Shown here piece after piece: positions 1-64,000 of a DNA stretch of 64,000 bases (its first letter is position 1; the number at the start of each line of letters is the position of its first letter). Position numbers and translations under genes: made by a program. The stretch is from Asterias amurensis. Its lineage: Eukaryota > Echinodermata > Asteroidea > Forcipulatida > Asteriidae. The notes below the pieces were generated by a model that did not search any database, had not been told where the DNA came from, and worked only from the letters and a program-made list of their open reading frames with translations. Location of the stretch: contig NC_092661.1 of NCBI RefSeq assembly GCF_032118995.1, positions 5,148,501 through 5,212,500 on the forward strand, read 5' to 3'.

Positions 1-356
1 GACGTTCCTTTTTTCCCTTTTTGTTTCGTTTATTAAAAATCAAACTTTGCATCCAAAAGGCTGACCTGCGTTAGAGATACAATAAATTAAATTCAAACAT
101 CCAAGAGAAAAGTCCTAGAGTAAAAATACAACAGAGACTATAAAAAATAGTTTTCTGAACCGGTTGTACTGCACTGTTGAACAAAATGAATATCTCAGTA
201 AATATTAAAAGACCTCAAATGCTTGAAGCCTTTTATTATACATCTTAATTGTGCAACAAGAATGTTTCGTTTTCTTTAAATTTTCTTTTACAACTTCGAT
301 GACCAATTGGGTCAAAGTTTTTTACAGATTTGTTAATTTATATAATATGCATCTGC

Positions 357-568
357 AGGGATACAACAATTTAGAATACATGGCCCAATTTCATAAAGCC
401 TGTAAGCACAAACATTTGCTTAGCATGAAATTTCTTACTTGATAAAAACAAGATTACCAACCAGGGATACAACAATTTAGAATACATGGCCCAATTTCAT
501 AAAGCCTGTAAGCACAAACATTTGCTTAGCATGAAATTTCTTACTTGATAAAAACAAGATTACCAACC
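357..568. repeat. 106-bp tandem duplication
   Basis: Two head-to-tail copies of a 106-bp sequence start at 357 and 463, both beginning near gggatacaacaatttagaa. The same doublet occurs at 13815-14026 and 44322-44533, so it predates the large array. No coding potential is visible. The preceding ~130 bp (228-355) resembles the right half of a MITE family seen complete at 59559-59937. Confidence 0.85.
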
Positions 569-1306
569 AAATTTTAAATTGTTGCATATTGCTTATTACT
601 GGCATTCAGCTGTTGTTTGCTTATCGTGAAAATCACGTGGAAATTTGGTTGGATCTATAGCAGGTGTTGCGGATAAAGACAGTGGCCCAGTCTACGCGTA
701 CACGTGCGTGCAAGTTTCCATTGCTTTGACTCAACGATTGCGGTCAAGGCAAGGGTTCTGAACATGCTTAGCACAATAAAGGAAACACGTTTAATGATGT
801 TGCCATTTTACGAGTCACACACACCTCAGGTAAAATATCGCACAAAGGTACGAAATAAACAGGTAATCAAGTTACAAAATAAGCACGACTCCAATTTGAC
901 ACTAGGTCTATCTTTTGGTCACGACCGGTAGACCTGAAACTTGTTGTAGTCCGCTTGACGATATAGTGAACTTGTCTTTTAATAAGGTACTCATGTCTCT
1001 TGAATAAACACAACACAGTTTTGAGTTTTCTTTTGTAAATGCTCGAGACCAATTTTTTGGCCCTTCATTGATTTACAATTTACCAGGGTTTAAAATACCA
1101 TTATGCCCTGTTTATGTTCGCAGGCCATGTCACTAAACGTATACAAAACAAGGAATGTTTCCTATATATAATAAGGGACAAAAGTACACCCGCAAATTAT
1201 GGCAGGAAACCTTAACCAAACGAAACAAAATTAAGGGCCTTCTCCTGTATAGACTGCATTGAATGTGACGTCACGCGGCTCAAAAGTAAATTAGTATATA
1301 TCAATA

Positions 1307-1476
1307 GACCTTATGCACATGACGTCATTTCAGTAGGGCGCCCTCACCTAGAGGTCAAAAGGAGGTTGTTCATTGGCCAATCCTGTGCGCCGCGCATACA
1401 AATCTGTGCGTTTCGATTGTTTCGTCACCCTTTTTTCCACTAAGATGACCGCTGGATGACGTCAATGCATAAGGTC
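1307..1476. mobile_element. Tc1/mariner-type MITE with TA duplication
   Basis: About 170 bp with inverted ends gaccttatgcacatgacgtc / gacgtcaatgcataaggtc, flanked by TA on both sides (1305-1306 and 1477-1478). Each end contains the palindrome TGACGTCA, the consensus cAMP-response element. The family assignment rests only on the TA duplication and TIRs. Orthologous copies lie at 14765-14933 and 45766-45934. Confidence 0.65.
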
Positions 1477-1495
1477 TATGGCTCAAGTATCTGAC

Positions 1496-1534
1496 CATTG
1501 ATCTCCATTATACTGAAGTATAATGGAGATCAAT
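1496..1534. repeat. 39-bp palindromic insertion with 9-bp target duplication
   Basis: Copy C has one GTATCTGAC at this site. Copy A has two (1487-1495 and 1535-1543) flanking a near-perfect palindrome with 18-bp arms (attgatctccattatact) and a 2-bp centre. It looks like an extreme miniature TIR insertion or an excision/repair scar. Copy B carries a completely different element at exactly this site. Confidence 0.75.
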
Positions 1535-1865
1535 GTATCTGACCTACATGATGGCGTGTGTGCGTGTGCGTGTGTGTCCGTGACGCTGCGGAGCGTACTC
1601 AGTCACTCCGATATATTCTCTTCAACCAGCGAGGTTCACCATCTACTAAATAGCTCATGTTACACTTGCAATGAATTATTTCCTTTCTTTTGTTAATAAT
1701 GGATAAAGACAGGGGCCAAAAACAACTCATAATTTTCTCTCTTTGAAAAAAGAAATATTGAAAACGGGACAAACATAATTGCCGGTTGGGAAATAAAGTC
1801 TATGTAGAAAATTAATACGAATTGTTGGTAAACACAGTATTTTGTATGTACCACAGATTAATTAA

Positions 1866-2035
1866 GGGAATAAAAGGGTAACGACGAGTTCTTACACGGC
1901 CGTTTAAAGCCGGCAAGGTTGGATTGCCGTGTGATAAAGGCCCGAGCCGAAGGCTAGGGCATTTAGCGCACGGCAACGACCCTGCAAGGTATTAAACGGA
2001 CGTTTAAGAACGAGTCACTATACTCTTTTATTCCC
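1866..2035. mobile_element. 170-bp MITE with GGGAATAAAAG ends
   Basis: Inverted ends gggaataaaagggta and tactcttttattccc enclose a hairpin-rich core (cacggccgtttaaa ... tattaaacggacgttta). Orthologues lie at 16045-16214 and 46300-46469. No clear target duplication was found. Confidence 0.65.
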
Positions 2036-3193
2036 ATTCATGAATGCCCTTTTGTTAAAAAACGTAAACAAAAAAAATAATAGTACATTACAGACACTTT
2101 GACAGTTGAAAATTCGATGTTTGAAATATTTGTTTCAAAATCTTTGTCTGTTGCGCGTGGGTTGTGTGTACTGTTACTGTTTCAACAGTCTATAGCTACT
2201 GAATCCGGCTCGGGTAATTATCGCATCCATACTGCAACCGGTATTAAACAGAGTGTTTAAAACCGGCCAAGCACATTATTATTTATTCCCTTATACCAAA
2301 ACTCTTCTGCACATGCCAGTGTAGGCATGTTAGGTAGGTAACCTTTTTGAAGATAGGGAAGCTTTTTACTGGGAACCTTTTTGATGGGGTTTGGCTACCA
2401 GATACAAATTAGAAAAGTAGGCGAAACAACATGTTGGTAAATTTATCGTTTATAGCAAGTGTTGAGTTCATTATTGATTAAGTGGTCCTTGAGTCAAATA
2501 TACCTCGGCAAGTGGAGAGCGAACTGACATCAATAAATGTACGGTGATGTGTCAGTTGGTTCCTTTCTGCACAGCTCAATTTATTGATAGAAATTTAACA
2601 AATAATTGACGCGAGAAGTGTGTGCATCAAAGTGAAATAACGTTTTAGAGTTGTAGTGTGTCATCTATAGAGCAACAAATGAAACAAATTTGTATACTTT
2701 CGTTTGTGGGTGGAAATTGTTGGCATTTTCCTGAGGCCCACTACTGTGTTTTACTGCAGTATTGAAGTATTGCGGGGTAAATCAAACTATTTGGAGTTAT
2801 ATCCAAGCCACAACGCATTTCACAGACTGAAGGTCTGTCTAGGATTTTTTTATAGCATTTGAAAAGACAAGTAAGTAGATATAAAGTTGTTTTGGCTTTT
2901 TAATTTGCGTATTAATTATTGTTGTACATGTCTGTACTCAGGTTTAACATCTTTGTTTAGTTTATACTGAACTAATGGAACACATAACAAACAGCAATCC
3001 AGTGAAGTTGAAGTTGGAACAAACAACTTCTATGAACAATCATGTTATGTTTTCTTCCTTGTAGCCCTTTACCTAGAGCGACTTGCATACAAACAAGTAA
3101 AACGAAAAGTAAAAATAGGGTAAGGACTTTTGAAATGAATATAATTTGCAACACATCGAGCGCGAAGTCAAATAATAATATTGCAATACTGGT
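2036..3193. other. Gene-free stretch downstream of lectin copy A
   Basis: AT-rich sequence repeated in copies B and C. A 90-aa frame with a hydrophobic segment is open in B (16231-16503) and C (46486-46761) but interrupted in A, so I do not call it a gene. The 3' UTR and polyadenylation site of the lectin must lie in this region; no single site was assigned. Confidence 0.5.
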
Positions 3194-6100
3194 CTAGCCA
3201 CGGACTACTGCATACACCAAGCAGCCTGGCTGATCATCTGCTTTCAAGTATCCAGCCTTTACATCGTAGAGCCTGCACTGACCAAAAGTCATGTCGTAGT
3301 CGAAAGACCAACACTCGTTAGTTATCTTGCAACGCATGAAACATTGCATGGGTGACTTCATGTGAAGGACCGACAGAGGGCGTGCATCTGATACTTCTTT
3401 GTCCACAAACATCAATGTGGACATGCAGGTGATGGAGACCGACGGGTCCGCGATCGTTGCTGCTGTAGACATGGCTGAAAAGTAAAACCAAACAGCTTAT
3501 AATAGTAGCAACGAAAATATGGTGTTCTGGTAGATTGCAAACAAAAATGCAAAAAATGCCGCAAACTATCGGTCGAACCGGCAGCAGCAAAACAACCAAA
3601 ATGAGCAGTAGACTCATATAGGTTGAGGTTGATGCTCTGATCTTTAATTAGCAACTATGGTGCAATGATTTTAAGATTCTGTTAACCAAATAATAATAGC
3701 AAATGCCACAACAGAGTTAGTTTATCATTCTTGATGAGGTGCTGAATAAAACAATTGTTTTTTCTTCATTAAAAACAACATGGTTTACTTTCATTTATCT
3801 TCGAAATTTTGTCCCCTTCTTTTTCTTCTTACTTGTTGATTGAGGGCAGTATTCCAGTGGGTACTCTTCGACCATCACTTCGCACAGTGTTATGAGGTTG
3901 TTCTCATGTTCATTCATTTTATGATCTTTGTCGTCCACGCTGACGTACTGCGCAATCACGGGAGGGTCACACAAAAACGGTATGTGTCCCCCAGGGATCG
4001 ATGCTTGGTCCGATGTCACTGGTAACCCACACGCGGCATTGTTGAAAATGTCGCTCTCTATGCCTGCTCTTACGACAGCACCAATTAATCGATTATCTGC
4101 CAATGAAAAATCATTTCTTATAAACTCATTTCAGTTCAGGATGCATTGTCTTCATGTTGGTGTAAAGCTTGTTTATTTTTTCTTCTTCTAGTATAGGACA
4201 ACCAATGTTTTTAATGGTTTTGATGTTCACTACATTACATTATTTATCCCCATTAACAAACATGACACCAAATTAAACGACACGTTGGGGTTAGCCACCA
4301 CCGATAGGCATTGCAGTGTAATCATTGATTGTGTTAATGATAAAGATCTAGGTGGATTTTTCCTAATCAGAATGATCTTAAGTTCCTTTTGTCTGCGAAG
4401 CAAAAAAACAGATAAAAACTCTTGCCAGAAAATACTCGTCAGTATAGCATATTGTAGGTATTCATAATAAAATGTCATGGTTTGTATCATCAACAAACCC
4501 ACTCATGGCACTTTTATTGTCACAGAAAGTCCGTCAATGTGCATGTAGACCTTTTCGAAAATACCCATTGCGAATGCGTTTGCCAGACTGTTGGATCATG
4601 TCGTGCATTGGCCTAATGTCATGGCTCTGCTTATTCTGAGCACCAAATCGGCACTCGCGGAAGCAAGGAATAAGGGACTTTCGAGACGCTTGGTGGCAGC
4701 AGACTTACCAGGTAAAATCCATTGTTCTCGGTAATGTGCGCATGCTCAGAACTACGATAACAATGAACATTTACCTTAAAGGTGTGCTGCCACCTAGCGT
4801 TCAAAAGTCTTTTATTCCAGTCGTATTCACGAGTTTGCGGGGAGTTTTGGCTTGTGTGTGTGCGTACTCCACGTAGGCATTCTACGCATAGTAATTCGGC
4901 GCTTTAGCGTGAACGGAGAACGGTGAACGTAAGCGCAGAATCCGGCGGTCAGCAGAGCCATGAAATCGGGCCTTGGTCTAGCTTGCGATCGAATTTGTTC
5001 GCTAGCTAGGTCAGCAGGCACCTCATTCCAGGCATACCCTCCTAAACTCCCTTTCAGCCGTGCCGGTATCACTCCGCACAAGATCGAGTGATAAATATCA
5101 CAATTGAGAACTACATTTCAAACTAAATTTCACTTTAATTGAACATTTTCCGTTTTGATAATCACATGAACAGGTCCTCTTTGGTAAAAAGTTTAAATAA
5201 GTACAGTAAGTTATCGCTGATTATCAGATACCTCGGCTTTATAACCCAAGATCGCGCCAGTCATATTATCAAAACGTTTCAAAGTATTAACTTTTAGAAC
5301 TTACTACAGCAATCTCCTCTGTTGACAAGGGTGATACGACCGAGGCAGTGGTTTGCTCCCAGGTACACCTTCCACCAGGGATGGGAATTTAGGCCTACAA
5401 CATGAACGAATTTAAGAGAGTTCTGGATTACATACTGGTGTTGAAAACCTTATGGTATCGATGGTGTATAACCACAAACAAACACGCAGTTTTGACTACT
5501 GTGTTCCCACGAAGTGATCTGTTGACCTTTTTAAGCATTAACGAAGTTCCACGAAGTGATTGAGAGTTAAAAACTCGTTTTGGACTGCTTTCCACACCAA
5601 TGTATTAAAGATTTACACTGACAGTTTATTTTGTAGTTGGTTGGTATTCGACAGAAGGAAAAAGTCGCATCCATGTCACAAAGTCCGACCAGGCCCTTTC
5701 AAAACTTCTGTCTTTTCATTGGTTTAGAGCGCGTCACATGATATATATGTCCTAGTTTTACTAGAAACCCGGCGGAGACCAAGACGTCTTTTTTACCCAA
5801 CTCGAACCCGGTTGTGCATCTGTGTATCTAAAGATGCGCGTACGAACGTTACGTGTACGAGGCTGATAAATAATCATCAGTTCAACTGCGGTTGTCTCTA
5901 AACACGGAATTGCTTGCTATATAGGCCCTCGTCAGTTCTTGGTGCAACCCACGATACGATACGAGTGTGCGGAGATTACAAATCGAACAAAGTTTTAAAA
6001 TGCGAGGCTCGTATGTTTGTTGCGCCGAGTTACACTCTCTTCTAAGCCACCAATGTAATTTAACATTTGCATCCTCCAATTTTTTTTTAAATTTAGACTT

Positions 6101-6709
6101 CAAACTTACCCGTAGCGGAGCAAGATCCCACAGAGAATTGTGTGTTTGGGTTGCCGTCAATTGCTCGAGCTGCAAATGCATAATTTCTGTAGTCCGAGAT
6201 CTGGCTGGCTTGCATCCCGCGGAGATCCAATGCTGAAATGAACATGACTCAATACAATAAAATATTCGTTCAAGGGAGATCAACTTTTTGATAATTACAC
6301 TTAAAGTTTATATTACAAACTTACAAACTGAGAGACATTCCACTTTCATAAATCACATTGTGTTTTCCTTCTAAAGATAATTCTCCGTGCGTGCACATTA
6401 TGCTTTTAGGGTTTTCGGCGATTTCTCAAGACGCAACCTTTTGAACGAAATGTTGACAAAGTCATGTAAGTTTTACGGTTTACATAATGTTAAACATTAA
6501 TGACCGGTTCCGAAAACTGAATGTATACTTTGCCTCAAAGTATGTTGTGTTTGCTTTATTAGTGTTCGCCATTTAGTTTTACCGTTATTAATATACTTAC
6601 CAGTGAGATTGAGGCACCAGCAGGATAGCGGGTAAAACCACGCGAGGATTCCAAAGAGAAATATCAACAGGTTTTTCTCTGGCCACATTATACCCTCACA
6701 GAGAGCCAT
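3194..6709 (-). CDS. Secreted F-type lectin with PAN/Apple-like domain, array copy A
   Basis: Five exons on the minus strand: 6709-6601, 6232-6110, 5394-5305, 4096-3833 and 3474-3194. They have GT-AG sites and phase-1 introns throughout and encode 288 aa. Residues 1 to ~33 form a signal peptide with a hydrophobic core near 14-31. Residues ~37-190 are an F-type lectin (fucolectin) domain with LRG, AIDGN, HPWWKV, NRGDCC, CGLPV and LCEV landmarks. Residues ~197-288 are a Cys-rich PAN/Apple-like domain with CFMRC, ECWSFDY and QCRLY. In this family the fucose pocket uses His, Arg-x-Asp and a later Arg. R103, D105 and R110 are present, but the His position aligns with A76. WWRVDL reads WWKVYL here. 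The product is expected to be extracellular glycan-binding, perhaps immune or gamete recognition (inference). The ATG was chosen because it gives a signal peptide and is conserved in copies B and C. Ligand specificity is unknown. Confidence 0.85.
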
Positions 6710-6900
6710 CCTTGCACCACACAAGACTAGTGCTATGTTTCTGAAATATCCTTTCAGTACAGACTGAACGCGGTGTGTTTAATACAATCTGCCAGTATAT
6801 GGCCGTCAACCAATAGGCGCTGGACTCGTGGGTCACGTGTTTACTGGGGTGCTCGCCCCTGATTATTATGAGGGTAAAATTTATTAAACTGCCAAAAAAG
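6710..6900 (-). promoter_or_regulatory. Putative lectin promoter region, copy A
   Basis: This stretch lies directly upstream of the minus-strand ATG and is conserved in the same place in the other array copies (about 37010-37200 and 53706-53900). It contains a CCAAT box (plus-strand caaccaatagg near 6807-6818) and a CACGTG E-box near 6835. Copy B has lost the E-box (caagtg). No convincing TATA box or transcript start could be fixed by eye, so this is a positional inference. Confidence 0.3.
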
Positions 6901-7874
6901 AAAAAAGAAAAAAGAAAATTGTACTTAGAATCATTGCAGCTAGTAATGGTTTGTTCACTATTTCGAGAAAGTTTTCCCTTCGAGTTTAATGGTTTTTATA
7001 TTGTTCACCCCCGAAAAACATGTGAATCAGAGAATTTAATTAAGGGCAGGTGTCCGTTCGCGAATGGGCTAAGGATGCGGTTGGAATAAGACCCTACCTT
7101 TAAAGGGTACATATGGATCTTGTTCCATTTTCAAAGTGATATGGTGGTTGTGAAAAAGGTTTATTGGAAGAATATACAAGACAATACAAAAGCATGAGAA
7201 TAAATTATGCACTTAAAGTACACAACTTTGTGCAACAAGGGTGTGTTCTCTGTCACTATTCTCTTGCAACTTCGACGGCAAAGTAAAGTCCAGATGATCT
7301 TAGATTTTTAATTTTATGCATAATTCAATATCGGGGTACATCAAGTGACAATTACCGAAGGTGTCCGTGCCTGTAATTAAGATACGAGGGTACATGTAAC
7401 AGAGTTTTTATTTTGGGGGATTTATCAAAGTTTGTCTTTTTAATTCTTTGTTGAGTGTTAAACCGGACGAGACTTTAAGCTGGTGGGTTAAATATATAAG
7501 TATAATCGACCCTGATTGCTTGATGACGAAACGCGTCATAGCGCATTGTTACCATTGGCAACGTGTTAAACAATGAAGTATTTCCAATCGTCCATGACAA
7601 CAATCCTGCGTCATGGTTTCAGTAACACACTTTTGATACACGAATCTTGAACGTCCTCGAAGAAGGCACTTGATTAGAAACACGTTTTTTAAAAGACGAA
7701 ATATTTTATGAGGTTCTGTGCTCATGGAGGGTGACTACAAATAAACCTTTAAAAATGGTGTGTGTACACTCACGTGCGTATGCCTACATACCAACACTAT
7801 AGGGTATCCGACCTGCATAGACCTATTCGCAAATACCCATTGCGCAAGCGCTAACTGTTGGATGAGATGCATGC

Positions 7875-7914
7875 TGGTCTAGCTAGCGATCAAACTTGAT
7901 CGCTAGCTAGACCA
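7875..7914. repeat. Perfect 19-bp hairpin in MITE-like sequence
   Basis: The arms tggtctagctagcgatcaa and their exact complement are separated by 2 bp. Flanking sequence (7828-7990) has weak inverted similarity around gcaaataccca, suggesting a small MITE. Identical hairpins lie at 38310-38349 and 55023-55062. A related sequence occurs inside lectin intron 3 near 4975. Confidence 0.8.
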
Positions 7915-8345
7915 ATACGCATCCTAATCCTTCGCCTATTGCTTACGTACCTAGGGGCCTACTGAGTATTTGCGATTGGGTACATGGTGTGCGTTCGGTC
8001 GTAGCTTCCCTTGTGTTACGGGGATTAACATGTTAAATTCCACTGAAACGAAAATAGACTGTGCAAGTCACACGCGAATCGGAAGTGGAATATTTGCAAC
8101 GCAACGATAATTTTTTATTTTTTAAACTTTTAAAAATATTTGAATTTCAAAAGTGGGTTAAGGATAATAATGATCGAACAAAAACAAAACAAAGCGCGGT
8201 GAGATCAAACACCACTGAGAACGAGGTTGTATGTTAACGTAGTGCCAATTTTAACACGCGCGAGATATGCAGTCTATTGGGAACACCATTAGACTTGTGT
8301 CAACATAGTCTAGACCAGATTAAACAAAAAAAAACTTCGAGCGGT

Positions 8346-8770
8346 TTAACTAATTTGGGGGTGCTGAATCCGAAAATGATGGATACCAAGGCTAATTTTT
8401 AGTCCTTCACCCTTAAAAACAAATGTTAAACAACACATAAATAACTCTAGAAAAAAACCCCAACTCAAATACTTTCAAAATGACATTGAAAGCACCTGTT
8501 GGTCCCTCTGAAAGTGCAATTTGATTGCAGATCTATCCAGTACACTCACAAGTTTGTTACGGATACCTGACCTGCACCCGGGTACCTGCCCTGTATGGTA
8601 TCCTGACAACATCAATATGGAACCACAGCAGAACCTGACTATTTTCACGTGAGAAGTCCGTCGTCTGCTAGGTTTTCTGTGTTGTTTTAAATTTGATTTT
8701 TCAGGGTGAAGGACTAAAAATGAGCCTTGGTATCCACCATTTTCGGATTCAGCACCCCCAAGTTAGTTAA
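8346..8770. mobile_element. 425-bp TIR element, copy A
   Basis: The ends are inverted over ~70 bp (tttgggggtgctgaatccga and complement), followed inside by ataccaaggct and gtccttcaccct motifs. TTAA-like bases lie at the outer edges. An outer inverted pair (ctagaccagatt near 8312 and aatctggtctag near 8839) suggests insertion at the centre of, or as part of, a larger palindrome. No coding sequence. Orthologues lie at 38779-39203 and 55493-55917. Confidence 0.7.
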
Positions 8771-9407
8771 ATCAGGTATGTTAGCAACTTTTACTCAAAA
8801 ATGCCGCTCACTTCCTTAACTATACAGCCCTTTTTTGGAAATCTGGTCTAGACTTACATCGCCATGCACGAAAAAGGCATACATTTCCATTAAGTAGAAT
8901 AATTCAACATGATACATCTTCAATAACGGGAATTATTATGAAGCGCTCTACCACAAAATGCCTGCTACACGGCCGAACTCAGAACCAGTTCAGATTTATC
9001 TAAAGTAGCTCTAAAAACCTCCAAGCAAGATGTCTTAATACCAAATCACATGATGATATTTGACAGCTTATTACTAATCGTTAGCTTCCCCCTTTCTCTG
9101 CGAAATCGACCCCTCCCCCAGTGTTAGTGTGCACAGATCTGCACGAGCGATGTGCTATTTTTACATCATTTCATAGGGGTGACTGGGAACGTGTCGTGTG
9201 TTCCATGCAAGCTGGCATGATGCTGCGGTTAGTCAGCCAACCAAAATGCGGAGGACAAAACAAAACACAAATTTGACTCACGTTTTTATCCTGATGCAGA
9301 AATGTCAGATTGTCCTTTCGAATATAAAATAATTTATATTACTAAACTTATGGCCCAACATCAAACTAACCGTAAGCAGGCGCGGATCCACGAATCGCTC
9401 TTCATGC

Positions 9408-9423
9408 GGGGGGGGGGGGGGGG
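9408..9423 (+). repeat. Poly-G tract, length-variable between units
   Basis: 16 consecutive G here. The same site has 12 G at 39828-39839 and 17 G at 56541-56557, the last two followed by CGGGG. It is a potential G-quadruplex and a likely slippage or assembly-sensitive site. Confidence 0.85.
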
Positions 9424-9948
9424 TCACACTTAGGTCCAATATTGTGTTTATCATTATTTTTTAGTAAACAGTTTTTCTGTTTTTTTCAGGCGTGGAAAAT
9501 AATATTTGCTGAATAAGTTGTAATTATTTTGTTGAATGTCTAGCAAACTCCCTTTCACCCCTCTTTTCTCCCATATTAATGTTATTTCTATTTCTAACAT
9601 ACTTTAAAACATTGACAGAGTAGTGCAGAGGGCGCACAACTATTTATTCACAAACAGGCAACTATTGATCTGCGTGCATGTTCAGCTTTTGCACCACTAT
9701 GTATTTTCATTGTTGTGCAATAAAGGGCAATAAAGGTATTAAACCAAACTCAATCATAGGAATGTGGAACAACCAACAAAACTCTGGCGTTCAAATCCAA
9801 CAAAATTCTTACTGCAGGCCCAATTGCTTATCATTGCTATACCAATCTAACTGTAAGTCTAATTTGGATGCTGAGTATATCACATTGTGTAGTAGGTACT
9901 TGGCAATTTGCGTTAAAATTTGCATTAGTATGTCTAAAGATTTAAAGG

Positions 9949-10178
9949 CATTGGACACTATTGGTAATTACTCAAAATAATCATTAGCATAAAACCTTAC
10001 TTTGTGACTTGTAATGGGGAGAAAGTGATGGTATAAAACGTTGTGAGAAACGGCTCCCTCTGAAGTGACATAGTTTTCGAGAAACAGGTAATGTTCCACC
10101 AGTTCCACGATTTTGACTTCGAGACTTCAGATTTAGAATTTGAGGTCTCGAAATCAACCATCTAAACGCACACAAGTA
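9949..10178. mobile_element. Truncated MITE (TTAAAGGCATTGGACAC family), copy A
   Basis: This starts with aaaggcattggacactattg and includes an internal inverted pair (gacttcgagacttcag ... ttgaggtctcgaaatc). A complete relative with both ends lies at 59559-59937. Only the left part is present here; the right half is missing. Orthologues lie at about 40367-40596 and 57088-57317. Immediately right of it in copies A and B is another MITE fragment (about 10183-10275). Confidence 0.6.
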
Positions 10179-10897
10179 AAGAGGATGGACAATTCTACTT
10201 TTAAAACATCTTTTTATCCATATGCATTTATAACAAACGGTTACAAACAATTTGCAGAAACCAAATCGACGGGAGCAAGGAGTTTTGTGGTTACGCCAAG
10301 CGAATTTCACGGGTTCGCGGGCAATTTCGGCCTGTGCGCCAGCACAGGCGGCGCTTTCACGTAAGGGGAGAATGGTGAGCGTAAGCGCAGAACTCGGCGG
10401 TTAGCAGAGCCCTGAAATTGGCCCCAGGTCTGGCAGCTAGGTCAGTTTCCACGCCTACGTTTTTAACCCTGGAAAGCGCCCCCTATGTTTTTTCAACGTG
10501 GACTCGTGTCTCACTATGGGGTTTCGCGCATAATAATTTTTAGATCAGAAATATGAAAAATTAATTTGTTTCAATGCCTTTTCTAAATGTTTATGGATGC
10601 TATAAAAACCGGAGTAGTTGTGGATGGTATTTATTTAATGTTGGAAGAATTGTATTATTATTATTTTTTACCATACAACAACTGTTTAGTGACAGCAACC
10701 ACCAAGACTTGCACTTGGACTAACTAGCTTTATTTTCCTAACCCCATGCTAACTTAGGCGCCAAAATTTAGTTTTGTCGGTTTGGCTCGCCATAGGTGAT
10801 CCCTAATTTGCATTTTACGCTTTCCTTGTGTTAGGACCGCACCTTTACCATTGTGTTTGATAGTCAAAGTCATTCAAGCGTATTCAAGCCTATATAA

Positions 10898-11560
10898 ATG
10901 AAGAGCTTTCTCAGCCTCCCCATTCAGGTGAAATCACTTACATCGAGTTCAGATCGTTTTATCATTTATCTCTGCGTGTATTTAGACCTAACTTGGTGCC
11001 CCCCCCCCCCCGATTCAGGACGTTTATTTTTGGTTTTGGTCGTTCCCTTTTCTCTCGTTCTTGTACAATTGTGTTCAGGCATGCCGACTTTGAGTCGTGC
11101 TCTCCTGCGGCATGTCTGGCCATTGGTCCAGTCAAGACCCACACAAGCCGTCCCTTACACCGGGCACAGACCTCCATTCTCATCATGGCATTGCCCCAAG
11201 CAGGCCACCAGCGTCTCGACAGGGCCTTTTGATAACGCCATTTCCAGCAGTAAAGACAATACATATATTTGCAATAATATTTGATGAGCTTCCTAAGATA
11301 GTCCGCAACCACCCATGTGGCTCGAGTTTCCTCTCCTATTTCAAGCCCAGTAAGAAAAAGTGCTGCAAGATGTAATCTTTGCTAAATCTGAGGTAACGGT
11401 TATGGTTTTTTTCTTCAAAATGTCATCAATTTTGGTCCTTGTAAGAATTACAAGGTATTTCTCTGGTATCCCCTTTTCCTGAAGAAGCGTTAGCAATTTA
11501 CTTGTCACATTATAAAAAATCTCATTCAAACTTCAAATAATTATCCTCTCCTTTTTCGTC
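10898..11560. other. Unassigned stretch with open frames on both strands
   Basis: Repeated in copy B (41406-42060). It contains a C-run at about 10999-11010 and open frames of 116-128 aa overlapping on both strands. Sequence conservation is explained by recent duplication, and none of the frames shows a domain I recognise. A 62-aa minus frame (11529-11341) has an ordinary protein-like composition and could be a transposon remnant. Confidence 0.3.
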
Positions 11561-11689
11561 ACAACGAGACGGCTGGTGTTTAGGCTAATCCACTTATCTG
11601 TATTGCCAAAACAATAAATTCTTCTTCTCTCGCAAACATTGCACGAACGCATGGCGTAATGACACACAACTGTTCTGCAAAACATCGCT

Positions 11690-12925
11690 TTGAAAACTGC
11701 ATCACAGCTACGAGATCCTGGATGCTTGTGAACAAGTTAAAGTTAAAAGAATCTTAATCAGAATTGCTCATTGTATCATATAAGTATCAGCAGCGTTTGA
11801 TAAAAACCCATCATGTAAATATTGGTAGTGCTCAGACTACCTCCGCTACATCTGTACGTTATCTTGGTGTTATTTTTTATATGATTATGTCTATGGATAC
11901 ACTAGCCTTGCTCAAGGCAGTCGAATTATTCACTCCGAAAAAAGACCGCCGCTGTTTAAAAACCCACCCGTATTCACTGTGCGTAAAACCCACCCGTATT
12001 CACTGTGCGTAACATCGCACGACACGATGCCCCCGTACACTATCCGCATGCGGAGGCCGTCAGGCCGACAGCCTTGTAGGATCTGTGTTGAAACCACTGA
12101 CCTCATTACTATAATAAACGAAGAGTTCCCACGGTCAGCTCATTACCATAATGCCCGCGAAAGACGAGACATGTTTACCTCACACACCACCACCACGGAC
12201 GCATGATAGGGTCCAAAGGTCGTGATAAGGGAAGTGCGTGATTGGACGTCAAAATGAATAATTCATTTGCCTCGCATCCTGTGTTGTCTGATAGGTCTGA
12301 CGAACGATATACATATTCATGAGCTGCATACTAGCATATCCTCGAGCCCCCCCAATTTCGTCCACTATTGGAATTTTTTCAATACAACACATTAAAACGG
12401 GAAGATACAGATCCGACAAGGCTGATGGCCTGACGGCCTCCGCATGCGGTTAGTGGTGTACGAGTGCGATGACTTGTGTGAACAGTATTCGTGCGATGTG
12501 ACAGTGTGTGTACGGGTTGGCCATTCGGTGTGATCGCACACACCATGCACAGGGTATACGGCGGGTGGGTTTACAGCTGCGTCTTTTCGGAGCGAATAAT
12601 GCGACTGCCTTGAGCAAGGCTATGGATACACATGTAAAGAAAGTTTGTCAGTCTGTGTATTATAATATCCAAAACCGGAACAGTTTTCGTAGAACTCTTG
12701 ATGACAAATCAGCTTCTATCCTGGTACATGCCTTTGTTTTATCTCGTTTAGACATTGGAAATAGTCCTTGTTCAATATGTCTAAACAAAATCTCAATAAA
12801 CTCCAACATGCCCTGAATGCAGCAGCTAGGGTCCTCTCTAAGACCTCTAAATTTGATCATATTTCACCGGTTTTACAGAAACTTCATTAGTTGCCAGTAC
12901 AAGAGCGTATTCAGTCACGATAAGT
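11690..12925 (+). pseudogene. CR1-like LINE reverse transcriptase fragment, copy A
   Basis: The 3' part of a non-LTR reverse transcriptase: SWMLVNKLKLK, then INIGSAQTTSATSVRYLGVIF-like sequence. After an insertion follow THVKKVCQSVYYNIQNRNSF, ILVHAFVLSRLD, NAAARVLSKTSKFDHISPVL and KLHWLPVQERIQ. This order matches the thumb and C-terminal region of CR1/L2-type LINEs. The 5' part and endonuclease are absent. It carries an in-frame stop near the start, a frame change near SRLD and the 719-bp insertion, so it is a dead fragment. Confidence 0.8.
11903..12621. mobile_element. MULE-like MITE inside the LINE fragment, copy A
   Basis: 719 bp with inverted ends agccttgctcaaggcag and a further inner inverted block (ccgcatgcggaggccgtcag and complement). 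It is flanked by the 10-bp duplication ATGGATACAC (11893-11902 and 12622-12631), which splits the LINE frame between MSMD and THVKK. Duplication length suggests a MULE or IS4EU-like origin. There is no transposase. A short cccacccgtattcactgtgcg tandem repeat sits near the left end. Confidence 0.8.
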
Positions 12926-14764
12926 CACGACAATTAGGCACTCTTTTGATCCTTTTCTTCGTAAAAACTTTTTTGTTTCTGTTTTCCTTTTTGTCAACAA
13001 CTAGCCCTGCACTTTAAATTAACAAACATTGTTTAACCCTGTAGTCCCTGCACCGCCCGAGTTTGCTGAAAACTAATATTTCAAGATTCTTGCAGTTCAA
13101 ATTTTAAAAGATAGCCACAGCTTAAATTTTATGCACAATTTGAACCTTAATATTTGTATAAAATTACAAGTTCGCATAAGAACAATAAATGTCTCTCGTT
13201 AAACGGCTACGGTAATTTTTATGGCGAATATTTGTTTGTAAGGATAAAACGGACACAATAGCTTTTCAAGGCTTTCATCTGACTCATTTATTATGCTGAT
13301 TAAATGCGAAGGCGTGAGTTTTCGACAATATTATCATGAATGAAGAATACATACAGTTTCCTTTGTGTTTACTAATGAGCGTTTTGTTGGGGTAAGAGCT
13401 AAATAATTTCATCATCATTAGCTTCATTAGCTTTATAATGACTATCGAGGATTCTTTTGACGTTCCTTTTTTTCCCTTTTTGTTTCGTTTATTAAAAATC
13501 AAACTTTGCATCCAAAAGGCTGACCTACGTTAGAGATACAATAAATTAAATTCAAACATCCAAGAGAAAAGTCATAGAGTAAAAATACAACAGAGACTAT
13601 AAAAAATAGTTTTCTGAACCGGTTGTACTGCACTGTTGAACAAAATGAATATCTCAGTAAATATTAAAAGACCTCAAATGCTTGAAGCCTTTTATTATAC
13701 ATCTTAATTGTGCAACAAGAATGTTTCGTTTTCTTTAAATTTTCTTTTACAACTTCGATGACCAATTGGGTCAAAGTTTTTACAGATTTGTTAATTTATA
13801 TAATATGCATCTGCAGGGATACAACAATTTAGAATACATGGCCCAATTTCATAAAGCCTGTGAGCACAAACATTTGCTTAGCATGAAATTTCTTACTTGA
13901 TAAAAACAAGATTACCAACCAGGGATACAACAATTTAGAATACATGGCCCAATTTCATAAAGCCTGTAAGCACAAACATTTGCTTAGCATGAAATTTCTT
14001 ACTTGATAAAAACAAGATTACCAACCAAACTTTAAATTGTTGCATATTGCTTATTACTGGCATTCAGCTGTTGTTTGCTTATCGTGAAAATCACGTGGAA
14101 ATTTGGTTGGATCTATAGCAGGTGTTGCGGATAAAGACAGGGGCCCAGTCTACGCGTTCACGTGCGTGCAAGTTTCCATTGCTTTGACTCAACGATTCCG
14201 GTCAAGGCAAGGGTTCTGAACATGCTTAGCACAATAAAGGAAACACGTTTAATGATGTTGCCATTTTAAGAGTCACACACACCTCAGGTAAAATATCGCA
14301 CAAAGGCACGAAATAAACAGGTAATCAAGTTACAAAATAAGCACGACTCCAATTTGACACTAGGTCTATCTTTTGGTCACGACCGGTAGACCTGAAACTT
14401 GTTGTAGTCCGCTTGACGATATAGTGAACTTGTCTTTTAATAAGGTACTCATGTCTCTTGAATAAACACAACACAGTTTTGAGTTTTCTTTTGTAAATGC
14501 TCGAGACCAATTTTTTGGCCCTTCATTGATTTACAATTTACCAGGGTCTAAAATACCATTATGCCCTGTTTATGTTCGTAGGCCATGTCACTAAACGTAT
14601 ACAAAATAAGGAATGTTTCCTATATATAATAAGGGACAAAAGTACACCCGCAAATTATGGCAGGAAACCTTAACCAAACGAAACAAAATTAAGGGCCTTC
14701 TCCTGTATAGACTGTATTGAATGTGACGTCACGCGGCTCAAAAGTAAATTAGTAGATATCAATA

Positions 14765-14933
14765 GACCTTATGCACATGACGTCATTTCAGTAGGGCGCC
14801 CTCACCTAGAGGTCAAAAGGAGGTTGTTCATTGGCCAATCCTGTGCGCCGCGCATACAAATCTGTGCGTTTCGATTGTTTCGTCACCGTTTTCCCACTTA
14901 GATGGCCGCTGGATGACGTCAATGCATAAGTTC
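14765..14933. mobile_element. Tc1/mariner-type MITE, copy B orthologue
   Basis: Same insertion as 1307-1476, carried along by the segmental duplication. The right terminus has diverged slightly. Confidence 0.6.
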
Positions 14934-14952
14934 TATGGCTCAAGTATCTGAC

Positions 14953-15689
14953 TAGACTTGATTCAAGTCCCATTCTCGTGTGAGAGGTCCCTAAGCATAT
15001 ACCCAAACTTACTATGTAACAACACGTAGCATACACAGTACAGTGCGCGCTCGCCGTCAAAATGTGGTCCCGAGAATGGGACTTGACGATGTCGTTTCTT
15101 ACTCTGCACGTTGTTATAGGAAAATCTCCCCAAATGGGGAGATGTACAAAACCAATGGGAGCGTGGAAGCGCTGCCCGCCGGTAAAATATTCATTATACT
15201 CTGTGACATCACAGTAGAAGACGTTGTAAGGCACGCGTCTATACGCGGCACGCACGTGGGGCGGGTAAACTCATTAGCAGGCAAGGGGGTGTCTGTGTCA
15301 TAAGTCGTTTTATTGCACTTCCAAAAATTCAAATTTTAAGAAAAAAAACGACCCCAATGTATGTTACAACATATTACTTAAATTCAAATGTACATTTAGT
15401 GCTTTCTTTTTTATAATCAATTGGTTATTAAAAAAATGTATTTCAATCATCAACTAAGTACTTAACCCACAAATGACAAATGAACTAGTCTTCATTTTGG
15501 GTGCGTTTGATTGGTCAAAACGTATCACGTAACAATGTTACATATTCATAAGTGAATACATTTACATATCAGGCGACTGCGACATCGTCAAGTCCCTGTC
15601 CCGCATGCGGAACAGGTTTGGGAATGCAGAGCATCACAAAACAGTAGTTTCCTGGGGATGGCACGGGATTGGGACTTGAGTCAAGTCTA
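14953..15689. mobile_element. 737-bp non-autonomous TIR element with 9-bp duplication
   Basis: The ends are inverted (tagacttgattcaagtccca and its near complement), and both sides carry GTATCTGAC (14944-14952 and 15690-15698). Copies A and C lack this element. The 9-bp duplication fits MULE, Merlin or IS4EU-like transposons; the superfamily is not determined. Open frames inside show no recognisable transposase. Confidence 0.75.
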
Positions 15690-16044
15690 GTATCTGACCT
15701 ACATGATGGCGTCTGTGGGGGTGCGTGTGTGTGTGCGTGACGCTGCGGAGCGTACTCAGTCACTCCGATAATATTCTCTTCAACCAGCGAGGTTCACCAT
15801 CTACTAAATAGCTCATGTTACACTTGCAATGAATCAGTTCCTTTCTTTTGTTAATAATGGATAAAGACAGGGGCCAAAAACAACTCATAATTTTCTCTCT
15901 TTGAAAAAAGATATAATATTTCTTTTTTCAATATTATTGAAAACGGGACAAACATAATTGCCGGTTGGGAAATAAAGTCTATGTAGAAAATTAATACGAA
16001 TTGTTGGTAAACACAGTATATTGTATGTACCACAATTTAATTAA

Positions 16045-16214
16045 GGGAATAAAAGGGTAGCGACGAGTTCTTACACGGCCGTTTAAAGCCGGCAGGGTTG
16101 GATTGCCGTGTGATAAAGGCCCGAGACGAAGGCGAGGGCATTTAGCGCACGGCAACGACCCTGCAAGGTTTTAAACGGACGTTTAAGAACGAGTCACTAT
16201 ACTCTTTTATTCCC
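16045..16214. mobile_element. 170-bp GGGAATAAAAG MITE, copy B orthologue
   Basis: Same insertion as 1866-2035, duplicated with the array. It keeps the inverted ends and the inner hairpin. Confidence 0.65.
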
Positions 16215-17371
16215 ATTCAAAAATGCCCTATTGTTAAAAAACGTAAAAAAAAATAATAATAATGCAATTACAGACACTTTGACAGTTGAAAATTCGATGT
16301 TTGAAATATTTGTTTCAAAAACTTTGTCTGTTGCGCTAGGGTTGTGTGTACTGTTACTGTTTCAACAGTCTATAGCTACTGAATCCGGCTCGGGTAATTA
16401 TCGCATCCATACTGCAACCGGTATTAACAGAGTGTTTAAAACCGGCCAAGCACATTATTATTTATTCCCTTATACCAAAACTCTTCTGCACATGCCGGTG
16501 TAGGCATGTTAGGTAGGTAACCTTTTTGAAGATAGGGAAGCTTTTTACTGGGAACCTTTTTGATGGGGTTTGGCTACCAGATACAAATTAGAAAAGTAGG
16601 CGAAACAACATGTTGGTAAATTTATCGTTTATAGCAAGTGTTGAGTTCATTATTGATTAAGTGGTCCTTGAGTCAAATATACCTCGGCAAGTGGAGAGCG
16701 AACTGACATCAATAAATTTACGGTGATGTGTCAGTTGGTTCACTTCTGCACAGCTCAATTTATTGATAGAAATTTCACAAATAATTGAGGCGAGAAGTGT
16801 GTGCATCAAAGTGAAATAACGTTTTAGAGTTGTAGTGCGTCATCTATAGAGCAACAAATGAAACAAATTTGTTTACTTTCGTTTGTGGGTGGAAATTGTT
16901 GGCATTTTCCTGAGGCCCACAACTGTGTTTTACTGCAGTATTGAAGTATTGCGGGGTAAATCAAACTATTTGGAGTTATATCCAAGCCACAACGCATTTC
17001 ACAGACTGAAGGTCTGTCTAGGATTTTTTTATAGCATTTGAAAAGACAAGTAAGTAGATATAAAGTTGTTTTGGCTTTTTAATTTGCGTATTAATTATTG
17101 TTTACATATCTGTACTCAGGTTTAATATCTTTGTTTAGTTTATACTGAACTAATGAAACACATAACAAACAGCAATCCAGTGAAGTTGAAGTTGGAACAA
17201 ACAACTTCTATGAACAACCTTGTTATGTTCTCTTCCTTGTAGCCCTTTACCTAGAGCGACTTGCATACAAAAAAGTAAAACGAAAAGTAAAAATAGGGTA
17301 AGGACTTTTGAAATGAATATAATTTGCAACACATCGAGCACGAAGTCAAATAATAATATTGCAATACTGGT

Positions 17372-20300
17372 CTAGCCACGGACTACTGCATACACCAAGC
17401 AGCCTGGCTGATCATCTGCTTTCAAGTATCCAGCCTTTACATCGTAGAGCCTGCACTGACCAGAAGTCATGTCGTAGTCGAAAGACCAACACTCGTTAGT
17501 TATCTTGCAACGCATGAAACATTGCATGGGTGACTTCATGTGAAGGACCGACAGAGGGCGTGCATCTGATACTTCTTTGTCCACAAACATCAATGTGGAC
17601 ATGCAGGTGATGGAGACCGACGGGTCCGCGATCATTGCTGCTGTAGACATGGCTGAAAAGTAAAACCAAACAGCTTACAATAGTAGCAACGAAAATATGG
17701 TGTTCTGGTAGATTGCAAACAAAAATGCAAAAAATGCAGCAAACTATCGGTCAAACCGGCAGCAGCAAAACAACCAAAATGAGCAGTAGACTCATATAGG
17801 TTGAGGTTGATGCTCTGATCTTTAATTAGCAACTATGGTGCAATGATTTTAAGATTCTGTTAACCAAATAATAACAGCAAATGCCACAACAGAGTTAGTT
17901 TATCATTCCTGATGAGGTGCCGAATAAAACCCCACCCCACAGTAGTGTGGGTGGGTCTACGAGCGAATACTTTCCTGTAGAGCGAATACTACAATTGCAT
18001 TGTTCCCTATGCCGGCAGGCAAAAAGCTAAGAGTTTTACACACAATAGCGCCCTCAAGAGTCCTATCCCTGACGCCCTGTGACATGCGCACACCGTCGGC
18101 GTCCTCTTTTTCGTCAAGCGTTACGCGCCTAAGTACTCAAGAAACCACTCGTATAGTGGGGTAGGAGGGAGGGTGCTCTACAGGTAAGTATTCGCTCGTA
18201 CACCCAACCACACTACTGTGGGGTGGGGTCTACTTCACTCTACTTACCTGTAGAGCGAATACTACAATTGCATAGACTCGCACCGAGTAGGCGGTGGGTA
18301 TACGCAGGCTATCGTATGTCTACAGGGGCGTAGGACACGGGGTGTGCCTAAGAACCCCAACGGAGGGCCCTAGCTCGCCCGCCGGTAAGCGGGTGCCAAG
18401 GGGTCAGAGGCGGGCTTCGCAACAGGGGGCCGGACCATGATAAACAGGTCGGTCTAGGCGCGTGGAACTGCGAGAACGACGCGCGCGGCCCTGGGGGCCC
18501 GCGAATCGTGCGCAAGACCTTAGGGGGGTATCGCCATTATGGGGTAAAAACATAATAGGTACACCTCGTTAAATGTCCAATGCACATAGGTAATATATAA
18601 ATTATTACATGTATAAGAGAGGAAAGTGGACTCACCAGTTAGCGTTTCTGTGAAACTTGACTGGCCGTCTTCAGCACTTCTCTCCCGGCTCTGCCGTCTG
18701 CCTTGAGGACATCCTTCAGGTAGAGCTCGCTGAAGGTGTTAGGACACTTCCAGCAGGCCTCCTTGGTGATATCTGCTTTAAAGAAGGCCCAAGAGGCAGC
18801 TACCCCCCTAACGTCATGCGCCCGAATCGTATTCTCGGTCGCCGGCCAGCCGCCCGGCACGGAGCGGATGGCGGTCACGATCCATCGTGAGATGGTGCAC
18901 GGTGACGCCGGCCGAAAGGGCGGTGTTGTCGTCACGAACAGGTTCTTATGGTCCGTACGAAGCGACTTCGTACGATTCACATACCACTTTAGTGCCCGGA
19001 CGGGGCACCACAGTTTGTCCTTCGCCTCTGATGAAAAGGAGTTAATGTCCGGGACAAAAATGTCCGTAGGCGTGAAGGAACTTGACTGGTTCTTGGTTAA
19101 AAAGCCGGTCGTGGGGACCAAGCGGATGCCGCCTGGTTCCCATCGGATATGTCCGGTCAGTACCGACAGGGCGTGCAGCTCACTGCGCCGTCGCGAAGTA
19201 GCGACGGCCAGGAGAAACGCCAACTTAACGGAGAGCTGCAGTAGTGTGGAGCAATCCATAGGCTCGTAGGGAGGCCCTGCTAAGGTTGACAGAACGTCGA
19301 ACAGGTCCCAAGACGGGACGAGTTTGCGTTCTGGGGGACGGGTGAAAAACATCCCCTTGATCAACTGGCTAAGGTTGTCTGAGATGGAGGAACCGTCTGG
19401 GAATCAGGGGTGGATCGCGGCGATAGCCGACCTGTAATTTCTGACCGTACCGGTCGTCAGGCCGCTATCTAGGAAATATACCAGGAAATCCCCCACCTCC
19501 CCTACAGAAGTATTGGTAGGATGGAGGGATTCCCGGCCACACCATTTAAAGAAATGGCGTAGTCGGCTGTTGTATACCTTCCTGGTGGAGGCCCGTCGTG
19601 ACTGGGCTGCGATTGTTGCAGCCCGTTGCGAAAGGCCTGCTGAGCGGAGGGATCGCGTGACAGCACCCAGCACGTCAGGTGAAGATCCCCCGGAGCCTGC
19701 TGGACCATCCCCGAACTGGGCTGATACAGGAGATCCGCTCGTCCTGATAGGATCACCGGACGGTGGACCAGTAACCTGACGAGTCGTGGGAACCACGGTT
19801 GGCGGGGCCAGAACGGGGCTATGAGGAGGACCCGGCAATCCTCCTGCTTGATCTTGGTCAGAACCCGAGAAACGAGCGAGATGGGTGGGAACGCATAGGC
19901 CAGTAGGCCGACCCATTGTACTGATAGAGCGTCGATCCTCCACGCGTTGGGGTCTGGGCCCCTTGCGCAATAGATCGGCAACTGGTGGTTCGCATGGGAG
20001 GCGAACAGGTCCACGTGTGGCTGGTCGATCAGGTGGAAGAGCGACCGAGCCACCTGTGGGAGAAGGGACCACTCCATGGGGGCAATCCAGCCCCTTGAGA
20101 GAGCGTCGGCTGTGACATTCTCTACGCCCGGAATGTGGACTGCTGATAGTGCTGTTCCCAGCTGTGTGCACCAGTGGATGAGATCCCAGGCCAGTGCACA
20201 CAGGCGTCTCGACCGGGTGCCCCCCTGGTGATTGAGGTAGGCCACGACTGTGGCGTTGTCGCATCTCACCAGGACCGCACGGCCCCTGACGTCTGACTGG

Positions 20301-23300
20301 AAATGTCGTAGTGCGTTGGAGACTGCCAACATTTCCAGGACGTTGATGTGGGCCGATCGGAACCCCACACGCCTGCGATTTGACGCGGTCGGAGGGTTGC
20401 CCCCCGCCGAGGAGTGACGCGTCCGTCGTGACGGTCACCGACGGCGGGGGCAGACGAAAAGCCCGGCCCTGCGAGATGTTCGCATCGGCTAGCCACCAGC
20501 GAAGGTGGGGGACTAGCCAGGGCGTGGTCGGCACCGGGTGGTGGATCCGGTGACGGATGGGCCTGTAAAAGGAGAGCAGGTGAAGTTGAATGGGCCTCAT
20601 CCTCAACCTGCAAAAGTCCACCAAATCCACCATGCTGGCCATAAGGCCCAACAGCCTGAGCCAGGCCAGTGCTGGGGCCACCACTGCCGGGAGGAAGAGA
20701 GAAACGCAGTAGGCGTTCCTCCGAAGGGCAGGTCAATCCCCTGCGCAGGTTGAGGGACGCACCAAGAAAGGTGGGAACCTGCGAGGGGATAAGGTGGATT
20801 TCTCGGTATTGATTATGAATCCGAGGTCGGAGGTCAGGCGCCAGGTATATTGGAGCACTGCCTCCGTCTTCTCCCAAGAACGGCCCACGACCAACCAGTC
20901 GTCCAGATATACAAATATCATGATGCCCGCCTCCGCAGTGCCTCTCCGATTGTCTTTACAATCCGGGTGAACATCCGAGGTGCGGTGGAGAGTCCGAATG
21001 GGAGCACCGCAAATTCGTACAGGGTATCGTTGTATAGAAAACGTAGGAATTTCAGGTCGAGACTCGCCGCCCATGCGGGCGTCACTATGGAACTCAGTAT
21101 AGTCCTGAGCGTCTCCATACGGAAACGCTTCGGACGGATGAACTTGTTGAGGGGTTTCAAGTTCAAAATCGGGCGCCACATGCCAGCCTCCTTCTTGGGA
21201 GTCAAGAAGAAGGTTGACATGAAGCCTGTCTGAGTCCCAGAACCGGGGACGATACGCACCGCCCCCTTGAGGAGGAGGGCGTTCATTTCCCCCCCGAGGG
21301 AGCGGCGCTTTGCTAAGTCGGACGGAACGGGTGTCGGCCGGCTGAGCATGTCCGACGGGGGGGTCCTCGTAAACTCGAGGTCACTTGCCCCCAGGACCCC
21401 AGAAAATTCCGGAGGCGGCCCCCCATGGGTCCGTCGGTGGGAGGCCGCTCGGAGTTTGTCAAGTCACTTGCGCCACGCCCCGGTATATCGGGGGGCGGGC
21501 GCTCGGAAACCACGACCCGACTGGGTGCGTGGTTGGCCAGGTTGAGTCTGTGGGTAGCGTGAGCCCGCCGTGCCACGAAAACTGCCACGGGCCGCCTTTT
21601 GTGGGCGGCAACGGGGGATGACGAAAGATGGCTGTTTCCTTACCTTGTTACCCACGGCCTTAGGCGGGGCAGGAGGCTTTTTCAGATTGATTTCGTGCGT
21701 GGCTTTGAGGCGCTTCACTTCAGCCTCCATGGACGTCGTCGCCAGGGTCGTTATCTTTGTGAACTGGTCGAGGATGGAACAAAGACCATTGTCCAAACAA
21801 TGAAGGGCCGCAATCATCATGTCCGCCGGCACCATGTTTTCCACGTCGCACCCCTGCTCCAGATATTCTGATAAGAGCAGGAGAAAGGATGTTGTGCGCA
21901 TACCCATGCGCGCCGAAGAATCCATTTTCCGGGCGACGTCCGCCAATTTGCCGCGGATCTTGTCCGCAGCTTGGAAGACGACGATCCCCTGTCCGCGACC
22001 AGCTTGTCGGAGGCTGAGTCCGGTAGGACGGGAGTGGCGAAATATTTTTCAAAATCCGCTGGAGGGAAACGGTAGTACGGCTCCGTACGTTTGGAGTATG
22101 GGGTCCATTTCTTCGTTCCCATTACCCCATCCATCCGGTCGCTGCACACCCGATCTAGGGGCATCAACGGGAAGGGTTTAGTTGCACCCGTTGCGGGGCT
22201 CGCCCTCTTCTTGAACGATTGGCGTTCGTCGGAGGGGGGCTCCGGCTCACAGGGGAGATTCAGAACTCTTATCATGTCTCTCTGTACCGTGCGTAGCTCG
22301 GTCTCGGAGACTGACAACCGTTGGATGGTGCTGAGCAACTCGTCCTCCTCATTGGCCGAGTCGGCCGAGTCGGAGGGACGAGATGTCATCGAGGAACGAG
22401 ATTCTGAACCAGCATCATCACGGCGCCCGTGGTCGGACTCAAAGGCCGCCGACGGGTGCAGACTGATGCATGGCGGGCCCCCCTGAGGGGGTCCTCATTG
22501 GGTGGTAGCCACACGCCCCTGAACGTATGGGTTAGCGGGCGGTTGTGGCAAACCCGGGGGGGGGGGGAATCCGGCGCACGGCTAGCCGTGTGGGGGAGTC
22601 CCCGTTGGCCCGGTGCAAGCCACCCATGGCCGTGTTGACTTTGGGGCACCGGTTCGGTGGCCAAGTCAGACGGGCCTTGTCCACCACCCTCGCGACGACC
22701 CATAATTGAGGCCGCGAGGGTGTGAAAAGCTTCCAAAAATTCTTCCCTCGAGATCGGGTCCCCACCCTTGTGACGTTTGTCACGGTGGGGACGATCGGAG
22801 GTAGAGCCGCTCGAGCTGGGACTACGAGGGCGGGCTTTCTTGCCCTTTTTGGAGGGGCGTCCCCGAGCCGACTCCGATGTAGTATCGGAGGGCGGCTGCG
22901 GGGCGGGAATACCCGAGCAGCGGGTAAACCCTGAAGTGGAGGCCGACCCTTCGGAACGTAGCGTTCCGACGGGGCCCCAAGGGGTCTGTACCCCGTTGCC
23001 AATCTCCCTGGCAACCGCCAGCGCCCCGAGCCCGATAGCGCAGGCTGCCTGGTCGGGGCGGCGGTACAAAAGGCCATCCCTGGGCACCGCGGTACTTGCG
23101 TGTGCACTGTGGGGGGCCGGGTGCACCGAGCCGTGGAGAGGTAATTTCTCCGGCTGTGCATACCCTGTACTCAACCCTGGGTGCACCGAGCCGTGGAGGG
23201 GTACCCCCTCTGGCTGTGCGTGCCCCGCTGGCTGGCCTGGGATCGATGGGGCGGGCCCCGTAGTGGAGTCCCGCTTACCAACTCGTCCCTTCTTGGGTGT

Positions 23301-26300
23301 CGCCCCGGTACTAGGCAATTTTTTGGCCTTACCGGGGCGTTTCCCCTTCTGTCGGGCGGATCCCGGCGGAGACGGTGAGACCGTAAGGTCCCCCGCTCGG
23401 CCGGTTACAGATCCGTCAGCCCCGGCAGCCGGCGATGGCTGAGGGGGCTGACTGGGAGATTGCTTTGGCGGCGACGTAATGTCACCGTCGCAATCCCCCG
23501 AGGACTCGGGCTGTCTCGGAGGGATGTAGGTCCCCCCTACGTCGACAAGCCCTGTCCTCCCGATTTCTTATAACTCATAATTAAATCTCACTCTAGAATT
23601 TCTCAACAACTCTACTAGAAATTCTCAACACTTACAGACTATCCTGCTATCGGATATCTGCTAAACTACACTCTTATTTTAGCTAAAAGGGGCAAAGAAA
23701 TCTACCGTAATACGGACAATCACGTACTTACGTCCGCTACCTTTGCCGGCTAAGAGAAAAAGAGGACGCCGACGTGGTGGGCATGTCACAGGGCATCGGG
23801 GATAGGACTCTTGAGGGCGCTATTGTGTGTAAAACTCTTAGCTTTTTGCCTGCCGGCATAGGGAACAATGCAATTGTAGTATTCGCTCTTCAGGTAAGTA
23901 GAGTGAAGTAGACCAATTGTTTTTTTTTTCATTAAAAACCAACATGGTTTACTTTCATTTGTCTTCGAAATTTTGTCCCCTTCTTTTTCTTCTTACTTGT
24001 TGATTGAGGGCAGTATTCCAGTGGGTACTCTTCGACCATCACTTCGCACAGTGTTATGAGGTTGTCCTCATATCCATTCATATGATCTTTGTCGTCCACG
24101 CTGACGTACTGCGCAATCACGGGAGGGTCACACAAAAACTGTATGTGTGCCCCAGGGATCGATGCTTGGACCGATGTCACTGGTAACCCACAGGCGGCAT
24201 TGTTGAAAATGTCGCTCTCTATGCCTGCTCTAACGACAGCACCAATCAGTCGATTATCTGCCAATGAAAAATCATTTCTTATAAACTCATTTCAGTTCAG
24301 GATGCATTGTTGACAAATGCATTGCAAACATGACACCAAATTAAACGACACGTTGGGGTTAGCCACCACCGATAGGCATTGCAGTGTAATCATTGATTGT
24401 GTTAATGATAAAGATCTAGGTGGATTTTTTCTAATCAGAATGATCTTAAGTTCCTTTTGTCTGCGAAGCAAAAAAAAAACAGATAAAAACTTTGCCAGAA
24501 AATACTCGTTAGTATAGCGTAATGTAGGTATTCATAATAAAACGTCATCGTTTGTATCATCAACAAACCCACTCATGGAACTTTTATTGTCACAGAAAGT
24601 CCGTCAGTGTGCATGTAGACCTTTTCGAATCACGTCGTGCATTGGCCTAATGTCATGGCTCTGCTTGTTCTGAGCACCAAATCGGCACTCGCGGAAGCAA
24701 GGAATAGGGGACTTTCGGGACGCTTGGTGGCAGCAGACTTACCAGGTAAAATCCATTGTTCTCGGTAATGTGCGCATGCTCAGAACTACGTTAACAATGA
24801 ACATTTACCTTAAAGGTGTGCGTTCAAAAGTCTTTTATTCCAGGCGTATTCACGAGTTTGCGGGGAGTTTTGGCTTGTGTGTGTGCGTACTCCACGTAGG
24901 CATTCTACGCATAGCAATTCGGCGCTTTAGCGTGAACGGAGAACGGTGAGCGTAAGCGCAGAATCCGGCGGTCAGCAGAGCCATGAAATCGGGCCCTGGT
25001 CTAGCTTGCGATCGAATTTGTTCGCTAGCTAGGTCAGCAGGCACCTCATTCCAGTCATACCTTCCTAAACTTCCTTTCAGCCGTGCCGGTATCACTCCGC
25101 ACAAGATCGAGTGATAAATATCACAATTGAGAAGTACATTTCAAACTAACTTTTACTTTAATTGAACATTTTCCGTTTTGATAATCACATGAACAGGTCC
25201 TCTTTGGTAAAAAGTTTAAATAAATTTAGAAAGTTATCGCTGATTATCAGATACCTCGGCTTTATAACCCAAGATCGCGCCAGTCATATCAAAACGTTTC
25301 AAAGTATTAACTTTTAGAACTTACTATAGCTGTCTCCTCTGTTGACAAGGGTGATACGACCGAGGCGGTGGTTTGCTCCCAGGTCCACCTTCCACCAGGG
25401 ATGGGAATTTATGCCTACAACAAGAACGAATTTAAGAGAGTTCTGGATTACATACTGATGTTGAAAACCTTATGGTATCGATGGTGTATAACCACAAACA
25501 AACACGCAGTTTTGACTACTGTGTTCCCACGAAGTGATCTGTTGACCTTTTGAAGCATTAGTACGAAGGCCCATTAGTGCCAGCAAAAAATAAAATTCAA
25601 ATCCGTTATTACGGATTCGCAATCCGTTATTAGGGATTAGTAATCCGTTATAACGGATTTGCAATCCGTTATTAACGGATTAACAATCCGTTATTACGGA
25701 TTTGCAATCCGTTATTACGGAAAAGTAATCCGTTATTACGGATTAGTAATCCGTTATTACGGATTAGTTATCCGTTATTATGGATTAGTAATCCGTTATT
25801 ACGGATTAGTAATCCGTTATTACGGATTCACAATCTGTTATTACGGATTAACAATCCGTTATTACGGATTTGTAATCCGAAATTACGGATTCCCTCGAGG
25901 ATCCCCCGAGGGCGCTATGTGCTGGTTACTCAGCCTAGAGTGCAGTGGTTTGATTGACGCAATTTTGTGGAGTCAAAGATTTGACACCACCAAAATGACG
26001 AACAGTGTTACTTCACGTAGTATAAAGAAAATCACACAAAATGGCATTGTGTGCGGTCATAACATTATACTTTAAGAATCAGTTCAGGTAAATAATTGAC
26101 ATACTTGCTCACGGTCAAATTTTTTTTATACTTTGTAGGTGGAAGGGCCTTTGGGTGCAAATAAACAAAATTGCATTTTCAATTCCACATATAGCCCGTT
26201 GCCATGGTGATTTTGTTTTTTGGCCATTTTAGGCGGATTTTGGGGTCTGAAAAACTGTTTTTTAGCTCATTTTTACAACTCCACCCCACCAAAATGCAAA

Positions 26301-29300
26301 ATTATTTCAAAAAACCTTGTATATCACTACAAAGTATCATCCTTGGCCTTCCTTTCAGAAAAACAATTATTGCTTTAAATATCACCCTTGTGCTATTTTT
26401 GCATCGTTTATTACAGTATGTTTGCAAAATCGCCATTTTTACCCTATTTTTGGACTCAAAATGTCAACTTGCCAGGGGTCTCAGAAAATTTTCCTTTCGG
26501 CTGTGATCAGGGCCAACATTGGTCTTTTCATATCTGGTGTGAAAAACTTGGGCAATTGTATCCTGTTGTGACAGTACTGCCTCAAAACTAGACTTTTTTC
26601 CCCAAAACGTGAAAAAATGCTTTTTAAGGGTCTTTTCAAATAATGTTGACATACGTGTCCACGGTGAAAAAAAAAGGAATATTTTTCTTATACTTTGTGG
26701 ATGGTAGGAACTTGGGTTCCAAATAAACAAAATTTACATTTCAAATCATTATACAATACGCAGGCTGCAATACGTTGCCATGGTAACAGTTCATTTGTGT
26801 TTAGGCCACTTTAGGCCGATTTGGGGGTCTGAAAAACTGTTTTTTAGTTAATATTTACAACTCCACCCCACCAAAAAACACAAATATTTCATAAAACCTT
26901 TTACATCACTACAAAGTATCATCCTTGGATTTACTTGAGTCAAAAATTATTGCTATAAATTTCACCCTTGTGCTATTTTCAGAACGTGCATTAGAGTATG
27001 TTTTTCGAACTTGCAAAATCAACTTTTTTACCATATTTTTTGCCCTCAAAATTTCATTTTTTCAGGGGTTTCAGAATATTTTCCTTTCGGTTTTGATTAG
27101 GGCCAAAATTGATCTTTTTATTTCTGGTAAGAAAAACTTGGGCAAATGTATCCTGTGACAGTACTGTCTCAAAAATATACTTTTTTTCTCAAAACAGAAA
27201 AATGCATTTTGAATTGTTTTTTTCTTCATATTGAATTTATAACATTATAAAGTACTAATTCTATCAATCCTGCAGCCCTTGCTAAGCACTCTGTAGGCTT
27301 AGTGGATTACCCAACATTGATCAGGAACTATTGATGACATAAATTTTAGAATTTGGTGGCCCAGCCCCAATCATATTCCTTGACATTGCATAAAACAATG
27401 TTTTGTGAATAGCGCCTCTTTTTTTAAAGTGTTCCCTTTCGGTTGTGATTGGGGCGATTATTGGTGTTTTCATGTCTTCTGGGGAGAAACACTTGGGTTT
27501 ATTGTATCCTGTTGTGACACTACCTGCCTCAAGTATAGTAATTTTTTTCAAAAACAATGTATGCTTGTAAAAATCTGGCACTGTTTCCATGCCCTTTGAG
27601 TATTGAGTACAAAGTTTTTATTTAAACATAATGGTATCCAGCCAAGCCATAACCAATGCTTTGCCACTGAGAGTTCTTGATTTGGCTACTTTACCTATTG
27701 TACAGGTACATGTATGATTCCCATTGCAAGTAGCGTGCAATGAGCATTATTTACAAGTTGTCTTTAATACAGGGCCTACTCTCCTTGGTCCCTGCCTGCT
27801 ACCAAATGTAAAACTTTTCATAGAGATAGAGATCATGAACAATAGAGTTTCTGTGCTGCAGATGGTTTGGAGCATCGAATCATGTCCAACACAAATGTGG
27901 GAAATTAAAAAGCCTTCGCTTAAAAGTGTTGGAAAAATTTTGCCAAGATCTTATTAAAAACAATGATACTAACGATTTGTAAGATGAACGTAAGAGATCA
28001 TTTAAAAGGAACACGTTGCCTGGGATCGGTCAATTTGGTCTTTGAAATGCGTTTGTAACAGTTTGTTATAAAATGCATACGTTAGAAAGATGTTTTTGAG
28101 TGATACTTGTGTGGATCATTGTTTTCTACTTTTAAAATATCTTTCTAATCATATGCATTTTGTAATAAACGGTTACAAACGCTTTTCAAAGACCAACTCG
28201 ACCGATCCAAGGCAAAGTGTTCCTTTAATGAAACAACATTGACAGAAGTTGTAAATACTTGCACCTGCTCAACCTAAATTAGTAAGATGCAATTGCAGTA
28301 ACAAAAGTTTATTAATCCTAGTTTAATTATTTTTTCCATTCGCTATCTTACTAATTCATATTTGGTATATATATCTCTGAGAACGATCAACAAAAAACAT
28401 TGTCAAACATTACCTGCTGAATTGTTTATCACGTAACCAACTCTGTTATTGCTTGCAACAGTACAATTGAAAGGAACCCCACCATGGGTGAGGGAACTGC
28501 TTACAGAAGGCTTAAGCAGGTGAATGGCCATTTAGATACTTTGGAGACAGTATTTCCCCCTGCGCACTTTTAGAGCCTCTTTGTTCTGATGGGGATGAAA
28601 ATGTTTAGTTTGGTAGCAGGCAGGGGACCAAGGAGACTGTTTTAAGGCCATGTATAGACAACTTGTAAAGAATGCTCATCGCACTACTTCTCTTCTTGCA
28701 ATGTGAATCATACCTGGGCCCAATTTCATGGCTCTGCTTACCGCCGAATTCTGCGCTTACAATTGCGATTCCCCGCTTGTGTGCAAGCGCCAAATTTCTG
28801 CGCTAGCCTTGTAAGCGTAAAATGCCTAGTAACTTGAAGTATGCACGCGCTGAAGGCAAAATTCGCCGCTAACCCGTGAAATACGCTTGCCGTAAGCACA
28901 AAATTGTGTGCTTACGGTTAGCAGAGCCATGAAATTGGGCCCTGGACAACTAGGTAAAGAAGTCATGACGAAACAAGAACTCTCAGTGGCAAAGCATGGT
29001 TGTGGCTCCAAAAAAAAACCGTTGTACTTGTTACTTTAAAGAGCATGGAAACAGGGTTTAACGATCATGCACGTTTTTGTGTTTTATCAATTCAAACTAA
29101 GGAATATCTTCAAAATGCATTTTTCTTGTTTTCGGAAAAATTACCATGTTTGATGCAGAAGTGTCACAACACCAAAGTGTTTCGCCCCAGCAGACATGCA
29201 AACCATAATGATAGCCCAATCACAACCAAAAGGGAAATATTCTGAGAACCAATAAAAATTAAGACAGCACAAACTTTCTTGATGTGCAAGGGGATTTAAA

Positions 29301-32300
29301 AAATAAGACTTTCAAAAAAGAGGCGCTGTTCACAAAACTTTGTTTTATGCAATGTCAAGAAATATGATTGGGGCAGGGCCAATGTGGGGCAAATTCTAAG
29401 ATTTAGGTCATCAAGTCCTGATCAATGTTGGGTTATGCACTAAGCCTAGAGAGTGCTCATATGAAAAGCTGCTAGATTGATGGAATTATTACTTCTTTCT
29501 GTTATAAATTCAAAATGAAGCAAATAATTTCAAAATGCATTTCTCCATGTTTTGGGGGAAAAGGGTCTACTTTTGAGACAGCACTGTTACATCAGGATAC
29601 AGTTGCCCAAGTTTTTCTTACTGGAAATGAGAGGACAAATTTTGGCCCTATTCAAAACCGAAAGGAAAATATTCTCCTGAACAAAATGAAATTATGAGGG
29701 AAAAATATGGTAAAAATGTTGATTTTGCAAGTTCTAAAAACATACTCAAATGCACCTTCTGAAAATAGCACAAAGGTGAAATTTGTAGCAATCATTTGTT
29801 GTCTCAAGTAAAGCCAAGGATGATAATTGGTAGTGATGGCAAAGGTTTTATGAAATGTTTTTGTTTTTTGGTGGGGTGGAGTTGTAAATATTAACTAAAA
29901 AACAGTTTTTCAGACCCCCAAATCGGCCTAAAGTGGCCCAAACACAACCGAACTGTTACCATGTCAACGTGTTATATTATGATTTGAAATGTTAATTTTG
30001 TTTATTTGGACCAAAGTCCCTATAACCATCCACAAAGGATTAGAAAAATATTCCTTTCTTTTTAAATATGGACACATGTCAATATTATGTGAAATAACCC
30101 TTAAAAAGGCATTTTTCACGTTTTGGGGAAAAAAGTCTAGTTTTGAGGCAGTACTGTCACAACAGGATACAATTGCCCAAGTTTTTCTCACCAGATATGA
30201 GAATACCAATGTTGGCCCTAACCACAGCCGAAAGGAACATTTTCTGAGACCCCTGGCAAGTTGACATTTTTGGGTCCAAAAATAGGGTAAAAATGGCGAT
30301 TTTGCAAGTTCTAAAAGAATACTGTGATAAACGAGGCAGAAATGGCACAAGGGTGATATTTAAAGCAATAATTTTTTTTTCTCCAGGAAGGCCAAGGATG
30401 ATACTTTGTAGTGATATACAAGGTTTTTTTTAAATAATTTTGCATTTTGGTGGGGTGGAGTTGTAAAAATGAGCTAAAATCCAGTTTTTCAGACCCCAAA
30501 ATCGGCCTAAAATGGCCAAAAAACAAAATGAGCCGTAACCATGGCAACGGGCTTTATATGGAATTGAAAATGCAATTTTGTTTACTTGCACCCCAAGGCC
30601 CTTCCACCCACAAAGTATAAAAAAAATTCATTTTTTGACCGTGAGCAAATATGTCAACTATTTACCTGAACTGACTCTTAAAAACATCTTTCCAACCATA
30701 AATTTACTTCATAACATTCGCCAAATCCAGGGCAATGTGTACTGTTTTTAGGGACCGATTTCTGCAACGTTACATGTTAAATGTTAAGAGTCAGTTCAGG
30801 TAAATAGTTGACATAGTTGCTCACGGTCAAAAAATGATTTTTTTTTATACTTTGTTGGTGGAAGGGCCTTGGGGTGCAAGTAAACAAAATTGCATTTTCA
30901 ATTCTATATATAGCCCTTTGCCATGGTTACGGCTCATTTTGTTTTTTGGCCATTTTAGGCCGATTTTGGGGTCTGAAAAACTGGTTTTTAGCTCATATTT
31001 ACAACTCCACCCAACCAAAATGCAACATTATTTCAAAAAACCTTTTATATCACTACAAAGTATCATCCTTGGCCTTCCTTGAGAAAAAAAATTATTGCTT
31101 TAAATAACACCCTTGTGCTATTTTTGCATCATGCATTACAGTATGTTTTTAGAACTTGCAAAATCGACATTTTTACCCTATTTTTTGACCCCAAAATGTC
31201 AACTTGCCAGGGGTCTCAGAAAATTTTCCTTTCGGCTGTGATTAGGGCCAACAGTGGTCTTTCCATATCTGGTGTCAAAAACTTGGGCAATTGTATCCTG
31301 TTGTGACAGTACTGCCTCAAAACTAGACTTTTTTCCCCAAAACATGAAAAATGCCTTTTTAAGGGTCTTTTCACATAATATCGAAATACGTGTCCACGGT
31401 AAAAAAAAAGGAATATTTTTCTTATACTTTGTGGATGGTAGGATGGTAGGGACTTGGGGTCCAAATAAATAACATTTACATTTCAAATCATAATATAACA
31501 CGTTGCCATGGTAACAGTACATTAACACATGTGTTTAGGCCACTTTAGGCCGATCTTGGGGTATGAAAAACTGTTTTTTTAGTTTATATTTACAAATCCA
31601 CCCCACCAAAAAACAAAAATATTTCATAAAACCTTTTACATCACTACAAAGTATCATCCTTGGCTTTACTTGAGACAAAAAAATATTGCTAACAATTTCA
31701 CCCTTGTGCTATTTTTAGAACGTGCATTAGAGTATGTTTTTAGAACTTGCAAAATCAACATTTTTACCAGATTTGTTGCCCTCAAAATTTCATTTTTTTC
31801 AGGGGTCTCAGAATATTTTCCTTTCGGTTTTGATCAGGGCCAAAATTTGTCTTTTTTATTTCTGGTAAGAAAAACTTGGCAAGTGTATCCTGATGTTAAC
31901 AGTACTGTCTCAAAAATAGACTTTTTTCCTCAAACAGAAAAAATGCATTTTGAATTATTTTTTCTTCATACTGAATTTCTAACATTAAAAAGTAATAATT
32001 CTATCAATCTTGCAGCTTTTCCTTAGCACTAGTGGATTACCCAACATTTATCAGGAACTGTTGATGACCTTAATTTTAGAATTTGCCCGGCCCAGCCCCA
32101 ATCATATTTCTTGACATTGCATAAAACAATGTTTTGTGAATAGCGCCTCTTCTTTTGAAAGTGTTCCCATTCGGTTGTTATTGGTGTTTTATTTCTTCTG
32201 GGTAGAAACACTGTGTTTATTGTATCCTGTTGTGACTGATCATGCCTTAAGTATAGTAATTTTTTCAAAAACAATGCATGCTTGTTAAAAATCTGGCACT

Positions 32301-35300
32301 GTTTCCATGCCCTTTGAGTACTGAATACAAAGTTTTTATTTAAACATAATGGTATCCAACCAAACCATAACCAATGCTTTGCCACTGAAAGTTCTTGATT
32401 TGGCTACTTTACCTATTATACAGGTATGATTCCCATTGCAAGTAGAGTGCGATGAGCATTCTTTACAAGTTGTCTTTAATACAGGGCCTACTCTCCTTGG
32501 TCCCTGCCTGCTACCAAATGTAAAACTTTTCTTAGAGACAGAGATCATAAACAATGTAGTTTCTGTGCTTGCGGCAGATGGTTTGGAGCATCGAATCATG
32601 TCCAACACAAATGTGGAAAATTAAAAAGCCCGCTTAAAAGTGTTGGAAAAGTTTGCCAAGATCTTATTAAAAACAATGATACTAACGATTTGCAAGATGA
32701 GCGTAAGAGATTATTTAAAAGGAACACGTTGCCTGGGATCGGTTAAGTTGGTCTTTGAAATGCGTTTGTAACGGTTTGTTTTAAAATGCATGGTTTTTGA
32801 GTGATACTTGTGTGGATCATTATATTCTACTTTTAAAATATCTTTCTAATCATAATGCATTTTTTAATAAACATTTACAAACGCTTTTCAAATACCAACT
32901 CGACCGATCCAAGGCAACGTGTTCCTTTAATGAAACAACATTGAAAGAAGTTGTAAAAACTTGCACCTGCTGAACATAAATAAGTAAGATGCATTTGCAG
33001 TAACAAAAGTCTATTCAGGCTAGTTTGATTATTATTTCCATTCACTATCTTACTAATTCATAATTATTATATATGTCTCTGAGAACGATCAACAAAAAAC
33101 ATTGTCAAACATTACCTGCTGAATTGTTTATCACGTTAAATAAACCAACTCTTTCATTGTTTGCAACAGTACAATTGAAAGGAACCCCACCATAGATGGG
33201 GGAACTGCTTACAGAAGGCCAAAGCAGGTGAATGGCCATTTATACTTTGGATACAGTGCTTGCTCACTTTTAGAGCCTCTTTGTTCTGATTGGGATGAAA
33301 ATGTTTAGTTTGGTAGCGGGCAGGGGACCAAGAAGACTATTATAAGGCCATGTAAAGACAAGAACAGTAAAGATTGCTCATCGCACTACTTCTCTTCTTG
33401 CAATGTGTACCATACCTGTACAACTAGGTAAAGTAGTTATGACAAAATAAGATCTCAGTGGCTTAAAGAGCATGGAAACAGTGCCATATATTTTTAACAA
33501 GCATGCTCGTTTTTTTGTTTTTTATCAATTCAAACTAAGGGATAACTTCAAAATGCATTTTTATTGTTTTTGGAAAAATTACCATTTTTGAGGCAGAAGT
33601 GTCACAACAGGATACAATAAACCAAAGTGTTTCTCCCCAGTAGTCATGCAAACCATAATAATAGCCCAATCAAAACAAAAAGGGAAATATTCTGAGAACC
33701 AATAAAACATTAAAGACAGTACAAACTTTCTTGATGTGCAAGGGGAATTAAAAAATGTGATTTTCAAAAAAGAGGCGCTGTTCACAAAACTGTTATTTTA
33801 TTTTATGCAATGTCAAGAAATATGATTGGGCCAGAGCCGGGGTGGGGCAAATTATAAGATTTAGGTCATCAACAAGTCCTGATCAATGTTTGGTAATGCA
33901 CTAAACCTACAAAGTGCTTATAAAAAGCTGCCAGATTGATGGAATTATTGCTTACTTCTTCATGTTATAAATTCAAAATGAAGCAAATATTTCAAAATGC
34001 ATTTCTCTATGTTTTCGGGGAAAAGGGTCTATTTTTGAGACAGTTCTGTTACATCAGGATACAATTGCCCGAGTTTTTCTTACCAGAAATAAAATGACAA
34101 ATTATGGCCCTGATCAAAACCGAAAGGAAAATATTCTGAGACCCCTGAAAAATGGAATTTTGAGGGCAAAAAATATGGTAAAAATGTTGATTTTGCAAGC
34201 TCTAAAAACATACTCTAATGCACGTTCTTAAAATAGAACAAGGGTGAAATTTATAGCAATATTTTTTTTGTCTCAAGTAAAGCCAAGGATGATACTTTGT
34301 AGTGATGTAAAAGGTTTTATGAAATATTTTTGTTTTTTGGTGGGGTGGAGTTGTAAATATTAGCTTAAAAAAACAGTTTTTCATACCCCAAAATCGGCCC
34401 AAAGTGGCCTAAACACAAATGAACAGTTACCATGGCAACGTGTTATATTATGATTTGAAATGTTAATGTTGTTTATTTGCACCCCAAGTCCCTACCATCC
34501 ACAAAGTATAAGAAAAATATTCCTTTTCTTTTACCATGGACACGTATGTCGATATTATGTGAAAAGACCCTTAAAAAGGCATTTTTCATGTTTTGGGGAA
34601 AAAAGTCTAGTTTTGAGGCAGTACTGGCCCAACAGGATACAATTGCCCAAGTTTTTGACACCAGATATGGAAAGACCAATGTTGGCCCTAATCACAGACG
34701 AAAGGAAAATTTTCTGAGACCCCTGGCAAGTTGACATTTTGGGGTCAAAAAATAGGGTAAAAATGTCGATTTTGCAAGTTCTAAAAACATACTGTAATGC
34801 ATGATGCAAAAATAGCACAAGGGTGATATTTAAAGCAATAATTTTTTTTCTCAAGGAAGGCCAAGGATGATACTTTGTAGTGATATAAAAGGTTTTTTGA
34901 AATAATATTGCGTTTTGGTGGGGTGGAGTTGTAAATATGAGCTAAAAACCAGTTTTTCAGACCCCCAAATCGGCCTAAAATGGCCAAAAAACAAAATGAG
35001 CCGTAACCATGGCAACGGGCTATATATAGAATTGAAAATGCAATTTTGTTTACTTGCACCCCAAGGCCCTTCCACCAACAAAGTATAAAAAAAATTCATT
35101 TTTTGACCGTGAGCAACTATGTCAACTATTTACCTGAACTGACTCTTAAATGTTCAAAAAAAAAAAATAATTAAACAACTGTTCATGTTTTCATCATGAT
35201 TTATTTGACTTGAAATCATAGTTTTTCTGTTAAGCAAATAATGAGCGTTTTCGGAAATTTGAAGGGTATATGCATGGATGACATGTAGATATATCATGAC

Positions 35301-37009
35301 AAAAAATGCTTCACGGTGGAGACTCGACTTGATGTATTTCATTAAAACTACTCAGATATAATCAATGTCAATTTTGCCAACCAAGTGATGTTAGTTTGAT
35401 TTTTATCCTTTTAATTATTTCACTCTGGGGACTGAGTAAGTCATTGGGTCACCCAGAAATAATGGAACTACAAACTGTCTTCTAATCATTGTTCTTATGA
35501 CAGTTATATAAACGAAGACCTTCTCTAAAGCATCTTCCTTACACTTAACTCCGTCGGGATCTAAGATTCCTAAAGAGACGGCGGACAGTTCCCTGTCCAA
35601 ATTGCGAATCCGTAATAACGGATTATAACGAATCCGTAATAACGGATTGCTAATCCGTAATAACGGATTATGAATCCGTAATAACAGATTGCGATGATCC
35701 GTAATAACGGATTGCTAATCCGTAATAACGGATTGCGAATCCGTAATAACGAATTGCGAATCCGTTATAATGGATTTGAAATTTATATTTTACTGGCGCT
35801 AATGGGCTTCCGTACATTAGCGAAGTTCCACGAAGTGATTGAGAGTTAAAAACTCGTTTTGGAATGCTTTCCACACCAATGTATTCAAGATTTACACTGA
35901 CAGTTTATTTTGTAGTTGGTTGGTATTCGACAGAAGGAAAAAGTCGCATCTATGTCACAAAGTCCGACCAGGCCCTTTCAAAACTTCTGTCTTTTCATTG
36001 GTTTAGAGCGCGTCACATGATAGTTTTACTAGAAACCCCGCGGCCGTGTAGAAGCCGTTTGCTTGCATGGCGCGCGCAGTAGACCAAGACGTCGTTTTTA
36101 CCCAACTCGAACCCGGTTGTGCATCTGTGTATCTAAAGATGCGCGTACGAATGTTACGTGTACGAGGCTGATAAATAATCATCAGTTCAACTGCGGTTGT
36201 CTCTAAACACGTAATTGCTTGCTAGGCCCTCGTCAGTTCTTAGGGGCAACCCACGATACGATACGAGTGTGCGGAGATAACAAAATCGAACAAAGTTTTA
36301 AAATGCGAGGCTCGTATGTTTGTTGCGCCGAGTAACACTCTCTTCTAAACCACCAATGTAATTTATAATTTGCATCTTCCAATTTGTTTATTTATTTAGA
36401 CTTCAAACTTACCCGTAGTGGAGCAAGACCAGTGAAAGAAGTTTGTGTTTGTGTTGCCGTCAATTGCTCGTAATGCTGCTGTGTTACTTTGGTAGTCCGA
36501 GATCTGGCTGGCTTGCATCCCACGGAGATCCACCGCTGAAATTAACATGACTCAATTTTCAATAAAATGTTCGTTCAAGGGAGATCAACTTTTTGATAAT
36601 TACACTTAAAGTTTATATTACAAACTTTTGAGAGACATTCCACTTTCATAAATCACATTGTGTTTTCCTTCTAAAGATAATTTTCCGTGTGTGCACATTT
36701 TGCTTTAAGGGTTTTCGGCGATATCTCAAGACGCAACCTTTTGAACGAAATGTTGACAAAGTCATGTAAGTTTTACGGTTTACATAATGTTAAACATTAA
36801 TGACCGGTTCCGAAAACTGAATGTATACTTTGCCTCAAAGTATGTTGTGTTTGCTTTATTAGTGTTCACCTTTTAGTTTTACCGTTATTAATATACTTAC
36901 CAGTGAGATTGAGGCACCAGCAGGATAGCGGGTAAAACCACGCGAGGATTCCAAAGAGAAATATCAACAGGTTTTTCTCTAGACACATTATACCCTCACA
37001 GTGAGCCAT
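17372..37009 (-). CDS. Secreted F-type lectin with PAN/Apple-like domain, array copy B
   Basis: Five exons: 37009-36901, 36535-36413, 25414-25325, 24257-23997 and 17652-17372. All splice sites are intact and the product is 287 aa. The layout is the same as copy A: signal peptide, F-type lectin domain, PAN/Apple-like domain. The gene is stretched to ~19.6 kb by a 10.25 kb element in intron 2 and a DIRS element in intron 4. Exon 2 reads NTNTNFFHWSCSTTG, strongly different from copy A. The His pocket position is T76. Exon 3 lacks three cysteines seen in copies A and C: NHC is NHR (residue 94) and NRGDCC is NRGDSY (106-107). The latter removes the adjacent Cys pair next to the sugar site of F-type lectins. 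Exons are open, so this is either an active diverged paralogue or a gene recently freed from constraint. Whether the large introns still splice is unknown. Confidence 0.8.
17931..23913 (-). mobile_element. Fossil DIRS-family tyrosine-recombinase retroelement
   Basis: About 5.98 kb, read on the minus strand. It lies in intron 4 of lectin copy B; copies A and C show the empty site. Parts in order are a gag-like region (~23318-21460), reverse transcriptase (~21350-20730), RNase H and linker (~20370-19780) and tyrosine recombinase (~19700-18640). Ends are inverted repeats of ~130 bp (17980-18116 against 23756-23888). Complementary sequence near 18150-18280 corresponds to the internal complementary region typical of DIRS. 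There is no target-site duplication, as expected for recombinase-mediated insertion. It looks broken, with roughly three to five interruptions. It is much more GC-rich than its surroundings. It is younger than the array because only copy B has it. Confidence 0.88.
25595..25893 (+). repeat. Left satellite-like array of the composite element
   Basis: About 14 monomers of ~21 bp, each with an AATCCGTTATTACGGATT core that is itself nearly palindromic. Monomers vary by a few bases. A reading frame stays open across the array only because 21 is divisible by three. Confidence 0.9.
26100..27230 (+). repeat. Pair of ~0.57 kb subrepeats in a palindrome arm
   Basis: The block beginning around tgctcacggtcaaa and containing gccattttaggc, aactccaccccaccaaaa, tcatccttgg, ttttcctttcgg and acagtactgcctcaaaa recurs about 0.57 kb later as a diverged copy (cacggtgaaaaaa, ggccactttaggc and so on). 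The same doublet appears in all four arms of the two palindromes, giving eight monomers. Small frames inside recur for this reason and are not genes. Confidence 0.75.
28017..28224. mobile_element. AGGAACACG-family MITE at palindrome spacer, unit 1
   Basis: Ends aggaacacgttgcctggg and complementary aaggcaaagtgttcct, with TTAA at the right and TTAAA-like bases at the left. Long inverted halves with gtgtggatcat near the centre. The same family occurs at 32720-32926, 44756-45105 and 49765-52263. Confidence 0.7.
28716..28942. mobile_element. GGGCCCAATTTCATGGCTCTG MITE
   Basis: About 227 bp with ends gggcccaatttcatggctct and its complement and an inner hairpin-rich core with cgcttac and gcgctag motifs. 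Unit 2 reads straight through at the matching site (near 33416). Partial relatives of this family lie near 4640-5030, 10370-10440 and 49090-49500. Confidence 0.78.
30788..35145. mobile_element. Palindromic TTAA-flanked element, unit 2
   Basis: Same structure as unit 1, with a terminal inverted repeat perfect over about 54 bp including TTAA (30784-30787 and 35146-35149). Arms are inverted copies (32430-32540 pairs with about 33305-33410). It is separated from unit 1 by about 105 bp of other sequence. It lacks the MITE present at 28716-28942 in unit 1. Confidence 0.78.
32720..32926. mobile_element. AGGAACACG-family MITE at palindrome spacer, unit 2
   Basis: Counterpart of 28017-28224 at the same place in unit 2, so it was present before the two palindromes were copied. 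Confidence 0.7.
35415..35600 (-). other. Short open frame of unknown origin inside the composite element
   Basis: A 61-aa minus-strand frame of ordinary protein-like composition (for example LGILDPDGVKCKEDALEKVF) lies in the unique stretch next to the right satellite array. It has no counterpart at the left end and no recognisable domain. It may be a captured exon fragment or chance. Confidence 0.2.
35600..35782 (-). repeat. Right satellite-like array of the composite element
   Basis: About eight monomers of the same ~21-bp repeat in inverted orientation (AATCCGTAATAACGGATT). The right array is shorter than the left, so the terminal repeats differ in length. Confidence 0.9.
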
Positions 37010-38778
37010 CCTTGCACCACACTAGACTAGTGCTATGTTTCTGAAATATCCTTTCAGTAGAGACTGAACGCGGTGTGTTTAATACAATCTGCCAGTATAT
37101 GGCCGTCAACCAATAGGCGCTGGACTCGAGGGTCAAGTGTTTACTGGGGTGCTCGCCCCTGAATATTATGAGCGTAAAATATTGTAACTGCCAAAACAGA
37201 AAAAAGAAAATTGTACTTAGAATCATTGCAGCTAGTAATGGTTTGTTAACAATTTCGAGAAAGTATTCCCGTCGAGTTTAATGGTTTTTATATTGTTCAC
37301 CCCCGAAAACCATGTGAATCAGAGAATTTAATTAAGGGCAGGTGTCCGTTCGCGAGCGGGCTTAGGGAGCGGTTGGAATAAGACCCTACCTTTAAAGGGT
37401 ACATATGGATCTTGTTCCATTTTCGAAGTGATATGTGGTTGTAAAAAAGGCTCATTGGAAGAATATACAAGACAATACAAAAGCATGTGAATAAATAATA
37501 AAAAGAGCATCAATAAACAAAATATATCTCAGAATGGATCGTGACATTAGGGTTATACCCAATCGCTATAAAAACAACACTATTGTTGTTGGTTTTAGTT
37601 CAAACAACCTATTGGGATGATGGCCAGCAATAGGTTGAATTATGCACTTAAAGTACACAACTTTGTGCAACAAGGGTGTGTTCTCTGTAACTATTCTCTA
37701 GCAACTTCGACGGCAAAGTAAAGTCCAGATGATCTTAGATTTTTAATTTTATGCATAATTCAATATCGGGGTACATCAAGTGACAATTACCGAAGGTGTC
37801 CGTGCCTGTAATTAAGATACGAGGGTACATGTAACAGAGTTTTTATTTTGGGGGATTTATCAAAGTTTGTCTTTTTAATTCTTTGTTGAGTGTTAAACCG
37901 GACGAGACTTTAAGCTGGTGGGTTAAATATATAAGTATAATCGACCCTGATTGCTTGATGACGAAACGCGTCATCGCGCATTGTTACCATTGGCAACGTG
38001 TTAAACAATGAAGTATTTCCAATCGTCCATGACAACAATCCTGCGTCATGGTTTCAGTAACACACTTTTGATACACGAATCTTGAACGTCCTCGAAGAAG
38101 GCACTTGATTAGAAACACGTTTTTTAAAAGACGAAATATTTTATGAGGTTCTGTGCTCATGGAGGGTGACTACAAATAAACCTTTAAAAATGGTGTGTGT
38201 ACACTCACGTGCGTATGCCTACATACCAACACTATAGGGTATCCGACCTGCATAGACCTATTCGCAAATACCCATTGCGCAAGCGCTAACTGTTGGATGA
38301 GATGCATGCTGGTCTAGCTAGCGATCAAACTTGATCGCTAGCTAGACCAATACGCATCCTAATCCTTCGCCTATTACTTACGTACCTAGGGGCCTACTGA
38401 GTATTTGCGATTGGGTACATGGTGTGCGTTCGGTCGTAGCTTCCCTTGTGTTACGGGGATTAACATGTTAAATTCCACTGAAACGAAAATAGACTGTGCA
38501 AGTCACACGCGAATCGGAAGTGGAATACTTGCAACGCAACGATAATTTTTTATTTTTTAAACTTTTAAAAATATTTGAAATTCAAAAGTGGTTAGGGATA
38601 ATAATGATCGAACAAAAACAAAACAAAGCGCGGTGAGATCAAACACCACTGAGAACGAGGTTGTATGTTAACGTAGTGCCAATTTTAACACGCGCGAGAT
38701 ATGCAGTCTATTGGGAACACCATTAGACTTGTGTCAACATAAACTAGACCAGATTTTAAAAAAAAAACTTCGAGCGGT

Positions 38779-39203
38779 TTAACTAATTTGGGGGTGCTGA
38801 ATCCGAAAATGATGGATACCAAGGCTAATTTTTAGTCCTTCACCCTTAAAAACAAATGTTAAACAACACATAAATAACTCTAGAAAAAAACCCCAACTCA
38901 AATACTTTCAAAATGACATTGAAAGCACCTGTTGGTCCCTCTGAAAGTGCAATTTGATTGCAGATCTATCCAGTACACTCAAAAGTTTGTTACGGATACC
39001 TGACCTGCACCCGGGTACCTGCCCTGTATGGTATCCTGACAACATCAATATGGAACCACAGCAGAACCTGACTATTTTCACGTGAGAAGTCCGTCGTCTG
39101 CTAGGTTTTCTGTGTTGTTTTAAATTTGATTTTTCAGGGTGAAGGACTAAAAATGAGCCTTGGTATCCACCATTTTCGGATTCAGCACCCCCAAATTAGT
39201 TAA
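38779..39203. mobile_element. 425-bp TIR element, copy B
   Basis: Orthologue of 8346-8770 in the second array unit, nearly identical. Confidence 0.7.
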
Positions 39204-42197
39204 ATCAGGTATGTTAGCAACTTTTACTCAAAAATGCCGCTCACTTCCTTAACTACAGCCCTTTTTGGAAATCTGGTCTAGACTTACATGCGCCATGCAC
39301 GAAAAAGGCATACATTTCCATTAAGTAGAATAATTCAACATGATACATCTTCAATAACGGGATTTATTATGGAGCGCTCTACCACCAAATGCCTGCTACA
39401 CGGCCGAACTCAGAACCAGTTCAGATTTATCTAAAGTAGCTCTAAAAACCTCCAAGCAAGATGTCTTAATACCAAATCACATGATGATATTTGACAGCTT
39501 ATTACTAATCGTTAGCTTCCCCCTTTCTCTGCGAAATCGACCCCTCCCCCAGTGTTAGTGTGCACAGATCTGCACGAGCGATATGCTATTTTTACATCAT
39601 TTCATAGGGGTGACTGGGAACGTGTCGTGTGTTCCATGCAAGGTGGCATGATGCTGCGGTTAGTCAGCCAACCAAAATGCGGAGGACAAAACAAAACACA
39701 AATTTGACTCACGTTTTTATCCTGATGCAGAAATGTCAGATTGTCCTTTCGAATATAAAATAATTTATATTACTAAATTTATGGCCCAACATCAAACTAA
39801 CCGTAAGCAGGCGCGGATCCACGAATCGGGGGGGGGGGGCGGGGTCACACTTAGGTCCAATATTATTTAACATTATTTTTTAGTAAACAGTTTTTCTGTT
39901 TTTTTCAGGCGTGGAAAATAATATTTGCTGAATAAGTTGTAGTTATTTTGTTGATTGTCTAGCAAACTCCCTTTCACCCCTCTTTTCTCCCATATTAATG
40001 TTATTTCTTTTTCTAACAGACTTTAAACATTGACAGAGTAGTGCAGAGGGCGCACAACTATTAATTCACAAACAGGCAACTATTGATCTGCGTGCATGTT
40101 CAGCTTTTGCACCACTATGTATTTTTATTGTTGTGCAATAAAGGGCAATAAAGGTATTAAACCAAACTCAATCATAGGAATGTGGAACAACCAACAAAAC
40201 TCTGGCGTTCAAATCCAACAAAATTCTTACTGCAGGCCCAATTGCTTATCATTGCTATACCAATCTAACTGTAAGTCTAATTTGGATGCTGAGTATATCA
40301 CATTGTGTAGTAGGTACTTGGCAATTTGCGTTAAAATTTGCATTAGTATGTCTAAAGATTTAAAGGCATTGGACACTATTGGTAATTACTCAAAATAATC
40401 ATTAGCATAAAACCTTACTTTGTGACTAATGGGGAGAGAGTGATGGTATAAAACGTTGTGAAAAACGGCTCCCTCTGAAGTGACATAGTTTTCGAGAAAC
40501 AGGTAATGTTCCACCAGTTCCACGATTTTGACTTCGAGACTTCAGATTTAGAATTTGAGGTCTCGAAATCAACCATCTAAACGCACACAACTAAAGAGGA
40601 TGGACAATTCTACTTTTAAAACATCTTTTTATCCATATGCATTTATAACAAACGGTTACAAACGATTTGCAAAAACCAAATCGACCGATCCAAGGCAACG
40701 TGTTACTTATGGTTTGCTTACCGCACAAGCAAAGAATCGGCGCTAACGGAAGCAAAGAATCGGCGCTAACGGGAGCAAGGAGTTTTGTGGTTACGCCAAG
40801 CGAATTTCACGGGTTCGCGGGCAATTTCGGCCTGTGCGCCAGCACAGGCGGCGCTTTCACGTAAGGGGAGAATGGTGAGCGTAAGCGCAGAACTCGGCGG
40901 TTAGCAGAGCCCTGAAATTGGCCCCAGGTCTGGCAGCTAGGTCAGTTTCCACGCCTACGTTTTTAACCCTGGAAAGCGCCCCCTATGTTTTTTCAACGTG
41001 GACTCGTGTCTCACTATGGGGTTTCGCGCATAATAATTTTTAGATCAGAAATATGAAAAATTAATTTGATTCAATGCCTTTTCTAAATGTTTAAGGATGC
41101 TATAAAAATCGGAGTAGTTGTGGATGGTATTTATTTAATGTTGGAAGAATTGTATTATTATTATTATTTTTTTTTACCATACAACAACTGTATAGTGACA
41201 GCAACCACCAAGACTTGCACTTATGGACTAACTAGCTTTATTTTCCTAACCCCAGGCTAACTTAGGCGCCAAAATTTAGTTTTGTCGGTTTGGCTCGCCA
41301 TAGGTGATCCCTAATTTGCATTTTACGCTTTCCTTGTGTTAGGACCGCACCTTTACCATTGTGTTTGATAGTCAAAGTCATTCAAGCGTATTCAAGCCTA
41401 TATAAATGAAGAGCTTTCTCAGCCTCCCCATTCAGGTGAAATCACTTACATCGAGTTCAGATCGTTTTATCATTTATCTCTGCGTGTATTTAGACCTAAC
41501 TTGGTGCCCCCCCCCCCCCGATTCAGGACGTTTATTTTTGGTTTTGGTCGTTCCCTTTTCTCTCGTTCTTGTACAATTGTGTTCAGGCATGCCGACTTTG
41601 AGTCGTGCTCTCCTGCGGCATGTCTGGCCATTGGTCCAGTCAAGACCCACACAAGCCGTCCCTTACACCGGGCACAGACCTCCATTCTCATCATGGCATT
41701 GCCCCAAGGAGGCCACCAGCGTCTCGACAGGGCCTTTTGATAACGCCATTTCCAGCAGTAAAGACAATACATATATTTGCAATAATATTTGATGAGCTTC
41801 CTAAGATAGTCCGCAACCACCCATGTGGCTCGAGTTTCCTCTCCTATTTGAAGCCCAGTAAGAAAAAGTGCTGCAAGATGTAATCTTTGCTAAATCTGAG
41901 GTAACGGTTATGGTTTTTTTCTTCAAAATGTCATCAATTTTGGTCCTTGTAAGAATTACAAGGTATTTCTCTGGTATCCCCTTTTCCTGAAGAAGCGTTA
42001 GCAATTTACTTGTCACATTATAAAAAATCTCATTCAAACTTCAAATAATTATCCTCTCCTTTTTCGTCACAACGAGACGGCTGGTGTTTAGGCTAATCCA
42101 CTTATCTGTATTGCCAAAAAAATAAATTCTTCTTCTCTCGCAAACATTGCACGAACGCATGGCGTAATGACACACAACTGTTCTGCAAAACATCGCT

Positions 42198-43433
42198 TTG
42201 AAAACTGCATCACAGCTACGAGATCCTGGATGCTTGTGAACAAGTTAAAGTTAAAAGAATCTTAATCAGAATTGCTCATTGTATCATATAAGTATCAGCA
42301 GCGTTTGATAAAAACCCATCATGTAAATATTGGTAGTGCTCAGACTACCTCCGCTACATCTGTACGTTATCTTGGTGTTATTTTTTATATGATTATGTCT
42401 ATGGATACACTAGCCTTGCTCAAGGCAGTCGAATTATTCACTCCGAAAAAAGACCGCCGCTGTTTAAAAACCCACCCGTATTCACTGTGCGTAAAACCCA
42501 CCCGTATTCACTGTGCGTAACATCGCACGACACGATGCCCCCGTACACTATCCGCATGCGGAGGCCGTCAGGCCGACAGCCTTGTAGGATCTGTGTTGAA
42601 ACCACTGACCTCATTACTATAATAAGCGAAGAGTTCCCACGGTCAGCTCATTACCATAATGCCCGCGAAAGACGAGACATGTTTACCTCACACACCACCA
42701 CCACGGACGCATGATAGGGTCCAAAGGTCGTGATAAGGGAAGTGCGTGATTGGACGTCAAAATGAATAATTCATTTGCCTCGCATCCTGTGTTGTCTGAT
42801 AGGTCTGACGAACGATATACATATTCATGAGCTGCATACTAGCATATCCTCGAGCCCCCCCAATTTCGTCCACTATTGGAATTTTTTCAATACAACACAT
42901 TAAAACGGGAAGATACAGATCCGACAAGGCTGTCGGCCTGACGGCCTCCGCATGCGGTTAGTGGTGTACGAGTGCGATGACTTGTGTGAACAGTATTCGT
43001 GCGATGTGACAGTGTGTATACGGGTTGGCCATTCGGTGTGATCGCACACACCATGCACAGGGTATACGGCGGGTGGGTTTACAGCTGCGTCTTTTCGGAG
43101 CGAATAATGCGACTGCCTTGAGCAAGGCTATGGATACACATGTAAAGAAAGTTTGTCAGTCTGTGTATTATAATATCCAAAACCGGAACAGTTTTCGTAG
43201 AACTCTTGATGACAAATCAGCTTCTATCCTGGTACATGCCTTTGTTTTATCTCGTTTAGACATTGGAAATAGTCCTTGTTCAATATGTCTAAACAAAATC
43301 TCAATAAACTCCAACATGCCCTGAATGCAGCAGCTAGGGTCCTCTCTAAGACCTCTAAATTTGATCATATTTCACCGGTTTTACAGAAACTTCATTAGTT
43401 GCCAGTACAAGAGCGTATTCAGTCACGATAAGT
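42198..43433 (+). pseudogene. CR1-like LINE reverse transcriptase fragment, copy B
   Basis: Orthologue of 11690-12925 with the same internal insertion and the same damage, showing that both preceded array duplication. Copy C lacks this part of the unit. Confidence 0.8.
42411..43129. mobile_element. MULE-like MITE inside the LINE fragment, copy B
   Basis: Same insertion and same ATGGATACAC duplication (42401-42410 and 43130-43139) as in copy A. Confidence 0.8.
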
Positions 43434-44755
43434 CACGACAATTAGGCACTCTTTTGATCCTTTTCTTCGTAAAAACTTTTTTGTTTCTGTTTTCCTTTTT
43501 GTCAACAACTAGCCCTGCACTTTAAATTAACAAACATTGTTTAACCCTGTAGTCCCTGCACCGCCCGAGTTTGCTGAAAACTAATATTTCAAGATTCTTG
43601 CAGTTCAAATTTTAAATGATAGCCACAGCTTAAATTTTATGCACAATTTGAACTTTAATATTTGTATAAAATTACAAGTTCGCATAAGAACAATAAATGT
43701 CTCTCGTTAAACGGCTACGGTAATTTTTATGGCGAATATTTGTTTGTAAGGATAAAACGGACACAATAGCTTTTCAAGGCTTTCATCTGACTCATTTATT
43801 ATGCTGATTAAATGCGAAGGCGTGAGTTTTCGACAATATTATCATGAATGAAGAATACATACAGTTTCCTTTGTGTTTACTAATGAGCGTTTTGTTGGGG
43901 TAAGAGCTAAATAATTTCATCATCATTAGCTTCATTAGCTTTATAATGACTATCGAGGATTCTTTTGACGTTCCTTTTTTCCCTTTTTGTTTCGTTTATT
44001 AAAAATCAAACTTTGCATCCAAAAGGCTGACCTGCGTTAGAGATACAATAAATTAAATTCAAACATCCAAGAGAAAAGTCCTAGAGTAAAAATACAACAG
44101 AGACTATAAACAATAGTTTTCTGAGCCGGTTGTACTGCACTGTTGAACAAAATGAATATCTCAGTAAATATTAAAAGACCTCACATGCTTGAAGCCTTTT
44201 ATTATACATCTTAATTGTGCAACAAGAATGTTTCGTTTTCTTTTAATTTTCTTTTACAACTTCGATGACCAATTGGGTCAAAGTTTTTACAGATTTGTTA
44301 ATTTATATAATATGCATCTGCAGAGATACAACAATTTAGAATACATGGCCCAATTTCATAAAGCCTGTAAGCACAAACATTTGCTTAGCATGAAATTTCT
44401 TACTTGATAAAAACAAGATTACCAACCAGGGATACAACAATTTAGAATACATGGCCCAATTTCATAAAGCCTGTAAGCACAAACATTTGCTTAGCATGAA
44501 ATTTCTTACTTGATAAAAACAAGATTACCAACCAAATGTTAAACTGTTGCATATTGCTTATTACTTGCATTCAGCTGTTGTTTGCTTATCGTGAAAATCA
44601 CGTGGAAATTTGGTTGGATCCATAGCAGGTGTTGCGGATAAAGACAGTGGCCCAGTCTACGCGTACATGTGCGTGCAAGTTTCCATTGCTTGGACTCAAC
44701 GATTGCGGTCAAGGCAAGGGTTCTGAACGTGGCAAAATGAAGGAAACACGTTTAA

Positions 44756-45105
44756 AGGAACACGTTGCTTTGGATCGGTCGAGTTGGTCTTTGAAAGCGT
44801 TTGTTATAAAATTGATATGGTTAGAAAGATGTTGTAAAAGTAGAATACAATGATCTACACAAATATGCCCCAAAAATTGCGTGGTTTTCGTTTTACCTCG
44901 TCGACTAACACGGTCGGCCATCCACAAATGGCCGACCGTGTTTATTCGCGACGTAAAATGAAAACCGTGCAATTTTGAGTGATACTTGTGTGGATCATTA
45001 TATTCTACTTTTAAAACATCTTTCCAACCATATACATTTCATAACAAACGGTTTCAAACGTTTTTTTTATAGACCAACTCGTCCGATCCAAGGCAACGTG
45101 TTCCT
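44756..45105. mobile_element. AGGAACACG-family MITE, copy C only
   Basis: 350 bp inserted at TTAA (44752-44755) where copy A reads cacgtttaatgatg. It has long inverted halves meeting at a strong hairpin (cacggtcggccat ... atggccgaccgtg near 44910-44942). Confidence 0.8.
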
Positions 45106-45365
45106 CTAATGATGTTGCCATATTATGAGTCACACACACCTCAGGTAAAATATCGCACAAAGGCACGAAATAAACGGGTAATCAAGTTACAAAATAAGCA
45201 CGACTCCAACTCGTAGACCAACTCGTCCGATCCAAGGCAACGTGTTCCTTTAATGATGTTGCCATATTAAGAGTCACACACACCTCAGGTAAAATATCGC
45301 ACAAAGGCACGAAATAAACAGGCAATCAAGTTACAAAATAAGCACGACTCCAATTTGACACTAGG
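45085..45365. repeat. ~140-bp local tandem duplication including a MITE end
   Basis: The MITE right end (cgtccgatccaaggcaacgt) plus ~100 bp of flanking unit sequence (gagtcacacacacctcaggt ... gcacgactcc) appears twice in a row. Copies A and B have one flank copy and no MITE. Confidence 0.8.
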
Positions 45366-45765
45366 TCTATCTTTTGGTCACAAATGGTAGACCTGAAACT
45401 TGTTGTAGTCCGCTTGACGATATAGTGAACTTGTCTTTTAATAAGGTACTCATGTCTCTTGAATAAACACAACACAGTTTTGAGTTTTCTTTTGTAAATG
45501 CTCGAGACCAATTTTTTGGCCCTTCATTGATTTACAATTTACCAGGGTCTAAAATACCATTATGCCCTGTTTATGTTCGCAGGCCATGTCACTAAACGTA
45601 TACAAAACAAGGAATGTTTCCTATATATAATAAGGGACAAAAGTACACCCGCAAATTATGGCAGGAAACCTTAACCAAACGAAACAAAATTAAGGGCCTT
45701 CTCCTGTATAGACTGTATTGAATGTGACGTCACGCGGCTCAAAAGTAAATTAGTAGATATCAATA

Positions 45766-45934
45766 GACCTTATGCACATGACGTCATTTCAGTAGGGCGC
45801 CCTCACCTAGAGGTCAAAAGGAGGTTGTTCATTGGCCAATCCTGTGCGCCGCGCATACAAATCTGTGCGTTTCGATTGTTTCGTCACCGTTTTCCCACTT
45901 AGATGGCCGCTGGATGACGTCAATGCATAAGTTC
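45766..45934. mobile_element. Tc1/mariner-type MITE, copy C orthologue
   Basis: Same insertion as 1307-1476, carried along by the segmental duplication. It shares the right-end change with copy B, which suggests that B and C are closer to each other here than to A. Confidence 0.6.
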
Positions 45935-46299
45935 TATGGCTCAAGTATCTGACCTACATGATGGCGTCTGTGCGTGTGCGTGTGTGTGTGCGTGACGCTG
46001 CGGAGCGTACTCAGTCACTCCGATAATATTCTCTTCAACCAACGAGGTTCATCATCTACTAAATAGCTCATGTTACACTTGCAATGAATCAGTTCCTTTC
46101 TTTTGTTAATAATGGATAAAGACAGGGGCCAAAAACAACTCATAATTTTCTCTCTTTGAAAAAAGAAATAATATTTCTTTTTTCAATATTATTGAAAACG
46201 GGACAAACATAATTGCCGGTTGGGAAATAAAGTCTATGTAGAAAATTAATACGAATTGTTGGTAAACACAGTATATTGTATGTACCACAATTTAATTAA

Positions 46300-46469
46300 G
46301 GGAATAAAAGGGTAGCGACGAGTTCTTACACGGCCGTTTAAAGCCGGCAGGGTCGGATTGCCGTGTGATAAAGGCCCGAGACGAAGGCGAGGGCATTTAG
46401 CGCACGGCAACGACCCTGCAAGGTTTTAAACGGACGTTTAAGAACGAGTCACTATACTCTTTTATTCCC
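46300..46469. mobile_element. 170-bp GGGAATAAAAG MITE, copy C orthologue
   Basis: Same insertion as 1866-2035, duplicated with the array. Confidence 0.65.
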
Positions 46470-47659
46470 ATTCAAAAATGCCCTGTTGTTAAAAAACGTA
46501 AAAAAAAATAATAATAATAATGCAATTACAGACACTTTGACAGTTGAAAATTCGATGTTTGAAATATTTGTTTCAAAAACTTTGTCTGTTGCGCTAGGGT
46601 TGTGTGTACTGTTACTGTTTCAACAGTCTTTAGCTACTGAATCCGGCTCGGGTAATTATCGCATCCATACTGCAACCGGTATTAACAGAGTGTTTAAAAC
46701 CGGCCAAGCACATTGTTATTTATTCCCTTATACCAAAACCCTTCTGCACATGCCGGTGTAGGCATGTTAGGTAGGTAACCTTTTTGAAGATAGGGAAGCT
46801 TTTTACTGGGAACCTTTTTGATGGGGTTTGGCTACCAGATACAAATTAGAAAAGTAGGCGAAACAACATGTTGGTAAACTTATCGTTTATAGCACGTGTT
46901 GAGTTCATTATTGATTAAGTGGTCCTTGAGTCAAATATACCTCGGCAAGTGGAGAGCGAACTGACATCAATAAATGTACGGTGATGTGTCAGTTGGTTCA
47001 CTTCTGCACAACTCAATTTATTGATAGAAATTTAACAAATAACTGACGCGAGAAGTGTGTGCATCAAAGTGAAATAACGTTCTGGAATTGTAGTGCGTAA
47101 TCACTCCAGCACTGCTCAATTATTTATTGATACACATTTTACAAAAATAATTGAGGCGAGAAGTTTGTGCATCAAAGTGAAATAACGTTTTAGAGTTGTA
47201 GTGTGTCATCTATAGAGCAACAAATGAAACAAATTTGTTTACTTTCGTTTGTGGGTGGAAATTGTTGGCATTTTCCTGAGGCCCACTACTGTGTTTTACT
47301 GCAGTATTGAAGTATTCCGGGGTAAATCAAACTATTTAGAGTTACATCCAAGCCACAACGCATTTCAATTTGCGTATTAACTATTGTTTACATATCTGTA
47401 CTCAGGTTTAATATCTTTGTTTAGTTTATACTGAACTAATGAAACACATAACAAACAGCAATCCAGTGAAGTTGAAGTTGGAACAAACAACTTCTATGAA
47501 CAACCATGTTATGTTTTCTTCCTTGTAGCCCTTTACCTAGAGCGACTTGCATGCGAAAAAAAGTAAAACGTAAAGTAAAAATAGGGTAAGGACTTTTGAA
47601 ATGAAAATAATTTGCAACACATCGAGCGCGAAGTCAAATAATAATATTGCAATACTGGT

Positions 47660-50600
47660 CTAGCCACGGACTACTGCATACACCAAGCAGCCTAGCTGAT
47701 CATCTGCTTTCAAGTCTCCAGCCTTTACCTCGTAGAGCCTGCACTGACCAGAAGTCATGACGTAGTCGAAAGACCAACACTCGTTATTTATCTTGCAACG
47801 CATAAAACATTGCATAGGTGACTTCATGTGAAGGACCGACAGAGGGCGTGCGTCTGATACTTCTTTGTCCACAAATATCAATGTGGACATGCAGGTGATG
47901 GAGACCAACGGGTCCGCGATCATTGCTGCTGTAGACATGGCTGAAAAGTAAAACCAAACAGCTTATAATAGTAGCAACGAAAATATTGTGTTCTGGTAGA
48001 TTGCAAACAAAAATGCAAAAAATGCAGCAAACTATCGGTCGAACCGGCAGCAGCAAAACAACCAAGTTAAAGCAAAAGACTCATATAGATTGAGGTTGAT
48101 GCTCTGATTTTTAATAAGCAACTATGGTGCAATGATTTTAAGATTTTGTTAACCAAATAATAATAGCAAATGCCACAACAGAGTTAGTTTACCATTCTTG
48201 ATGAGGTGCTGAATAAAACAATTGTTTTTTTTTCTTGATTATAAAACAACATGGGTTACTTTCATTTGTTTTCGAAGTTTTTGTCCCCTTCCTTTTCTTC
48301 TTACTTGTTGATTGAGGGCAGTATTCCAGTGGGTACTCTTCGACCATCACTTCGCACAGTGTTATGAGGTGGTTTTCATATCCATTCATATGATCTTTGT
48401 CGTCCACGCTGACGTACTGCGCAATCACGGGAGGGTCACACAAAAACTGTATGTGTGCCCCAAGGATCGATGCTTGGACCGATGTCACTGGTAACCCACA
48501 GGCGGCATTGTTGAAAATGTCGCTCTCTATGCCTGCTCTTACGACAGCACCAATCAATCGATTATCTGCCAATGAAAAATCATTTCTTATAAACTCATTT
48601 CAGTTCAGGATGCATTGTCTTCATGTTGGTGTAAAGGTTGTTTATTTTTTCTTCTTCTAGTTTTAGGACAACCAATGTTTTTAATGGTTTTGATGTTCAC
48701 TACATTACATTATTTATCCCCATTAACAAACATGACACAAAATTAAACGACACGTTGGGGTTAGCCACCACCGATAGGCATTGCAGTGTAATCATTGATT
48801 GTGTTAATGATAAAGATCTAGGTGGATTTTTTCTAATCAGAATTATCTTAAGTTCCTTTTGTCTGCGAAGCAAAAAAACAGAAAAAAAACTCTTGCCAGA
48901 AAATACTCGTGAGTATAGCATAATGTAGGTATTCATATTAAAATGTCATCGTTTGTATCATCAACAAACCCACTCATGGAACTTTTATTGTCACAGAAAG
49001 TCTGTCAGTGTGCATGTAGACCTTTTTGAAAATACCCATTGCGAATGCGTTTGCCAGACTGTTGAATCACGTCGTGCATTGGCCTAATGTCATGGCTCTG
49101 CTTATTCTGAGCACCAAATCGGCACTCGCGGAAGCAAGGAATAGGGGACTTTCGGGACGCTTGGTGGCAGCAGACTTACAAGGTAAAATCCATTGTTCTC
49201 GGTAATGTGCGCATGCTCAGAACTACGTTAACAATGAACATTTACCTTAAAGGTGTGCTGCCACCTAGCGTTCAAAAGTCTTTTAATCCAGGCGTATTCA
49301 CGAGTTTGCGGGAAGTTTTGGCTTGTGTGTGTGTGCGTACTCCACGTAGGCATTCTACGCATAGTAATTCGGCGCTTTAGCGTGAACGGAGAACGGTGAG
49401 CGTAAGCGCAGAATCCGGCGGTCAGCAGAGCCATGAAATCGGGCCCTGGTCTAGCTTGCGATCGAATTTGTTCGCTAGCTAGGTCAGCAGGCACCTCATT
49501 CCAGGCATACCTTCCTAAACGCCCTTTCAGCCGTGCCGGTATTACTCCGCACAAGATCGAGTGATAAATATCACAATTGAGAACTACATTTCAAACTAAC
49601 TTTCACTTTAATTGAACATTTTCCGTTTTGATAATCACTTGAACAGGTCCTCTTTGGTAAAAAAGTTTAAATAAGTACAGTAAGTTATCGCTGATTATCA
49701 GATACCTCGGCTTTATAACCCAAGATCGCGCCAGTCATATTATCAAAACGTTTCAAAGTATTAAAGGAACACGTTGCCTTGGATCGGTCGAGTTGGTCCT
49801 TGGAAAGCGTTTGTAACCGTTTTTTTATAAAATGCACATGGGTAGAAAGATGTTGTAAAAGTAGAATACAATGATCCACACAAACATGCCTCGAAATTGC
49901 ACGGTGTTCCTTTTACCTCGTCGACTAACACGGTCGGCCATTTATGGGAGTCAAATTGTTGACTCCCATAAATGGTCGACCGTGTTAATTCGCACAGTAA
50001 AAGGAAAACCACGCAGTTTCGAGGCAAGCTTGTGTGGATCAATGGGTCGTATGAACAAAAAGTAGTATTTACTGACAAGTACTAGCAAAAAGTAAAAGCA
50101 TAAACTTCCAAGTAGAAGCATTCAGTAAAAGCATCTTCTGAATTCCGTATTAATAAACCTATTCTTTTACTGCAAAGTATTTACTTAATGCTTTGGAGGA
50201 AATACTTCTGATATACCATGGCTGAATGGCTCTTAACAAAAGGTTTCCTTTGTATTACAACTCCCATTCACGTCTACGTACGCGCTCACACACACAGCCA
50301 AAGCAGCATTTGATTTAATAGAAACACAGAAATCTTCAAGTCAGCCATGAGGTTTTTATTCTGACAACATTTTGATGAAGACGACTCATCTGGACACACA
50401 GAATAAAAACGTTTTTGTTATGCTTTTGAAACTTGGAGTGCATGACAGCGCTGTACAGGGTGTCTCAAAAAAAAGGTAATCCTACTTTAAAGGGTTTTTA
50501 TGGCCAGACTATTATGTTTACCAGCAGAAAGCATGGCATCATCTTAAAGCTGAAAACTTGTGCTTTCCAATAATACATTTGGTTACATTCCAGGGTCATG

Positions 50601-53600
50601 CATCAGCGAGCACCATTGTCTTGAAAATGTGGTGCAAAAATGCAGTTGGTTCCCATGTCATTTTGGCCTTCAGACAGAGTGTAAACCTCGGGTTGTCACA
50701 AACGGTTCAGCTAATAACAGCAGAGTGGCCAAGAAAAGGTATGAAACCAGAAGTTTGCTGGGATCTCTCTCACACCGCTCAAGAAGCCACTCACAGAAAG
50801 TATGTCTTCTTGCAAGATCAGGAAGCAGAAGTTCATGACGGATGTGAAGATGTGGAACAGGTGGAAGTGAAGGTCCAGATGAGTGATCCGATTAAAAGTG
50901 GTGTAGCTCAGTCCAACACCATTCCGTCTTGCACTTGTCTCCCGTGGGTGGTCAATCAGTTGCTGTCGTAGGATAGCGATTTTTTCCTGAGATCTCGCTG
51001 TCCTTGGCCTTCTTGAACTTCCTTTGTTGCGATTGAGGTTGGTTCCTGATGTGCTTCATACTTTCTCACATTGGCCCAGATTGTTTCTTTGCTGGTGGTT
51101 CTCGATCTGGGAATGCTTCTCCAAATTCATCCTGTGTAGCCTGCAAAAAGTGCTGGTTGCATACCATTTCTTGACCACAAATGTTCTCTGTTCTGCCGTT
51201 AGCTGAACCATTGTGACAACCTGAGGTTTACACTCTGTCTGAAGGCCAGAATGACAAGGGTTTAAAAGTGAACCAACTGCATTTTTGCACCACATTTTCA
51301 AGACGATGGTGCTCGCTGATGCATGACCCTGGAATGTAACCAAATGTATCATTGGAAAGCACAAGGTTTCAGCTTTAAGATGATGCCATACTTTCTGCTG
51401 GTAAACATAATAGTCTGGCCATAAAAACCCTTTAAAGTAGGATTACCTTTTTTTTGAGACACCTTGTATAGAGAAGATGAGAGCTGGATATGAGCATACC
51501 TATTTAAATTAAACTTAAAAGTTTTAATATAGCACGAACAACATTCTATTGAAATGCATTCAATTGTTTAAAAAATTACTTCTTCTGATTTTATGAACAA
51601 TAAGCCTTAATGATCGAGGCATTCATTTCTGAGTTGAAAAAATTCTTTATATCTTTTTAATGATACTGTAATGATACAAAACCTTTTTTTTACAAACGGT
51701 TTTGTTTTATCCTCAGCATATTTAAACAAGTTTGATTAAAAGCAGTTTGAGTTTGTGTGTATTGTTTCTGTTGTGAAACACTGTGTATGTGTTTATTTAA
51801 TATTTCAGTGATGTCTTTCCTTTGGACTAAAACATTTATCCTGTGAGGAACATTCATAAACACTGTCATTTCTTCGGACGAGCCTTTTACGTCTGTGCCC
51901 AAGGTAGCTCTGGAGCTACCTTGAAAAATCACTAGTATTTACTTGCATTTTGTAGTATATTCTCCGTTTTATTCATATGGAAGTAAGTAAGTGCTAAAAT
52001 TAAAAGAATTTACTTTTTGGTAAAAGTAGATACTTTTAGCATTTTAGTAAATACTTTTAAGTAACAGTTTTTACTTCCTTTTATTCATATGGATGGTAGT
52101 AAATACTTGAAATTTTCAAGTAAAAGTAAGTACTACTTTTTATTCATACGACCCATTGTATTCCACTTTTTAAACGTCTTTCCAACCATACGCATTTTAT
52201 AATAAAAAAGGGTTACAGACGCTTTTTTATACCAACTCGTCCGATCCAAGGCAACGTGTTCCTTTAACTTTTAGAACTTACTACAGCAATCTCCTCTATT
52301 GACAAGGGTGATACGACCGAGGCAGTGGTTTGCTCCCAGGTCCACCTTCCACCAGGGATGAGAATTGAAACCTACAACAAGAACGAATTTAAGAGAATTG
52401 TGGATTACATAGTGATGTTGAAAACCTTATGGTATCGATGGTGTATAACCACAAACAAACACGCAGTTTTGACTACTGTGTTCCCACGAAGTGATCTGTT
52501 GACCTTTTGAAGCATTAGCGAAGTTCCACGAAGAAATTGAGAGTTAAAAACTCGTTTTGGACTGCTTTCCACACCAATGTATTAAAGATTTACACTGACA
52601 GTTTATTTTGTAGTTGGTTGGTATTCGACAGAAGGAAAAAGTCGCATCTATGTCACAAAGTCCGACCAGGCCCTTTCAAAACTTCTGTCTTTTCATTGGT
52701 TTAGAGCGCGTCACATGATAGTTTTACTAGACACCCCGCGGCCGTGTAGAAGCCGTTTGCTTGCATGGCGCGCGCAGTAGACCAAGACGTCTTTTTTTAC
52801 CCAACTCGAACCCGGTTGTGCATCTGTGTATCTAAAGATGCGCGTACGAATGTTACGTGTACGAGGCTGATAAATAATCATCAGTTCAACTGCGGTTGTC
52901 TCTAAACACGGAATTGCTTGCTAGGCCCTCGTCAGTTCTTAGGGGCAACCCACGATACGATACGAGTGTGCGGAGATTACAAAATCGAACAAAGTTTTAA
53001 AATGCGAGGCTCGTATGTTTGTTGCGCCGAGTTACACTCTCTTCTAACCACCAATGTAATTTATAATTTGCATCTTCCAAACAGTTTTAATTTAGACTTC
53101 AAACTTACCCGTAGTGGAGCAAGACTCAATAAAGAAGTTTGTGTTTGTGTTGCCGTCAATTGCTCGAGCTGCAAATGCAACATTTCTGTAGTCCGAGATC
53201 TGGCTGGCTTGCATCCCGCGGAGATCCAATGCTGAAATGAACATGACTCAATACAATAAAATATTCGTTCAAGGGAGATCAACTTTTTGATAATTACACT
53301 TAAAGTTTATATTACAAACTTACAAACTGAGAGACATTCCACTTTCATAAATCACATTGTGTTTTCCTATTAAAGATAAATTTCCGTGCGTGCACATTAT
53401 GCTTTTAGGGTTTTCGGCGATATCTCAAAACGCAACCTTTTGAACGAAATGTTGACAAAGTCATGTAAGTTTTACGGTTTACATAATGTAAAACATTAAT
53501 GACCGGTTCCGAAAACTGAATGTATACTTTGCCTCAAAGTATGTTGTGTTTGCTTTATTAGTGTTCGCCATTTAGTTTTACCGTTATTAATATACTTACC

Positions 53601-53705
53601 AGTGAGATTGAGGCACCAGCAGGATAGCGGGTAAAACCACGCGAGGATTCCAAAGAGAAATATCAACCGGTTTTTCTCTGGCCACATACCCTCACAGCGA
53701 GCCAT
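47660..53705 (-). CDS. Secreted F-type lectin with PAN/Apple-like domain, array copy C
   Basis: Five exons: 53705-53600, 53231-53109, 52371-52282, 48565-48305 and 47940-47660. Introns are phase 1 with GT-AG sites, and the product is 286 aa. Exon 1 is one codon shorter than in copy A but in frame and still encodes a hydrophobic signal peptide. The lectin domain keeps WWKVDL, NRGDCC (R102, D104) and the following Arg (R109). The classical pocket His is Thr (residue 75). Exon 2 reads NTNTNFFIESCSTTG, so the three array genes have three different short loops before the conserved SC. Intron 3 holds about 2.5 kb of nested DNA transposons. The PAN-like exon is nearly identical to copies A and B. The neighbouring copies are in the same orientation, as expected from unequal crossing-over. 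Confidence 0.85.
50044..52154. mobile_element. 2.1 kb TIR element with GGGTCGTATGAA ends
   Basis: The termini gggtcgtatgaacaaaaagt and its near complement are flanked by AT (50042-50043 and 52155-52156). Subterminal regions are rich in short aagtann / tactttt motifs in both orientations. Superfamily unknown; no transposase of its own was seen. It contains a mariner-like element. Confidence 0.75.
50456..51466 (-). mobile_element. Mariner-like fold-back element with TA duplication
   Basis: 1011 bp, ends cagggtgtctcaaaa and complement, flanked by TA (50454-50455 and 51467-51468). The inverted repeats are ~250-330 bp. Inside the right one, on the minus strand, a frame starts MVQLTAEQRTFVVKKWYATS, resembling the first helix-turn-helix of mariner/IS630-type transposases, and soon stops. 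The left repeat holds a decayed copy of the same start. The catalytic domain is missing, so it is non-autonomous. Confidence 0.75.
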
Positions 53706-55492
53706 CCTTGCACCACACTATAGACTAGTGCTATGTTTCTGAAATATCCTTTCAGTACAGACTGAACGCGGTGGGTTTAATACAATCTGCCAGTATATGC
53801 CCGTCAACCAATAGGCGCTGGACTCGTGGGTCACGTGTTTACTGGGGTGCTCGCCCCTGATTATTATGAGGGTAAAATTTATTAAACTGCCAAAAAAGAA
53901 AAAAGAAAAAAGAAAATTGTACTCAGAATCACTGCAGCTAGTAAGTAATGGTTTGTTAACAATTTCGAGAAAGTTTTCCCTTCGAGTTTATTGGTTTTTT
54001 ATATTGTTCACCCCCGAAAACCATGTGAATCAGAGAATTTAATTAAGGGCAGGTGTCCGTTCGCGAATGTGCTTAGGATGCGGTTGGAATACGACCCTAC
54101 CTTTAAAGGGTACATTTGGATCTTTTCCATTTTCAAAGTGATATGATGGTTGTAAAAAAGGCTCATTGGAAGAATATACAAGACAATACAAAAGCATGTG
54201 AATAAATAATAAAAAGAGCATCAATAAAAAAAATATATATCAGAATGGATCGTGACAATAGGGTTATACCCAATCGCTATAAAAACAACACTATTGTTAT
54301 TGGTTTTAGTTCAAACAACCTATTGGGATGATGACCAGCAATAGGTTGAATTATGCACTTAAAGAACACAACTTTGTGCAACAAGGGTGTGTTCTCTGTC
54401 ACTATTCTCTTGCAACTTCGAAGGCAAATAAAGTGCAGATGATCTCAGATTTTTAATTTTATGCATAATTCAATATCGGGGTACATCAAGTGACAATTAC
54501 CGAAGGTGTCCGTGCCTGTAATTAAGATACGAGGGTACATGTAACAGAGTTTTTATTTTGGGGGGATTTATCAAAGTTTGTCTTTTTAATTCTATTTGTT
54601 GAGTGTTAAACCGGACGAGACTTTAAGCTGGTGGGTTAAATATATAAGTATAATCGACCCTGATTGCTTGATGACGAAACGCGTCATCGCGCATTGTTAC
54701 CATTGGCAACGTGTTAAACAATGAAGTATTTCCAATCGTCCATGACAACAATCCAGCGTCATGGTTTCAGTAACACACTTTTGATACACGAATCTTGAAC
54801 GTCCTCGAAGAAGGCACTTGATTAGAAACACGTTTTTTAAAAGACGAAATATTTTATGAGGTTCTGTGCTCGTGGAGGGTGACTACAAATAAACCTTTAA
54901 AAATGGTGTGTGTACACTCACGTGCGTATGCCTACATACCAACACTATAGGGTATCCGACATGCATAGACCTATTCGCAAATACCCATTGCGCAAGCGCT
55001 AACTGTTGGATGAGATGCATGCTGGTCTAGCTAGCGATCAAACTTGATCGCTAGCTAGACCAATACGCATCCTAATCCTTCGCCTATTACTTACGTACCT
55101 AGGGGCCTACTGAGTATTTGCGATTGGGTACATGGTGTGCGTTCGGTCGTAGCTTCCCGTGTGTTACGGGGATTAACATGTTAAATTCCACTGAAACGAA
55201 AATAGACTGTGCAAGTCACACGCGAATCGGAAGTGGAATATTTGCAACGCAACGATAATTTTTTATTTTTTAAACTTTTAAAAATATTTGAACTTCAAAA
55301 GTAGGTTAAGGATAATAATGATCGAACAAAAACAAAACAAAGCGCGGTGAGATCAAACACCACTGAGAACGAGGTTGTATGTTAACGTAGTGCCAATTTT
55401 AACACGCGCGAGATATGCAGTCTATTGGGAACACCATTAGACTTGTGTCAACATAAACTAGACCAGATTTAAAAAAAAAAACTTCGAGCGGT

Positions 55493-55917
55493 TTAACTAA
55501 TTTGGGGGTGCTGAATCCGAAAATGATGGATACCAAGGCTAATTTTTAGTCCTTCACCCTTAAAAACAAATGTTAAACAACACATAAATAACTCTAGAAA
55601 AAAACCCCAACTCAAATACTTTCAAAATGACATTGAAAGCACCTGTTGGTCCCTCTGAAAGTGCAATTTGATTGCAGATCTATCCAGTACACTCAAAAGT
55701 TTGTTACGGATACCTGACCTGCACCCGGGTACCTGCCCTGTATGGTATCCTGACAACATCAATATGGAACCACAGCAGAACCTGACTATTTTCACGTGAG
55801 AAGTCCGTCGTCTGCTAGGTTTTCTGTGTTGTTTTAAATTTGATTTTTCAGGGTGAAGGACTAAAAATGAGCCTTGGTATCCACCATTTTCGGATTCAGC
55901 ACCCCCAAATTAGTTAA
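55493..55917. mobile_element. 425-bp TIR element, copy C
   Basis: Orthologue of 8346-8770 in the third array unit, nearly identical. Confidence 0.7.
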
Positions 55918-58062
55918 ATCAGGTATGTTAGCAACTTTTACTCAAAAATGCCGCTCACTTCCTTAACTACAGCCCTTTTTGGAAATCTGGTCTAGACTTA
56001 CATGCGCCATGCACGAAAAAGGCATACATTTCCATTAAGTAGAATAATTCAACATGATACATCTTCAATAACGGGATTTATTATGGAGCGCTCTACCACC
56101 AAATGCCTGCTACACGGCCGAACTCAGAACCAGTTCAGATTTATCTAAAGTAGCTCTAAAAACCTCCAAGCAAGATGTCTTAATACCAAATCACATGATG
56201 ATATTTGACAGCTTGTTACTAATCGTTAGCTTCCCCTTTCTCTGCGAAATCGACCCTTCCCCCAGTGTTAGTGTGCACAGATCTGCACGAGCGATGTGCT
56301 ATTTTTACATCATTTCATAGGGGTGACTGGGAACGTGTCGTGTGTTCCATGCAAGCTGGCATGATGCTGCGGTTAGTCAGCCAACCAAAATGCGGAGGAC
56401 AAAACAAAACACAAATTTGACTCACGTTTTTATCCTGATGCAGAAATGTCAGATTGTCCTTTCGAATATAAAATAATTCATATTACTAAATTCATGGCCC
56501 AACATCAAACTAACCGTAAGCAGGCGCGGATCCACGAATCGGGGGGGGGGGGGGGGGCGGGGTCACACTTAGGTCCAATATTATGTTTATCATTATTTTT
56601 TAGTAAACAGTTTTTCTGTTTTTTTCAGGCGTGGAAAATAATATTTGCTGAATAAGTTGTAGTTATTTTGTTGAATGTCTAGCAAACTCCCTTTCACCCC
56701 TCTTTTCTCCCATATTAATGTTATTTCTTTTTCTAACATACTTTAAAACATTGACAGAGTAGTGCAATGCGCGCACAACTATTTATTCACAAACAGGCAA
56801 CTATTGATCTGCGTGCATGTTCAGCTTTTGCACCACTATGTATTTTCATTGTTGTGCAATAAAGGGCAATAAAGGTATTAAACCAAACTCAATCATAGGA
56901 ATGTGGAACAACCAACAAAACTCTGGCGTTCAAATCCAACAAAATTCTTACTGCAGGCCCAATTGCTTATCATTGCTATACCAATCTTACTGTAAGTCTA
57001 ATTTGGATGCTGAGTATATCACATTGTGTAGTAGGTACTTGGCAATTTGCGTTAAAATTTGCATTAGTATGTCTAAAGATTTAAAGGCATTGGACACTAT
57101 TGGTAATTACTCAAAATAATCATTAGCATAAAACCTTACTTGGTGACTAGTAATGGGGAGAGAGTGATGGTATAAAACGTTGTGAGAAACGGCTCCCTCT
57201 GAAGTGACATAGTTTTCGAGAAACAGGTAATGTTCCACCAGTTCCACGATTTTGACTTCGAGACTTCAGATTTAGAATTTGAGGTCTCGAAATCAACCAT
57301 CTAAACGCACACAACTAAAGAGGATGGAACATTATACTCGTTAGTTGTTGTTAGCCCCTTGAGTAGGCCTAATAGCTGGCATCAGTTTATCTGTACCACG
57401 ATTCTTGGTCATCAAGGACATTTGGCTACGCTAAATCCTAATTGCCTTAATTAATCGTGTGTGCTTTCCTTTATTCGGCAAAGTCCTTGCCAGCGCTACC
57501 TCCGTGACGTGCGTTTTATCATCAGATTATTGCATGACTAAATCAGCTATAATATGCCTACGGTCAACCACACCTACGTAAACTCAAATGGAGACCAATA
57601 TCAATATTATGGCTACATTCAAATACTCAACAAATTATCTTTCGGTTAGACTAAAAGCTACAATCGCAAACTTGAAACCTAGTCTAATGCTATGCGGGCT
57701 CTTGTGCTTTTAAATGATAACGCACTCTTTTCGTGGTGGAAACAGAGAGGTGATGGTTAATGTTGTTGGTCTAAAGTGCATGTACCTTCCCTCAAGCAAG
57801 TGGGCCCATATAATTTGAGAAAAAAAAATCTAACGCACCACTTTTGTTTAACACTTAATCTCCCATTACTGTATGCGCGAATTTAAAGTTTCGGGTTAAT
57901 TTCTGACAGAAATTACTTAATCAAAATGTTAACAAGCCGGGGTTAGAACAATCAATCGACTTTGCTCTGTTAACTCCCTATTATAAATACCTCAGACAGT
58001 TTCGCTGTTCCTATTGGTGGAGAGCGCGTCACGTGGGTGTGTATAAACATTTGTTTTACGCA

Positions 58063-58097
58063 TAGAGCTATATATATATATATATATAGCTCTATGG
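58063..58097. repeat. AT-dinucleotide palindrome with catagagct arms
   Basis: An inverted repeat whose arms begin catagagctatatata and meet in a run of TA dinucleotides. It could form a cruciform; its length is probably variable. Confidence 0.8.
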
Positions 58098-58374
58098 TTT
58101 TATGACCAGTAAAAAGTGTTGGAACATGGGCATGACACGCGAGCTTGCACCTGTTCTTATAAGACAATTTCTTCATTCATATGGTTGAGAGCAACGGCTG
58201 AAACAGTTGTGCCACATCACGCGATACGCGCGACGCGCACAGCATTCCCTTATAAGGAGTTGTTTACCCGAGGGCGGCGGAGGGCTTTACCATTTCATAG
58301 CTGGAGGGGTGTTGTGTTGAAAGAAAAAAGTGTTGATGTTTTTGACCGAAAAGGTATTTATGGGTGGGAATCAA

Positions 58375-58525
58375 AGTGTGTTGAATCGGTTTTCAACTAG
58401 TGGTTTAAACCCGCCGAGGCCTGGTTCTTGATAATTTACCTCGACTTCGTCTCGGTAAAAACTATCAAGAGTCAGGCCTTGTTGAGATTAAACCACTAGT
58501 TGAAAACCTCTTCACAACACATTGA
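58375..58525. mobile_element. MITE with GGTTTTCAACTAGTGG ends
   Basis: The inverted ends ggttttcaactagtggttta and complement enclose a second inverted pair (ggcctggttcttgataa ... actatcaagagtcaggcc) and a cgacttcgtcg-like loop. About 150 bp, non-coding. Confidence 0.75.
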
Positions 58526-59362
58526 TTCCCCTATTAACTGACCTAAATAAAGCAATAGTGCTCCAATCAGTGCTACAATAGTGCTCCAATCAAAAGATAA
58601 CCATTTTACTCAGAAAACCCAGTCGTTATATTTTATTGTAATGCAGGATGATATTAAGCAAAATAATATAAAAAATGGACCAAATTATTCCAAGGACTAA
58701 AATTGAGCACGATCTGTACCATTGCCATGGATACAAGCAGGATAAACAAATCACCTTGGTGAGCAGTCTGACTCGTTCAGTTTAAGCATAGTAGCATTAT
58801 GAGCTATAAACCTCGTCTGTCAATATCAATCATTCAGTCAAGTTCAACAATGGCAAAATGTCAATCTGACGGGCAGAAAAACGTTCGGAAAAAACGTATT
58901 TGTTATGCTTCTTTGTTGAGTAATAAATGAATTACTCAACAAAGAAGCTCCCTCTGACGTAACGTAGTTTTTGAGAAAGAGGTAATTTCTCACTAAAATA
59001 ATAAAAGACTGCTGGTCAGATAAGAAGCCTTTTATTCCTATATGAAAGCACATTATTTTGAACAACAAAGGTGTTTTTTCTTTCATCATTTTATTGCAAC
59101 TTCGATGGCCATTGAGTCAAAATTTTCACAGGCTTGTTGTTTTGTGCATATGTTGGGATACACCAGGTGAGAATACAATTACCAAACGTGTCCAGTGCCG
59201 GCCTTTAACATGGTTTAAATGACCTATGAAATACTTTAGAAGTATATTCTTATGCAAGTTCAACACCTAGTCCAATTTTTTCTACAACTCGTTGTTTTAA
59301 TACATGCTTATAAATCGTTAAAGAAAATTGCAAAGATCTGGTCAGATTAAAAAAAAAAATTT

Positions 59363-62300
59363 CTCGTCGGAATCCTCGTGTGGTTTCACCAGCTTTCCTG
59401 CTGGTGCCTCGATCTCACTGGTAAGTGTTACACAACTATTTTAGACGCAGACTAAATTTTGACAAATAACCTGTGTACGGGTACAAACCTGTGTTTGTGC
59501 TCTAAAGAAGACAAGAGACCGCTGTGTTTTGCCCTCCTTATAAAGGGCTACTGGTTATTTTAAAGACATTGGACACTAATTGGTAATTGTATAAGACCAG
59601 TCTTCTCACTTGGTGTATCTCAACATATGCATACAATAACAAACCTGTGAAAAATTGAGCTCGATTGGTCGTCGAAGTTGCGAGACTATAATGAAAGAAA
59701 AAAAAAAAAAAAAAAAAAAAGAAAGAAAAAAAACCCTCAAATTCTAACTCTGGTCTCGAAATCAAATTCCTGGAAAGTTCCTTCTTTCTCGAAAACTACG
59801 TTAATTCAGAGGGAGCCGTTTTTTTCAAAATGTGTTATCCTATCAACCTTTCAACCTTTCTTCATTTACTCGTTAGCAAGTAAGGTTTTACGCTTATAAG
59901 TATTTTGAGTAATTACCAATAGCGTCCAGCCTTTAAACCTACCCTTCAAACCATTACCTTGCAATTTATGTACTCATACAAACATTCTTTCATTTATTCA
60001 TTCTTTTATTCATTATTCAAGGCGGATGTTTACATTAAAGTAAACTATCTTAAAGTTACTGGCAATGAAAACCTTTAGTTAGGAGCTACAGCAGCTGTCG
60101 ATTGTAAAAAAAAGGAAAACAAAAAGGCAGTTTCAGAAACGTTTCCAGCGAATTATTAAGTGGTTATGTAAAATGATAACATTTTTTACGTCAGGAATTT
60201 GAATATGAGAAACTTTACCACAGTAACGTTACTCATAGTTGTTGTGTGTTCCTATCAGGGATTTATCTTCCTGCATGGACTAAAATATTCACTCCAGATT
60301 TTCGGCGCTATCTTAAAAACGTGGCCAATCTTTGAAATTTAAAATTCAGATGTTAGTTTTATCGTATATATCTACATAGGATTTCAAAAATAGAAGGTAT
60401 ATACGATGTGATCTCTGACGTCACACGGAAACCATAACATGATTCGCGCGCATACCGCCGGGCAAAACCTTTGTGTTTTTGGCAGCCAGCTAGAGTGTAT
60501 GCAATCTTACCATGACTACGTGTCTTTTTGCCCGGCGAAACATGACGTATACAGAGTTTTTTTTTCAACAGAGGGCGGTTTAAACGTAAACATAGGTCAC
60601 AGCGTCTATACTTTGCTTTTAAATATTTCATTTCACCTTGATGTCTAATGCGCAAACGTTGCAATAATGTAGATTAAATTAAATTGCACTCGGCTCGACT
60701 GAAAAACTGTTTTAACAGTTTTAAAATGCGTGTTTCGTGTTCAAGTTTATACTCAGAAGGACCAATAATTATCCTCTCTGCCTCTATAGCTAACGATAAA
60801 TGTCGACTGTCTAACTCTTAAATTGCAAAAGTCTTGGTGGTTTACATTTGGTCATCTATCTTAAGTTTACTGGCAATGAAAACCTTAAGTTAGGAGCTAC
60901 AACAGCTGTCGATTGTATAAAAAGGCATTTTCAGAAGCGTTTCACACCTAATTATGATGTGGTTATGTAAAACAATTTTTACGCCAGGAATTTGAATATG
61001 AGAAACTATACCACAGTAACGTTACTCATAATTGTTGTGATTTTCGGCGAGAAGGACTCAGTATCCACTCCACCTCTTGCTACTGAGAAATGACGGCTGT
61101 CTAGACACTGCTCTTGAATTGCAAAAGTCGTGGTTTCCAATCCCACCCCGAGTAATATTTGATTTCGTTTTCCTAGACTCGGTAAAGTACTCATATACCG
61201 TGTAGGGCCTACGTGGATAAAACCACAATTAATAGTTGTTATCCTCGATGCAAATTTCCATATATGGTTATAGTTATATAGTTCTCTTTTAAATCCTCTT
61301 TTTGTTATCCCAATATTATACTGGTGCTTTGAATGGTGCTTTACGGCATAAGTCTTGACCAATCAAATTGGTTACACAATACCGATGAGAATTTTTTTTT
61401 CTAGGGCTTTGAACATTTTGTGTTGAAGTGTCAACTTTTCAGTTCTAAATCTTGAAGAAATGCAAGCCACCAAGGTTTCGATTTACCAACAACACCTCGG
61501 AGTTAGTCTTTTCCAGTTTGACACATTATATGGGCCAATGCAAATTTTTCCGTTATTATGGGCTAGCCCATGTTTTACCCATACGGTTATGTTTTCCAAT
61601 ATCTACGTGTCATACTTTCAGTTTTGAACCTTCATGGCATGCAAGCCACCCAGGTATCGACTTACGTGCACAAAGGGGTTAGTCTTTCAGCGGATCTAGT
61701 GATAGATGGTGACGAAGGAACAAGTGTACTAGAGTTCAAATGCTCTCACACCCGTAAGTGTTTAGTAGCTTGATAGTGTATTTTCAGCTAATTAGCTGCT
61801 TCGACCTACTGTTGGAACATTGGTTTTACTAGCCCACTCCCAACAACTAATATACCCCTACAGTTTGTTGTTATTGTCAATGTCATAAACTACGCTAAAC
61901 TAAAGCTATGACGTAAACTTCGTGTGGTTGGAACTATATTGGTCCCGGAAGTTCGAATACGTGCGAGATAGCGCCCTCTTTTGAATAAGTTCATGTTATT
62001 TTCCTATTGGGGTACAACAATTCCGGTAGCAGAACCCTGGGACACTGGTAGCTGCCCCGCAATTGCTAAGTCACTGCCCATTTTTTTGTACACCAAGACA
62101 TGGAAACACCGTCGTCTTTCACTCTTTGAATTTAATACAATGCAAAACACTCATGTGTTCATAATATTTTAGAGCAAAATCTACATCCGTGGTGGAAGGT
62201 GGACCTGGGAGCAAACCACTGCCTCGGTTGTATCACCCTTGTCAACAGAGGAGATTGCTGTAGTAAGAAACATTCGTCTTCTTCATTTTTAGTGCAACCT

Positions 62301-63944
62301 TTATGATATTATGTATTTTGTGTAGGACAAAAAAACACAACGTCCACAAATAATGTAGATTAAACTTACACAGTTTGAAGATAATATGATAGTAGAAAGC
62401 TTCCCTTAAAATATTATATGATGAGGTGCTGTATTTTCTTTTATAAAAATGAGTAAAACAAGGGCTGAAATATTAAAACAATGGGAATTTAGTCATGTCT
62501 GACGACAATCCAGAGTACTATTTGAATGTTTAGGGCGTGCTTTGTGAAATGTTATACTATCATTGAACAAGCCACAAAAACTGTTTCTAAACCTTATCGG
62601 GGCATAAGTTTGTGCACACTCTTCTGATTTAAGGGTTATCAAATAACCATCGCCGCCCGAAACATTCATCAAATAAGTTTTGTCACCTTTTCAGTGTGTT
62701 GAAATTGAAGCGAAATCAAGTATTCCATTGTTATCTTTTCGTTTTTTTTATTGTTATTTCTAAAATTGGTTTGTTTGTAACACTAGTCCCCTTGTCTACT
62801 TCGTTCAATCGTTATGCATTATTTTAGGCTAAGTATTGCTAATAATTGGAGCTGCCTGTCCCCCTAGCTTCTTTGTTTAATTTTGGTGTTTTTTTTTTAC
62901 CGTACAGTTAGTAGTTCTTATTCTACAATTCAATGCTGTTTATCCTGCTGTTTCCAAACTTATAAATAAAGGTTCATATTTGAATTCAATTCATTTACTT
63001 TCTGCAATCTTTTATAATGAAATCTGATCTCTCGTCTATTGCCTTTGAGTTAAAGTGCAAATCTTCTTTCCACTGACAGATGGGCGCTTGTCTGGGGCCA
63101 TCGTGAGAGCAGGCAAGGAGCCTGACATTTTCAACAATGCCGCGTGTGGGTTACCAGTGACACAAGACCAAGCATCGATCCCTGGGGGACATACAACGAT
63201 ATTGTGTAACCCGCCCGTCATTGCCCAGTACGTCAGTGTAGACGACGAAGATCATGAACCAGACAGTAAAAGTCTAGCACTGTGCGAGGTGACTGTTGAA
63301 GAGCAACCCATGGAAGACTGTATCCAAACAACAAGTAAGAACATAATTTTATTTTAATGTGAGATATTTGTGTTGGTATTGCGTACCGTTTAATTTAACG
63401 AGTTGGTGTGCTTAGTGTCACAAGACATGCACTTTTTTGTTGTTGCTTTGAATAATTGTGTTTTTTGCGAGTTCTTTCACGCCAGTTCTAGCTATGTTAA
63501 CAAATAATAGTGGTTCGCTTGTTCTAACAAAAAAATAAGTGTACAAAAAAAATAAGTGTAGAATAGACAAGAGCCTCAAAAGGAACCATAAACGTCTAGC
63601 TGTGCACTCGTGTATTTTTATTTTTGTGCATTGTCCCTTTCTCGATCATTTTGGTTTATCTACGTTTAGGTGCGGCGACCATGGTCAAGCCATTCCCCGT
63701 TGCTGGTATGGTCTTATCCTCATTGCTTTTCGAAGGGAAATGTATTGTCGACCCACGCCCTCTGTCGGTCTCTCACATGAAGTCACCTATGCAATGTTTC
63801 ATGCGTTGTAAGATTAATAACGAGTGTTGGTCTTTCGACTACGTCATGACTTCTGGTCAGTGTAGGCTCTACGATGTAAAGGCTGGAGACATAAATGCAG
63901 ATGATCAGCCAGGCTGCTTGGTGTATGCTGTAATCCGTGGCTAG
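59363..63944 (+). CDS. Diverged inverted F-type lectin/PAN gene, 5' exon apparently damaged
   Basis: Exons 2-5 on the plus strand are 61622-61753, 62173-62262, 63080-63334 and 63670-63944. They have the same phase-1 pattern as the array genes. The lectin domain includes LNLHGMQATQ, a KCSHT segment that keeps the pocket His, HPWWKVDL and NRGDCCNGR. The PAN-like exon (SPMQCFMRC, ECWSFDY, QCRLY) ends at a stop at 63942-63944. A first exon matching the array signal peptide ends at 59420 (LVGILVWFHQLSCWCLDLT). However, the expected ATG reads ATC and an in-frame TAA lies at 59348-59350 beside an A-run, so no start is visible. Intron 1 is 2.2 kb against about 0.37 kb in copy A. It is either a pseudogene by loss of its start or a gene using another first exon that I did not find. 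Domain assignment is firm; activity is not. Confidence 0.72.
59559..59937. mobile_element. Complete MITE of the TTAAAGGCATTGGACAC family
   Basis: Left end taaagacattggacactaat and right end attaccaatagcgtccagcc are inverted, separated by ~330 bp with an A-rich run (59699-59720). Lies in intron 1 of the inverted lectin gene. It defines the ends used to recognise the truncated relatives in the array. Confidence 0.75.
60032..61043 (+). repeat. Direct ~200-bp duplication in intron 1 of the inverted gene
   Basis: The block at 60032-60253 (actggcaatgaaaacctt ... ccacagtaacgttactcat) recurs at 60851-61043 with about 10-15% difference by eye. A MITE-like inverted pair (gccgggcaaaacctttgtg / gtctttttgcccggc) lies between them at about 60453-60537. 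No coding sequence recognised. Confidence 0.65.
62263..63079. other. Intron 3 of the inverted lectin gene
   Basis: AT-rich, bounded by GT (after ...GACTGCTGTA) and AG (ccactgacag). No repeat of the array intron 3 elements is visible here. Confidence 0.55.
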
Positions 63945-64000
63945 ACCAGTACTGAAATATTACTTGACTTTGCAATCGATGGCGCTCTTTTACTAAAATG

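Follow-up and report, generated by a model that had tools for sequence, protein, structure and literature searches.

A tandem array of F-type-lectin and PAN genes in Asterias amurensis whose exon 2 loops appear to have been recombined and selected

The window, by which we mean the whole stretch of 64,000 nucleotides that was analysed (C14:5148501-5212500 of a 491.5-Mb assembly in 23 contigs), contains three tandem gene copies, A, B and C, on the minus strand. Each has five exons, which when spliced give open frames of 288 (A), 287 (B) and 286 (C) amino acids with the same domain order: a signal-peptide-like segment in exon 1, an F-type lectin domain in exons 2-4 and a PAN domain in exon 5 (Table 1). 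An earlier note on this DNA had placed a 123-nt exon 2 of each copy on the minus strand, and its coordinates all proved correct; the exon is bounded by AG acceptors and GTAAGT donors, and follows an intron 1 of 365-368 nt in the three genes. That the array genes encode F-lectins, as the same note had held, was borne out by matches of the gene A lectin domain to FBP32 (3cqo, E 5.8e-26) and to eel agglutinin (1k12, E 6.1e-16), and two F5/8 type C Pfam families scored above cut-offs in A, B and C. A fourth gene, D, lies on the opposite strand, its exons being found as separate matches and its PAN domain by Pfam (PAN_1, E 4.6e-8); those of A, B and C were recognised by similarity. Gene B carries additional material in its introns: overlapping ORFs at 18639-23318, inside intron 4, which we take to resemble a DIRS-type element, and at 26071-35150, in intron 2, a nest of inverted and direct repeats with blastn pieces 77-92% identical and ungapped inverted arms up to 98%.

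Table 1. Positions of the lectin genes and their exons in the window.
Feature	Position	Strand	Remarks
Gene A exon 1	6601..6709	-	ATG; hydrophobic signal-peptide-like stretch by inspection; splice site, open reading
Gene A exon 2	6110..6232	-	N-terminal part of F-lectin domain
Gene A CDR1-like codons YRNYAFAA	6168..6191	-	Variable sites, 1k12 alignment; boundaries ours
Gene A spacer RAIDGN	6150..6167	-	Conserved calcium motif; putative crossover hinge
Gene A CDR2-like codons PNTQFSVG	6126..6149	-	Variable sites, 1k12 alignment; boundaries ours
Gene A codon at eel His52 place (Ala)	6114..6116	-	Alignment to 1k12
Gene A exon 3 (WWKVYLG...NRGDCC)	5305..5394	-	
Gene A exon 4, C-terminal half of F-lectin domain	3833..4096	-	
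Gene A exon 5, PAN domain and stop	3194..3474	-	Acceptor TTTACTTTTCAG
Gene B exon 1	36901..37009	-	
Gene B exon 2	36413..36535	-	CDR1-like codons 36471-36494, CDR2-like 36429-36452
Gene B exon 3	25325..25414	-	RGDSY, vicinal cysteines absent
Gene B exon 4	23997..24257	-	
Gene B exon 5 (PAN)	17372..17652	-	
Gene C exon 1	53600..53705	-	
Gene C exon 2	53109..53231	-	CDR1-like 53167-53190 (A-like), CDR2-like 53125-53148 (nearer B)
Gene C exon 3	52282..52371	-	
Gene C exon 4	48305..48565	-	
Gene C exon 5 (PAN)	47660..47940	-	
Gene D exon 1, partial match	59360-59419	+	D exons are separate matches
Gene D exon 2	61622..61753	+	Fourth gene; divergent long-CDR1 group
Gene D other exon matches	62178-62261, 63085-63321, 63738-63941 (PAN)	+	Separate matches

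Searching the genome with exon 4 returned at least 115 matches. Exon 2 was readable at 25 loci, which include A, B, C and D, and all five exons matched in order at 15 of these 25 within the fetched stretches; all comparisons below are among paralogs from one genome assembly. Some relatives are damaged: in c1_295 (exon 2 near C1:24295745-24295870) a short duplication shifts the frame, and the exon 4 match of g4331 (C14:4328277-4328483) contains one stop.

Exon 2 is far more diverged among the three array copies than the introns adjoining it. It differs at 25/123 sites between A and B and 11/123 between A and C, numbers that had been put at about 25 and 11 by eye, and at 21/123 between B and C. 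The corresponding counts are 11/364, 7/369 and 14/364 for intron 1 and 14/326, 9/323 and 9/325 for the first ~325 nt of intron 2, so that the introns diverge by about 2-4% (Fisher test of exon 2 against introns 1 and 2, p = 1.7e-9 for A-B, 9.2e-4 for A-C and 1.2e-7 for B-C). Equal divergence of introns and exon 2, which would have spoken against the diversifying recognition gene proposed in the earlier note, was therefore not what we found. All seven codons changed between A and C alter the amino acid, as had been claimed; between A and B, 13 codons are amino-acid changing and two, rather than the single one counted before, are synonymous (CGC/CGT, and GCA/GCG split across the exon 1/2 junction). 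The description of the changes as almost only protein-changing thus fits the codons but not a strong excess of nonsynonymous over synonymous change, because third positions differ about as often (A-B, 8/41) as first and second positions (17/82). In another set of close relatives (g4331, g4341, g4354 and c1_284) exon 2 was likewise in excess in five of the six pairs (p < 0.01), the exception being g4341-c1_284 (p 0.12); three of the six pairs involve g4331, with its stop in exon 4. The g5124/g5137 pair showed no exon 2 excess (1/129 vs 25/762 in the flanking sequence, p 0.16), and excess divergence of exon 2 is not universal in the family.

The amino-acid changes cluster in two loops, in agreement with the earlier reading: of the 13 positions at which the three proteins vary, 12 lie in the loops aligned with CDR1 and CDR2 of the eel lectin or at its His52, the remaining one being codon 2. 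With eel numbering taken from the 1k12 alignment and loop boundaries set by us, these 12 fall within eel positions 28-34, 41-48 (the place of Tyr46 included) and 52. In the excerpts of PMC5712786, pocket roles in the eel lectin are assigned to Leu23, Glu26 and His27 of CDR1, Phe45 and Tyr46 of CDR2, and His52. Across 23 aligned family members, mean column entropy is 1.30 bits in exon 2, 0.48 in exon 3 and 0.86 in exon 4.

The two loops appear not to share one history. Exon 2 is a mosaic in which the first loop of C resembles that of A and the second comes closer to that of B: in the first half of the exon C differs from A at 2/84 sites and from B at 16/84, and in the second half from B at 5/39 and from A at 9/39, the B-C differences there being confined to two adjacent codons (CAC TGG / ATT GAG), both amino-acid changing. 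The 22 sites that join C to either A or B fall, in order, into runs of 14 A, 4 B, 2 A and 2 B (runs test, p 0.0023). Outside the array, g4354 and g4341 differ at 1/81 sites in the first half and 11/39 in the second. PHI tests on 11 genes detected recombination at three window sizes (p 0.0025, 0.0005 and 0.0005). This set was picked after the sequences had been inspected and left out c1_295 (frameshift in exon 2), g5137 (a near copy of g5124 with exons 3-5 unassigned), g5109 and c8; with the last three restored, p was below 0.02 in 27/27 combinations of nine gene sets and three windows, also without A, B and C. Among nine long-CDR1 genes one of three windows fell below 0.05, and with 23 genes PHI gave no signal (p 0.99, 0.71 and 0.25). 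The test for gene conversion that the earlier note had suggested is therefore positive for recombination in the 11 genes but null in the wider set.

The position of a possible exchange was examined by scanning 14 breakpoints in the 11 genes under HKY. The best one lies directly after the AIDGN spacer between the loops (dAIC -60.6), and all 14 improved AIC (-6.8 to -60.6); since every breakpoint gains under this model, which is without rate variation, part of the AIC gain is not recombination. With rate variation modelled, the halves of exon 2 rejected each other's trees (AU p 0.005-0.015), and the whole-exon tree was rejected by neither the left (p 0.29) nor the right half (p 0.09). A maximum-run test on 55 pairs left only g4341-g4354 below 0.05 after Bonferroni correction, and an assembly-wide search for a closer donor of A's exon 2 turned up none, its three matches being A itself, C and, over part of the length, g4354. 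A tree test gave no significant evidence that the whole exon departs from an A+B+C clade (AU p 0.267), and we dropped the idea that it does. Recombination between variant loops seems to account for part of what separates A, B and C.

Pairwise ratios do not demonstrate selection here. By NG86, exon 2 gave dN 0.228, dS 0.269 and dN/dS 0.85 for A-B; 0.108, 0.055 and 1.98 for A-C; and 0.178, 0.249 and 0.72 for B-C. A ratio at or below 1, named earlier as evidence against diversification, was thus obtained for A-B and B-C, and with values straddling 1 we did not accept pairwise dN/dS as a demonstration of positive selection. Relative to introns, nonsynonymous divergence in exon 2 is 4-5 times higher (p 7.8e-8 for A-B, 4.2e-4 for A-C, 9.1e-6 for B-C) and synonymous divergence 2-6 times (p 7.6e-4, 0.16 and 5.2e-4, respectively), in tests for which the fractional NG86 counts were rounded and in which path averaging at multi-hit codons can inflate dS. 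Strict fourfold sites differ at 2/14 for A-B (p 0.097), 0/16 for A-C (p 1) and 2/16 for B-C (p 0.11), and with this excess not significant the silent sites do not prove import from a diverged copy. The same data bear on a scenario in which old loop variants have been kept by balancing selection while conversion homogenised flanks and introns, leaving exon 2 older than its surroundings. The NG86 silent excess over introns (p 0.0008 for A-B, 0.0005 for B-C) would follow from it, as would the finding that the CDR1 half of B is closer to that of g4825 (7/84) than to that of A (15/84); the strict fourfold sites count against it and, as it needs recombination too, it overlaps with the explanation that we prefer rather than excluding it. 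As a separate account we hold it to be quite unlikely.

Site models do find codons with dN/dS above 1. For exon 2 of the 11 genes the preferred class had an omega near 2.5 (M8a/M8 p 0.0009, M1a/M2a p 0.006), and exon 2 was also positive in a separate 10-gene group (p 0.004). The exon 2 row of g15424 ended in a surplus codon, whose column was dropped from the site models. Recombination can inflate tests of this kind. With each half analysed on its own tree, the CDR2 half gave omega ~6 (p 5e-6), and none of 80 null simulations reached its observed M1a/M2a statistic; the CDR1 half gave p 0.011 for M8a/M8 and 0.074 for M1a/M2a, with 2 of 60 simulations reaching the observed value. Positive selection is thus supported most strongly for the second loop and is marginal for the CDR1 half. 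By our loop boundaries, 10 of the 11 exon 2 codons with PP > 0.8 belong to one of the two loops or to the place of His52. Exons 3 and 4 were positive as well (10 genes, g4331 left out; p 1.5e-5); among their nine codons at PP > 0.8 are the codon that separates Arg79 from Asp81 and five from the NEHEN stretch in exon 4. Of two gene groups, the first (9 genes) had a single positive codon in the PAN domain (p 0.001) and the second (8 genes) had none, and exon 1 was not significant (9 genes, p 0.15). Because exons 3 and 4 and one PAN codon were positive, the selection signal extends beyond exon 2 and one control region is unclean. Diversifying selection, as the earlier note had proposed, is therefore upheld by the site models, but not by the pairwise ratios and not for exon 2 alone.

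A rival account is that the loops evolved in place after duplication by positively selected point substitutions, without exchange. It accommodates the nonsynonymous excess over introns, the site-model support, the lack of a significant fourfold-site excess and the restriction of B-C differences in the CDR2 half to two adjacent amino-acid changing codons, and parallel changes under selection could partly mimic the conflict between halves. It sits poorly, however, with two exon 2 halves of conflicting histories and with A-B and B-C ratios that are not above 1, and we judge it unlikely to suffice.

The His52 of the fucose-binding triad is replaced in all three genes, by Ala in A and Thr in B and C; it is retained in 16 of 23 aligned family members. 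Gene A has Tyr at the place of eel Asp64. The Arg-x-Asp-x4-Arg part of the fucose motif is present (RGDCCNNR in A and C, RGDSYNNR in B), as is the calcium motif h2DGx (AIDGN in all three). Because His52 is lost, ordinary fucose binding by A, B and C seems doubtful from their predicted residues. Relaxed constraint or decay of dispensable copies, their loops drifting after sugar binding had been lost, would agree with the replaced His52, the Tyr in A, the absence of vicinal cysteines in B and the presence among relatives of the frameshifted c1_295 and of g4331 with its exon 4 stop. Nonetheless, the frames of A, B and C are still open, exon 2 varies among them at only codons 1, 2 and 5 beyond the loops and the His52 place, pairwise dN/dS in exon 4 is 0.28-0.64, and an omega near 6 in CDR2 is not drift; we regard decay as very improbable.

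We think it fairly probable that the best explanation is a family of recognition lectins diversified by duplication, loop shuffling and selection. On this explanation A, B and C would be members of an expanded, presumably secreted family of F-type-lectin and PAN proteins, in which exon 2 would encode both CDR1 and CDR2, pocket-lining in the eel lectin, split by the AIDGN calcium motif. Tandem segmental duplication would have produced the copies; exchange of short tracts inside exon 2, by recombination or gene conversion and with crossover points close to the invariant AIDGN spacer, would have mixed CDR1 and CDR2 variants among paralogs; and selection would have favoured new amino acids at pocket positions, CDR2 foremost, together with sites in exons 3 and 4. 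The gene structure, the loop-centred variation, the half-versus-half conflict, the excess over introns and the class with dN/dS above 1 are direct observations; we infer conversion as the physical process, and the proteins may bind ligands and serve to recognise variable non-self or partner glycans, for which a putative immune role seems to us likelier than one in gamete recognition. A bolder possibility, which we offer tentatively and would not ourselves expect, is a germline combinatorial lectin system, with the hypervariable CDR1 and CDR2 of the 123-nt exon reassorted time and again between paralogs through exchange at the calcium motif, and selection acting on combinations that differ between individuals. 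If the loops swap as units, germline binding-site diversification would become testable in an animal without antibodies, and one could name the unit that is exchanged, the hinge at which crossovers fall and the residues under selection. The locus also counsels caution, in that protein-changing differences between paralogs can mimic pure positive selection when they are partly due to recombination.

Oyster (Crassostrea gigas) bindin, to which the earlier note had likened these genes, is the nearest process known to us. As excerpted from PMC5712786, its pocket diversity arises by positive selection and recombination, some isoforms are without the His-Arg-Arg triad, and bindins, which are located in sperm, are encoded by a few single-copy genes that carry between one and five lectin domains and are alternatively spliced. 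On that partial account, the F-type lectin fold and, it appears, the combination of pocket-site positive selection with recombination are common to bindin and the sea star paralogs. The analogy thus holds for process but not for layout, few genes with lectin repeats contrasting with many genes, among which A, B and C each join a single lectin domain to a PAN domain. The eel fucolectins AAA and eFL-1 to eFL-7 vary in CDR1 and CDR2, most in CDR1, and strictly retain His52 (excerpts of PMC5712786); gene A is homologous in sequence to eel 1k12 and, so far as those excerpts go, loop variation in CDR1 and CDR2 is common to both, whereas A, B and C have lost His52, and the 1k12 chain, at 158 residues, is too short for an added PAN domain. 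Among the matches listed, no literature was closer than PMC5712786 and no title named an F-lectin plus PAN protein, which does not prove that none has been published. Among echinoderms, the closest precedent for a family of mosaic genes, judged from the part of PMC1988830 that describes it, is sea urchin Sp185/333 (SpTransformer), whose clustered genes are mosaics of elements and have been proposed to arise by gene conversion and recombination. There, elements and repeats vary, unlike the two lectin loops within one 123-nt exon of the sea star, and no relationship to lectins was seen in that part of the source.

Elsewhere in the assembly, an array at C8:20564-20583 kb consists of tandem F-lectin units of about 1.27 kb whose exons 3 and 4 are near-identical, a multi-domain layout reminiscent of oyster bindin. 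Four exon 2 copies that were read there (C8:20565500-20571000) vary, in the residues shown, only at the CDR1 tip (TTHNEN, TTPNEN and, twice, TTFLEN) and at one A/T position. Contig C23 carries a COI that translates into a conserved protein with mitochondrial table 9, which echinoderms and flatworms use, and the remaining 22 contigs agree with the 22 chromosomes given for three sea star assemblies. COI matches at C5:659729-660166 and C5:676149-676586 score equal to the C23 copy and are either nuclear mitochondrial insertions or a matter of assembly.
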